A stretch of DNA of 64,000 nucleotides, taken from contig JAHYIO010000039.1 of the NCBI GenBank assembly GCA_020543525.1, positions 248,001 through 312,000 of the forward strand, read 5' to 3'. Positions within the stretch are counted from its first letter, which is position 1. Each line of letters starts with the position of its first letter. A model generated the notes under the pieces. The model was not told where the DNA came from, did not search any database, and was given only the letters and a program-made list of their open reading frames with translations. Of this stretch, positions 1 through 64,000 are shown piece by piece. Position numbers and translations under genes: made by a program. The DNA is from Coriolopsis trogii (Eukaryota > Basidiomycota > Agaricomycetes > Polyporales > Polyporaceae).

Positions 1-203
1 GTTTCAAGTTGAAACGTTGAAGGCTGGCCTGTTCGCACTTGAAGTCTCTGCTTCCACTGATCTCGTGCTGTTCCGTCGTGACGCGCACAAGCAATAAACG
101 ATACTTCGAGTCCAGTTCACATACAGGCATTGCTGCGCGAACAAAACACCATCCGCACAGAGCGGAGCAGTGCCACACAACGAGAGAAGTCAACGACACA
201 CAA

Positions 204-3200
204 TCAGGAGGAAGCGCTCTGCCCGGCGGCCATCCGGTATAGCTTCTCCTTGTCGCCGCTCTCGTCGACAAGAGCGCGGAGCATGCCCTTCTCGTTCTTG
301 AGCAGCTCGCTCGGCTTGCCAAACTCGACCTGGAGGCATCTGAGTCTCCGAGTCTGGTACAGGGGTGGGAGGGAGGAAGGCACTCACAATGTGTCCAGCA
401 TCGAGTACCATCTACGTATGCAACCAGTCAATAATCCAGCCGGAACTGACGTATGACGCAATGACACTCACGATCTTGTCTGCGTCCATGATCGTCTGTA
501 GACGGTGCGCCACCGTCAGCAGCGTAACATCCTTCCCGAGCTCGGTCCTGAGTGACGTCTGGATGATGCTATCCGTCTCGTAGTCTGCCCACCACAGTCA
601 ACGTCAGCGATCACGACCTGTGCATCGAAGCTAGCGCTCGTACCAATAGCAGACGTCGCCTCGTCGAGGATGAGCAGCTTGCTGCGGCGCACGATTGCTC
701 GTGCAAGCGCAAGGATTTGTCGCTGCCCGACAGACAGGTTCGCACCACCGCCCGCGATTTCACTGTCGAGCGTGATCCGCGACTGGTCGTTCTCGTCCTG
801 GAGGTTGAAGAGCCCGGCGGACCGGAGCGCGTCATTGAGCACGGCATCGTCGTGTTCCGAGAACGGGTCGAGGTTTTGCCTCAGCGTCCCACTGAGCAGC
901 TCCGGCTGTCCCAACGGCTCTCATCAGACATGTCTTTCCAGTCCAGAGAGATAGAGGGCCACTCACCACTTGCGGGATGATGGTGACGTTGGACCGAAGC
1001 GCGTCTAGATTAAGCTTCTCTGTAGGCAGCCCATCGTACTTGACGGTGCCTTCTGTGAGGATACACCGAAGCAGTGCAAGCGTGAGAGAGCTCTGATAAA
1101 AGGTCAGAAGCAAGATACAACGCAGTCAGCCTACTACAAACCTTGCCACTTCCGGTACGACCGACTGATATTGCAAAGGATAGTCAACAGATCGATGAGG
1201 CCAAATAACGCAGGATAAGACGAACCTATTCCTACGCGCTCTCCAGATGCGACTTCGAACGAAACCTCGTGCAGGACTTTGGGCCCATCCTACCATCGTT
1301 GTGAACGTATGTCCTATTTTGCAGCGCGTAGGGGCACTCACCTCAGAATACTTGGCAGAAAGGTTCTTGACCTCAAGATTCCCGCTTGCAGGCCAATATG
1401 CAGGAGGAACCCCCTCGGGGGTCGGCTCCGGCTCGTGCTCGATGAGGAGGTACTGTTCGATACGCTCCAAACTATCGCAACGTTTCAGCCTTATCTAGCT
1501 CGTCATACGCATTGTATCCTCACCTGTTGCCTGTGCGAGTGGCTGGATCAGCCGACGAGGATATCCGGTTCATACGACTCGTGCTTACCTGAGATTTCGA
1601 ACTCGTTGAAGATGCGCACTGCTTGCAGAATAGTGCCACTGAAAGACGCTGCACATCGATCAGTAACGACACCTGGGTCTGTGACCCAAGACCTACCAGC
1701 CATAGCAAGAGAGAAACCCGTGTTGGAGGCGCTTAGCCGGTTGAAGTAGGTCAGATAGATCGCGAGGCTCGTGGCGAACAAGGTACCAATGAAGTCAACG
1801 CGAATGGTCACCCAGCTACCAGATACATCAACTCTGGTATACGTCGAAGAATGACATCGGACGTACCGGTTGAGGTTGTTGTGAGTGATCGCACACCGAG
1901 TATACCTATCTATCCTCCTGTACGACTCCGCTTTGAAGGCGTCCTGAGCCCCATAGGCTCTCAGAGAAGCTGTTGATACCCATCAGCGTGATAATTCGAA
2001 CACTCCGCTCATGCAACGTCAGAGACACTCACTGATCCCAGTTATGGCGGCCCCAAAGTGTCCAAGAACAGGCGCCTTCGCATTGCTCATCTCCCGCTTC
2101 ACGGACAGCTGCGCCTTCATGTAGATGTTTCCACACAGACCGCCAGCCAGTGCCACTAGTATAGCGGGAAAGATGAAAGCAGGCGTAAAGACGACAACAG
2201 CAAGGACTTTGAGGAGGAGGAAGATAGTGATCTCCACGAGGAATTCGGTAGCTCTTGAAATGCGGTTGTCCACTGCCAACCGTCAGCTCTGGGAGGCCAC
2301 GCGAGTATGCGCCTTCGATAATCTCCACTCACATGTCTGGACATCTTCCGTGCAGCGTGCGATGATACGTGCGGTCGGGGTCTTGTCGAGCCATCTGAAT
2401 ATCAACATCAGACAACAAGTAGCGCAAACCTCTATAATGTGAGCTCACCTCAGTGTGGTCCCTAGTACGGACTTGACGAGCATGTCGTGCACAATATGTG
2501 TAGCGCGAATACTTCCGTACACAAACCAGACGACACAGAACGCGGACCCTACGACCCCAACGATGACGAACACGATGAACGCTGACAGGTAGTACCCCAC
2601 TGAGACTTCGTTGGCCGGATGAGTCTCGTACTGGGTCGCCCAGTATCCCATCCACCAAGTCTAGAGCAGAAGATGTCAGTTATTCACGGCCTAACATGCT
2701 TGCACAAACAGTCTCGTTACTTGTACGTTCGACATCAGGTGACGTGTGAGGTGTCCAGACATGTACACGAGCCAGAACAGAACCGGCCGCTTGGACATGT
2801 TACCGAAGTAGAGCATGACTGTGCACGTGTCAAACGAGTACCACAGATCATAAACAAAGGATGACCTTACTGGCTTTCCACCCGACGTGACCCTCTTGCA
2901 ACTCCTCGGCAACGACAAGTTTGCCCGACTTCTGCGGGGTGTCAGATTCTTCTTGCTTGCCAGAATCGAGCTCCTGTTCCGCCTTCTCCAGTTCGTCCTG
3001 CTCTTCCTGTATATCTTTGAGAAGCTTTGAGTCGTGGGCAAGAGCGGTCGAGAGCGAGCCTTGGCTGAGAATGCGGCCATCAGGACCCATGTCGACGACG
3101 AACTCCGCGATTGGGCTGCACATTGCAACATTGTGTGTCTAATGTACCGATTCTTAGAGCGGGTCTCTCTACAGTAGTTCTTGTATGTACTTACAACCAG

Positions 3201-6200
3201 GATGATGGTGCGGTCGCGAAGGAGGTCGCCCTTCAAGCACTTATCCACGATCCATCGGGACGTGTGAACATCGAGCGCAGCGAGAATCTGTCGTTGAAGA
3301 GCCATTTAGTCCGGTCTAGTGGTGTGGACCTCGTGGGGACTTACATCGTCAAGAAGGACAACAGAGGCAGTCGAGTACACTGCACGAGCAAGGGTGATGC
3401 GAGCCTGAATGATGTCAGAGTCGGTGGGTCAGTCGCAGCGACGACTCAAAGCGCACCTTCTGCCCGCCACTAGAATCATAGAGTGAGTATCTGGTTGACT
3501 AGAAAGTGTCCTAACGTCTGTGCATACCTGAGCGTGAGACCTTTCTCTCCGACTTCCGTCTGGTCTCCTGCGTCGAACAGCTCCAGATCACGCTTGAGCG
3601 CACATTGATAGATCACTGTGCAACGCACGTAAGCCAACAAACGAGATTGAATACCATTCATGCATACCTTTGTTGTAGCGTTCTTCGTCGAAGGGCGCCC
3701 CGAACACGATGTTGTTCTGCACAAGACCAATGCGAGTCAGCATCTATCACCGTGGCTTGCCCGTCAACGTTGCATACCCTGATCGTATCGCTCTGGACCC
3801 AAGACTCTTGCGCCGCGAACGCAACGCCCCCTTCCCTCGGAAGGTTGACAAACGAGTCTGGGCCCGCAGGAATGTAATGCATCTCCCCCAGCAACGCCAT
3901 GAGCAGCGACGTCTTCCCCGCGCCCGTCGGTCCGACGATCAAGTTGATCTTGCCGCGCCTGAACAGCACCTCATCGTCGATGCTAAGCACAAACGTTCGC
4001 CGGCGCGTCCCGCCTGGAGTGATAGCCTGTGCGGCCGAGTCGTACGCCCACGTGAACGACGCGTGGCGGATCCCGACCGTGTCTTTGTATTCGTCTGGTA
4101 CGGGATTAGCTAGAATGGTGTCTCGTTGTTCGTTCTCAGTGAATTCGTCAATGAGTTCGGTCTACGTCATGCAGTCAGTTTGGGGCCAGAATAGGAGGCG
4201 GATAGTAAGAGACCTGACATTTTCGAGGAAGTCTTGCAAGCGCTCCAAGGCGATTTTCGCTGCAGAAAATGTCAAATCAGTGGCGACGATCAGAGTTGCT
4301 ACCAATGAGATATGCGTACACTGAATAAGTTGAGGGAGGATGAAAAAAGTGGCACTGATGTCCATTCGAAGCATATCGAAGACTTATTGAATCGTGCGTC
4401 AACTAACAATTCCAAGTCATACCGTCAAGAGCACGCACCTGAGATGGCAGAGAAAACCTTTGCCGCTGTGAGGTGATGAGATATCGTGCAACTCAACAAG
4501 CGAGAATGCGCGTTAACGTACCTGACAAGGTTTGCTTCATGATCACAGTCTACAGCAGACATCGTTAGACACTGGATGAAAAGTTGGACGAGTAACGCAC
4601 ATAAGTGAAGAACGTCGTCAACATGACGATAAGAGGAATGACGTAGCTGAACAGTCAAACGTGTCAGAAATAGGTACGATAGAGCGAACAACGTTGGTCA
4701 TGTACTTGAACAACTGGTTTGACATGCCGAGGATACGGGCCCTTCGGATGTACTGGAGCTCGCTCTCGCGCTTCTCGCTCAGTTGCGCAGCAATCCGATG
4801 CTCCCATCCAAATAGTTTGATCATGCGGATGACGTTCAACACTAAGCGGTCGACTTTAGTGCTACAAATGACTTCCCCACAAGATGGACTCACTTTCGGT
4901 CACCAATTGAACACGAGCGTCGGTCTACAGGCGTATGAGAGGAACGAAGTCCGCTAAAGTGAGAGAACATGCGTACGCGCTTCATCTTCTCCCTTTGTGT
5001 ACTCTGGATGAGCTTCGTGATATAGCCTGGGATAGGCAGAGAGAGGACCATGGCAACCAATCCGACGAGAGCGCTGCAGGAGTCTGGGTTAACTAACGAC
5101 TCTAAGAGAACAAAGCATACACCTCACCTCCAGCCGAGGATTTGGTATAGAAAGATGATACAAAGCATGATCTGGAACGGAGACTCGATCGCTATCCGGA
5201 GTATCAGAGCCATGCGGAGGGTGAGAATGACGGAATGATGAGAAGCACGTACTGGCAAACACGATGTACATGCCCAGGTTCTCCAAGCTACTCAGGTCAC
5301 TGGATACCAAGTTGTTGAGGCGTCCAACGAGGTTTTTGCCGCCTTTCTTCTCCAACTTTTCCTTGGCGGATCCCGTTGTCTTCGGCGGAAGCTGGCTCTC
5401 AGATGCATCCTTCGCCTTCGCTTTTCCCTTCACAGAGGAGGGGCTAGGGGCGACGACAGTCGACGTGCTCGGAGCTGCGGAGTGCCCAGCGCTCTCTGTG
5501 ACGTCCGAACTACTTTCACCGTCGACGTCGCCGTCACCATCACCAACTTGCGAGGCGCTATCCGGGGTCGCGACGGCTGTGTTCTCGCCACTCTTTCCCA
5601 CGTCTAACGTGTTTGCAGTCTCCGCTTTCATACGGATCCTGAGGGCATGCTCAAAGACGAGCTCTGTGATGATCGCCTGTATGCGAACAGTGATACGCGT
5701 CTTATGTGCATAGTGTGAGATTCGCGGTGGGGTAAAGCGATGACAAGCCAGAACTTACATGCATGAACATGAACCATTGATCGGAGATGTTTTTGAATAT
5801 GCTTCCAAAGAAGAGAAGCGCGATCCAGAACCAAGGCTTGATCGTTTCGCCCTCGCCTCCTTTCTCGAGATAGCTGGAAGGCTCGGTCAGCTCCGAGTCG
5901 TAAAACAGTAAATTTTATAGCATACGTACAAAAGGAGATTGTTGAGACTGACAGGAGCAGCGAAAGCCCCAATGACCTGACGTTACGATAGGTAACCGTA
6001 AGCCATAAAAGAAGACGGGTACTTACCGCAGTGATAGACATGGCTGCGAGATGCAACAACTCAACCCAGAAAACCCGAATGAGCTTGAATGCGATGTGCC
6101 GACGTGACTTGTTGAGCATCGGGTCCAGATGCTACACGACTGATGTGAATTCAAGTCTTCCATGCAATAGCAGAGGTACTCACTGAGAAGCTCCGCGGTA

Positions 6201-7189
6201 CCAAGTTACGGAGATAATCGTAATCAGGCAAAGGCGGGAACATGTCGAAGGGGAGGTGAGGCATGCGGTATGCCAACCACACAATCGGTGCCACAAATGT
6301 GAAGGTAAGGAGCGAGGCCAGAGGCGTCGTCTGCTCTGGTGTGGCATCTACGGGATCCTGTCGTGAACCCCGTCAGCGCTATATTGGCAGCAGTGACGAA
6401 GGACAATACATGCTTCAGATTTCAAAGGCGTGTACTTGCGTGGCACAGAGAGGGGTACGACCACCGCCGCAAGAGAAAGCAGGCCGAGGTTTACCCAGAG
6501 AAGTGGTCCCTCGTCAGCGGGAACGAGATCAGTGGTTGCAAGGGGCCAGATGTCGCGGTAAAGGTAGGCACCCCACACCAGAGCCAGGATCCAAGATACA
6601 TGTGCATATGCGGTATAATGAAGTCGCGCTGTTCCAAGTAACGCAAGGAGACCCAGGACCGAGCTGTAGAGCTACAGATGTCTCAGTATCCAGCGCAACA
6701 CTGTCGAACAGAACAACATACGTAGACGCCAACATGGACGATATAGATGATACTTTGACGGTGGAGGCCATGTTGGGACTTAGACTCGTGGCTGAGGATA
6801 TCTACGAGCTGGAACATAGAGATTCCAAGGAGTACTAGAGTCAAGAGCAGCTGCACAATCCTCCCTGCTAAGATCGCAGGTCCGCCGACGTCTTCTAGTC
6901 TCCTAGGCCAATAGGACAGACTTGAACGACGCTCCGTCTCTGCAGTCTTCGGCGCATCGCGTGAGTTTCTCCGGCGAGGCACCGAGTGAAAAAGAAGCAG
7001 GAGTATAGACAATCCTGCGCCATATGCGGGAACAACGAGCGAATCCAAGAAAATGCTGCGAAGGTTGCGTCAGCTTCGCATATTGGACAGACGCCCTACG
7101 CACCTCTTGCTCGCCGAAGCGATGGTCACGCCCGACGCAGTGAGAGGAATCTGAGAGATGTCGGTAAACCACTGCAGTGAGAGTGCCAT
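204..7189 (-). CDS. ABCC/MRP-type ABC transporter, full-length, many introns
   Basis: ATP-driven membrane exporter of the ABCC (multidrug-resistance-associated) subfamily, expected in plasma or vacuolar membrane. Read on the minus strand. The N-terminal exons (about 7189-6190) are rich in hydrophobic helices, followed by the family-typical stretch reading [16 protein letters not shown]. Transmembrane domain 1 follows (6120-4090) with a long polar, Ser/Asp-rich loop (about 5630-5330). NBD1: Walker [10 protein letters not shown] near 3930, signature SGGQK near 3465 (on a tiny exon), Walker B VVLLDD near 3350; the D in place of the usual catalytic E is normal for ABCC NBD1. Transmembrane domain 2 spans about 2880-1500. 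NBD2: Walker A GRTGSGKSS (split by an intron near 1140), Q-loop IIPQ, signature LSVGQRQ near 740, Walker [11 protein letters not shown] near 670, H-loop TVAHRLQT near 515. Stop at 204-206. The start at 7189 (MALSLQW) is the first ATG giving a continuous reading; exact splice sites of all ~20 introns were not resolved. Substrate cannot be told from sequence. Confidence 0.92.
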
Positions 7190-7970
7190 GTGTCCGGAAT
7201 GGCGCAACGCTGCCGAGAGTAAGTGCGGGAGATCAGGTGGACGTCCAAAGCCAAGAGATAGACCTGGGCCGGGGACTGCTTTTGTCGTTCGAGCGCCAGC
7301 CTCCACAGGGTTCTTATGAGAGTTACCTGGACACGGGGGGCGATCTGACGAACTATAAACTGACTCACATGCAGTACTCGACTCCCGGCCCCGCATGCCC
7401 TCAACCTCAGCACCGCCTCAAGAAAAGCGCTTTGAAAGGGTGCTGTAGTGAGTACTAGTCTATACTTGTTGAGTCTGTTGGGACGATAAACGTGAGAGAC
7501 GCGACTGCGTGATCATTGGCACCATGAGGGCTCTGACAGACCAGCGCTACAACAATCAACGCAATTCAGTGGCGATGCCATTCCCCACACTCACGGTGAC
7601 CCCTCACTAGATAACGAATTGCTGTCGCTCGCACTGCACTCAAGAGTCGAAATTCAGTAAGCCGAGCTGAGCAGCTTGTGGATAGAGCATATCGCGAATG
7701 TACTGCGTCTTGTAGTCCAGCCAAGTTGTGAGTCAGTATTGCAGCCGGGGCACCAGCCTGAAACGTCTCGGAATTGCCGTCATATGTAGATGCGAGCCGG
7801 GCTGACGTGCTTCCATCAACTTTGCCAGTACTTGAAAGCGTCCGACACCATCGCATTGCTTGCGGAATGAACGCGCATGCGTGGGAATAGGTTGTAACAA
7901 TACAGTCATTCGTGAAGCAGCACAGATATCCAATGACTCTGGAACAGTCACGAAGAGCGAGCGCACCTCG
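7190..7970. other. Intergenic, nothing supported
   Basis: Lies between the 5' end of the ABCC gene and the 3' end of the next minus-strand gene. Only short overlapping frames without protein-like composition or consistent splice sites. Presumably holds the ABCC promoter. Confidence 0.6.
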
Positions 7971-9272
7971 TCAAGGAGTATACGCTGGCGGAGGCAGCGT
8001 CTCGGCACCATCTCCCGCGTCGTCGAAGACCGATAAGACGGGCGGTCCCGGAGCACCCGCGCTACTACTAGCTCCAACGTCGGGAGATACTTCTTCCCCA
8101 ACGTTCGGTTGTGGCTGATAGGTCGCCTTCTCTCTCTTCGCTCCAGGCTTCCCGCGCCGACGCGGTGCAGGTTCAATCGCTCCAGGAGCCTCCTCTACGA
8201 CTGGCTGAGGTGGGAGGCCATGCGGAGGAGCGACAGGCGGCGGCAGTGGTGATATGGACACAGGCTCGTTGGAGGGTTCCACGCCCGCGTTACTCGATGG
8301 AGCGCTCGGAGAGGTGCTCGGTGGCTCGCCTGGCGCGCCCTCGCCGAACGGCAAGGAGACAGGTCCGTGATAGGGCGTAGTGGCGGAGAGAAGATCTACG
8401 ACAAGCACGGACATCCTGGGTAAGAATGCATACAATGCGCATCTGGAGACAGGAATACATACCGGGTCGTCCATGCTCCTTCCCGACGTTCTCCGGTCGC
8501 ATCGAGCGTATGTACCGTCGACGTCTCCAGAACAGAATCGCGAATACAGCAAGTGCGATCAAGGCGAGCCCTCCGATGACGCCGCCGGCGATCGCACCCA
8601 CAGGGACGGCTGCCTTCGACGAGGGGTGGGGATCGGGGCTCTTGGTGGGATCCGCACCAAAGGTGACACTGCGCTGCGTCGAAGTAATCGAGGCGGTCAT
8701 GCTCGTAGAGGAGGCAGAGGTGGGGAAAGGGTCGGAGGCTCTTGTCACATTGTACTCGAGCCAGTCGAGGACAAGCGCGGCATCTCCCTGCTCCTCGACC
8801 GTGATCGTCAAGGTGTGGTCGCCGGTGTCGAGTAGGTCGGACCAATAGTATCGTACATTGTGTTGATCATCGGCGGAGTACGACGAGGAGTATGTGACCT
8901 TCTGCTGTCCGTCAATGGCGTAGGACGTCTTCGTTGGTTGAAATGAGCTAGAATTGGATGACGCTGCTGGGACATAACCATACACGGCGACGCGATTCCC
9001 TAACACCAATCACACCCAACCCAGGGTTACGCCCCTTTCATCGAAACACACCACCAGTTGACAATGTGCGTACCTTTGAATTGGAAAGTCGCCCAGCACC
9101 CGTCCGTCGCAGCCTCCTCTGTATCGTTGTAGAACTTGCCCGGGAAAACGTTGTTCTTCGTGTAGTAAAACCATCCGAGGGAGTCGACCGAATGCTGATG
9201 CTGCACTAGACCCGAGGTCGCAGAATCCACGATTACATCACTTTCGGGGGTAGAATCGAACGCGCGAGGCAT
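7971..9272 (-). CDS. Single-pass membrane protein with beta-rich ectodomain and PY-motif tail (paralogue 1)
   Basis: Predicted exons 9272-9074, 8999-8463 and 8395-7971 give 386 residues. No cleavable signal peptide is seen; the protein opens MPRAFDSTPES. Residues ~1-210 look like a beta-sandwich ectodomain (motifs FQFKG, VAVYGYV, LDWLEYN), a pattern common in agaricomycete surface proteins. A Ser/Thr-rich stalk is followed by a Gly/Ala/Leu-rich transmembrane helix (AIAGGVIGGLALIALAVFAI), then RRRRY on the presumed cytoplasmic side. The Pro-rich tail ends in PPPAYTP, a PPxY-type motif of the kind bound by WW domains. It is the longest of three tandem paralogues (7.97-12.7 kb) that share the MPRA start, exon 1/2 boundary (phase 1, at a Gly codon) and VAVYG motif. 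Function unknown; surface sensor or adhesion role is only a guess. Confidence 0.8.
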
Positions 9273-10294
9273 AGTCAGGATATGGTATTATATCAATGAT
9301 GTCTTTAGTGACGCGAGGCGGGACTCCTGCAAGAGAGAGGTGAGCTTCGAAACTGCGACTTCTTCCACTGATGCAGACGAACCTCGACGAAATGATGGGC
9401 GTACGATACTAACAGAGGAAGCACGAGCTCGTGAAGGGTATATGGGAGTAGAGGAATGGGGAAAGGACAGGGCAGTTCGGTTGCCCTCGGTCTCGCACGA
9501 AAAGCCAGACTCAACAGTCTCGGGGATGAAGCAAGGGCGAAGAAACAAATGAGCACGCGCCAAACATGATCTATGCCGTAGAAGCAGCACCCTTCAATTG
9601 CGATCCGGGTTCAGATGAATTTGAAAACAAGCCTAAGCACTACAAGGGCGCTGTTGCCAACCGCGAAGAGCCGCGAAGCCTAGCTGAGGGAGAACAGCCA
9701 GGAACAACGTATGAGATGCTCGAACCACGTCCTCATCTTTTCCCGCAAAACAAGACTGCCCACCGCAAAGGAAAAGAAGCTCAAGAATAGCAGGATGCGT
9801 AAACTCATGCACTCACTTATGCAGCCATACGAGCACCCATACATAGGCGAACCGGCGAACCAAGGCCCAAGGAAATATGCTAGGCAACGATGGCGACATC
9901 CAGGACCGCTGGCAGCAAGGTCGGAAAACCCAAGTTCCGGGGCAAGATCTACGGCTGAATGTTGGATGTCTCACCCGAGGACCAATACCGGTCATCATCG
10001 GGATGCGTGGTACGTATGCGATGGGCGCGCACGCTGGCAGGGTCTTGTTGATAGACAGATGTGAAGAGATGCGGAAGAGTCTTTTGTTGGAAGCATGGCG
10101 AGACAACGATGAGCAGAGCGGGTCGCGGTCGAGGATAGATGAAGGAGCAAAACAATGGCTGGCGCTCAGCACACGGATGGGCGCTTCGCTCCTGAACTCT
10201 TTGAATGCGATGTTTATACCGTGAAATGCTAATGCTTAGGAGAGGTACGATAAAGGCTACGAGTACTTATAGACGGGCAGTATCCAGCCTAACG
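9273..10294. other. Intergenic, nothing supported
   Basis: About 1 kb between two tandem paralogues. Contains short frames on both strands with no recognisable domain or consistent splicing. Likely promoter of the 7971-9272 gene and 3' region of the next. Confidence 0.5.
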
Positions 10295-11290
10295 TCAGCT
10301 CGGATGACTCGGAGAGAGGACTACAATGCCCTTCTCTACGTTGTTCGGCGAAGCGACCGTCGGGATGGCGGAAGAGGACGCAGACTCATATGGCGGAGGC
10401 AAAGAGTCCGGTGGTGGCACAGAGGTCAACGGTGGCGGGCGAATATCGATACGACCTACGTTCTCTGGTGAGCAAACCTGTAAGACCGAGATGGCTCTCA
10501 GAACAACATACCTTGCTCCTGTTCTCGGATATCGTGCCCCAAATTGTGCAGCACCGGTGAAGACGAACGTGTTCTGCGCCAGACGCAGTACGCCACAACG
10601 ATGCCTACGAGTAGCACAACTCCTCCGATAGCGCCGCCCACAGCTGCACCGATATTGACGGGTTTTCCGGACGACTTCGGTTCGATAGTGGGAGATGGCG
10701 ACGCGGATTTGGTCGAGGGCGCAGTCGGCCTAGGGCTGGTGCTAGGTGACGGAGACGCTTCCGGAAGAGTCGTAGTGTTGTACTCGATCCAGTCCAACGC
10801 AAAGTAGTTCCCTCGGTCAACCTCCACCCTCAGCGTATGCTCTCCATGCGGCAGAGGATCCGACTGAAAGAATTCAATACCAAATTGGTAGGACGAGGAG
10901 AATGGAGTCTTGTAGTCGCCAACTTGCGTGCCATTGATGCTGTATATCGACCGTGTTGCGATGTATGATGCAGGGCTGGCTGTATCCGCCCTGATGATCA
11001 CACCGTATACGGCAACACGTATACCTGCACGGCAGCAGCTGTCAGCATGTGCAATGGAGTGCTTGGAAAAGCTGCAAATACTCACCGGTGAAGTTGAGGA
11101 CAAGAGACGTTCCGTTAGCGGATTCTACCACCGTGTTATTGAAGTAGTCGGTAATATCAAGAGTAGCTGGATGATTGGGATCGTAGAAGAACCAGCTAAA
11201 CGGAGAATCCGGGAGGTAAGAGATCAAATCCGTCCGTGCGTTGTCGACTATGACATCGCTGTTGGGGGTCTTGGACGTCGCGCGAGGCAT
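10295..11290 (-). CDS. Single-pass membrane protein with beta-rich ectodomain and PY-motif tail (paralogue 2)
   Basis: Exons 11290-11086, 11024-10512 and 10464-10295 give 295 residues. Same plan as its neighbour: MPRATSKTPNS start, ectodomain with VLNFTG, VAVYGVI and LDWIEYN, a Ser/Pro/Thr stalk, a transmembrane helix (GGAIGGVVLLVGIVVAYCVW) and a basic RRTRS stop-transfer. The tail contains ENVG, a Pro-rich stretch and LPPPYES, again a PPxY motif. The last acceptor is chosen at CACCAG because it keeps frame and restores the ENVG motif shared with paralogue 1. Intron positions match paralogue 1, so the two arose by tandem duplication. Function unknown. Confidence 0.78.
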
Positions 11291-11937
11291 TCCTCGAGAT
11301 CAGCCTCTCAGAGGACAGTTGTCTGCAGAGCTGTTGAGTTGCAACAGCACTTCGAGAGTATACGGCAATACATACGCACTGGCAGGAGTCTCTCAGGCTG
11401 GTCACCCCAAGAGCAGGTTGTTAGGGATAGGAACGGTCTTTCTCGGGTATACATGGCGATGGCGGATCGTGTTGTTGTGTTTCGCCGATCTGGCAGTGGG
11501 CGCAAGGTCCGCGTTCGCTGTGAAGAGCATCACGATAAGCCGCGCTAGAACACGACGTTGCAGCGCCCCGCCAAGTGTTACGGGCGTCGTATCCCAGCGC
11601 TCATCAAGGGAAATGCCTTGTTCCGAATGAGGAAGGCGGTAGCTTTGGATCCTAACAGCGACAAACAACCGTCTTCTTTTAGACGCCAAGTCTTGGACTG
11701 GTAGGCCGTGGCAATGCCGTCTTCCAACGAGCATTCACAATCATGAGCTCGATATAAAAATTGACAAAGAGTCTACAAGTAAGTAAGTACATAGATTGGG
11801 CCATGCACTTCAAGCGCTCAGCCACCCGGGAATGCTCGGATCGCTAGTAGTGCGGCGATGACACAAAGTCGTCAGCGACTGGCACAAGCTGTCTGAAATA
11901 CAATTACATACCTGCATCTCTCGGTACCTCGTGCTGT
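11291..11937. other. Intergenic, nothing supported
   Basis: Between paralogues 2 and 3. The part next to 11938 may contain the decayed 3' exon of paralogue 3 (see findings); otherwise no coding signal. Confidence 0.5.
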
Positions 11938-12695
11938 CTAGACAACATGCAGCGAGACCATGGCCAGGATCAATAGAACAAATCCGCCGATAGAGGTTCC
12001 GAAGGCGGCACCGAGGTCCGTGGACCTCCCGAACGCCGATGACGGGCTGACCGTGGATGGCGAGGGGCTCGTTGAGGACAAACTTGAGCTCGAACTCGTC
12101 ACACTTAACGTGGGATTTGGACTCGACGTTGAGGACATCGAAGACGAGGTGCTCGTCGCCGCTTCCGTGACGTTGTATTCTATCCAGTCCAGCATGTAGT
12201 AGTCGTCAGACAGTTCCGTGATGATGTCCACATGAAGCTTGTGCGTTCCAAGTGGCAGCGGATCTGACTGGTAGTACTCGACGTACTTCTCATCGGTCGC
12301 TGAGAAGGGTTCGGTGTAGGTGAAGTTGTGTGTCCCATTGATGCTGTATATGGAGTGCTGGCCTTTGAACGACGCTTTGTCCGGTGACCGCGCCTTCCCG
12401 TAGCCACCGTATACGGCTACCCGCGTGCCTGTAAGCTCGGACTATCAGCTCAGCGATCCAAGTCGTTAGGGTATTGTGGAGTCTCACCCGTGAACTCGAA
12501 GTCGAATGAGGTGCCATTGGCTCCAAGCGAGAACGTAGAGTTGTAGTACGCATCGATGGGACCGCCGCCGATGGGAGGCCCGTAGGAGAACCAGCTGTCG
12601 GTCTTGTTTGCGACAAAGTTGTACTGTATGAGATCGGTGCGAGCGTCGTCGACAATGAAGTCGCTATTAGGAGTGCCGCTGGTCGCACGAGGCAT
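11938..12695 (-). CDS. Membrane-anchored protein with beta-rich ectodomain, tail lost (paralogue 3)
   Basis: Exons 12695-12488 and 12428-11938 give 232 residues. Starts MPRATSGTPNS and carries the paralogue motifs FEFTG, VAVYGGYG and LDWIEYN, a very Ser/Thr-rich stalk and the transmembrane segment GGFVLLILAMVSLHVV, at the end of which it stops. Unlike the two sister genes it has no basic stop-transfer and no Pro-rich PY tail. Just past the stop, in a frame shifted by one base, sequence resembling the paralogues' juxtamembrane part runs to a phase-1 GTATGT donor, the same phase as in the sisters. So either a tailless protein or a recently frameshifted allele. Confidence 0.7.
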
Positions 12696-13281
12696 ATTGT
12701 AGGATCTGTCTGTGTAAGCTGTGAGTCAGGATACAACGAGCATACATAACACCCTCACAATAACGACACGTGTACGAGTGGGGAAGGCTCAAAGCGGAAC
12801 GGGCCACAGAACGCGCAGAAAACCAACTGACCAATATATAGGACACCTCGACAGCCCTTGTTAAGCGACAGACTAGTCCGGGCGCACGTCAGCGCGAAAG
12901 CGGTGATGCCGTATGGACTATCACCATTGGCCCTCCTTGTGAAGGTGTTGAGGACCCAGGACCCGGGTTCGGCTGTAAAATACAAGAATTTGAAAGGGCG
13001 AGGCACCAAATGATATATCATTGACGCCGGGCGTATAGATCCATCAGCCCGGGTTCACCGGAAGAAGTGGAAGTTCGTAAAGCGCTCCATGCATTGTTCC
13101 CAGTGCACAGCCATGTGCTGCACACGACTCAAAACAATTAGCCACCACACGTTGTGTACCAACGCTACTAGTACATATTGAGGCCTTTCGTATATACGAA
13201 TTCCACGACAAGGCGTATCGATGTGCTGAACACCATTAGCTTCGGTTAGGTTGAAGACACTAAATACGAGCTCACATGAAC
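12696..13281. other. Intergenic, nothing supported
   Basis: Upstream of paralogue 3 (minus) and downstream of the 13282-14143 gene. No protein-like frame with usable splice sites found. Confidence 0.5.
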
Positions 13282-14143
13282 CTATACACCGAGCCACCGG
13301 ATCTCCACTTCAGCAATCCATTCATACACGTTCAGGGCGAGATGTTGTCGACGGATAGCGACCACATAAACGTTGTCGAGCCACACGCTGCTAGGACCAG
13401 GACCATACGAGGACCCAAACTGTCCACCATAGGTATCATGGCTCAAACGTTCCTTTTCCTGACACATAGAGCCCTCTACTTGAGCGCATGCCTCCCGTAT
13501 GTCATGGATCCGGACGTACCTCATATTTCCACCAGGTCAGCAATTGGTCGGCAACATGCAACAAGAGCATACCCAGCGAGATGCACTGCCCTCTGATTTT
13601 GCGCACTGGGTATCCCGGCGTGATCGTGAGAGATCCCGGCCACTACGGAAACGGATAGCAAGCTCAGTGTGTCTCCAGCGTGCAGCGCTCTCGTGCGCAA
13701 AAGCATACCTCGTTCCCAACATCCGCAATGCGGATAGTCCTCGCGTGCTCTAAATGCTTGTGTCTGCACAGACACGCACCCGCCCCGTCAACGAACAGCA
13801 TGATTGAATGCAGGTCGATACGTCGGTCCCCGTCCGTGATACGCGCGAGCGAGACTCCACGGCGCCCTCTCGACATGACGGGGATACTGAACCGTTGATC
13901 GACGGACGGTTTGAGCGAAATCGAATGGATAGCAGGCGTTCGCCACGGAAGTGTCGGGAGGTTAGGGAAAACGGCCGGTCTGAGTGGAAATCGCGGCGAG
14001 GTGGGTGTCTCGATGGAGGAGGTCGAACACGAAGACGTCGAGGTCCAGTCATCCTCGTCCTCCTCGGACGAAGGTGAGGAATCGAGATACAAGGTGTCTT
14101 CGCTCCCTGGGGCGATCAGGTCTGTGGTCTGATCTTGCATCAT
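13282..14143 (-). CDS. Hypothetical protein, Ser/acid-rich N terminus
   Basis: I do not recognise this gene. Three exons join in phase 0 with good sites: 14143-13709 (donor GAG|GTATGC), 13642-13520 (acceptor CGTAG, donor GAG|GTACGT) and 13458-13282 (acceptor GTCAG), giving 244 residues. The first ~45 residues are rich in Ser, Asp and Glu; then a Pro-rich linker; the rest is mixed and globular-looking, with WPGSLTIT and LLTWWKYE around the exon 2 region and a C-terminal block ending EIRWLGV. No transmembrane helix or signal peptide. The three-way phase match is the main argument that it is a gene. Confidence 0.5.
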
Positions 14144-14797
14144 GTCACTTGTGCGTGTTCTGGGAGTCTTAACGATTGGTGGTGGACGACGATCCGGATA
14201 TGTACAGCGGTATACCTTGATGGCAGGCGAGACAGGTTGAGCCGGGGCAAGAAGCAGACGGAGGGTGGACGATCAAGTGACGGATAGACGTGGTGAGGAG
14301 TTGTGGCCCGAGGCAATAGATGTCTGTCAGGCAGCGTAAGTCGAAGCTGGGGGGAACGTATATGACGGTGCTGTAGGACAAAGCGGTGCCCAGCCACTGC
14401 GACCTCGCTTTCACTGACGGGGTTTTGTCTGACGGGTGGCGCGCCCACGTCAGCTGTGGCTTTGCCTTACAGTGGCTCGAGCTGAATTGGCATGTGTTCC
14501 CTACCGCATATCGAAGAAGGGTTCGCGGCTGTATGATTTGCAGGACGTTCTCGCTGCAGCCTGAGATTAGGATGAATTCAGCATCAGCGATCGTGGCGAC
14601 GAGTGGAACAGAAGCACTGACATTTGTCGTATCCGCGCTGCACATCTCCAGCGAGCGCCAAATTCACGCAGAGCGTGTAGGAGGCAGTAGACACACATTG
14701 TGTGCGGGCGGGGTATATTGCGAATATGATACAACATAAAACAAGGAAGCGCACAGATCGGACGCAGTCAGTATCCTCACAACGGCGTGTCCGCCCC
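14144..14797. other. Intergenic, nothing supported
   Basis: Between the hypothetical gene (its promoter side) and the 3' end of the minus-strand BTB gene. Frames on both strands are short and not protein-like. Confidence 0.5.
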
Positions 14798-16122
14798 CTA
14801 GTAGTCGCTGGAAGGAGGCGAGGACACAAGATCGCACTCATCCTCGGTATCTCCTGTGTAGAGTGCATATAGTTAGCTAAGGTGAGAAACAGAGGTGGCG
14901 AGTGATGATTTGACTCACCTTCGTGTGGTTGCTCGACTCTCTTACTGTAGACGTTGAAGAAATAATCGAACAGCGGCCATACGGGCTTCTGCACCCATAC
15001 CAGCCGTTTAATGTAGGGTAGTGGGAAATCGGCGGCAGAACGTACATCGCTTGGCAGCAAATATTTCATCTTGTCCGAAGAGATCAATGCCCTGCTCGTA
15101 TCATCTTCATACTCGTATGACTCGCTTTCGCTAATGGCGACCTACGAACATAGTTTCGTCAGCGTCATGATCCCGAACACAAGCACCACACTCACCCCAG
15201 AGATTGCCTCCTCGATCGCCTGCTCCAAGATCCTCGCAAACTCCTCCATATCCCAAAACGCCCTCCCCGCACACCGCGAGCACCGCATCGCCTCCTCCAC
15301 CGCCCTCCTCACCAACACCGGGTCGCGCGCCACAGCAGGGTCCAGCCCCTCCCCACCCGCAAGCCTCTCCCCGACGGCGTTCATATACTCAACCCAATAG
15401 CGCGGCACGTCCACGCGCTCATGCACCGTCTTGTGCCACCTCAGCGTCGTGCGCGGCAGCACGCGCGCACAGTCCCACCCGCACTCCGAGAGGAAACAGA
15501 ACCGCTTCCACTGCAGCTGGATCCACCACGGCACGGTATCATCAGCGATCCGTGCCACGCGCACCGCGGCGCTCACGCAGGCCCGCCGGTACTGCAGCAG
15601 CCGCACGAGCGCAGGGCCCATCTCTGCGAGTTGAGCGGGAGGCGGGATCGGGTCGCGCAAGGTGCGCCGCGCGGCTTGGCGCGCGACGTCGGGGAGGCCT
15701 GCGGCGTTGGCCAGGGTGTATACCGTGAGGGGATCGGAGTCGAGGTGGGCGGGGAGGAGGAGGTGGGTTCGCACGCGGGACATGACACTACGGGAGTCGT
15801 ACCTACGCGCGAGCTCGACGAGGGTAGAGATGTCGTCCAGCGTGAGCGACGGCTCCGGAATGGGGTATATGAAGCGAAGGAGGAGTTCGAGGGCCTCGCT
15901 CGATTCCGCGAGCATGATTACGGTGGGTTTGCGGTGGCGGCGCGGTGCAGAAGGTGGCGTTTGTCGTGATGCGACGGAAATCAAGGCGGCGAGGACTGGC
16001 GAGGCGAGCGAGACGATGTGCTTGTGGACGCGGAACTCGACATGATCGCTGGAGCGCAAGATCAGGTTCGCATCCTTGGAGCCGAATGGTGCGGCAGACA
16101 AGTTCGGGTGGTAGAAAGACAT
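14798..16122 (-). CDS. BTB/POZ domain protein (minus-strand copy)
   Basis: Exons 16122-15196, 15141-14919 and 14853-14798 give 401 residues. The N-terminal half is a BTB/POZ fold: DANLILRSSDHVEFRVHKHI, then SPVLAALIS, the long basic linker, and LLRFIYPIP, a dimerisation/adaptor domain. The helical part after it (LVELARRYDSRSVMSRVRTH... VYTLANAAGLPDVARQAA) is the same arrangement as in the three BTB genes at 18.9-22.8 kb. A Cys pair-containing block (CSRCAGRAFW) precedes the C-terminal exons, which are acidic (ESESYEYEDD). Start at 16122 (MSFYHPN) is chosen over an upstream in-frame extension to 16569, which lacks protein-like composition. In fungi such proteins may serve as cullin-3 adaptors or transcription partners; no kelch or zinc-finger partner domain is seen. 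Confidence 0.88.
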
Positions 16123-16695
16123 CTTGAGGGGCAGGGTATAACGGGGTCTCTGCGTGACTGTGGTCCTGAATATGTACTCGGACGCTGTAATGAGTCCGTC
16201 AGGGGCGATTCCTACACATGAAGGAGCTACATACAATCCTATGCGCGCAGAACGCATACGTGGAATCCACTTTCCAAGGCTGTAAACTGCGGCAGTATGA
16301 AGTATGCTCGGCCCAAACAACACGTGTTGGGACACTGCCCAAGTATAGCTCCTGCACGAGAGCGTGCACACGATCCTAGGACATCGAAGAGTGCTGCGGT
16401 TGGTTTGTGGGTGATATCTCTGCACCATCGCACAAGTAGTCCAGTGGGGTACGTGATAGCAGACCTTACCGCAGCGCTCTACGCCCATTACCGGCTCACA
16501 TTTTACCACATGCCCCTCGACGCACTCTAGCTGGGGAGCATACTTCACCTCCCTCCAGGCTGTTTGCAACCGTCCGGATGGGTGCGTTATACGGGCTCCA
16601 CTTAAGAAGCAGACAGGGGCACGTTCTGTAGTTGGATTCGATTTATCACAGTACCAGGCTTCTCCTCAAGGGACCACCCACGCGGTCCAGAAGCA
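16123..16695. other. Intergenic, nothing supported
   Basis: Upstream of the minus-strand BTB gene; open frame on the minus strand continues to 16569 but without protein-like character. Probably promoter. Confidence 0.5.
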
Positions 16696-17366
16696 TTAGC
16701 ATAGCGCCTCACGAAATCCAGCAGACACGAGGGTCTCCAGACTGCCTCTCAGCGCTGCTGCCAGAGTTGCACTGCGCAGATCTGCGGTGATCCGCGATAA
16801 TGGACGTTCGGCACGAGCGAGGGTCCACGTCGTACGTAAATGCGCTGCAACCTGTTGCTCAATCAGGCTCAGTAACAGACCATAGGACGTCTGAGGCAAG
16901 ACTTACGTCGGCAGCATCACGGAGGAATTGGGTGACTCTGAAAGGAAGCTCACATTGGTGATCATCGCCTCTAAGCTGGAGTGCGCGAGGCCTGTTAAGC
17001 CATGTGTAGTGCTGAAGGACGTTCGCGCGATATGGATCAGATAGAATGGCGCATGGACACGACTTTGCAATGTCAATCTCCTCGCGAAGAGACTCGCCGA
17101 CTTGGGAGACTGTTGCGAGAGCGAACGTAACGTAAACTGTCGGATCGGCCAGCTTCTTGCATGCGGTGGGATGCACTGCGAGCAAATACGCCGTTGATCA
17201 AGTAGAAAGTTCAATTCGTGGAGGACAACACTCAGGTTGGCGGCGACTAACATACCTGAAGGCTGAAGCACTCAGGATGCTCGTCGGTCACATATCCCAC
17301 TTTCAACACTTGAAGCCTGCGACGTGCGCGCGCATACAATAGGAGCTTCAGGTGCTCTCCACACAT
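16696..17366 (-). other. Possible gene or relic, unknown protein
   Basis: Protein-like stretches on the minus strand without a consistent gene model. A candidate first exon runs 17366-17256 (MCGEHLKLLLYAR...) to a GTATGT donor. The next, 17180-16905, reads ADPTVYVTFALATVSQVG and further to FRVTQFLRDAAD before a GTAAGT donor; its frame does not match the first exon by one phase. The 3' part (16899-16696) is open in another frame. Either I mis-chose splice sites or this is a decayed gene. No domain recognised. Confidence 0.3.
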
Positions 17367-17775
17367 GGGCGACCTCGATGTAATGTTCCATCCAATGGCC
17401 ATTCGGCGCGGTGTTGACACCTCGGGGCAACATCGAGAGGTCGGAGTGCAGCCTAAGCCTTATGCAGCACGCATAGACTTGCGACTACGCACTTCGCCAA
17501 CGAGTGCTTGATTCTGAGACGAAGTTCCGACAGTTGCTGATGCTGAACAGAGCATGTTGTGCGCAGAGCAGAGAGGGCGATGCATGTGGTGAGAGCTCAG
17601 ACATCAAACAAGCCATCCGCTTGCTACTCCAGAGAAACGGGCGTCTGCGAAGGAAGCGGCGCCCTCGGCAATACCCGACTTACGCGTCCGCGACGCGTGT
17701 CGCGGTCAGACTCAGAGGCCTCTCAACACAAGTTTTTGTTATCCCTCCTCCCACCACCTCCTCCTTCACTTGGCC

Positions 17776-18474
17776 ATGGATATCTCCTTCGCACTTACAG
17801 GCAAAGGCTACGTGATTGTTGCAGCGGACACCACCGCCGCCCGGTCTATCGTCAAGATGAAGGTCGACGAGGACAAGATCAAAGTCCTCAGCCCACACCT
17901 CCTCATGGCATACTCTGGCGAGCCCGGTACGTCTAGTAGGCTTTCTGTATCGTCTACAACACCACTTATATATGAATGGAAGGTGATACTGTTCAATTTG
18001 CCGAGTATATCGAGCGCAATATCCGTCTGTACCAAATCCGTAACACATACCCCCTCCGTCCACCATCTGCCGCTTCCTGGATTCGCCGTAGTCTCGCGGA
18101 CTCCCTCCGCTCTCGCAAACCTTACTCCGTCAATCTACTAGTTGGCGGCTACGACACCAGCACTCACACACCGCACCTCTACTGGATAGACTACCTCGGA
18201 ACAATGTCCGAGGTGCCATTCGGCGCCCACGGCTACGGCGCGTACTTTGGCTTGAGTTTGCTTGACCGGTGCGTGTAGTCAGGTCACCGTTTTCAGTTAG
18301 TGACGTGCTCATGATATCGCATATAGGTACCATGATCCCGAAGCCCCACTCGAGGAAGGCCTCGCCACCCTCCGGAGATGTCTTGATGAGGTTGCGAAGC
18401 GTCTGGTGGTCACCCCCGAGAAGTACAAGGTCAAGGTGGTCGACAAGGATGGTGTAAGGGAGATTGAAATCTGA
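17776..18474 (+). CDS. PRE1: 20S proteasome subunit beta type-2 (beta-4 in yeast naming)
   Basis: Core particle subunit of the 20S proteasome, non-catalytic beta class, acting in cytosol and nucleus. Exons 17776-17926, 17983-18268 and 18327-18474 give 194 residues, the usual family length. The start MDISFALTG aligns with the yeast and animal N terminus. Family landmarks in order: [81 protein letters not shown] and the C-terminal [13 protein letters not shown]. There is no N-terminal catalytic Thr, as expected for this subunit. The GAHGY and VGGYD blocks are intact, and all splice sites are canonical. An in-frame TTG at 17770 precedes the ATG but is not a likely start. Confidence 0.96.
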
Positions 18475-18962
18475 GCTGTCAGTTCGTCTTTGTGTCTTTG
18501 GTACGTGCTAGCCTAGCATTGCTACTCCTTCCGAGCGCTGACGCAGACCAGTGTCATCTAGTGTACCAATAAGACTGAAGAGCTGTTCCTCCAACGATAT
18601 CTGTCAAGGAACTGGACAGACGCAACATAAGCTGCTCTCTGCCCTGCGATTCACCTCGCACACTCGCTCAAGACTCGTATCGCCTCAGCATTCATTTCAC
18701 CTACATGTACTTCTGGCATCGATTGACAGGTTATGATCCGGAGGTGCGTGTTTCCCGCCCGATGTAGTAGACCGTTCACTGGTATGGTCCCAATGACAGT
18801 GGTGAGAACCGGCTACTCAAGACGCTCTTCGCCATGATGTCACGCGGACGCATCGTGCTCAAGTTCTTTCCAATACCGGCATCGGCAGCTGCGGTAGGGT
18901 CTCGACTACATATTACCTGAAGTCAACTGCGATAGTAGGCGCTCCCCTCCCGTCCATTGACG
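18475..18962 (+). other. Intergenic with a possible gene fragment
   Basis: Between PRE1 and the first plus-strand BTB gene. At 18690-18744 and again 18772-18920 the plus strand reads in protein-like manner (HFTYMYFWHRLTGYDPE, then HWYGPNDSGENRLLKTLF to a stop), separated by only ~27 bases that start GTGCGT and end TAG. Too short for a normal intron, so likely a fragment. Family not recognised. Confidence 0.3.
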
Positions 18963-19914
18963 ATGTGCAGTACCCGTCCTCCTTATCGCCTCTCTACCAC
19001 CTGCGACTTTGCCCTTCGCACGAGTGACGGAGATGTCTTCTATATCGCCAAAGGCGTCCTAACGAACGTGTCCTCGGTTTTCGCTGACATGTTTTCTCTC
19101 TCGAATCTCCACGCCGACGAGCGAATCGATGGCAAGCCGGTCGTCGACGTACAGGAGCATGGCCAGACGTGGGAGCACATCCTCGGCTTGTGCTATCTCA
19201 TTCTTCCCGCCCCACCAGCCATGGACGATGTGCACGCTCTCCTCGAAGCTGCGCGCAAGTACGACATCGGGGTCCTGAAGGAGTGGACGCGCCGTCAGCT
19301 TTCCCTCCCGCGTTACTACGACTCTTATGCGCTAAGGGTGTATGCACTCGCTTGTGCATATGGCCTGGAAGATGTTGCGCGTCTCGCCGCTCGTGCCTCC
19401 CTCGCTCTCCCGAAGCACTTGCCTTATGTCGACGAGTTTGACCTGACCCGCACGCGTTCCTATCATCACCTGCTGGAGTACCGGCGTTCGTGTACCGAGG
19501 CTGTCCGACGAGTCCTCATCTGGCCTGCGTCCGATAAGCCCCCAGCGTGGATGCTCGATGGTGCCATGAGAATCACGATCATGCCGATCGCTGCTCCCGG
19601 TTACCCCTTCAAGCCCAATCCGGTGGCCGGGAACGGGTCTCTCAGGTGCTGTGTGGCCTTTCAAGCGGGTATGAATATGCTCGGGTATGCGATCGACGGG
19701 CAGATCAAGTCGACTCCATCCTTCAACGCCCCACTGCTCACTGGCGTCTTGCCCCATTGCGAGGAGGCATCTCTGGCTCTCGACAAGATTGCCAAATTCG
19801 CGGAGATTTTGGACAAGCAGATTGCCAAGGCTATAGCAGATGTACGTCCTGCTCGTCTCACAACCCGAGTCGCTCTCTGAGTTATCCCAGGTCACGTTGG
19901 AGTGGACCGAATGA
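18963..19914 (+). CDS. BTB/POZ domain protein (tandem copy 1)
   Basis: Exons 18963-19841 and 19891-19914 give 300 residues. BTB core: CDFALRTSDGDVFYIAKGVL, SSVFADMFSL, VVDVQEHGQTWEHIL (the usual strand before the last helices), then the post-BTB helical part LLEAARKYDIGVLKEW and YALACAYGLEDVARLAARAS. The protein ends with a tiny second exon (VTLEWTE). Paralogue of the genes at 20566 and 21830, from which it differs at most positions, so the duplication is not recent. In-frame TTG upstream is ignored in favour of the ATG at 18963. Confidence 0.88.
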
Positions 19915-20565
19915 TGGAGAGAGATGGCTGGAGACCTGGGGTTGTCATGTTTGTAAGTCTTCTTACTGTTTTGGTGACACTGAGCGCAGGATTCTGATCG
20001 CGGCTGCAGAAGAGTCCATATCTGCACACGGGCGTACGCACGTTCTCGGTCCTCGTGGAATGTCTGTTCTCGTACGCGTCGCTACGCTTGCTCACCACAT
20101 TGGCGTTCATGTCCACGGAACGAGCCTTCGTTCTGCGCAACGGATGAGCGGCTGAGTCTGGCTATTATAGATGCTCTGGCGTTCGAAGTTATCTTCCAAT
20201 GATCCTTAAATGCAATTCCCCAGGCGCACCCTTGTAGATGTCTATAACTGCCTTGCACTGACCGATAGCGTCCGGGCAGATATGTATAAGGCAAAGACTG
20301 ATAAGAAGGTCTGTCGACGGCTGTTGCGAGAAGGGGCAGCCTTGTAAGTCAGTGTCACAAAACCCGTATATGTACTTCCAGCGCCCTTCCGTCCAATGGT
20401 GGCAGTGAGTCTCCCATGGATTGATTTGGCGCTTATTAAGTGTCAATCTGGACCACGACTTACACCTACCCGGCGATCTCTCACTACTTATCAGCATAGA
20501 CTCCGAGATCTTGGAAGCGTTTTTGTCTGTCGTTTTCAAAGTAAATATTGCCGATTGTTGTTGAA
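19915..20565. other. Intergenic, nothing supported
   Basis: Between BTB tandem copies 1 and 2. No protein-like frame; presumably UTRs and promoter. Confidence 0.5.
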
Positions 20566-21617
20566 ATGGTGAGTGCGATGCCCATGAGGTTTGCGCCGGT
20601 ACACTGTTCGGATACTCATCGAATGGTATAATGCCAGCAGGGAGCACCAGACTTGCAGGATGCGTCGATAGGAGACCTTATAATTCGAACTGGCGATGGT
20701 ACCGACTTTCACGTCTACAAGTACACCATGGCGCACGCTTCTGCCGTCTTTTCAGGGATGTTTTTGCTACCCCAACCTCCCTCGGGTCTAGAGAGCGATA
20801 AGAAATATGTGGTTGATGTTCAGGAGTCCACAGCACTCTGGACGCAGATCCTCGCATTCTGTCACTTCCAGCTTCCCTTCTCCAAACAACTACCCACCTT
20901 GCAAGTCATCGTCGATCTACTAGAGGCAGGTCGGAAGTACGAAATGGTTGCTCTGACCGAGCACTTGCGACTCACTCTCCTGTTACCGGATTTCCTCGAA
21001 AGACACACACTGAGTATCTACGCGATAGGCTGTGCGTATCGCTTGGATGGCGTGGCCCGTGCCGCAGCACGTGCATCTCTCAGCCTCCCCAAACGCATCC
21101 CCTTCGTCAAGGAGTTCGATCTCATAACCACCCGCGAGCTCCACAAGCTTCTCGACTACAGGGCGCGATGCGCGGACGCCATCGGGGCCACCATGACCTG
21201 GACCGTCTCACCTCCCGAATGGTTTCTGAATCCTGACATTCGCGTAGAGCTCGAGCAAGCCATCAAAGCCCCCGACTCTCTGGGATCAGATATCCGACTA
21301 GAGGTCGCCGACTTCTATACCCATCCGGCATGGAGGACGGGCATGGAGAGGCTGAAGAATTACTTCGAGCTCAATCCCCTTCCCATCTCGGCGTTCTCTC
21401 TGGAGCTGCTGGAGCCTCTGCTGTCTACGTTCGAGGATGTCAAGGACGCGATGGCGTTCATGCCCCGTGTAAGGCGATTTGCGATCTTGCTCGATAACGA
21501 GATCCAGAGAGCGATTCAACAGGTGTGCTCCTACTTCGGTGCAAGTTGTTTTAACTTTGGTCTTTGCTTACTAGTCGCCATCTCCAGGTTACGTTCGGCG
21601 ATGGCGAGGCGCAATGA
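20566..21617 (+). CDS. BTB/POZ domain protein (tandem copy 2)
   Basis: The main exon 20659-21522 and last exon 21588-21617 (VTFGDGEAQ) are clear. BTB motifs: SIGDLIIRTGDGTDFHVYKYTM, SAVFSGMFLLP, VVDVQESTALWTQIL; post-BTB helices LLEAGRKYEMVAL and YAIGCAYRLDGVARAAARAS. The main exon opens right after an acceptor (TTGCAG) with no ATG, so a 5' exon is needed. The simplest is the ATG at 20566-20568 directly followed by GTGAGT, giving a one-codon first exon and 298 residues (MDASIGD...). The 3' micro-exon with stop is conserved with copies 1 and 3. First exon is inferred; everything else is firm. Confidence 0.82.
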
Positions 21618-21829
21618 CCATTACCTCTGCGCAGGAAAGGGGCTGTGGAGGCCTCTTTTTTCTATTCTCTGAATCTGTCGTCGGCACTGGATGTGGTTGG
21701 CGTTGACATTTTGAACCCCGCTATGCACGGTTCTCACGTCACCTTGAACATTCGGACTTCCGGCCCCGTCCTTGGTATATAAGCCGCACTCTATCTCCTC
21801 CTCGATTTCTGTCCATCTACGCCTGTCCT

Positions 21830-22790
21830 ATGTCTCCCCCAAGTACACCTCCGCCCCCTTCGACCGAGTTCTGGTCTGACCCAACAGTCGGCGATCTGTT
21901 GATCAGATCCTCTGACGGGATCGACTTCCACGTACACAAGGACATAATGTCTCGCGAATCGCCTTTCTTCTCCACAATGCTCACTCTTCCACAATCCTGC
22001 TTTGGGGATTCGAAACCGGTCGTAGACGCGCAGGAAGATAGCAGAATCTGGTCGAACCTAATCCCTCTCTGCTACGTACCCACCAAATCTGGACTGGACG
22101 ACCTCTCCCTCCTCGGCGCTCTCCTGGAGGCGGCTCGGAAGTACCAGATGGGAGCTATCACGAGGTCTCTCCACAACGCGCTCCTGCAGCCCGCAGTGGT
22201 CTCTAAGAGCCCACTCTCCGTCTATGCGCTCGGCTGCGCGTACGGCTTGTACGACGTCGCCCGCATAGCGGCTCGGCACAGTCTCCGCACACCCATCTAC
22301 TTCGAGTATGTCGACGAGCTCGAGCTCATCACCCTCCGCACTTTCCACAATCTCTCCGACTACCGCAGGCGCTGCAGCGTCGTTGCTCGCCGGGTCACCT
22401 CCTGGCACGGATGGCTGTCCACGCCCTCTGTCCTGAGCCATCAACTTGAGGTCTCTTGCACCACCAAATCGTGCAGGAAGGTCGTGCGCGCAGGCGTGCG
22501 GGTCCGCCAGGCTTGGGCGACGTACGTCGAGAAACTCGATCGGATATTTGAGTCTACGCCGGACCCGGACAGGGCGTGCGACGCCGCGCTGCTTGACCCG
22601 GTCATCAACTCTGTGAAGGAGAAGGAGTGTGCTCAGTGCGCACGGACTATCCGTGATGATGTTGCCAGATTCTCCGAGGCGGTCCGAGGAGAGGTGGAAC
22701 GCGCTGTTGCCGCGGTACGCTGCCAGCGTCGCTGTTCTCCTTTGTGACGTGAACTAATGGCGACGATGATAGGTTGAGCTCATCTCGTAA
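21830..22790 (+). CDS. BTB/POZ domain protein (tandem copy 3)
   Basis: Exons 21830-22714 and 22773-22790 give 300 residues. After a Pro-rich opening (MSPPSTPPPPS) comes the BTB core: VGDLLIRSSDGIDFHVHKDI, SPFFSTML, VVDAQEDSRIWSNL, and then LLEAARKYQMGAITR and YALGCAYGLYDVARIAAR as in the sister genes. A Cys-containing motif (ECAQCART) near the C terminus parallels CSRC in the minus-strand copy. The final exon codes VELIS. A TATATAA-like sequence lies at 21776-21783, about 50 bases before the ATG. Confidence 0.88.
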
Positions 22791-23706
22791 GTATGGTGAT
22801 CTGTCAGCTATCTGCTACTCCAGTCACGGTCGCGTCGCCCTCGTGCCCGAGATTCGTAGACTGAATGTGTTCTAAGTGTTATAGTATCCTCCCTGCTTCT
22901 GCCGCATGGCATTCGGTGCAGTGAATGGCTATGTACCCTGTACTATCGAGACGGTCGTAACAACTGGGAGTGTCGTGTTGTCTCCGTGGTCGGACTGGCA
23001 GGCACATCTTTGGTGTAGGCATACGGTGGAGATGCGAGCGCGTTGGTATACCAAGGGCTCAGAGTGTCGTCTGTAGCCTGAGCCCAGTAGCTTCGTACAG
23101 AATCCTTCAAATGAGAATGACACGTCTATTATGTCACCTACGCAAGAGCGATCCTTCTGATCTACTTGTGCTCTATTTTAACACCGGCATGCTCGTACGT
23201 ATTTTGGCAAGTGCAAGGCTTCAGGTATCGAGTTTACGCTGCGAACCTGCGAAGATATATGTGCGCCGGGATAGTCTCTAACCACCGTCTGTTCTACATG
23301 CGTGTGTTGGGGATCGATAGGAATTTGTACGGTGGTCCAGACATCATGACCAGAGGGAAGCCGACTGCGAGTCGCTGCGTTGCATACGACGCCCATGTTC
23401 ACCATATGATGTTGGTTGGTTAGTCAGGATACCGTATATAATCAAAGGTCATCGAGGGCTTCAGACACAGGATGCTAAGCTACAATGCAGGGATGGCGGA
23501 TGAGTCTCTAATTTCTCTCTCATCTAGCAGAGTAATGTAGCACGATATTACAAAGAAGTTCTGCTGGTTATGTCAAGCGCAGGTAAACACGAGCATCGTG
23601 TGGGACAAAAGGTACTGCGCAGGCGCCAGTGCAAGTCCGTCGCCTCTTGACACTTGTCCACCACTCCCGTGCATCATCCGCGAATCCTCCTCATCCAGTC
23701 AGCACA
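22791..23706. other. Intergenic, left border of the A/B cluster
   Basis: No gene supported. The homology shared with the inverted copy at 53.8 kb begins at about 23570, so this stretch includes the outer border of the left arm of the inverted duplication. Confidence 0.5.
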
Positions 23707-25672
23707 ATGGCACCCAGGCCAAAGAACGGGAAGGGGGGGAAACGGACAGAAGCTCACGACACCTTGCACAAGTCAAAGAAGGTACGCTCACCGCCTAATT
23801 TGCTCTCTTAACCAGAATGTGGGCCAACTGACCGGGTCACTTTTGTACGTTTGGTTAGTACTTGGTCGTCGAGCAGCAGGACTTCGAAGCTCATCTTGCG
23901 CAAAATTTGGGATTTGCATTCCAGAACCGCGGGTCGGAGTCCGCATTGTATGGTGTCTATAACCATATCATATCGAGCATTAGCAGCACGATCACGCATC
24001 CCGACTTCCCGCACGTCACGATCTCCCACACACCCCAGTCTGTCCTCGGCCCGACGGACACACCAGTCGATCGGAATGGGAACCCAGTCACGAAGGATTC
24101 GATCTTCAACGAGCAGCTACCCGACTTTGTCCGTACCTTCATCAAGGCGAGCGAGGAAAAGGACCAAGACGGAAACCGCCGTTACGAGACACTCCCAGTC
24201 GATCTGTGGGAGATTAAGCCTCTGGATACCAACGAGGACTGGGACACAGAAGAGGCCCACCTGGCTGCAGCAAAGATCATGGAGGGCGCGATCGAGCAAA
24301 CGTGGAAGCAGGCGATGGCGGCCTTCGCTCACAACCCTGGCTGGCAGCAGATCCACGTGCTCCTCATCGTAGGCGTTTACTTCTCCCAGTTCAAGTGGAT
24401 GAGGCCGGAAGGGGAGATCAAACGGCCACTCGACGATCCCCCACATGTAACCAAGGTCTTGTCAGGACCGGAGTTGGCGACCCTGCGAAAGCAGTACGAT
24501 GACAAGATCGCAGAGTACCAGAACAGGCCTCTTCCCGAGATTGTGTACTTCAACATGCCCGTCTTCGAATTCGCTCGTGGTGGCGAGGAGCGATATCAAG
24601 CCTCCCTCTCCCCTGAGTTTCGCTACGCAATGAGACTCCCTTTGTCTCAGCAGCAGTATCGCGACTGTCAGTACCAGCGGACCTGGATGTCCTCACCTGC
24701 GAAAAAACCGACGCGTTATTCGAGCGCTAATGATAAGGTAAGGTTCTGAATATGTTGCGTGTACGCTACCTGCTCATTGCCAACAATCAGGACCGTGCGG
24801 AAAGAGCGGTAATACGCGCCATTCGTAACAATCACGGTAAGCGGTTGGTTGAGCAGCGAGACAAGGGCTGGGCAATCGGAGACGAGCCTTCACCGTCAGT
24901 GTCGTCAGCGCACAATACCAGCTTTGACTCATGGGGTGGGTCGAATGCGGACGTTGAGGAACTGAAGAGAGCCGCCCTGGCGACCCCCCTTGCAGTGAGG
25001 ACTCGATTTGCAGTGAGGACTCAGTCGGGCCAGGTGCCCGCTAGGATGCTTACTCAATCGAGTCCGGAGCCTGCTCCTGGTCTACCTGCCCTAGGGAATC
25101 TAGCATGCTCCCGGTCTCGTGAGGTAAGAGAACTTTTCCCAAGTCCTCCATGCAAGGGACAACATCTCATCGAGCATCAGCACCGCATCCAGGCAATCGA
25201 CTTCGAGAGACATGACGAGGAGGAGTATGATACCCCGCTATCCTCGGATGAATCTCAGGCTGATAGCGTGGAGGGAGAGGTCCTCGCTGACAGTCGCTAC
25301 CACGTCTTGAACCACCCCGGAAACAATCGTGGTAAGGTGAACATGCACAACGAGGAAGACGAGAACTTCTTTGTTGACACGGCCTTCGAAGAGCGGGTCA
25401 ACAACCGCGACAAAGGCTCAAGGAACCACGCACCCGCCAGAAACCTGCCTACCTCACCCCAGTACTCATCGGACGAAGACCGCAATGTGATCGATGACCA
25501 TGTCGCCTCTCCGGAGACCAGCCTTGGGGATATCGACATGCACTACGATGCGGACAGCGAGGATCTTGAAAACGTCCGGCATATCCTCTCTGATCAGGCA
25601 GGAACCCACCCACGGATGCTGTCGAAGGACACGAAGAGCCGGAAGAAGACGTTGAAGCATCGCAAGGCTTAG
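23707..25672 (+). CDS. Family A protein, copy A1 (PD-(D/E)XK-like core)
   Basis: Not a family I can name. Exons 23707-23781, 23859-24737 and 24791-25672 join in phase 0 to 611 residues. Exon 1 is a short basic leader (MAPRPKNGKGGKR). Exon 2 is the conserved domain (~residues 26-318): D114 in LPDFVRTF, then E143 and K145 in DLWEIKP, a spacing and strand context like the D...ExK of PD-(D/E)XK nucleases, followed by a helix (IEQTWKQAMAAF) and a hydrophobic strand (IHVLLIVGVYFSQFKW). Exon 3 is long, acidic and low-complexity, with EERHDEEEYDTPLSSDES-type stretches and a basic end (KDTKSRKKTLKHRKA). Followed 459 bases later by B1 in the same direction. Enzyme activity is inferred from pattern only; basic ends suggest nucleic-acid contact or nuclear import. 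Confidence 0.8.
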
Positions 25673-26037
25673 TGTCTGCAAGCAGGTGAGCATTCTAATT
25701 ATTCTTTTGATACGTACAGAGAGATGAACTGAATGGCAGTTGATAGAGCCTCATGTGATGCAGCAACATCCGTAGACTCGACTGTGGGATGATATGAACA
25801 GCACACAACTTGTAACTATGCAGCGTGGATTCAGTATGCGCCTGTACTACAGGTAATATGTATGTACCTTATGAAAGCTCAAAATTATGGTCTATGCATA
25901 CGAGTCTTCATCCGTGTATTGTGGATCCGCGGGTCGATTTGTCGAAGCACCAACCAGGCAGGACGCAAGATAGGCGCCCAATCGTGAACATATCTTCGGC
26001 GCCTGCGGAGAACGAAACGCGTCCATCTTCAACCAAC

Positions 26038-26072
26038 GTTCGACTGCACCTTGTCTCGAACCACGATTCACA
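26038..26072 (+). promoter_or_regulatory. Conserved B-gene upstream element (B1)
   Basis: A ~35-base element ending 59 bases before the B1 ATG; core GTTCGACT...TTGTCTC...ACCACGATTCA. A TATAA-like stretch (TTATAACA) follows near 26099. Confidence 0.55.
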
Positions 26073-26130
26073 TCCCTCAGCCATCGTCCTCTGCCCTCTT
26101 ATAACACCTCAGCCCACCAACGCTGCTCTC

Positions 26131-26937
26131 ATGTCTTCATCACCACCCGCTCACAACACTCGCCTCGCGACAAAACGCAAACGACTCGCTAACCAAGAGG
26201 ATGCGCCACCGCCCAAGACACGAAAGACCGTGTCGAAGCTGAGCAGCATGCTGTCAGAGGTCGACCCATCAACTGCTGAGACTGCTGAGACGAGGGTGCG
26301 TACTGTTCTCCGGCCATACCCTAGCTTGAGTGTAATGACGGAGGTCGGGCGCAGAAGCGGAAGAGGATGATGAAGCGCTTTGCCCCTAAAGACGTCCTCG
26401 ATCCCGACGAAGTCGGCAGCAGTGACACCAACCCACCCCTACGCTACTATGGTTGGCCTTTCAAGTACGACCAAGTGCTCAAGTTTGCTCAACGCCATCA
26501 CATACATTTTGATGTCTCGATGGAATCCCGTCGTCTGTACGGAGGCAAGAAGGAGATGGACTTCGCCGATCTCTCTGATAAGCACTATAGCAATCCTGAG
26601 CTGATGCAAAATCTAAAACATCTCGCACTTCTAATCCTTCTCGACAAACTCGCGGAGACGGCAGGTATCCGATTGGACTACGAGCGGGCATGCTCCCTCG
26701 ACTGGGACGGTGTCATCTACGTCTGGTCGAATTACGATGCGCAGGAGCGGTTTGGCGTCGTTCAACTGCTATCGTCTTGGAAACGAGCGGAGAGGACAAT
26801 GAGCAAGGCTATGAGCCAGATGTCGGGTCAGCGACTGAAACCGCAGTGGTGGTGGTCGAAACAGAGCGCCCGGGTAAGCCTACTCTATATTTACATTGCG
26901 GACAACTTTTCATTTCATCCCACAGCACGCATCATGA
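26131..26937 (+). CDS. Family B protein, copy B1
   Basis: Unknown family, found only beside family A here. Exons 26131-26295, 26355-26873 and 26926-26937 give 231 residues. Exon 1 is basic and Pro-containing (TKRKRLANQEDAPPPKTRK), like a bipartite nuclear signal. Exon 2 holds the conserved core: NPPLRYYGWPFKYDQ (res ~81-95), a helix FAQRHHIHF, MDFADLSDKHY, then a second half WDGVIYVWSNYDAQERF and a C-terminal KPQWWWSKQ. The last exon encodes only His-Ala-Ser and stop. All intact B copies keep these boundaries and phases. Nearly the same as B8 at 50.5-51.3 kb. Confidence 0.8.
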
Positions 26938-27094
26938 CCCAGCATAGTCGTCTTACATGTCTCTGGGAGCGGCACTGGCCGCTCTCATGTCGTTCACCTC
27001 GTATTGATGATGTATAGCAATGTATAGTATACAATTTTCGGTTCTCTGATCTGCACGAAATGTTCGATTGTCACATCTACTTGGATACACGTTC

Positions 27095-27629
27095 ATGACG
27101 TCTTCGGCAGGCTGGGAGTCGGTAAGTCGTCGTTTCGCGCATGATAGTCATCGCTATAGTCTACATCCATACTAATTCATGACGTGCGTAGGACCTCGTG
27201 GACCGAGCATGCAAAGACGTCTTCGTCGCAGCGGGGCTCTCGAGCATTCCGGTACATTCAGAGACCTGTACACCCAGTATGTGCCTCTTCACGACGCTCG
27301 CTGACAGAGTTCAATTTATACAGCCACTATTCAGAGCTGATCATTTTGTCCGAGGTCGATTGTGATACTCTGCGTAAGCGGGCCGAGTTGCGAATTTGCG
27401 TGTACGGTGTGTCCAAGAAGGAGGTGGAGTACTATGTACCATGGCACTGGTGCGGGAAGAGCACTGAATTCAACTGGTACATACATGGCCACTCGATCGC
27501 ACCGGATGTGAGCTTTGTGAGCAAACGAGAGCGGTATGTCTGATACTAGACATTTGAATGCTGTACCTTACCTGAGCTTTGCGCAGACGTCGAGAACCAG
27601 GGCTCGCGGAATATGCGGTATGCTGGTAA
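27095..27629 (+). CDS. Small hypothetical protein F
   Basis: Exons 27095-27121, 27192-27280, 27324-27533 and 27587-27629 join in frame to 122 residues: MTSSAGWES, DLVDRACKDVFVAAGLSS, then ELIILSEVDCDTLRKRAEL, YGVSKKEVEYYVPWHWCG and a basic end. No domain recognised. Intron 2 is only 43 bases. A 5' part with the same first exon and donor occurs inverted at 50317-49990, and a broken 3' part at 36832-37130, so F belongs to the duplicated module A-B-F-D. Confidence 0.5.
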
Positions 27630-28275
27630 CGGTGTCCGCTAATCGCGCACTGTGGTCAGAAGGTCGTGAGCTCGCGAGTGTTTCTGAGGTCGAAGTTACC
27701 AACCCTTGAACGAAGAACATGCGTGTCCGCAAGTCGCAGAGCGAGTCGTAGCCTATGTGACCCGCGACTACACCTCGCCACCTCCCAAGTCGAGCTTTCA
27801 GAACGTTTGGTGAGTACTCGCAACTTCAGATGTCCCAGTGTATCGGCGCCGGCTATGAAGAATTGCGTCATGTATGAGAGGTATCTTTCAGAGTACGCAC
27901 GTATTTTGCCGAAGAACATGCCTCCTCGCGTCGGTGTGTGTGGGGGGGACCTTCTGGATATGTGTACCCACAGGAAGTCGTTTCGATACAACTCTTGCTG
28001 TACGTGTGGAGCAAGCTGCCTGGTGCGGATGGGCACGCGCGAAAGTCGTTGTGTCATGACTCGCCGACGAAGCCCTCGTCTCTATCTACCGTCTGATTTC
28101 AGGCCTTCCTTCCCCGCTGACCCTCCTTATTGCCGTTGAATAGTGACATGATATCGGGAAAGACCCTCCATGCTGTTGGTATACAAGGAAACAGCTGAAA
28201 GGCGAATGCGAGTAGAGCGGGGCTCGTCTTCCACCGCCTGTCCACCCATCAAACGGCAACGGTTATCACGCTGCG
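27630..28275. other. Intergenic, breakpoint region
   Basis: The F-derived repeat ends at about 27750. Beyond this nothing coding can be supported until the Cdc20-like relic. Confidence 0.5.
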
Positions 28276-29051
28276 GAACGTGAACGTGAACTCCGAGACC
28301 AAGTTGTGAGCGACGCCTGGGCAACTCGGCTCGGGTCAGCGTCCTCGACGACTACATCCTGAGCTCTCGGGTTCAAGACGAGTGCATCTAGCACGATGAT
28401 ATGTGTATTCAGCCATACCACTCATGCATCTTTTCCCGCGTTAGGACCGGTCTGTGTGTTAGATGGCTCCTCACGGCGACCTCTTCGCGAGTGGTGGGAG
28501 CGACAACATGCTCAATATATCCAGCGGACGGGTTGGGAACGTATGCACGTCGAATTCGAGGGCGAAGCTGCCGTTGATCCCGCGCTGGACGAAGTGGAAT
28601 CAACCCAGAGCGGTGCAGGCAGTCGCGTGGTGCCCGTGGAACCCGGCGCTGCTCGTGTCGGGCGGGGGCACGTCGGACGCGACGGTGCATGCGCACATCT
28701 GGAACACGACGACGGGCGCGTCGCTGCACTCGCTCGTGACGCCTGCGCAGATCTCGTCGATCCAATGGGCGCCGCACAAGAACGAGTTCTGACGACGCAC
28801 GGGTACCCGACGAACGCGATCAGGTCCACAGCTACCCGTCGATGGAGCGCGTGGCGGAGATCAAGGATGCGCACGACTCGCGGGTGCTGTTCAGCGCGCT
28901 GTCGCCGAACGGGGAGCTCGTGTGCACCGCGGCGGGGGACAAGAACTTGAAGTTTTGGAAGATCTGGGAGGCGCCGAAGGTGTCGAAGAAGGAGGCGAAG
29001 GAGAGCTCGAGGATGGGGAGCACGTCGATAGGGATCTTCAGCATCCGGTGA
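28276..29051 (+). pseudogene. Relic of a Cdc20/Cdh1-type WD40 protein
   Basis: APC/C activators of the Cdc20/Fizzy family bring substrates to the anaphase-promoting complex. Visible pieces in order: LDDYILSS near 28340, then (28463 on) DLFASGGSDNMLN, AVQAVAWCPWNPALLVSGGG TSD, IWNTTTGASLHSL, ISSIQWAPHKNEF, TTHGYPTNAI (another frame), MERVAEIKDAHDSRVLFSALSPNGELVCTAAGDKNLKFWKIW, in pieces characteristic of the family's WD repeats 3-7. It ends SIR and stop, i.e. the Ile-Arg tail used by this family. At least two frameshifts (at ~28790 and ~28825) and loss of the N-terminal C-box region make it non-functional as a whole. It lies in the inserted block 27.75-36.8 kb. Confidence 0.75.
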
Positions 29052-29714
29052 GCGGTGGACTTTGTCGGGCCGGAGGCATCATCTCGTGCCAGTTGGTTGG
29101 TATCTCTCGCTGTGTCCTTGTATACGTTGTACGCGTTGCTCGCAGGCTTTCTTTGTGCAGCCATGACCTCCGTGCATCACCGCTTGCAATCTCCCGTCCA
29201 TGTCACCCCTGGCTTGACAGACACTCTCCTACCTGCGCTTTGGTACTATTCTACATACTCCCGGTTTTACGCATGTATTGCATTCGAGAGCCCGAGCGGT
29301 CGTCAAACTGCCGGGCCACTTCCACGTCTACATGAGTCGTTCGTGAACTCGAGTATCCCGGCCTTCACTCAGGCTGATGTACTCTTGCGTCTAGATCTTG
29401 ATCGCAAGCGTCACGTTCCGATTGCTTCTTGAACTTTGAGGCTGGCGTGTTGCGGACTGTTGTGCATAGCGTTGGTTTTTGGCTAGTACTGAAGGGTTAT
29501 GGGGAGCAGGGAAACTTGTGGGCTACCGAGACGTACGGTTCCTTGAGTGCGAAGTGCGGTAGGCGCGGATTTGGGCGTCTTCAGAACTAAACGGGCCGCC
29601 TCGAGTTTCCAACACGGTCCAACTCGAGCCTTTTTTCCGATCCACGACCTACTCCCCTCAGATACCTCACCTAGTCTTTCTCATATCAATCTACACTATA
29701 ACCACGCTACTATT
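29052..29714. other. Intergenic; 5' flank of B2 duplicated at 39392
   Basis: No gene supported in 29052-29536. From 29537 the sequence matches the stretch from 39392, marking the left end of the B2-A2 / B5-A3 direct duplication. A B-type upstream element variant lies at about 29617-29650, 65 bases before the B2 ATG. Confidence 0.6.
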
Positions 29715-30536
29715 ATGTCGTCGATGCGAACTTGCACTGCACGCGCCTCCGCGACTCGGACGCGCAGAAGACTGGCTAACCAGGACTCGGAGGACATGCC
29801 ACTTCCACGCAAGGTCCACAATGTTGTGAAGCAACAGGAAACTGCACTTGCGGCAAGACTTTCGACGGCTACGGATGTAAATACGAAGGTAATCACTGTG
29901 CTGTAAGACTGCTCCCGATCCTAGAACTAATGATTTGCTTAGAAACGGAAGAGGTCGGCCTCGCTCCAGGTTGAAGACCCCGTGGATAGCATCGGTCCGG
30001 AAGACATCGGCGACAGCGGCAGGAACCCCCCTCTACGCTACTATGGGTGGCCGTTCAAGTACGACCAAGTGCTCGAATACGCCAAGCGTCACCACCTTCG
30101 CTTCCATGTCGCCACGCAGGCTCGCACGTCGTTCGAGGGCCAGGAGGAGATGGCCTTCGCCGACCTTCCTGAACTCTACTACAGCGACCCCAAGCTTTTA
30201 AGAACAGCGCAGGAGCTCGCTGCGTCCGTTGTATGCACCAGGCTTGCGAATTTGGCAGATCTGAGGCTCGATATTGGCGCTCTGCTCTCCGAGGACTTTG
30301 ACGGCATCCTGTACGTCTGGGACAACTACACCATGAATCTACGCTGCGACGTGGCCGAGTATACGACGAGCTCGTGGGACAATAGGCTGAGGATACTGGG
30401 CGAGGCGATGCAAGATATGACAGGACGACCATCGAAGCTGCAATGGTGGTATTCGTGGAAGAACTGGGTGAGCGGCCTGCGTGCTCTCAGTGTTTTTGCA
30501 CAATCTGACCTGTGTAACCAGCGTTCGAGAACATGA
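29715..30536 (+). CDS. Family B protein, copy B2
   Basis: Exons 29715-29888, 29943-30467 and 30522-30536, 237 residues. Exon 1 is a divergent basic leader (RATRTRRRLANQD-like) with the LANQ motif shared by all B copies. Exon 2 starts KRKRSASLQ and carries DPVDSIGPEDIG, PPLRYYGWPFKYDQVLEYAKRHHLRFHV, EMAFADLPELYYSDPKLL, LDIGALLSEDFDGILYVWDNY and QWWYSWKNW. Last exon: Arg-Ser-Arg-Thr-stop. Differs from B5 at few positions. Precedes A2 by about 1 kb, the same order as B5-A3. Confidence 0.8.
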
Positions 30537-31552
30537 CCTAATTTTAAGTTCTTGCTCAAGAGGGGTCTATGGTGCTCTCTGTGATTTCTCTATGCTATGT
30601 GGAGTCACAGGGTAAAAGTCTTGCAATACTATACTACACGAGGGTCATCCGCACTCTCGCGGTATGTGTCGCGTCCGACCTCAGGCCTCTGATACTGCTA
30701 GAGCTACAAAATTTATGACGTACTTGGAACGTGAGTTGACGAGGGACACAGGGTTGCTCGTCCCTGGAGCGAGGTCCGAGGGGCACACCCTGCATTAGCC
30801 TTTGGGCGTCAATACTACCAAATCCGGAAGGGCTCTACCGAACGCCAGGCGACTTCGAGCGCGACGCCAGCCTTGGTTACGCAAAGGCATAGGGACTTGG
30901 GCCAATGGTAAGAGGATAGTCATCAGAAATTTGACATATCACACGTCATTAGTGTGTGGAGAGATAGTCGGCTGCAGGAGTGTCATTGTGCCAAAGCAGT
31001 GATTCATAAGAAGGTTTACACTCCATATCCACCGATTCAAGACGTATCGATACCGAAAGGCTAGACTACGAGCCCCATGATTGATTTTAACACCACAGAC
31101 ATTTGATAAATGACACAGGCTTGTGGGTCGGTTCTAACCAGGTTGAAGTCGTCAATTGTCATCGATGTGATCCTCCTCACGAGGAGTGCCTGCACTCTGG
31201 GGCTCTGGTTGTAACATATATTTGGGGGTCTGCTCATACATATAGCTAATAATTTTGCCATACAACGTTCTCCTTCCCCCGTAGTCTAGACCAAATACTG
31301 GGGAGTATAGAAGCAATATGGCATTGACCCCGTGCAGTGTATATCCTGCCCTACCAACAGCGGGAGAGAGGAACACTTTTTTGGGAGATTGATCATTGTA
31401 GAATGCATATGATAATCTCAAGAGCACGTAAGCGCGGCCACCTCATGGTACAATAGCAGGAGAGCAAGCGCTTGTTCGAGTTTGTCGCATCTCTCCGTCT
31501 CTCCACCACCACACGCGCGTCCTCATCTTCTCAGCTCTCGTGTCAACTCAGC
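30537..31552 (+). repeat. Non-coding 1-kb block between B2 and A2, nearly identical to 40385-41387
   Basis: From about 30600 to 31552 the two copies differ at only a few positions plus small indels, better conserved than the coding exons of A2/A3 further on. No ORF with protein-like composition in either strand; only short stretches. It probably holds the 3' region of B and the promoter of A. Confidence 0.7.
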
Positions 31553-33505
31553 ATGCCAATAATGGAGAATCAGGATACTGTTAGTGCTTGCAAGATTATG
31601 CACGACTCGAAAATGGTACGTTCACCACTCGCTACCCGCATAACCAGGACCTGACCGGACTCTGGTTATGCGCGTATGGCTGGTTAGCACGTCGTCATCG
31701 ACCAGGCGACCTTCGAGGCTGAGCTCTCCAGCAACATTGGCTTTGCATACGAGCGTCGCAAGTATGAGTGGCCGCTGTACGGGGTGTACGACCACATCAT
31801 CTCCACTCTGTGCAGAACCATCAAGCATCCCGACTTCCCCAAAGTCACAATCTCCCACATCCCTCAAGCTGTGCTCGGCCAGGTAGAGGCTCTAGTCGAT
31901 GAGAACGGTAACCGAGTCACAAAGGACAGTATCTTTCATGAACAGATACCTGACTTTGTCCGTACGTTCGTGAAGGCTGTCGATGCAGAGGACAATGGCA
32001 ATGGTGTAGGGAGCGAAAAGGGCAATGGCGGACGCACCTTCCAGACACTGCCCATCGATCTCTGGGAGATAAAGCCTCTGGATACCGAGGGGCGCTGGGA
32101 CACTGAAGAGGCCCGCAACGCGGCAAAAGAATTCATGGAAGAGTCGATTGAGCAGACGTGGAGACAAGCCATGGCCGCATTTGCGCACAACCCCGACTGG
32201 CAGCAAATCCACGTGCTCCTGATCGTTGGTGTCTACTTCTCTCAATTCAAGTGGACGCGACCCGAGGGCGACATCAAACGCCCCCTCCCCGACCAGCCTC
32301 CACCTATGACTGGGCCAATGTCGTACGAGGAAGCAGAGGCACTGCGCCAATGGTATAAGGACAAGATTGCGGAGCTTGAGAGTCGATCCTACCCAGAGGT
32401 TGAATTCTTCGCCGAACCCGTATTCGATTTCGCCCAGGGTAACGGGAAAGGCTATGAGGCGTCGCTGTCTGCACAGTTTCGTTGTGCCGTAGAGCGTCCC
32501 CTGTCTGAACATTATCCTGCCCGTGGCCAACAACCGAGCTGGATGTCCCCGGGACCGGCGAAGGCACCAATGCCTGGAGGAGACTTTCTGGTGAGTGTCT
32601 GCGCCTCAATGTACATTATTTCACATCACTAACAGGAGAGCTAGATACGTGGGCGAGAAGCAGTGGAAGTGGCTCTCCGTGGGGGGATCGAAACGTACCG
32701 GGAGAATGCTGAGACAGGATGGAAGTTCCGTCTATCGACACCTGACCCAAAGGGGTCAAACCATGACGATCCCAAAGGAACTAGCACAGAGTCCCCTGAC
32801 TCCACAGCTACCACCACTTCCAGTCCTGACAATTCTGCTCCATCGACACCGTACAGACCGTCCTACAGTGCGTTCAAAGGGCGCTGGAAGGACGTTGCCC
32901 CGAATTCGCCAGTCGCAAAGCAGACTCGATTGTCCCGCAACCGACCTCTCTTACCTGGAATAAACCTTCGTATGACCACCCGGAAAAGAGTCAACGGCGC
33001 ATTGTCAGGCATAGCAAACACTGCCACTTCATCCACAACGAGCCCTCCCCGTAAACGGCGATGCACGTTGGTTGTGGCCGCTCCTGCTCATGGTGCCAAC
33101 GGGTCACAAGTGGCTAGACCAAGTGGTGTCTCCGCCTCCAGTGGTCGCATTCGTATTCCCGGGGGCCGTATGAACAGACGCATACCCTCGATTGCACTCA
33201 ATGGTGTCGAACAAAGGGAAGGCTTGGAGGACCCCGAGCCTGGGCCAACCGTCGACAGGCCAGCCTCTCCCAACGATTCCACGGGCGGAGGTGAGACCGG
33301 CGCACTCGGTCAACATGCGAGCTCTAGCCACACCACTGTTCGAGGTTTGGAGAAACTGCCTGTGATTGAGGAAGAAGAGCTAGCGCAGTACGTTCACACC
33401 CCTGACGACGAAGTACACGACGAAGCAGAGTGTTTCGATGATGATGATGAGATCGCCGATGCAGGAGAGCGCGGATGGGATGCGGAGCTGGAAGGTCGAG
33501 AGTAG
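31553..33505 (+). CDS. Family A protein, copy A2 (PD-(D/E)XK-like core)
   Basis: Exons 31553-31615, 31688-32590 and 32645-33505, 608 residues. Exon 1 (MPIMENQDTVSACK) differs wholly from the A1 leader. The core keeps D110 (IPDFVRTF) and E148/K150 (DLWEIKP), with a ~12-residue Gly/Asn/Asp-rich insertion between them relative to A1, then IEQTWRQAMAAFAHN and IHVLLIVGVYFSQFKW. Exon 3 is disordered-looking, has a basic nuclear-type cluster SPPRKRRC at about residues 455-462 and an acidic end (FDDDDEIADAGE). B3 follows 411 bases downstream. Family function unknown. Confidence 0.8.
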
Positions 33506-33819
33506 GTCGATGATGGAACGCGTTGAGATCAAGCAGCGTAGCACGACCGTACGGGGAGAAGTATGTTCTCATGTCAATTATGCACCCATGTTTATGCGTT
33601 AGAGAGGGTGAGATACTCAACTGCATGTTCGTAAGCGTAGTTTGATTTTCATCCAGTATGCAAATCTATGTCATGTATGTTCAAGAGACGCGTATGGAGA
33701 ATGGTTCTTGGACAAGCTGCGAGCCACGAACAGCGGTGCGCGGCAGGCAGGCGCTCAATCAGATATGCATCCTGGGCGCTTGCGGAGATCGAAACGCGTC
33801 GCCCAAACAGCGAAACACA

Positions 33820-33854
33820 GTTCGACTCGAGTTTGTCTCAAACCACGATTCAAC
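33820..33854 (+). promoter_or_regulatory. Conserved B-gene upstream element (B3)
   Basis: 35-base element containing CTCGAG and ACCACGATTCAAC, ending 62 bases before the B3 ATG. Nearly identical to the element before B6 and, inverted, before B12. Confidence 0.6.
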
Positions 33855-33915
33855 GCTCTGCAGCGACCACACCCAGTCCTCTCTATATCAATCTTTATCC
33901 GTCGACTTCACTATC

Positions 33916-34729
33916 ATGTCCTCGTCGCATCCGTGCACCGCTCGTTCCTCGGCCAAGCGCAAAAGACTCGCTAACCAGGACGACGCACCACCTCCCCGCA
34001 AGGTCCAAAGGACTGTGGCGAAGCGGGAGAACCCACCTACAATCCAGTCAGCCACCGGTACGACCTCTCAGAGCAAGGTATGTCACTAGATTGCGCTCTC
34101 GTGCTCCCGCTGTATGGGAATCACCAACGGCCTGTCCAGAAATGCAAGAGATCGGCCAAGACTTTGCTAGATCCCGTGGATAGCATCTTTCCAGAGGATA
34201 TGGGCGGCGACGGCACGAAACCGCCCTTGCGATATTATGGGTGTCCGTTCAAGTACGAACACGTCCTCGAGTACGCCAAACGTCATCACCTCCGTTTCCG
34301 CGTGATCGAGCGGTCACGCCACTTGTTCGGGGGCAAGGAGGAGGTGGACTTCGCCGACCTTTCCGACGAGCACTATAGTGATCCTGTGCTCATGGACAAC
34401 GTTCTCAGCCTTGCTGCGCTTGTTGTGAGCGTCCGTCTCTCAAAGCGGGCGGGTTTTCGGGTCGAGATTGGATACCCACTCTCCAAGGAGTTCGACGGCA
34501 TCATGTACGTTTGGAACAACTACAACATAGAGGATCGGTTCGACCTAGCCGTCTTCATGGGCACATGGGACGATGGTGTGAAGATATTGGAGGATGACAT
34601 GAAGGAGATTACAGGCCGACGTTCGAAGTTGCAATGGTGGCATTCAAGGAGAAATTGGGTAAGCAATCTGCTCTCGTTGTGCTTTCCTCCAACGCCTTAT
34701 CATCTTTCTGACAGCGCTTGAAGGGATGA
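33916..34729 (+). CDS. Family B protein, copy B3
   Basis: Exons 33916-34077, 34140-34658 and 34715-34729, 231 residues. Basic leader AKRKRLANQDDAPPPRKVQR; exon 2 with DPVDSIFPEDMG, PPLRYYGCPFKYEHVLEYAKRHH, HLFGGKEEVDFADL, IGYPLSKEFDGIMYVWNNYN and LQWWHSRRNW; last exon Arg-Leu-Lys-Gly-stop. Its 5' flank and exon 1 are almost identical to inverted B12 (63.47 kb), and exon 1 encodes the same protein there, but the second half of exon 2 differs strongly. Confidence 0.82.
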
Positions 34730-35204
34730 GTGCCCTTGGCTCTTTCGTCGTGCTCCATAGTTCCCGTATTTTATTGTGTAGCGTCATCGGATCACCTTTT
34801 TTCTGTCTGCATCTTCCATCTTTGTGCGATGGCTGTCTTTCCGAATACGAATCGGTAATGTCCCTTCATTCGTTTGTACTGTACCCATGGGTCTCTACTC
34901 GCTGCTCCATAGGCCTTTGCGACTATACGGCTGGTGTACAGATCCTCGCGAAGAGCATGTGCGTCCGTGGCGTCCGGTCAAGTTGAGTCGCATCTTGACA
35001 AACGGGAGCAAACTCCCTGACCTTCTGAAGCCAGACGTAGCACAGCCGTGCAATGTTATGAGTAGTTCACGGTCTCGGCATTCGACTGGGATGATAGTCG
35101 TTCCATCTTGTGCGTGGCTATGGTCGTTTTTATGCCATTCGCCTTCCTCAACTAACATTATCACCTTCCCCAGGCTCAGCAAATCCTGACATGGACCTTG
35201 CATC
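34730..35204. other. Intergenic, 3' of B3
   Basis: Collinear with 44621-45090. No coding signal. Confidence 0.5.
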
Positions 35205-35760
35205 ATGATATGTATGCCTGAGCCTCAACTAGGCTACTGGCCCTCCGCAACGACGTCCGATGAAGCACTCGTCCCGCCCGTCCCTCTCCGCACAACGGCC
35301 CTCTGCCGCATCAACGTCCCTCCGTTGCGCTACCGAGCATTTGATCCAGTGCTGCATCGTCTCCGGGGCGTTCTCATGTCCTCACGTATCGTGTGCGGGA
35401 CCTTGAGACACCGCTTCTCTCACAGTGCGTCACGAACGTCCTGGAGGACGAACATTCCGGGAGGCACCGGTGAGGGAGAACACGGCACTCAGAGGATGTC
35501 CCGGCACTCCAATGGAATTCTATGCGGCTCCGGCGGGATCTGTTCTTTGCAGTTGCGTTCTTTGCAGTTGCTGGCGGTGCGGAGACCATCTCTCGTTTGT
35601 CGTCGGCTAATACGTCATCGACCCCGCCTAGCGGTGCTGCTCTGTCGGTTCTATCAAGCATACTATGGCGGGGTCTGCTAGCGGACACCCTCATGATATT
35701 GCGAAGTCCACGCCCACAGTCTCCCAATATAAATGCCGAAGACTGATGCACCAATGTCCC
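35205..35760 (+). pseudogene. Relic of coiled-coil gene C (N-terminal part)
   Basis: Fragments in changing frames match gene C (46751): VPPLRYRAFDP, RGVLMSS, then RLRRDLFFAV and a Ser-rich piece (ISRLSSANTSSTP). Multiple frameshifts and missing parts. Same position relative to B3 as the relic at 45100-45640 has to B6. Confidence 0.65.
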
Positions 35761-35938
35761 CGGGTATCAGGCTGAGCATCCGGTGAGTGGTGGGCTCCGT
35801 TTTCGCAGAAATAGATCTCGGGCGTGTGCGGATACGGATAGTCGAGCCGACAGTTCGGCTCGAGCTTGTCTCTTACCATTACCGTGATCAACACAACTGT
35901 TCTTCTCTACAGTTCACCGACTCGGATATACAGCTCTC

Positions 35939-36744
35939 ATGTCTTCGTGCTTTAGGCGCTCCTCAGGAAAGCGCAAGCGGATAATTAACTAGGAGAGCGG
36001 TGCCGACGCACTACGTCCGCTCGAGGTTTAGAAGACCGTGACGAAGCATATCAGCAGACTAGAAGCAGAGCACCCAACGGTCCTGCACGCCCGAAGTAAT
36101 GTATATGTATACTCTGCCCCTGTATGGCTACGCTTGACTCGACTAACGAACAGTTCATATAGAAGCGGAAGAGGTCGTCCTCACTTCAGGACCGCGTCGA
36201 TAACAATGGTCACAAAGACCTCGGCGACAGCGGCACCACTCCTCCAGCACGCTTCTTCGGGTGGCCATTCAAATAGTCCCAAGTGCTCGAATACGCCAAG
36301 CGTCATCATCTCCGCTTCCAAGTTACCGAACAGCCACGCAATTCGTTCGGGGGCAAGGAGATGGACTATACCTACCTTCCAGAACGTTACAGCGCATACC
36401 CCAAGCTGTTACGGAATGCGCAGAAGCTCCCTGCGATTGTGGTATGCAACGCGCTTGCAGATATGGCATACCTTCAGCTCGATATCGGCTATCTGCTCTC
36501 GCGGACTTCGACGGCATCATGTACGACAACTGCAACATAGACGAGCGGTCCGACATCGCAGAGTATTATGGCAAGTGGGATGATGGGGTGGAGATATTAG
36601 GCGAGGTGATGAATGAGATGACCGGACACCAACCGGCGCCGCAGTGGTGGCGTTCACGGTTCCACTGGGTGAGAGTACTCTGCGTTCTTCGAGCCCGTCT
36701 GCAAAGTCTCAGCGATCATTTGACAGCGCGTGAGGGACGATTGA
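35939..36744 (+). pseudogene. Family B relic, copy B4
   Basis: Exon layout of family B is kept (basic leader GKRKR, GT donor near 36105, acceptor near 36162, last exon at 36727) but the frame is broken: in-frame TAG in exon 1 after KRIIN and another after KTV-preceding sequence, a TAG in exon 2 right after GWPFK, and a frameshift at the LLS(K/E)DFDG motif near 36505. Recognisable: SQVLEYAKRHHLRFQV, EMDYTYLPERY, QWWRSRFHW. Sister of B7. Confidence 0.75.
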
Positions 36745-36831
36745 CCTCATTTTTGCTCTTGCATGAATGTCTTGCGTCGGGCCCCAAGCGTAGGCAGTAG
36801 AGAGTTTGGCAGCCTCAAGAAAGAGCAAGAC

Positions 36832-37130
36832 GGGAAGAGCACTGAATAAAACTGGTACATGGCCACTTGATCGCACCGGATGTGAGCTTTATAAATTGTG
36901 AGCAAACGAGAGCGGTATGTTTGATACTAGACATTTGAATGCTGTACCTTACCTGAGCTTTGCGCAGACGTCGAGAACCAGGGCTCGCGTTACATGCGGT
37001 ATGCTGTTAACGGTGTCCGCTAATCGCGCACTTTGGTCAGAAGGTCGTGAGCTCGCGAGTGTTTCTGAGGTCGAAGTTACCAACTCTTGAACGAAGAACA
37101 TGAGTGTCCGCAAGTCGCAGAGCGAGTCGT
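36832..37130 (+). repeat. Truncated F copy; direct repeat of 27455-27750
   Basis: About 295 bases covering the end of F exon 3, intron 3, exon 4 and 3' flank, over 90% identical by eye, with disrupted coding (in-frame stop in the exon 3 part). It bounds the right side of the inserted block that begins after 27750. Confidence 0.8.
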
Positions 37131-37266
37131 AGGAGAGAGTGATGTGCGCACGAAGCGCGCGCGCGTCGCCTCAGATCCGCAGCAACGTACCTTTGCTTCA
37201 TTCATCGCGTATCCTCGTTCCTCCGAGCCATCCAGGCTGAGCTAGGCTGCACCGCTCTTTCAACTC

Positions 37267-37779
37267 ATGTTGTATTACAGCAACTCACTCGCTATTTCCA
37301 AGGGTCCTAGAGCTGGGATGAGTCAATGGACAAGCGATCGATACAATGTAGAAGTAGGACGAGTCAAGGTATGTTCTCATCCTGACCCGCGATCATGTAC
37401 CTCCCCCATGCTGTCTTCAAGCAACTCGCTGGGTATGGAAAAGTACGCAGCTTGGGCTGCTCCCATGCTCCCGCCGGCGTAGGGCCTGCCAACATGGGGC
37501 GATGGTCGCGATACGATGGGGCATGGGCTCCGGATTCCCCACTTAGCAACAGCCCGACTATTACACCTCTCAGTAGAAGCCCTAACGGCAAGCCTCACAA
37601 AGAATAGGAGTTGAAGTTCGACGAGGCTTGGGCATCTCGAGGGTGGAAACTCGTTCACCTCGCAGACCATCATCCTGAGCTTCACATCGGATCAAGAACT
37701 CGTGGAAATGCAAAGGCTAGTAGCTCTCCATCACGCTCTCCGGGTAGTCCTGTATCGATCTACAGTACAACCCAGCTGA
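37267..37779 (+). pseudogene. Broken copy of small gene D
   Basis: Exon 1 (MLYYSNSLAISKGPRAGM...) and its AAG|GTATGT donor match the inverted D gene at 49963. After the acceptor (GGCGTAG) exon 2 reads GDGRDTMGHGLRIPHLATA, then a one-base loss near 37608 shifts the frame into a stop; the rest (SDQELVEMQRLVALHHALRVVLY) is in another frame. Confidence 0.6.
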
Positions 37780-38400
37780 TCCAGCATTGCAGAGCCTTGA
37801 TCGCCTTGATCACCTTCTCGCTCCTGACCATGGACCCCCGGACTCCTGATGCTAAGACACGTTCGCTCCGACTGCTGCAGCTCTGGGCGAGTCCATTCCA
37901 TGAACTCTCGTCTGCCACCTCGCCGCGCTCCGATGAGCTGAGCACTCCCATGACGTGCATACTACAAATTCCTAGTGCCTCAGCTTCTCTCTTCGACCAG
38001 GCACGAATACTAGGAAAACCTATCTCGCATCTGCCCAGGAAGAGCACTTGTTCGCTTCGTTACGACGGCATCTACCATATGCCGTTCGGTGGTATGCAAG
38101 ACATTCTCCCCACATGTTTATCATCTCATGTCCCCGCCAACACAAGCTCTACCTGGACGATTCTGGACGACCTGCCCGGTCGAGTCGACACATATGCCCT
38201 ATTCGCTACTGATCCTGATCCATGTCAATCATCCTCAGCAGCGAGTATGGGCCTAACACGTTCTCCGACCTCGTTGCCCCTGTTGGCTGGATAATTGTGT
38301 TCGACGAACGTCGCTGCGCTGTTGCGCTTGGATTACAGCCGCATCACCCTTACGCAAGATCGGGTAGTACTGAGCCCACCAGACGAGCAGCGACCTCCTC
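37780..38400 (+). other. Block E: possible short gene, MDPRTPDAKTRSLRLLQLW
   Basis: A plus-strand frame from 37829 reads MDPRTPDAKTRSLRLLQLWA and is shared with the inverted copy at 49.4-49.0 kb, which lacks about 237 bases present here (about 37890-38126). Further on the frame reads VPANTSSTWTILDDLPGRV and ALFATDPDP in both. I cannot settle whether this is a gene; the frame continues antisense over gene C, which argues against its 3' part. Confidence 0.3.
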
Positions 38401-39391
38401 CTACCTCTTGTCGCTCTGTCCCCCGATCCCAAACCTCTGGAACCGCCTCCCCATCGGTATCCTCGTCGACCGCGCCGAAGAAGTCCCAGCCCCCCAGTCG
38501 CGTTCCTCACCGACGTTGACCTGAGCTCCCACACTCTTAGCTCGGCCTCTCCCTCCCGCGCTCTCCTTCACATCACCATATTCAAGCACCGCCTCCATGT
38601 CGGACCCAGGTACGCCGCCAACGTTTGTCGTCTCCTGCAACGCAGGCCTCGACATCGCGATCGACGCCGACAGCCGCTTGATTGCCTTCAACCCCGGCAT
38701 CCGCACCGGCAGGTGCGACGACTTCTTCGAACCCGCGTTCACGTTCTCGGGCGGACTCGTCGTCGTCGTCGTCGTCGCCGCACGCTCCCGCTGCCTCCTT
38801 CCAGCGGGGCTGGCGCTCCGGCTCGCACTTGGGCTCGCGTTCGGGCTCGCGCGGAACGAGGTCGACGAAAAGTCGTTGTGGAGCACAAGCACGAGGTCCT
38901 CGTCCGACCCCTGCCCAAACTCGACCAGCGCGCGCGGAAGCGAGTCGGGCGCGGGTGTCAGCAGCGCGGGTGCTTGCAGGCGCGTGCCTATCTCCGGTGG
39001 CTCTTCTTCGTCCACGCACTGGTCTTCGGGGTCTGGAGGGGGCGCGACTAGGACGATGGGCGCGGGTCCCGCGGAGCACGTCGTGAGGGCGTCGGATGGA
39101 CTGGGGTGGATGGACACGCGAGGGACGCCCATAACCCTCGCATTCCTGCGCCGGGATTTGGCGGACGCCTGGGTAGATTGGGAGAGGAGGAAGAGCTCTG
39201 GACGGAGCCACGGATATGCGCGCGCAGTAGAAGTCGAGTTCAACATTGGCAGGACCATGGACGACGATGTAGCAGGTAGTGACGTCTCCGGAGTAATTGG
39301 TATTTCCTCCACAGTGCAAGCCCCAAGCAATAGCATCGATGTCGGACTGGGTGGCCGAGGTCCACACGGAGAGAGGCTCGGAAGTGGTGGG
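38401..39391 (-). pseudogene. Truncated inverted copy of gene C (3' half)
   Basis: Minus strand reads the C-terminal half of gene C (CTVEEIPITP, ALVEFGQGSDEDLVLVLHNDF, MPGLKAIKRLSASIAMSRPAL, MGRRFQRFGIGGQSDKR, stop at 38401-38403). The 5' half is missing: homology ends at 39391, where B5 flank begins. A ~90-base deletion relative to C lies near 39180. Confidence 0.8.
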
Positions 39392-39564
39392 GGTTCCTTG
39401 AGTGCGAAGTGCGGTAGGCGCGTGTTTGGGCGTCTACCGAACCAAACGTATCGCCGTCTCGAGTTTCCAACACGGTCCAACTCGAGCCTTTGTTCCGATC
39501 CACGACCTCACATACCTCACCTAGTCTTTCTTATATCAATCTCCACTATAACCACGCTACTATC

Positions 39565-40384
39565 ATGTCGTCGATGCGAACTTGCGCCGCACGCACCTCC
39601 GCGACTCGCACGCGCAGAAGACTGGCTAACCAGGACTCGGAGGACATACCACTTCCACGCAAGGTCCACAATGTTGTGAAGCAACAGGAAACTGCACTTG
39701 CGGCAAGACTGTCGACGGCTACGGATGTGAATACGAAGGTAATGACTGTGCTGTAAGACTGCTCCCGATCCTAGAACTGATGATTTGCTTAGAAACGGAA
39801 GAGGTCGGCCTCGCTCCAGGTTGAAGACCCCGTGGATAGCATCGGTCCGGAAGACATCGGCGACAGCGGCAGGAACCCCCCTCTACGCTACTATGGGTGG
39901 CCGTTCAAGTACGACCAAGTGCTCGAATACGCCAAGCGTCACCACCTCCGCTTCCATGCCGTCGAGCAAGCTCGCACGTCGTTCGAGGGCCAGGAGGAGA
40001 TGGCCTTCGCCGACCTTCCTGAACGCTACTACAGCGACCCGAAGCTTCTACGAATTGCGCAGGAGCTCGCTGCGTCCGTTGTATGCACCAGGCTTGCAAA
40101 TTTGGCAGATCTGAGGCTCGATATTGGCGCTCTGCTCTCCGAGGACTTTGACGGCATCCTGTACGTCTGGGACAACTACACCATAAATCTACGCTGCGAC
40201 GTGGCCGAGTATACGACGAGCTCGTGGGACAATAGGCTGAGGATACTGGGCGAGGCGATGCAAGAAATGACAGGACGACCATCGAAGCTGCAATGGTGGT
40301 ATTCGTGGAAGAACTGGGTGAGCGACCTGTATGTTTTCTGCGCTTGGCGGAATCTAACCTATGTCACAGCGCTCAAGAAACTGA
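39565..40384 (+). CDS. Family B protein, copy B5
   Basis: Exons 39565-39738, 39793-40317 and 40370-40384, 237 residues. Nearly the same as B2: leader RTSATRTRRRLANQD, core PPLRYYGWPFKYDQVLEYAKRHH, DIGALLSEDFDGILYVWDNY, QWWYSWKNW. It differs from B2 mainly at FHAVEQA / FHVATQA and PERYYSDPKLLRIA. Last exon Arg-Ser-Arg-Asn-stop. Upstream of A3 by 1.0 kb. Confidence 0.8.
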
Positions 40385-41387
40385 CGCGCTTGGCTTTTTC
40401 ACCATTATTTTGCTTAAGGGTGAACTATGGTGCTTTCTGTATTTGCTCTCGGGGGTAAAAGTCTTGCAATACTGTACTACACGAGGGTCATCTGCACTCT
40501 CGCGGTATGTGTCGCGCCCGACCTCAGGACCTCTGATACTGCTAGAGCTACAAAATATATGACGTACTTGGAACGTGAGTTGACGAGGGACACAGGGTTG
40601 CTCGTCCCTGGAGCGAGGTCCGAGGGGCACAGGCCTTTGGGCGTCAATACTACCAAATCCGGAAGGGCTCTACCGAACGCCAGGCGACTTCGAGCGCGAC
40701 GCCAGCCTTGGTTACGCAAAGGCATAGGGACTTGGGCCAATGGTAAGAGGATCGTCACCAAAAACATGACATATCACACGTCATTAGTGTGTGGAGAGAT
40801 AGTCGGCTGCAGGAGTGTCATTGTGCCAAAGCAGTGATTCATAAGAAGGTTTACACTCCATATCCACCGATTCAAGACGTATCGATACCGAAAGGCTAGA
40901 CTACGAGCCCCATGATTGCTTTTAACACCACAGACATTTGATAAATGACACAGGCTTGTGGGTCGGTTCTAACCAAATTGAAGTCGTCAATTGTCATCGA
41001 TGTGATCCTCCTCACGAGGAGTGCCTGCACTCTGGGGCTCTGGTTGTAACATATATTTGGGGGTCTGCTCATACATATAGCTAATAATTTTGCCATACAA
41101 CGTTCTCCTTCCCCCGTAGTCTAGACCAAATACTGGGGAGTATAGAAGCAATATGGCATTGACCCCGTGCAGTGTATATCCTGCCCTACCAACAGCGGGA
41201 GAGAGGAACACTTTTTTGGGAGATTGATCATTGTAGAATGCATATGATAATCTCAAGAGCACGTAAGCGCGGCCACCTCATGGTACAATAGCAGGAGAGC
41301 AAGCGCTTGTTCGAGTTTGTCGCATCTCTCCGTCTCTCCACCACCACACGCGCGTCCTCATCTTCTCAGCTCTCGTGTCAACTCAGC
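40385..41387 (+). repeat. Non-coding 1-kb block between B5 and A3, nearly identical to 30537-31552
   Basis: See the matching block; only scattered substitutions and small indels separate the two copies. No supported ORF. Confidence 0.7.
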
Positions 41388-43361
41388 ATGCCAATAATGG
41401 AGAATCAGGATACTGTTAGTGCTTGCAAGATTATGCACGACTCGAAAATGGTACGTTCACCACTCGCTACTCGCATAACCAGGACCTGACCGGACTCTGG
41501 TTATGCGCGTATGGCTGGTTAGCACGTCGTCATTGACCAGGCGACCTTCGAGGCTGAGCTCTCCAGCAACATTGGCTTTGCATACGAGCGTCGCAAGTAT
41601 GAGTGGCCGCTGTACGGGGTGTACGACCACATCATCTCCACTCTGTGCAGAACCATCAAGCATCCCGACTTCCCCAGGGTCACAATCTCCCACGTCCCTC
41701 AGGCTGTGCTCGGCGAGGGAGAGGCTCTAGTCGACGCAAACGGTAACCGGGTCACAAAGGACAGTATCTTTCATGAACAGATACCTGACTTTGTCCGTAC
41801 GTTCGTGAAGGCTGTCGATGCGGATGACAAGCATGCGGATGGTAATGGTGTAGGAAGCGAAAAGGGCAACGGCGGGCGCACGTTCGAAACCCTGCCCATT
41901 GATCTCTGGGAGATCAAACCGCTGGATATCGACGCGCGCTGGGACACTAATGAGGCCCGCGAGGCTGCAATCAAAGAAATGGAAGACTCGATTGAGCAGA
42001 CGTGGAGACAAGCCATGGCCGCTTTTGCGCACAACCCCGGTTGGAAGCAAATCCATGTCGTCCTGATCGTTGGTGTCTACTTCTCTCAATTCAAGTGGAC
42101 GCGACCCGAGGGAGATATCAAACGCCCCCTCCCCGACCAGCCTCCACCTATGACTGGACCAATGTCGTACGACGAGACAGAGGCACTCAGACAATGGTAC
42201 GAAGACAAGATTGCAGAGCTTGAGAGCAGAACACTCCCAGACGTCGAATTTTTCGCCGAACCCGTATTCGATTTCGCCCAGGGTAATAACGACTACCAGG
42301 CGTCGCTCTCCGCACAATTTCGATGCGCGATTGGGATTCCCATGTCTCAGTACTATCCCGACTGTGGCCAACAGCCGAGCTGGATGTCCCCTGGACCGGA
42401 GAAGGCGCCGATGCCTGGAGGGGAGCTTCTGGTGAGTGTTTGTGCCTTGAGTGTGCGCCTGCACTATTAACAAGAGTGCTAGGTGCGCGGGATAGATGCC
42501 GCTGAGGTGGCCATACGCCTTAATCGCATTCGCACGTACAAGGAGAACGCTGAGACGGGGATGAAGTTCCGATTAACGTCACGCGAAGCGGAGTCATCGG
42601 AGCAAGACAACTCCAAACAGACCGATACAAAGACCCCCGTACCAGAAGCTCCCAGAACTCCCAGTCCTGACAGGTCTACTCCAGAGGCACCTAGTCCTCA
42701 GTACACGACGTACGTACCGTATTCGTACGTGCGGGAACAGGTCCGGCAAAACGCTGCTCTGAAGTCTCCAGTCGCGAAGCAGACTCGCCGATCTCGCAAG
42801 CGACCTCTTGTGCCTGGAACACAACCCTCGGGTAACACCTGGCTGGATGGCGATGGACAATCATCAGTCCAAGCCGTGAGTGCTACTTCACCCACAACAA
42901 GCCCTCCCCGCAAACGACGATGCACGTTGGTTGCCGCTCGCGCTCACGGCACCAACGGATCGCAAGTGGCTGGGTCAAGTCAAGTCTCTGCTTCAACCAG
43001 TCGCATTCGTGCTACCGGAAGTGATAGGCGGTCATCCTCGAGTGCTCTCGAGCGTATCGAGCAAAGTTCGGAAGGCCGCGGGTCTCCCGTCGACAGGCTG
43101 TCCTCTCCCAACGCGAGCGAAGGCGTGACTGCACCCGGTCAGCATGCGGGTACTAGCCACGCCGCCATTAAATGTATGGAGAGACTGTCAGAAGATGAGG
43201 AGCTAGAGCAGTATGCACACACCTCTGACGACGAGGTATACGATGAAGGAAGCACAACGTCGGAGTTTGTCAGAGACGATGATGAGATCGCTGATGCAGG
43301 AGAGCGAGAATGGGATGCAGAGCTGGAAGGTGAAGAGTACGCCGATGATGGGACGCGTTGA
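41388..43361 (+). CDS. Family A protein, copy A3 (PD-(D/E)XK-like core)
   Basis: Exons 41388-41450, 41523-42431 and 42483-43361, 616 residues. Leader exon identical in protein to A2. Core residues D110 (IPDFVRTF), E151 and K153 (DLWEIKP); the Gly/Asn/Asp/Lys insertion between them is three residues longer than in A2. Exon 3 keeps SPPRKRRC as a nuclear-type basic cluster and an acidic end (DDEIADAGE) but most of it is diverged from A2. Followed 438 bases on by B6. Function unknown; nuclease-like fold is inferred. Confidence 0.8.
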
Positions 43362-43702
43362 TACCATTGCATTCAAACGGGAAGATCCTGCACATTGGTG
43401 ATCGTATGTAGTCCGCAATGCGGCGGTGCAGGACTCTAGGAGAAATATGTACTCATATGCCTATGCACACATGGTTATGCGTTAGATACTGAGGTACTCA
43501 ACTTTATTCATGCATTATGTTATATTATGCCATTCATGTTCGTACAACGCGTATGAGTGAGAGCTGAGAATGGTTGGAAGAAGCTGCGGGGGCCACAGCA
43601 AGGCCACAGCGCCCAGAGGAGAAGCTAGGCGCGCAATCAGATATAGGACTCCGACGCGCGCGGAGATCGAAGCGGTTGTCGACGCGTGGCGACCCAAACA
43701 CA

Positions 43703-43737
43703 GTTCAACTCGAGTTTGTCTCAGACCACGATTCAAC
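43703..43737 (+). promoter_or_regulatory. Conserved B-gene upstream element (B6)
   Basis: Same 35-base element as before B3 (CTCGAGTTTGTCTCA core), ending 62 bases before the ATG. Confidence 0.6.
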
Positions 43738-43798
43738 ATACTGCAGCAATCACACCCAGTCCTACCCATATCCACACTCATCCAACGACTACATCATC

Positions 43799-44620
43799 AT
43801 GTCCTCGACGCATCCCTGCAGCGCTCGCACCTCAGCCAAGCGCAAGAGACTCGCTAACCAGGACGACGCTCCACCTCCCCGCAAGGTCCAGAAGACCGTG
43901 GCGAAGCGGGAGAGCACACCTACAACTCAGCCAACAACTGCTTCGCTCGCTCAGAGCAAGGAGAGCAAGGTATGTGACCAGACTGCGCTCTCGCGCGCCG
44001 ATGTATGGGAATGACCAACCGCCTGCCTAGAAACCGAAGAGATCGGTCAAGACTTTGCTAGACCCTGTGAATACCATCCCTCCGGAAGAAATCGGCCTCA
44101 ACGGCAACAAACCTCCCCTGCGGTTCTATGGGTGTCCGTTTAAGTACGAACAAGCAATCGAGTACGCCAAACGCCACCACCTCAGCTTCCGCGTCGATAA
44201 GCGGTTCCGCCATTTGTTTGGGGGCAAGGAGCAGATGGACTTCGCCGACCTTACGGAGGAGCATCACAATCACCGTCTACTGATCAAAAGTATTCCGGGA
44301 CTCGCTGCGCTTGTTATCAGCACGCATCTCTCCGGAACAGCGGGTTTTCAGGTCTACGTCGGCCTTCCGCTTTCAAAAGATTTCGACGGCATCCTATACG
44401 TCTGGGACAACTACAACTTAGAGGAGCGGTTTGATCTGATTGACTACATGGGCACATGGGATGATGGGGTGAAGGTATTCGAGGAGGCCATGACGGAGAT
44501 CAGAGGCCAACGCTCAACGTTGCAATGGTGGCATTCATGGAAGAACTGGGTAAGCAATCTGCTCTCGTTGTACTTTCCTCCGACGCCTTATCATCTCTTT
44601 GACAGCGCTTGAAGGGATAA
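43799..44620 (+). CDS. Family B protein, copy B6
   Basis: Exons 43799-43969, 44031-44549 and 44606-44620, 234 residues. Leader AKRKRLANQDDAPPPRKVQK; core PPLRFYGCPFKYEQAIEYAKRHHLSF, HLFGGKEQMDFADLTEEHH, VGLPLSKDFDGILYVWDNYN, LQWWHSWKNW; last exon Arg-Leu-Lys-Gly-stop. Closest to B11 (59.4-60.2 kb, minus), which shares IGLNGNKPP and DKRFRHLFG but is frameshifted. Confidence 0.82.
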
Positions 44621-45099
44621 TTGTCGTTCGCTCTCTCATTGTGCTCCACAGTGTCTGTATTTTGTTGTGTAGCGTCATCGGATCACCTTTTCTCTCTCTG
44701 CATCTTCCATCTCTTTCCGAACATGAACCTTTATTCGTTTATGTTGTACTCATGGGCCTCGACTTGTGTGCAGATCCTCGTGAGAAGCATGTGCGTCCAT
44801 GGCGTCCGGTCAAGTTGAGTTGCCTCTTGACAAACGGATGTTGAACAAACTACCTGTCCTTCTGATGCTAGACGTAGCACATCCGTACAATGAGTAATTG
44901 ACGGCCGCGGCATTCAACTGTAATGCCAGGGATGATAGTCGTTCTATCTTGTCGTTTTTATGCCATTCACCCGGCCCCCTCCTCAACTAACATTTCCCCC
45001 AAGCTCAGCAACTCTTCCGACGCCATCTCCGCCTCGACTGTGATCCAGAGATCAGCCTTCTTAGTGCTACAAACAACGCCATCCTGACATGTACCTCGC
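44621..45099. other. Intergenic, 3' of B6
   Basis: Collinear with 34730-35204; no coding signal. Confidence 0.5.
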
Positions 45100-45640
45100 A
45101 TCAATGATAGGTATGCCTGAGTTTGAACTACACGACCTGTCCTCCGCAACGATATCCAATGAAGCACTCGTCCTGCCCGTTCCTCCCCGCACAACGGCCC
45201 TCTGCCGCGTCAACGTCCCTCCGTTGAGCTACCGAGCATTTGATCCAATGCCGCATCGTCTCCGCGGCGTTCTCATGTCCTCGCGGGACGTGTACGGGAC
45301 CTTGAGATACCGCTTCTCGAACAGCGCCACGCGAACGCCCTCGAGGACGAACGTTGCGGGAGGCACAGGAGAGTGAGAACACGGCACTCAGAGGATGTTC
45401 TAGCACTCTAAGGGAAGGTTATGCGGCTTCGGCGGGATTCGTTCTTTGCGGTCGCTGACGGTGCGGAGTCTGTCTCTCGTTCGTCGTCGGCTACTACGTC
45501 CGTTGGTCCACTCGCATCCACCCCAACCTCTATCTTCGTCTTGACTTCGGACTCTCGCGGTCGCGTGCGATTCACTGATGAGGGCGCGGTGTTGACGAAT
45601 GTGATCAAATGCGGTCATGTTGCCGAACGCAACTTGAGGA
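45100..45640 (+). pseudogene. Relic of coiled-coil gene C (N-terminal part)
   Basis: Pieces VPPLSYRAFDP, RGVLMSSRD, MRLRRDSFFAV and VGPLASTPTSIFVLTSDSRG correspond to gene C residues ~95-105, 110-120, 175-185 and ~200-220, in different frames with gaps. Confidence 0.65.
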
Positions 45641-46396
45641 GAGCGCCGATGCACCACTGCGTCCGCTCGAGGTTCAGGAGACCGTGACGAAGCAGGTCAG
45701 CAAATCAGAAGCAGACAAAGGTCCTGCACGCCCGAAGTAATGTACTTGAATACTCTACCTCTATGGCTACGTTTGATTCGACTAACGAATAGTTCATGTA
45801 GAAATGAAAGAGGCCGCCCTCATTCCAGGACCCGGGCCCGTCGATGATATTCGTCGCAAAGACCTCGGCGACAGCGGCACCAATCATCCAGTACGCTTCT
45901 ATGGGTGGCCGTTAAAGTACGCGCAAGTGCTTCGGTACGCCAAGTGTCATCACCTCCGCTTACAAGTTGCCGAACAGTCACGCGAGTTGTGTGGGGCGAG
46001 GAGATGGACATTGCTGACCATCCCTAATGTTACAGCCGTGACCCCAAGCTCATAAAAAAACACGCAAAATCTCGCTGCGATGTTGATTTACAACACGCTT
46101 GCAGATATGGCATGCAGGCTTCAGCTCGATATTGGCTATCTGCTATCGAAGGACTTCGAAGGCATCCTGTACGTCTGGGACAATTACAACATAGACGAGC
46201 GGTTTGACATCACAGAGTATTATGACAAGTGGGACCATGGAGTGGAGATATTAGACGAGGTGATGAATGAGATGACCGGACACCAACCGACGCCGCAGTG
46301 GTGGTGTTCACAATTCCACTGGGTGAGTACTCTGCGTTCGTCGACCCCGTCTGCAAAGTCTCAATGTTCGCTTGACAGCGCGTGAGGGAAGATTGA
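45641..46396 (+). pseudogene. Family B relic, copy B7
   Basis: Sister of B4. Exon 1 is only traceable near 45641-45740. In the exon 2 region the acceptor TGTAG is followed by AAATGAAAG, i.e. a stop where KRKR stood; later FYGWPLKYAQVLRYAKCHHLRL is legible, a frameshift follows near 45995, and the second half (LDIGYLLSKDFEGILYVWDNYNIDERFD, PQWWCSQFHW) is again open. Last exon at 46379-46396. Confidence 0.7.
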
Positions 46397-46750
46397 CCTC
46401 ATTGTCGCACTTTCCTTGCTTTTTAATGGGATGATTGATAGGTTCATCCTGTATATCGTGTGGCATGATGCAGTATAACACGCTTTCCCCCGCGCTTTCC
46501 GTTCGATGTGCGAGAGCCATACTGACTTGTATGATTCTAGACGTGGCAGACCCCATCTCGCTCGCTGTTCGCTATACCGGCTCAAATGATCGTGACGTGG
46601 TATCCACGGCATCGATCGCAGTGCGGGTTCTTCACTGGCCGTGCTCGTGTTCGATTCGTGTCGTGCACGCGGCCTGCCTCATCTTGCACTCGAACCACCA
46701 CATCCCTAGTCCACACTCACATCCTACTCACACTCCTTGCGACAACCGTC
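46397..46750. other. 5' region of gene C
   Basis: The frame of gene C stays open back to 46586, but the first ATG is at 46751. No other feature seen. Confidence 0.5.
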
Positions 46751-49018
46751 ATGCGCTTCCCCAGACTGAGCAACCTCTTCCAGCGCCATCGCCGCGTCAA
46801 GTCCGACCCAGAAATCAGTCGTTTCGCCTCTGCGCCAATCGCCATTCCTGAAACACGCCCGGTCTCCACGACATGCATACCCGAACTCGAACTGCACATT
46901 CCGCCCTCGTCAACCTCGTTCTCTGGCGTTGGCTTGCTTCTCACATCTTGTGTGCCCACCTCACCCTGCGTCCTACACCCCTCGGATCTCGCTCCTGCAT
47001 CCCCACTGGTGCTGGACGAACCATCCGTCGCCGTCCCTCCCTTACGCTACCGAGCGTCCGACCCAGTGCAACATCATCCCCATGGCGTCCTCGCAGTCCT
47101 CAGGGATCGGGTACGGGACCTCGAGACAGCGCTGCTCGAAGAGTGCAATGCGAACGCGGCTATTCCCCATCTCGAGGCAGCCCTTGAAGACGAGCGTGCA
47201 GCACGGGAGGCAGCGGAGAGGGAGAACGTGGCACTCAGAGAGGATGTCGCGGCACTCCAAGGAGAGGTTATTCGGCTCCGGCGGGATTTGTTCTGTGCGA
47301 TCGCGGGCGGTGCGCAACCTATCTCTTGTTCGTCCTCGACGTCCATGTCTGTCGGTCCACTCGCGTCCATCCCAACCTCGACCTCCGTCTCGACCTCCGA
47401 CTCCCGTGGTCTCGTGCGCTTTGCTCCTGAGGGCGCGGTGTCCACGAATGCAAGTGCGGTCGTTGTTGCTGAGCGCGACCGTCTGCGGCACTTCGTCGAG
47501 CTCATGGTTTCTGTGGGCGCGCACAAACCAGTCATTGATGCCGCGTACCAATGTATTCTGCAGGGTCAGGACGCTGAGGCTGCTCTCGTTGGTGCCATCA
47601 AGCGCGCCATGGCACAATCCGACAACGTGTGGCGGGGTCTGCTCGAGCCTGTCACCGGGGTGCGCACGCAGGCGGACTATCTCGCTCAGCTCCGGTGTAC
47701 GCTCGACGCGAGGAGGCTGACGCTCGACTGGCGCAAGAGGGCCAAGTTCTGGAAGAGCGCTGCGAAGGAGGATGGGAGGCATGTCTATACAGTCACGCCT
47801 TCCGTCTCTGCGCTCTCGGACGTCGTCGATGTCGTTCCTGCCGAAAGGCAAGAAAAGGTGGAGGAGATGATGAACAGGCTTAAAGGAGGCACTCTGCCTC
47901 TGCAAGTTGTGCATACCGATCTCTCTTATGGCGACTTCGAGTCGATCCTTGCCCCTACCGCTTCCGAGCCTCTCTCCGTGTGGACGTCGGCCACCCAGTC
48001 CGACATCGATGCTATTGCTTGCATTGGGGCTTGCACTGTGGAGGAAATACCAATTACTCCGGAGATGTCACTACCTGCTACATCGTCGTCCATGGTCCTG
48101 CCAACGTTGAACTCGACTTCTACTGCGCGCATATCCGTGGCTCCGTCCAGAGCTCTTCCTCCTCTCCCAATTGAGTCCTTGTACGCGAGCAGCTCCATCC
48201 AGGACGTTTCGCCAAGCGGCATGCGCGCGTCCACCTCAGTATCTACCCAGGCGTCCGCCAAATCCCGGCGCAGGAATGCGAGGGTTATGGGCGTCCCTCG
48301 CGTGTCCATCCACCCCAGTCCATCCGACGCCCTCACGACGTGCTCCGCGGGACCCGCGCCCATCGTCCTCGTCGCGCTCCCTCCAGACCCCGAAGGCCAG
48401 TGCGTGGACGAAGAAGAGCCACCGGAGATAGGCACGCGCCTGCAAGCACCCGCGCTGCTGACACCCGCGCCCGACTCGCTTCCGCGCGCGCTGGTCGAGT
48501 TTGGGCAGGGGTCGGACGAGGACCTCGTGCTTGTGCTCCACAACGACTTTTCGTCGACCTCGTTCCGCGCGAGCCCGAACGCGAGCCCAAGTGCGAGCCG
48601 GAGCGCCAGCCCCGCTGGAAGGAGGCAGCGGGAGCGTGCGGCGACGACGACGAGCCCGCCCGAGAACGTGAACGTGAACGCGGGTGCGAAGAAGTCGTCG
48701 CACCTGCCGGTGCGGATGCCGGGGTTGAAGGCGATCAAGCGGCTGTCGGCGTCGATCGCGATGTCGAGGCCTGCATTGCAGGAGACGACGAACGTTGGCG
48801 GCCTGCCTGGGTCCGACATGGAGGCGGTGCTTGAATATGGTGATGTGAAGGAGGAGAGCGCGGGAGGGAGAGGCCGAGCTAAGAGTGTGGGAGCTCAGGT
48901 CATCGTTGGAGGGGAACGCGACTTGGGGACTGGGACCCCTTCGGCGCGGTCGTCGAGGATACCGATGGGGAGGCGGTTCCAGAGGTTTGGGATCGGGGGA
49001 CAGAGCGACAAGAGGTAG
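46751..49018 (+). CDS. Coiled-coil protein C, intact copy
   Basis: Single uninterrupted reading frame of 755 residues, unusual for this intron-rich region. Start MRFPRLSNLF is the first ATG. Residues ~1-110 are low-complexity with PPLRYRASDP; ~115-182 form a clear coiled coil (LRDRVRDLETALLEE... LEAALEDERAAREAAERENVALREDVAALQGEVIRLRRDL). Then a block AERDRLRHFVELMVSVGAHKPVIDAAYQ, an alpha-helical stretch with DWRKRAKFWKSAAKEDG, and a long Ser/Pro-rich tail with PPENVNVNAG and a basic end MGRRFQRFGIGG. Fragments of this gene lie next to most B copies (35.2, 45.1, 58.3, 60.4, 61.9 kb; inverted half copy 38.4 kb), so C was part of the repeated module. The 3' half is the inner end of the right inverted arm. 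Function unknown. Confidence 0.75.
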   Translation: MRFPRLSNLFQRHRRVKSDPEISRFASAPIAIPETRPVSTTCIPELELHIPPSSTSFSGVGLLLTSCVPTSPCVLHPSDLAPASPLVLDEPSVAVPPLRYRASDPVQHHPHGVLAVLRDRVRDLETALLEECNANAAIPHLEAALEDERAAREAAERENVALREDVAALQGEVIRLRRDLFCAIAGGAQPISCSSSTSMSVGPLASIPTSTSVSTSDSRGLVRFAPEGAVSTNASAVVVAERDRLRHFVELMVSVGAHKPVIDAAYQCILQGQDAEAALVGAIKRAMAQSDNVWRGLLEPVTGVRTQADYLAQLRCTLDARRLTLDWRKRAKFWKSAAKEDGRHVYTVTPSVSALSDVVDVVPAERQEKVEEMMNRLKGGTLPLQVVHTDLSYGDFESILAPTASEPLSVWTSATQSDIDAIACIGACTVEEIPITPEMSLPATSSSMVLPTLNSTSTARISVAPSRALPPLPIESLYASSSIQDVSPSGMRASTSVSTQASAKSRRRNARVMGVPRVSIHPSPSDALTTCSAGPAPIVLVALPPDPEGQCVDEEEPPEIGTRLQAPALLTPAPDSLPRALVEFGQGSDEDLVLVLHNDFSSTSFRASPNASPSASRSASPAGRRQRERAATTTSPPENVNVNAGAKKSSHLPVRMPGLKAIKRLSASIAMSRPALQETTNVGGLPGSDMEAVLEYGDVKEESAGGRGRAKSVGAQVIVGGERDLGTGTPSARSSRIPMGRRFQRFGIGGQSDKR

Positions 49019-49448
49019 CGCAGAGGATGAGGTCGCTGCTTGTCTGGTGGGCTCAGTACTACCCGATCTTGCGTAAGGGTGATGCGGCTGTAATCCAAGC
49101 GCAACAGCGCAGCGACGTTCGTCGAACACACATTATCCAGCCAACACAGTTCTGCAAGCGTTTTGAACAGGGGCAACGAGGTCGGAGAACGTGTTAAGCC
49201 CCGACTCACTGCTGAAGATGAATGACATGGATCAGGATCAGTAGCGAATAGGGCAGATGTGTCGACTCGACCGGGTTGAAGAGGCAGGTCGTCCAGAATC
49301 GTCCAGGCAGAGCTTGTGTTGGCGGGGACATGGAATGTCGCCCAGAGCTGCAGCAGTCGGAGCGAACGTGTCTTAGCATCAGGGGTCCGGGGGTCCATGG
49401 TCAGGAGCGAGAAGGTGATCAAGGTGATCAAGGCTCTGCAATGCTGGT
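49019..49448 (-). other. Block E, inverted copy
   Basis: Minus strand from 49398 reads MDPRTPDAKTRSLRLLQLW and continues with LDDLPLQPGRVDTSALFATDPDP; same as block E at 37.8-38.4 kb but without its ~237-base extra segment. The frame runs on antisense into gene C, so only the part before 49019 could be a gene of its own. Confidence 0.3.
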
Positions 49449-49963
49449 TCAGCTGGGTGGTACTGTAAATCGATACAAGACTACCCGGAGAGCGTGATGG
49501 AGAGCTACCAGCCTTTGCATTTCCACGAGTTCCTGATCCGATGTGGAGGTCAGGATGATGGTCTGCGCGATGGACAGGTTTCCACCCTCGAGATGCCCAA
49601 GCCCCGTCAGAATTTCAATTCTCCTGTTCTGTGTGAGGCTTGTCGGTATGGCTCCCACTGAGAGGTGCCATAGCCAGGCTGTCGCCAAGTGGGGAATCCG
49701 GAGCCCATGCCCCATCGTATCGCGACCATCGCCCCATGGTGGCAGGCCCTACGCCGGCGGGAGCATGGGAGCAGCCCAAGCTGCGTACTTTTCCATACCC
49801 AGCAAGTTGCTTGAAGACAGCATGGGGAGGTACACGATCGCGGGTCAGGATGAGAACATACCTTGACTCGTCCTACTTCTACATTGTATCGATCGCTTGT
49901 CCATTGACTCATCCCAGCTCTAGGACCCTTGGGAATAGCGAGTGAGTTGCTGTAGTACGACAT
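49449..49963 (-). CDS. Small hypothetical protein D
   Basis: Exons 49963-49862 (MSYYSNSLAIPKGPRAGMSQ..., donor AAG|GTATGT) and 49748-49449 (acceptor GGCGTAG) give 133 residues. Exon 2 reads GDGRDTMGHGLRIPHLATAW, then LTQNRRIEILTGLGHLEGGN, SDQELVEMQRLVALHHALRVVLY. No domain recognised. The inverted copy at 37267 has the same splice sites but a one-base frameshift, which supports this copy as the intact one. Confidence 0.5.
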
Positions 49964-49989
49964 GGGTTGGGAGAGTGGTGCAGCCTACC

Positions 49990-50317
49990 TCAGGACCTTT
50001 GGCGGGAGAGGTGTGATCAGAGCCCGAAGACCACGAACCCGCGTAGATATGATTGTATGGAGGGCGTTGCTCATCTCAACATCCAGCGCGTTATCACGTT
50101 CAGATAATCTGATGAATGGGAATTTGTCTTCGTCATTGGGCCATAAGAGGTCGTTGTTTGCCGGAGGGAGGCCACTGAGATGCTGGAGCGCTCCGCCGCG
50201 ACGAAGGCGTCTTCAGACGCTCTGCCCTCGGGCACGTCGTGAACCTGAGAGGATATAGCTATGACGCCGATGCGCGAAAGGACGACTTACCAACTCCCAG
50301 CCTGTCGAAGACGCCAT
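49990..50317 (-). pseudogene. Relic of gene F, inverted
   Basis: First exon (50317-50291, MASSTGWEL and GTAAGT donor) parallels F. The acceptor GTGCGTAG of F is here GTGCCCGAG, which removes the AG after a pyrimidine/TA context, and the following AEDAFVAAE-like piece soon loses similarity. Confidence 0.55.
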
Positions 50318-50480
50318 GGAGATGTATATACCTTGGATCCAGGTAGATGTCGCCGAGGATCTTGCACGCGAACGATTGCCAAACAAGCAAGAAATGTATA
50401 TGACACGATGCGACACAAATATATACAAGGCAAGCGACATGTCAGCAACCCCTACAGAAACGCAACGCGACTGCGCAGAA

Positions 50481-51287
50481 TCATGATGCGCGCTGTGGGA
50501 TGAAATGAGAAGTTGTCCGCAATGTAGATATAGAATAGGCTTACCCGGGCGCTCTGTTTCGACCACCACCACTGCGGTTTCAGTCGCTGACCCGACATCT
50601 GGCTCATCGCCTTGCTCATTGTCCTCTCCGCTCGTTCCCAAGACGAGAGCAGCTCGACGACGTCAAATCGTTCTTCCGCGTCGTAATTCGACCACACGTA
50701 GATGACGCCGTCCCAATCGAGGGAGCATGCCCGCACGAAGTCCAACCGAATGCCTGCCGTTCGTGCGAGTTTACTGACCACATATAGAAGTGCGAGGTAT
50801 TGTAAGTTCTCCAAGAGATCAGGATCGCTGTAGTGTTCATCGGAGAGGTCGGCGAAATCCATCTCCTCCTTGTCCCCGAAGAGACTGCGCACTTTCTTCG
50901 AGACATCGAAGTGTATATGATGACGTTGAGCGAACTTGAGCACTTGCTCATACTTGAAGGGCCAACCATAGTAGCGTAGGGGCGGGTTGGTGTCACTGCT
51001 GCCGACTTCGTCGGGATCGAGAACGTCTTTGGGGGCAAAACGTTTCATCGTCCTCTTCCGCTTCTGCACCGCACCTCCGTCATTACACTCAAGCTAGGAT
51101 ATGGCCGGAGAACAGTACGCACCCTCGTCTCAGCAGTCTCAGCAGGTGATGGGTCGACCTCTGACAGCATGCTGCTCAGCTTCGACACGGTCTTTCGTGT
51201 CTTGGGCGGTGGCGCATCCTCTTGGTTAGCGAGTCGTTTGCGTTTTGTCGCGAGGCGAGTGTTGTGAGCGGGTGGTGATGAAGACAT
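50481..51287 (-). CDS. Family B protein, copy B8
   Basis: Exons 51287-51123, 51063-50545 and 50492-50481, 231 residues. Same exon sizes as B1. Leader TKRKRLANQEDAPPPKTRK; core NPPLRYYGWPFKYEQVLKFAQRHHIHFDV, KEEMDFADLSDEHYSDPDLL, WDGVIYVWSNYDAEERFDVVELLSSW, KPQWWWSKQ; last exon Arg-Ala-Ser-stop. Lies downstream of A4 (472 bases), matching A1-B1. Confidence 0.82.
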
Positions 51288-51347
51288 GAGAGCAGCGTTG
51301 GTGGGCTGGGGTGTTATAAGAGGGCAGAGGACGATGGCTAAGGTAGA

Positions 51348-51380
51348 TGAATCGTGGTTCGGGCCAAGATGTAGTCGAAC
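51348..51380 (-). promoter_or_regulatory. Conserved B-gene upstream element (B8)
   Basis: Minus-strand element ending 61 bases before the B8 ATG; GTTCGACTAC...CCACGATTCA, a variant of the B element. A TATAAC-like stretch lies between it and the ATG (about 51313-51319). Confidence 0.5.
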
Positions 51381-51759
51381 GTTGGTTGAAGATGAACGCG
51401 TTTACAAGCCCGTTTCATTCTCCGCAGGCGCCGAAGATATGTTCACGATTGAGCGCCTATCCTACGTCCTGCCTCGTTGGTGCGCTATACCACTGCGACC
51501 CGCGGATTCACAAGACACGGATGAAGATTCATATGCATAGACCATAATCTGGAGCTCTCATAAGGTACATACATATTACCTGGAGTACAGGCGCATACTA
51601 ATTCCACGCTGCATAGTAACAAGTTGTGTGCCGTTCAATTCATCCTACAGTCGAGTCTACGGATGTTGCTGCATCACAAGAGGCTTTGTTGACTAACATT
51701 CAGTTCATCTCTCTGTAAGTATTGGAAGAATAATCAGAATGCTCACCTTCTCGCAGACA

Positions 51760-53706
51760 CTAAGCCTTGCGATGCTGCAACGTCTTCTTTCGGCTCTTCG
51801 TGTCCTTCAACAGCATCCGTGGGTGGGTTCCTGCCTGATCAGAGAGGATATGCCGGACGTCTCCGAGGCCCTCGCTGTCTTCATCGTCATGCGCGTGGAA
51901 AGCGCGAAAGTTGGTGTCCTGAGAGTCGACATGGTCATCGATCGCACTGCGGTCTTCATCCATTGGATCATGGAGCGAGGTAGGCAGGTTTCTGCCAAGT
52001 GCGTGGTACTCGGAGCCTCCGTCGCGATTGTTGATCCTGTCATCGGAGGCCATGTCAAAAATGTTCTCCTCTGCCTCATTGTGCATGCCGGCATCACGAA
52101 GGCTGTTGTCGCGGTCGAGGTAGCGACTGTTGACGATGGCCTCTCCCTTCGCGCCACCAGCCAGAGATTCATCCGAGGATAGCGGGGTGTCGTACTCTTC
52201 CTCGTCATGTCTCTCAAAGTCGATTGCCTGGATGGGTCGCTGACGCTCGATGAGGCGTTGTGGCTTGCCTGCAGGGCTTGGGAACATCTCTGCAGCAAAC
52301 GAGGAGCCGGGATCCTCAACGCGAGATGGGGGTGGCGCCGGGTTCCGCCGGGAAGCAGGTATACCAGGAACATGCTTCGGGCCCGATTGAATGGGCACCT
52401 GAACACGCACCCGGCCGAATCGAGTCCTCACTGCAAGGGGGGTCTTCAAGGCTGCCCTCTTCAGACCCTCTACGTATGCATTCGACCCACCCCATGACTC
52501 GTCAGAGCTATCATCATGATTTGACGACACTGACGGTGAGGGCTTGTCTCCGATTGCCCAGCCCTTGTCTCGCTCTTCAATCAACCCTTCAGCATGTCTT
52601 CCACTGATGGCTTGTATGACCGCTTTTTCTTCAATGACCTGAATGATGACAATCAGCATGCACGCGAGACATTCATAACCTTACCGTTACACGCGAATTA
52701 CGCGTCGGTTTCTCTGCTGGTGAGGACATCCAGGTCCGCTGATACTGGCAATCTGGATACTGCTGAGACACAGGGAGTCTCATTGCGTAGCAGAACTCTG
52801 GCGAAAGGGAGGCCTGAAATCGCTCTTCGCCACCACGATTGAAATCGAAGACGGGCGCATTGAAGTACTCGATCTCAGGAAGAGGCCTGTTCTGGTACTC
52901 CGCGATCTTGTCGTCGTACTGCTTTCGGAGGCGTTCCAACTCCGGTCCTGACAAGACCGTAGTCACATGTGGGGGTTTGTTGAGTGGCCGTTTGATCTCC
53001 TCGTCAGGCCTCATCCACTTGAACTGGGAGAAGTATACGCCTACGATGAGGAGCACGTGGATCTGCTGCCAGCCCGGGTTGTGAGCGAAGGCCGCCATCG
53101 CCTGCTTCCACGTTTGCTCGATCGCGCCCTTCATGATCTCCTTCGCAACCAGACGGGAATCCTCTGTGTCCCAGTTCTCGTCGGTATCCAGAGGCTTTAT
53201 CTCCCACAGATCGATTGGGAGTGTCTCGTAACGGCGGTATCCGTCTTGGTCTTTTTCCTCGCTCGCCTTGATGAAGGTACGGACAAAGTCGGGCAGCTGC
53301 TCGTTAAAGATCTCATCCTTCGTGACTGGGTTCCCGTTCTGATCGACTGGCATGTCCGTCGCGCCGAGGACAGCCTGGGGTGTGTGGGAGACGGTGACAT
53401 GCGGGAAGTCAGGATGCATGATGGTGTTGCTAACGCTGGATATAATATGGTTATAGACACCATACAATGCGGACTCCGACCCGCGATTTTGGAACGCGAA
53501 TCCCAGCTTCTGTGCCAGGTGAGCTTCAAAGTGCTTCTGCTCGACGATCAAATGCTAACCAACCGTACAATAGTGACGAGGTCAGTTGGCCCACATTCTG
53601 GTTAAGAGAGCAAATTAGGCGGTGAGCGTACCTTCTCCGACTTGTGCAGGGTGTCGTGAGCTGCTGTCCGCTTTTCCCCCTTCCCTTTCTTTGTCCTGGG
53701 TGCCAT
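51760..53706 (-). CDS. Family A protein, copy A4 (PD-(D/E)XK-like core)
   Basis: Exons 53706-53632, 53554-52685 and 52638-51760 give 607 residues. Leader MAPRTKKGKGEKR. Core with D114 (LPDFVRTF), E143 and K145 (DLWEIKP), then IEQTWKQAMAAF and IHVLLIVGVYFSQFKW; very close to A1 in exon 2. Exon 3 shares only blocks with A1 (RDKGWAIGD, FERHDEEEYDTPLSSDES, ILSDQAGTHPRML, KSRKKTLQHRKA), the rest is diverged. Followed by B8. Confidence 0.8.
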
Positions 53707-54196
53707 TATTATGACTGGATGAGGAGGATTGGTGGATGATGCACGGGAGTGGTGGACAAGGGTCAAGAGGCGACGGACGTGCATGGGCGCCCGTGCAGTG
53801 CCTTTTGTCCCTCATGGCGTTCGCATTTACCTAACCAAGCGCAGCAATGGTCATAATCCCGGCCTCAAAATCTATCATAATCAAGGTGCTTTATCTACGC
53901 ATGATTTCTCAATATCTCTGCTCCTGGAACGAGCTTCAAGACGGTGATTCAATATTTCAGAGACACCCGAGTATACATCGACTCAACACAGCCAAGACTT
54001 GGGCAGACGTTGAACGTTGGTTGGAGACTAACTTTTAGCACATGTGTTGTAAGTAGGTAGATAGCGTACGATGGTCAGAGCAACAACATGAGAATTACCG
54101 AGAAGCGTTCCAGTGGTATAACATCCTGCCCCCGGCCCACCGCTATAATATGTCCTGTGGGGAGAAGTAAGATGGACCTACTAAGTAAGCCTCCTC
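53707..54196. other. Intergenic, border of the right arm
   Basis: Homology with the left arm stops at about 53840; nothing coding seen. Confidence 0.5.
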
Positions 54197-54925
54197 TAAC
54201 CATCACCACTGCGGTTTCAACCGCTCGCCCGACATCTCTCTCATCGCCTTGTTTAAAGTCGTCGAGGCGCAGACCCACGACGACAACAGCCGCACAACCT
54301 TAAACCAGGCTCGCGTCGTAATTAGACCAGACGTAAATTACGCCGTCCCATTCAGGAAAGCATGCCCACCCAGTCTCTAGTCGTATGCCCGCCGTCCGTG
54401 CGAGTTTAACGACAACGTATAGAAGTGCGAGGTGTTGTAGATTCTTCAGGAGCTCAGCGTTGCCGTAATGCTTGTCGGAGAGATCGAAGAAGTCCATCTC
54501 CTCCTTGTTTCCGAAGAGACTGCGCGATTTCTCCATGACATCGAAGTGTATGTGATGGTGCTGAGCAAACTTGACTCCTTGGTCGTACTTGAACGGCCAG
54601 CCATAGTAGCGTAGAGGAGGATTCTTGCCACTGCTGCCGAGGTCATTAGGACCGAGATTGTCTTGGGGGGCAAAGCGGTTCATCAACTTCCTCTTCTGCT
54701 TCTGTTCGGGACCTCCGTGAACTCGCTGTAACCAGTCAGAAGCGGACATGAGCGACGTACCTGCAGCTCCACAGTCTCGACAGTCAACGCGTTGGTGTTT
54801 GTCAGCATGCTACGTAGCCTCGACTCCGAGTCGACTTTGGGTACATTGGGCGGCGGTGCTTCCGCGGCTTCCTTAGCTTGGTTAGTGCATTCGCCGCATC
54901 GTTTGCGTTTCGCCGCGAGGCCCCT
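54197..54925 (-). pseudogene. Family B relic, copy B9
   Basis: B1/B8-like. Exon 1 trace about 54925-54775 (AKRKRCGE... APPPNVPK) ending in a GTACGT donor but without an ATG in frame. Exon 2 (from 54703) is open: NPPLRYYGWPFKYDQGVKFAQHHHIHFDV, KEEMDFFDLSDKHYGN, WDGVIYVWSNYDA, then frameshift and stop at 54300-54302; the remaining C-terminal piece (GERLKPQW) is in another frame with a TGA after QW. Confidence 0.7.
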
Positions 54926-54948
54926 CTGCTCATCGCAACATGTAGCGG

Positions 54949-55472
54949 ATGGAGAGCGAGATGAAAGCTCGAGCCCCCGAAGACGAGCTCGATCCGGCGC
55001 AGCTCGCGAGCAGCAGCACGCAGCCCGAGCTCCGTCTCTATGGTTGGCCTTTCACGTATGAATACATGCTTGAGTACGCGCGGCGCCACCACCTCAGCTT
55101 TCCCGTCGCGAAGGGTGCACGGAAGTTGTTCGGGGGCAAGAAGGAGTTCAAGTTTGAAGACCTCACGGAGGAGCACTACAGCAACTCGTAACTCATAAAT
55201 AGCCTTTACTTCGCCGCTGCGTTCATGACACTTGGCGAGCTCGAAAAAGTAACCAGCCTACAGCTGGAAATGGGTAGACCCTACTCGCTCGATTGGGACG
55301 GCATCATTTACATGTGGTTGAACTACAACATGGACAACCGGTGGTATGTGGCCGATAAACTCCAGCTGCTCGACACAGGCTGTGGAGACCCTGGATCGGG
55401 CAATGAATGAGGCCTGAGGGCGTGCATGGCAAGGGATCGAGGCTCTAGTGGTGGTACACGTTTGATAACGAT
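54949..55472 (+). pseudogene. Family B relic, copy B10
   Basis: Head to head with B9 (about 25 bases apart). Opens MESEMKARAPEDELDPAQL, then PELRLYGWPFTYEYMLEYARRHHLSFPV and KKEFKFEDLTEEHYSNS, where an in-frame TAA (55189-55191) stops it. After the stop the same frame continues LDWDGIIYMWLNYNMDNRW, and a frameshift near 55380 leads to VETLDRAMNEA. The exon 1 leader is missing. The most divergent B copy in the window. Confidence 0.7.
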
Positions 55473-56382
55473 GTCGAATTCTCTCACTCCGTCACCTATT
55501 GATCCAGAATCTGACATTTTGGAGCTTGGCAGAGCCGATACACATCCGGGAGGTGGATGGTCCATCTGCACAACGTCGCGGCTGAATGACTCCTAGCAAC
55601 TTGTTCTGCTATCTCGGTTCGCGTCTTTGTACGATATCTCTCAATACATTCAGTGAATCCCGACGTCGAGGCCGCGCGAGACGTATTTGTGGGGGGTTCT
55701 GAGTCGCCGGAAGGCATCCTCTCGTGTCACGTACAAACGTCGAGCATCCCCAGAAGGATCCTGGGGCTGCTTTACGACACTCCCATAGATGACATTGCAC
55801 AGACAGTCCGACTCAGTCGAGGGTTCAAAAGAGCGGGCGCGACGAGCCTCACAGAACGATTCAGGCTCGCCCTAACTCACGACGTGACGGATGGTATGGT
55901 ATGCGCGTGGTACTATCCTCGCGACATTCAGTGTTGAGTAATGGTTGCGAGCATGCCAAGTCGAGGAAGGGAAGGTGAGGAAAACAGGGCTAGTTCGGAT
56001 CCACGTAGAATCAAATGGTTCTGGGGCACCGGGTATGACAACGATGAGGACCACAGGGGCATGTAGAGTACGGGCGGAAAGCCCCTGAACCTTCATGAAG
56101 AGACTGAAGCTGAGAAGCTGACATCGCGAACCGGCATGGCGAGAAGCGGACTTCATTTACGGGCATCTAAGAAGGGCGCGTATGCGGACTGTTTATCCAA
56201 TAGTCGTGAGTCGCTGAACCACCACGGCGTAAATGGGGATGCGCTTGAGGGGGGTCCGTTCCAGGATAGCTGATCGAGGAATAAGTGGAACGAACTGCGA
56301 CATCGGTCGAGCTCGGCGGCGGCGACAAAGCCTCAAGCCGCTCAATGCTGGTATAAGACGTGATACTAGACGAGACGAATGT
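55473..56382. other. Intergenic; one unexplained protein-like frame
   Basis: A plus-strand frame at 55653-55937 reads VNPDVEAARDVFVGG and SLTERFRLALTHDVTDGM, protein-like but without neighbours or domain. Nothing else supported. Confidence 0.35.
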
Positions 56383-57990
56383 CTACGAGAAGACGACGGC
56401 GGTGCCCATGGGCATCTTTAGGGGCTTGAACACGGCAGCTTCCCAGGACTCACCCGCATATCGCGACGAATTGGGGGAAGGAGGAGCACTCGTCCGGAAC
56501 CCAGGCAAGCCAGGAGAGGAGGGGCTCGTCGATGCTGTCCGCCTGCCGCAACAAGGTGCTCTCTCGCCCGACGTCGCGAACGTAATGGAGCGTTCAGATG
56601 GAGTGTCGTGGACGCAATCTATGCACTGGCAACCCTCGCAGCAACCACAGCAGTCCGATGGATAAGTGCATAAGCCCCTCGGACACTTGCAGCATCCCCA
56701 GCAGCACTGTTCGGGAATGGGTGGAGAGAATTGTGGAGGCATTGGACTGCTGGGGACGTTCTGCCACGTCGCATAGGGCGACGTCATGGACGGAATGAAG
56801 GGCATACCAAATTGGGGGTCGTAGGACGATGAGGGCGGTATGTTGGGAAGAAGAGGATTGTTGGGGCCATTCATCGATCTCTTGCATCTGCGTAGGGTCG
56901 AACATCGTACGTGCAGCATCGGTTCCGAGAGTCGCAAGAGAGTTGATGTTGCACTCCAGGCAATCACCGCATTCATGCGGGTTGGGGCTAGGAGCAGACG
57001 AATCTGCCCGTAGCACTTGATCTTGGACGCGATCAGGACACAAGCAGGACCAGCCGCAGCCGCACATGGATGGCGAAAGAGGAGAGGGGGTCTTGGTATG
57101 CGACAGGAGACGTATCAGTCATCTCCGTGTGAACAGCGCGCGACTGCTCAGCACGATGGCTGTAATCGACAATTGTCTGTCTGCGAACGGGCCTCTGCCC
57201 GCCTTGGTAGATAGGAGGACTGTCAGCTATCTGAGCAGGAGACGCGTTTGTGGACGGCTTAGACAGTACCGGTCGCTGGCGGCTAGCATGGGCATGAATA
57301 GCCAAAGCAGCCGGCTCAGACATTTTTTCACCTGAAGGTCGAGAGGTAGATGAAGCACCGAAGCTGCGGCGTTCGGAACCTCTCACGGCAGTCTTGGCTC
57401 TCTCCCGAGGAGTTCAACAGGTGCACGTGGTGCCTTCCTTGCATGCACATCCACGATCTACGAGCGAGCAATGAGACTATGGTCCTGGTATGAGAAACAA
57501 GTAGGTTGCTCACTGCTTTCATCCGATTCAGAACCCTCCGGATGGGACGCGACCGACGCTCCCTGCATGTCTTCAGGCAACCCACAGGGGAACGCGGCGC
57601 GAGCGGATAGCTTTGATCCTCCTAAGGGGCAATGGACCAGAGCGGCCTCGAAAGTCAGACCACACTGAGGCGGACTATGACAATGAGCGAACACACCTCT
57701 ACTGGAGGATGCTTCAGGGCCGTTGTTCCTACTCTCGCACGCGCATTTGACGTGTATTTGACGCGCCTTTCTCAGTTCCCTGTAGTGTTCGCATTGGGTG
57801 ACTGGACGACCCTTTCTCTTGATCTCAAATAGCGGGCGGTCGGTGTGTTGGCAGGACGAGGAGCGATGGCCTTTGATGCAACTTCCGCTGTCGTGTAGGT
57901 CAGCAGAAAGGTAGGAGGGATTGAGCGCGGTGCATACCGGGCGTATTCGTGTCTCCGACAAGGACCTAGGATACACGATTCGTGCCGCAA
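56383..57990 (-). CDS. Copper-fist transcription factor, structure uncertain, possibly degraded
   Basis: Copper-fist proteins (yeast Ace1/Mac1, fission yeast Cuf1) are nuclear copper-sensing activators or repressors of copper/iron uptake genes. The DNA-binding domain is on the minus strand at about 57893-57735: CIKGHRSSSCQHTDRPLFEI, KRKGRPVTQCEHYRELRK, HVKCACE, including the family's GRP minor-groove motif. Two further Cys-rich blocks fit the copper-binding repeats of this class: CGCGWSCLCPDRV with HECGDCLEC (57060-56955) and CCWGCCKCPRGLC with CCGCCEGCQCIDC (56710-56620). Oddities: the first zinc ligand (Cys of YACxxC) reads Arg in the only splice that joins the upstream exon (HEYAR), no ATG is found in frame upstream, and frames change near 57065 and 56880 without usable introns. 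The stop at 56383 follows MGTAVVFS. So either unresolved exons or decay. Confidence 0.6.
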
Positions 57991-58289
57991 AGCGCGCGTT
58001 ATTAGTAGACGGAGAGCGCGATGTAGCTCATCGTGTCTAGGGTTGTGGCCAACATGGGCGAGAGAGTAGGAGGGGGAAACAGGATTGGAAAGGCGAAGTC
58101 GATGCCGGTCTCAGGCCCATGACGCCACCGAGCACAAACAGATGCAAAGCTCGGGGCGTCGGTCCGTAAGACCACAGCCATGCATCTCGCGGCCAAGGGA
58201 GATCGCGAGTCCCTCGCCGTACTTCATTGTGAGCAAGGGAAGGAAATCAAGCTACGGGCGCGAGGTGACGGACACTGCGTCTGACGGGT
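57991..58289. other. Intergenic between the copper-fist gene and a C relic
   Basis: Expected promoter side of the copper-fist gene; no start codon in proper frame found here. Confidence 0.4.
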
Positions 58290-58960
58290 GCTATTCACTT
58301 TGCATGGGACGTAGCCACCCTCGTCTCGCCTGTGTATGGCGCAAACGAAAGATCGCGGCACACGGGTACGCGGCACCGTTGATGACAGGTTTGTGAGTTC
58401 CGACGGAAACCACTGCATGAGCTCGACGAAGTGCGGCGCACGGTCGCGCTTGGCAACGACAACAACATTCGCACTCGTCGCATCGCGGCCTCGGGAACAA
58501 AGCACGCACGACCGCGTGAGAAGTCGAGATGGAGTCAGAGGTCGGGATCGATATGAGTGGGCCAACAGATGTAGCAGCAGACAGCGAGCACTGCGCACCA
58601 GCGGTTCGCGGTTTCCCTCTCCGCGGCGGCGCGCACTCCTTCCGGCGCCAACTCGGATGTGGGCGAACTGCAAATGCGTCGCATTCTTCGAGTTGTGGTG
58701 TCTGAAGGTTGTGCTTGCGCTCCATGAGTACGGCGAGGACACCGTTGAAGATCGGGTCAGACGCTCGGATGTGCGACGTAAGCGGCTGAGGGCTGTCAGA
58801 CGGAGGGGGATGGGTAGGACGAGTGCGTTATTGGACACTGTTGCGGAGGACGGGTTGCGTAGTTCAAGTTCAGGCATACATGGCATGGATGTAGGGTACG
58901 TGTCAGGATTGGCGTCGTTGGTAGAGGCTGGCCTCCGAGTCAAGTTGAGGCGCCAATGGC
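58290..58960 (-). pseudogene. Relic of coiled-coil gene C
   Basis: Minus strand pieces MPELELRNPSSAT, a Pro/Leu-rich stretch, LQTPQLEECDAFAV and, near 58430, RRAHAVVSVGTHKPVI match C (CIPELELHIPPSST, LLEECNANA, FVELMVSVGAHKPVI) across frames. Confidence 0.6.
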
Positions 58961-59089
58961 GCCGGAAGAGTTTCTGAGCATGGGGGAAGGGGAGTGACGT
59001 TGGTTGAAGAGATGGATGACATCAAAGCATCTGTAGCGTGCAAGATGGCACAGGCAGCGTGTGCGCAACGCGAATCGAACAAGGGCGCG

Positions 59090-59446
59090 ACGGGTGGGGA
59101 ATCCGTCTTCGCTGTTATTTCTGGAGATGCGGTTGAAGCTACATAAGCCGCGGCTGTCAATTATTCCGTTGCAGTGAACGAATGTGATAGGATGCAACTC
59201 AACTTCACCAGACGCCATGGATATGCATGCTTATTGTGAGCATCTGTACACCTTATGGAACGTAGGAAATGCGTGTGCACTGTGCAGCAAGTTGAGGGCC
59301 ATGAGTACGAAGCTTAAGCGATCGAAGTGGTATCACAGATACAGCGATCGCAGAGGTGGGAGTTGAAGGTTAAGATGAGATCCAATTGACACGACATCAA
59401 ATAGTACATGACACTATGGAGCGCAAGACGAGACCGCGAATGGAAG
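59090..59446 (-). repeat. 3' flank of B11, paralogous to 62280-62658 (3' flank of B12)
   Basis: The two stretches share long runs (e.g. GCAGTGAACGAAT, GATGCAACTCAACTT, ATCTGTACACC) in the same orientation, so B11 and B12 modules are direct duplicates about 3.2 kb apart. Confidence 0.65.
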
Positions 59447-60247
59447 TCATCCTTTCAAACGCTGTCAAAGAAACGATGAGACGTTGGAAGAACACGACAG
59501 AAGCTAATTGCTCACCCAGTTCTCCCATGAATGCCACCATTGCAGCTTCGAAGGTTTGCCTCCGATCTCCGTCATGGCCTCCTCGAATACCTTCACACCA
59601 TCGTCCCATGTGTCCAGGACGTCGGCCAGGTCAAACTGCTCTTCTAGGTTGTAGTTGTCCCAGACGTACATGATGCCATCGAACTCCTTGGAGAGCGGGT
59701 AGCCGATATCGACCAGGAAACCCGCCCGCTGTGAGAGACGGATGCGCACAACACGCGCGGCAAGTCTCGGAATACTTTTGATCAGTAGACGGTGACTGTG
59801 ATGCTCCTCCGTAAGGTCGGCAAAGTCCATCTGCTCCTTGCTCCCAAACAAATGGCGAAACCGCTTATCGACACGGAAGCAGAGGTGGTGGCGTTTGGCG
59901 TACTCGAGTACTTGTTCGTACTTGAACGGACACCCATAGAACCGCAAGGGAGGTTTGTTGCCGTTCAGGCCGATGTCTTCCGGACCGATGCTATCCACGG
60001 GGTCTAGCAAAGTCTTGACCGCTTTCTTCGCAGGCAGTCGGTCATTCCCATACAGCGGCGCGCGAGAGCAGAGTCTAGTAACCTACCGTGTTCGGAGATG
60101 TCGAACTGGTGGCTGACTGAGTTGTAGGTGTGTTCTCCTGCTTCGCCACATTCCTCTGGACCTTACACGAGGTGGTGTGTCGTCCTGGTTAGCAGGTCTT
60201 TTGCGCTTCACTGAGGAGCGAGCGGTACAGGGATGCGTTGATGACAT
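59447..60247 (-). pseudogene. Family B copy B11 with one-base deletion in exon 1
   Basis: Exons by homology: 60247-60087, 60025-59516 and 59461-59447. Exon 1 starts MSSTHPCTARSSVKRKRPANQDDTPPR, then has 161 rather than 162 bases: a base is missing where B6 has CCCCGCAAGG, shifting the frame so that the leader no longer joins exon 2. Exon 2 is fully open (DPVDSIGPEDIGLNGNKPP, FYGCPFKYEQVLEYAKRHH, IGYPLSKEFDGIMYVWDNYN, LQWWHSWENW), also lacking nine bases at its start. Last exon Arg-Leu-Lys-Gly-stop. Could still be made from a downstream ATG. Confidence 0.7.
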
Positions 60248-60310
60248 GACAAGTAAGTTGATAAGTAAGCGGTGGGTGTGGGGAGGACTGGGTGTGGCCG
60301 CTGGAGTAGG

Positions 60311-60342
60311 TGAGATCGTGGTCTGAGACAAGTTCGTTGAAC
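60311..60342 (-). promoter_or_regulatory. Conserved B-gene upstream element (B11)
   Basis: Minus-strand variant of the element, lacking CTCGAG but keeping GTTCAACGAACTTGTCTCAG and ACCACGATCTCA, 64 bases before the ATG. Confidence 0.5.
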
Positions 60343-60399
60343 CTCGTTAGGCGGCCGCTCACAATCTCCGCAGACGCCCGAGATGCAGATTGACTTGGG

Positions 60400-60740
60400 C
60401 GCCTACTTTCACTTGGAGGGGCGCGACATCCTCTCGGAGTTGTCCCTCTCGGATGCCTCGTCCTGGAGGAACTGCGTTCATGTCGCGCTGCTCCAGAGGG
60501 GTTTCTATGAGGTTCCGTACACAATCTGTGAAGACGTTGAGAGCGCTGCGGAGACAATGTTGCATTGGATCAAGAGCGGCCCCTCCGAGTCGGTTAGCCG
60601 GTAGCGCAACGGAGGGACGTTGATGGGTGCATAGGGTGGTAGGACACAGGGCAAGGCAGCCCTACGAGGGATATGAAGAACGAATACCTCGTTGCGGAGG
60701 CAAATCATATTTCCTGCTGCGTCCCATCGCATGCGTGCTC
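60400..60740 (-). pseudogene. Relic of coiled-coil gene C
   Basis: Minus strand: INVPPLRYRLTDS, then (other frame) NLIETPLEQRDMNAVPPGRG and REDVAPLQVKVGAQ, matching C residues ~95-105, 120-140 and 163-175. Confidence 0.6.
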
Positions 60741-61899
60741 GGGGCGGGAAGGCAGTCGGACATCAGGCCCCGCGCGCGGGCGGACTATCCTGCCAGTCTC
60801 CCCCGGCGTTGTCGTTGGTCTGAGCGTCCCGACTCCCCATCAACTCTCTTGCGACACTTGCAACCAATGCTGCAGGTACAATGTCTGCTAACGCTCTCAT
60901 TGGGTCTGCGTGAGCGGAGTCGTAGGTCTCTCAATACTTGCCGGTATCCGACTTTTGTGTGAACGATAAACACCATGTATACAAACACACAATCAGATAT
61001 ACGAGTGGATCATCCATCCAAGATGCCTCGAGATGACAGAGCTCAACGCTCACCGGATGCTCACGATATCCGTCGACGCCCTCTCCTTCGGCTCCTCCGA
61101 GTCCTCTGCCGGCTTTGGCAGCTCACACAACACGTATCTCCTTCTGGCTTCTCCGGTTGCGGTACTCTCGAACCTCCCATTCGCCAACTGATCAGCACCT
61201 GCGAGTCGTCCGCTCCGCCAATAGTCCCCGGATGGCTGACAAATAGTCGCATTTGTCGGGCACAGGTGCGTCTTCATAAACCCCGTTTCTGCGACGCCAA
61301 GTCTGCGCTGCTCTGCAACGCCTCCGGCCCCTCACGAACTTGGATATCGCGGGGAACAGGTCATGGTCGTTCACGCGGTAGCCCATGAGCGAAAACGCAA
61401 AGTGAAGGAGAAACGCGAGCGCCTTCGCGAACTCCCGGAACGGCGTCGACGCCGTGCATTCGAGGATGCACTCCAGCGGGAGGTTCTCGAGCTGGTGTCC
61501 GTCCAAGAGCCTAGTGACTCAGGCTGTTGTATTGTAGATGGAGCTTTTGCTCGTGAAGGGCAGGACTCTGAATGAAAAGAATGATATGCCCAGCGGTATC
61601 AATAGCATCTAGAGCGAGACAACCTCTGGGCGAAGGCGCGCGAGTCCGCGGGGAAGATGTGCTGGAGCTCATAGCACCGCGCCTGTTGTCGTCTTTCTGA
61701 TCAACCTCCGCCTGACGCGAGCAGAGCTGGGTTCGACGTGTTCAATGGGCATACGCAACCGCCTTCACTGCTGCAATGGCATAACGCCCTGTCCAACGTG
61801 AGGCGGATCACATGTTATGATGTTCGCGCGCCAGCTCTGCGTACCCGTGCTCCTCAACTGTCGTTGAGCACATTGTCATGGCACCACTCTGGAGTTGCT
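60741..61899. other. Unassigned, probably decayed sequence
   Basis: Isolated protein-like pieces only: plus strand from 61033 (MTELNAHRMLTISVDALSFG, 53 residues to a stop) and minus strand near 61500 (LENLPLECILECTASTPFRE). No consistent gene model or domain. Confidence 0.35.
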
Positions 61900-62270
61900 C
61901 GCCGTCCGGGTGTCGTTCCAGCAGGTACGCGGCACGTTGATGACCTGGTTTGTGAGCTCCGATGGGAAGCATGAGCTCGACGGAGCGCCGCGGGCAACCT
62001 AGACATCGAGATGGAGTTAGAGGTGAAGATCGATGTGGGTGCCGACAGACGTAGCAGCCGACGACGAGCGAGACATAGACTGCGCACCACCAGTGAGGGC
62101 GAACTCGCCGATCGGCTCACAGTGACGGGGAATCGTCTCTGAGCGTCGCATTCTCCCTCTCCGCTGGCTGCCGCGCCGCGCGCTCGTCTCCTAGAGCCGG
62201 CTCGAAATGTGGGTGAACTGCGGGTGTGTCGCGTTCTTCGAGTCGTGCTGGTTGAAGATTGTGCCTGCGT
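61900..62270 (-). pseudogene. Relic of coiled-coil gene C
   Basis: Minus strand near 61970 reads VELMLPIGAHKP, the counterpart of C VELMVSVGAHKP, with further C-like Ser-rich sequence (SAPTSIFTSNSIS) upstream. Frames broken. Confidence 0.6.
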
Positions 62271-62658
62271 TCCGTTAAGACGACGGGGACGCCATGATGA
62301 AGAATCTGTTTTCGCTGTCATGTCTGAAATTGCGGTTGAAGCTAAGCCGCGGCAGTCAAATGTTCCATTGCAGTGAACGAATAAGACAGGATGCAACTCA
62401 ACTTGACCGGACGCCATGAATGCGCATGCTCATTGTGAGGATCTGTACACCTGACGGAGACTCAGCCAGACCTGTCAATCAGCGAGTTGGGCCCATGAGT
62501 ACTCAACATAAGCAAATGAAGGCACGTCAGTCACGTCACCGATACATGGTTCGAAAGACAGCCATCGCACAAAGATGGAAGACGCAGAGAAAAGTGATCC
62601 GATGACGCTACACAATATAATACATGACACTCGAGCGAAAAGACGAGACAGACGGAAA

Positions 62659-63471
62659 TCATCCTTTCAAACGCTGTAAGAAAATGGTGAGACGTTGGAA
62701 GAAGGCGCGACAAAAGCTGTTTGCTTACCCAGTTCTTCCATGAATGCCACCATTGCAACTTCGAACATCGACCTGTAATCTCCTTCATTGTATCCTCTAA
62801 TATCTTTGCACCGTCGTCCCAAGTGCCCATGAAGTCGGCCAGGCCAAACCGTTCCTCTATGTTGTAGTTGTCCCAGACGTACATAAGGCCGTCAAAATCC
62901 TTGGAGAGTGGGTAGGCGATATCGACCAGGAAACCCGCCTGCTTTGAGAGATGGGTGCTGACAACAAGCGCAGCGAGTTTGAATACGCTCTTCATGAGCC
63001 TAGGATCACTATGGTGCTCGTCGGAAAGGTCGGCAAAGTCCATCTCTTCCTTCCCTCCGAACAAGTGGCGTGACCGCTCGATGACGCGGAAACGGAGGTG
63101 ATGACGTTTGGCGTACTCGAGTACGTGTTCGTATTTAAACGGACACCCATAATATCGCAAGGGCGGTTTCGTGCCGTCACCGCCGATGTCCTCCGGAGAG
63201 ATGCTATCCACGGGATCTAGCAAAGTCTTGACCGATCTCTTGCATTTCTGGACAGGCGGTTGGTGATTCCCATACAGCGGGAGCACGAGAGCGCAATCTA
63301 GTGACATACCTTGCTCTGAGAGGTCGTACCGGTGGCTGACTGGATTGTAGGTGGGTTCTCCCGCTTCGCCACAGTCCTTTGGACCTTGCGGGGAGGTGGT
63401 GCGTCGTCCTGGTTAGCGAGTCTTTTGCGCTTGGCCGAGGAACGAGCGGTGCACGGATGCGACGATGACAT
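62659..63471 (-). CDS. Family B protein, copy B12
   Basis: Exons 63471-63310, 63247-62729 and 62673-62659, 231 residues. Leader protein identical to B3. Core PPLRYYGCPFKYEHVLEYAKRHH, HLFGGKEEMDFADL, IAYPLSKDFDGLMYVWDNYN, LQWWHSWKNW; last exon Arg-Leu-Lys-Gly-stop. The A gene of this module (A5) lies just upstream at the window edge, so the A-B order is kept. Confidence 0.82.
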
Positions 63472-63532
63472 GATATTGAAGTCGACGGATAAGGATTGAT
63501 ATAGAGAAGACTGGGTGTGGTCGCTGCAGAGC

Positions 63533-63567
63533 GTTGAATCGTGGTTTGAGACAAACTCGAGTCGAAC
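63533..63567 (-). promoter_or_regulatory. Conserved B-gene upstream element (B12)
   Basis: Minus-strand copy, identical to the B3 element by eye, ending 62 bases before the ATG. Confidence 0.6.
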
Positions 63568-63880
63568 TGTGTTTCGCTGTTTGGGCGACGCGTTTCGATC
63601 TCCGCAAGCGCCCAAGATGCATATCTGATTGAGCGCCTGCCTGCCGCGCACCGCTGTTCGTGGCTCGCAGCTTGTCCAAGAACCATTCTCCATACGCGTC
63701 TCTTGAACATACATGACATAGATGAGCATACTGGATGAAAATCAAACTACGTTACGAACATGCAGTTGAGTATCTCACCCTCTCTAACGCATAAACATGG
63801 GTGCATAATTGACATGAGAACATACTTCTCCTCGTACGGTCGGGCTACGCTGCTTGATCTCAACGCGTTCCATCATCGAC

Positions 63881-64000
63881 TTACTCTCGACCTTCCAGCT
63901 TCGCATCCCATCCGCCCTCTCCTGCATCGGCGATCTCATCATCATCATCGTAACACTCTGCTTCGTCGTGTACTTCGTCGTCAGGGGTGTGAACGTACTG
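63881..64000 (-). CDS. Family A protein, copy A5, 3' end only (cut by window edge)
   Basis: The last 39 codons of an A gene: QYVHTPDDEVHDEAEC, DDDDEIADAGE, KLEGRE and TAA at 63881-63883. Nearly the same as the end of A2; the intergenic part to B12 also matches that between A2 and B3. Shows that the cluster continues beyond the window. Confidence 0.8.
   Translation of the reverse strand, partial: QYVHTPDDEVHDEAECYDDDDEIADAGEGGWDAKLEGRE

Follow-up and report, generated by a model that had tools for sequence, protein, structure and literature searches.

Type IIG restriction enzymes such as BpuSI and DrdV combine nuclease, methyltransferase and specificity domains in one fused protein, and the wtf drivers of fission yeast are not known to have a nuclease. 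In the wtf system, poison and antidote are described as products of one gene, and the antidote-only member wtf18-2 is reported to suppress a driver (PMC6283613). The Spok genes of Podospora, of which there are several homologs, encode single proteins that cannot kill without their predicted nuclease domain; killing and resistance are assigned to separate domains, one of them kinase-like, and in Spok3 the nuclease lysine is reported to be required for killing and dispensable for resistance (PMC6660238). In the bacterial CinA-CinB pair of Wolbachia, the toxicity of CinB is reported to need its nuclease site and to be rescued by the cognate CinA (PMC8787490).

The locus described here, from the agaricomycete Coriolopsis trogii, is built of two gene families, A, a predicted nuclease, and B, its neighbor, accompanied in places by a third family, C. 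The parallel to Spok drawn in the first-pass annotation stands as far as the fungal host and the nuclease domain are concerned and goes no further: A and B are two genes, A has no Pfam match and consists of a core followed only by a tail, and family searches gave no kinase match for the A-B pair. The antidote gene of Wolbachia lies upstream of the enzyme gene, whereas B of the array lies downstream of A, and sequence and fold comparisons gave no match of B to CinA. A scores higher against BpuSI and DrdV than in the CinA-CinB comparison. Unlike these enzymes, A continues into a charged tail, and its partner is encoded by a gene of its own. No methyltransferase match was found in A, B, C or 20 further frames of the window, a scan that covered the smaller part of the array. 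The antidote-only wtf member that suppresses a driver resembles a B gene without an A, but the array uses two genes where wtf uses one. A non-exhaustive search of the open-licence literature brought no killer or nuclease-based recognition system of Agaricomycetes to our notice.

The window, the whole stretch of 64,000 nucleotides that was analysed (C36:248001-312000), comes from a genome of 38.8 Mb in 39 contigs. The repeated two-gene module first described in it is real and is part of a larger array, which spans roughly 315,000 bases on the single contig C36. A genome search with the A core gave 16 matches, 15 on C36 between 168 and 482 kb and one on contig C5, corresponding to 14 A loci on C36 (167-483 kb) and one on C5 (one relic accounts for two matches). 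The B core gave 61 matches, of which 57 fell within C36 167-483 kb and the remaining four on C28, C5, C30 and at C36:646 kb. After merging of matches, the module is seen to have been amplified within a single stretch of C36, to 14 loci of A and about 48 of B, a B to A ratio of approximately 3:1, with both locus counts being lower bounds. Within the window (Table 1), the earlier count of five A copies (one of them cut) holds, while that of 11 B copies rises to 12. As had been noted, five of these B copies are broken (at 36.1, 45.8, 54.2-54.8, 54.96 and 60.2 kb) and none of the A copies is.

Table 1. Genes and gene fragments at window positions 23,707-64,000. Ends of A2-A5 were obtained by arithmetic from exon models and core-search matches.
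Feature	Position	Strand	Details
A1	23707..25672	+	exons 23707-23781, 23859-24737, 24791-25672; exon 2 holds the nuclease core; 611 aa
B1, downstream partner of A1	26131..26937	+	exons 26131-26295, 26355-26873, 26926-26937; 231 aa
B, upstream partner of A2	29715..30536	+	intact
A2	31553..33505	+	exon 2 about 31688-32590, exon 3 32645-33505
B, downstream partner of A2	33916..34729	+	intact
Family C fragment, 3' of A2's downstream B	35300..35542	+	
Broken B	36082..36659	+	
Family C inverted partial copy (3' part)	38404..39339	-	no adjoining same-strand B
B, upstream partner of A3	39565..40384	+	intact
A3	41388..43361	+	exon 2 about 41523-42431, exon 3 42483-43361
B, downstream partner of A3	43799..44620	+	intact
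Family C fragment	44994..45633	+	
Broken B	45834..46396	+	TAA in core
Family C, long-open-frame copy	46586..49018	+	810 aa, read intronless
B4, downstream partner of A4	50481..51287	-	intact
A4	51760..53706	-	
Broken B upstream of A4	54188..54808	-	
Broken B	54958..55377	+	
Family C fragment, 3' of 60 kb B	58360..59009	-	
B, open core, exon 1 out of frame	59447..60247	-	counted broken in window
Family C fragment	61877..62296	-	
B5, downstream partner of A5	62659..63471	-	intact
A5 3' end	63881..64000	-	cut by window end; gene continues to about C36:313.8 kb

Every A copy of the window had been described as followed by a same-strand B gene after 410-475 bases, and the distances measured from A stop to B start (459, 411, 438, 473 and 410 bases for A1-A5) agree. 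The upstream B genes reported at 1 kb before A2 and A3 are likewise present, intact and about 1.0 kb away, and A4 also has one, which is broken. Over the whole array, a same-strand downstream B lies within 2.6 kb, core to core, of all 14 A loci on C36 (within 2.0 kb at 13 of them). When B loci were placed at random, a mean of 2.45 A loci were paired and none of 20,000 placements reached 14, so the A-B pairing is beyond chance. A same-strand upstream B within 2.6 kb accompanies eight of the 14 loci, with the core open in five and broken in three.

Distances between A cores correlate with those between their downstream B genes (r 0.775 for 13 C36 pairs, which include the A copy at C36:336166 with X at its stop and omit the relic at 168.6 kb; r 0.842 with the C5 pair added), and none of 20,000 permutations gave a value as high, with or without C5. 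Because neighbors are copied together, this correlation alone is little proof. The C5 pair bears on this point: its A has an open exon of 517 aa, and its single B lies head-to-head with A. Over the longer matches, this A shares 32-33% identity with A1 and this B 23-33% with the B genes of the array, and at the DNA level the pair has no similarity to the array stretches compared. Given such high divergence and the head-to-head order, copying of one block cannot be the whole reason for the association. Adjacent enzyme and partner genes are thus found at 14 of 14 A loci on C36 and at the C5 A, and the claim that A always comes with B extends to the genome, with pairs that co-diversify. The dependence is one-way: all A genes have a B, while many B genes are the partner of no A.

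The A copies in the window were modelled with three exons, phase-0 introns and GT..AG borders, and B1 with three exons, consistent with the fixed structure first proposed for both families. The exon-2 core can be aligned across A copies, and exon 3 varies between them. In an alignment of 13 of the 15 loci (without the relic at 168.6 kb and the stop-containing copy at C36:336166), P88, D89, D115, W117, E118 and K120 are invariant in all 13 cores, giving the motif P-D…D-x-W-E-x-K within exon 2. In the predicted structure, D89 stands just before a strand (90-101) and E118 and K120 close a second one (107-120), in a model that shows the alpha-beta core fold of the PD-(D/E)XK superfamily. Motif and predicted fold together support the assignment of A as a putative PD-(D/E)XK nuclease, in line with the earlier description of it as nuclease-like. 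Neither family had been recognised then, and full-length A has no Pfam match over the curated cut-off and none in NCBIfam or PADLOC. The tail that follows the core is 113-335 aa long (three copies of clade III have just 113-121 aa), contains many charged residues and turns over fast; a search with the tail alone found four places. The core itself is under purifying selection, with an omega of 0.19 (codon model, 12 copies, 272 codons). Immediately behind ExK, the DTEEA... stretch evolves fast in clade I (omega 0.48) as well as in clade II (0.57); two further segments, with values of 0.70 and 0.77, are fast in clade I alone.

B is equally unfamiliar: it has no match over the curated cut-off in Pfam and none in NCBIfam, PADLOC or among PDB folds, and its structure model is confident. 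The protein starts with a basic stretch of KRKR type; exon 1 varies, and the exon-2 core is alignable across copies (31 hand-chosen open-core copies from the stretches read as DNA in the alignment, 32 in the codon tests). Omega of the B core is 0.30 (codon model, 32 copies, 164 codons). A long helix at core positions of about 76-105 reaches 0.60-0.61 in clade II downstream copies and 0.32-0.36 in clade I; the YGW...RHH part is slower, its second half having an omega of 0.02-0.11. No rateable stretch of A or of the clade I or clade II downstream B genes exceeded an omega of 1. Among close upstream B genes, three segments carry 8-9 replacement and zero silent changes and are not rateable. The fast stretches of A and B could be contact surfaces. 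B genes that are not the immediate partner of an A are conserved as well: 13 such cores gave pairwise omegas of 0.20-0.34 to the nearest relative, values to which the relative's lineage also contributes, and for some of the 13 an A is a few kilobases away. The 13 are a subset of the solitary B genes, which also include 426097, 439958 and 482282.

Decay has struck the two families unequally. Of the 14 A loci on C36, two are damaged, one by a TAA in its core and the other reduced to a relic, both outside the window. The relic, at C36:168.6 kb, has several stops and has lost the ExK glutamate; in the B beside it, at 167.5 kb, core and exon 1 are both open, and its omega to the nearest relative is 0.27. 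At C36:336.2 kb, the A core contains the single TAA, which may be a sequencing error, and its B is open. At C28:2.756 Mb, an open B that keeps its first intron stands without an A. The region upstream of this B matches, over 252 aligned columns at 80%, the region upstream of the A at C36:472.6 kb; the match runs to the predicted ATG of A, and the match to the B gene of C36 starts 19 bases on, 7 bases before the ATG of that gene. Three modules have therefore lost or broken A yet kept B. The converse was not seen: among the 12 C36 A copies with open cores, no downstream B is broken. Broken B genes make up 0 of 14 downstream partners versus 14 of 34 other array loci (Fisher p 0.004; 0.010 without three stop-free fragments, 0.002 when the B at 307525 is counted as broken).

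If B restrains A, a genome can keep B without A and not A without B. In this one genome, A is not kept without B and B persists alone, a toxin-antidote-like pattern of retention. That A is unseen without an open partner would be the trace expected of a dangerous enzyme and its antidote, and the pairing suggests, without proving, a poison-and-antidote or self-defence system. Spok3, CinA-CinB and wtf18-2 provide precedents. Our preferred reading, tentative and given somewhat less than an even chance, is that A is a nuclease of the nucleus with B as a partner dedicated to it, in all likelihood an antidote that restrains it. A would then act as a PD-(D/E)XK endonuclease in the nucleus, B would bind this presumably toxic enzyme and hold it in check, and spare B genes would protect against A enzymes from elsewhere in the array, from another nucleus or from another strain. 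Any role in drive, allorecognition or defence is inferred. A more specific version, which we consider doubtful, is a bank of two-gene nuclease toxin-antidote systems in which each A is neutralised by its own B, the dozens of A-less B genes represent acquired immunity, the antidote is unlike any described and the modules are selfish or serve allorecognition. A constrained nuclease always beside a partner, together with many conserved spare partners, makes a concrete and easily tested candidate. If A is toxic and B protective, conflict between the nuclei of a dikaryon would become accessible at the molecular level, and B might represent a new inhibitor fold; if they are not a toxin and antidote, the locus still defines two protein families without a name and a large gene array specific to the lineage.

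The one-sided retention of B is also compatible with an obligate A-B complex. B might be a targeting, activating or specificity subunit of a complex that cuts invading or repeated DNA, or RNA, with extra B genes supplying extra specificities in trans. The presence of a B at every A, the threefold excess of B loci, the basic stretch at the start of B and a long helix that evolves faster than YGW...RHH, as a recognition surface might, all suit such a subunit, but B has neither a DNA-binding family over cut-off nor a fold match. Moreover, an enzyme that requires its partner predicts the observed pattern less well, because some A genes should then have stayed open although the B downstream of them is broken or missing, and none of the 12 open C36 copies is of this kind. 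With only three cases of loss this difference is not decisive, and we regard the subunit as a possible explanation, if a rather doubtful one. Strong purifying selection on both genes and the old single-copy pair on C5 would fit ordinary nuclear work, for example in DNA repair or chromatin processing, with C36 as a lineage-specific tandem expansion free of conflict; the size of the array, the 14 broken loci among 48 B, the fast turnover of the A tail and the lack of a known family over cut-off make this unlikely.

Two further readings are less probable still. The array could be a somatic allorecognition locus of the dikaryon, in which fusion brings together A-B combinations of different nuclei that react with each other, and nuclei are destroyed by A. 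The pairs are multi-copy and divergent, as such a locus would have them, and genome searches gave 18 matches to PF02076 (STE3), all on C4, and one to PF05920 (homeodomain), on C20, presumably as expected of an outcrossing agaricomycete. The same searches gave no match in the C36 array, which is thus unlinked to the mating-type regions; linkage is not required for such a role. We consider this reading very improbable. That the module is a mobile element encoding its own nuclease seems hardly credible: the C28 B does carry the upstream region of an A gene, but the first intron is retained in that copy, a single A locus lies outside the C36 stretch, which also holds 57 of the 61 B matches, and no transposase family was found among the part of the window frames that was scanned.

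Family C is the third gene of the array. Its 810-aa product has no Pfam match over cut-off and none in NCBIfam or PADLOC. A search with residues 51-338 (E <= 1e-5) gave nine matches at eight places, all in the array, and five of the nine contain stops. At all eight places, a B on the same strand precedes C by less than 1 kb, compared with a random mean of 0.59 (0 of 20,000 placements reached eight). Searching the window with the whole protein adds 58360-59009, again downstream of a B, and the lone exception to the B-C order is the inverted 3' part, which has no same-strand B near. A complete module may once have been B-A-B-C, with C since largely decayed.

Within clade II, the group of modules comprising the window copies A2, A3 and A5 and the module at 397 kb on contig C36, the A (predicted nuclease) genes differ between modules by a dS of 0.18–0.41, and the downstream partners from family B, whose proteins are small, show a dS of at least 0.32 among the pairs listed. 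The upstream B genes of the same modules have a dS of 0.03–0.09. Because this is far below the values for A and for the listed downstream B genes, the sequences suggest gene conversion or exchange within clade II modules. The 8-mer ACCACGAT was found in 13 of 30 stretches upstream of B versus none of 13 upstream of A, and its recurrence before B copies may come from shared descent.

A third family, C, lies mostly immediately 3' of B copies in the window, where one copy is long and open and the rest are broken or partial.

Copies of family C in the window
Feature	Window position	Length
Long open copy	46586-49018	810 aa
Fragment	35300-35542	
Fragment	38404-39339	
Fragment	44994-45633	
Fragment	58360-59009	
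Fragment	61877-62296	

To the left of the A-B copies, four frames (window 15145-22744) match the BTB domain, three of them exceeding the Pfam cut-off. The frame at window 28463-28789 matches CDC20/Fizzy WD40 (E 1.8e-23, below the family cut-off) and is possibly a single exon or a truncated copy. A copper-fist DNA-binding domain match at window 57461-57976 exceeds its cut-off. The leftmost A relic adjoins what we take by eye to be a clathrin adaptor mu subunit frame (C36, ~169.5-170.4 kb), and the array possibly has its left edge here.

Outside the array, a solitary open B (C28:2754001-2759000) has an upstream region matching that of an A gene; A itself is missing beside it. At C5:197001-204000 there is a diverged, head-to-head A-B pair, adjoining a gene that by eye resembles a polygalacturonase-kind glycoside hydrolase. 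Two distant B-like frames at C36:645867-647980, with no A in the 5 kb examined, adjoin an apparently kinase-like frame, again judged by eye. Weak matches were B-like at C30:1009713-1010204 (E 8.6e-4) and A-like at C20:2110991-2111353 (E 0.0096).
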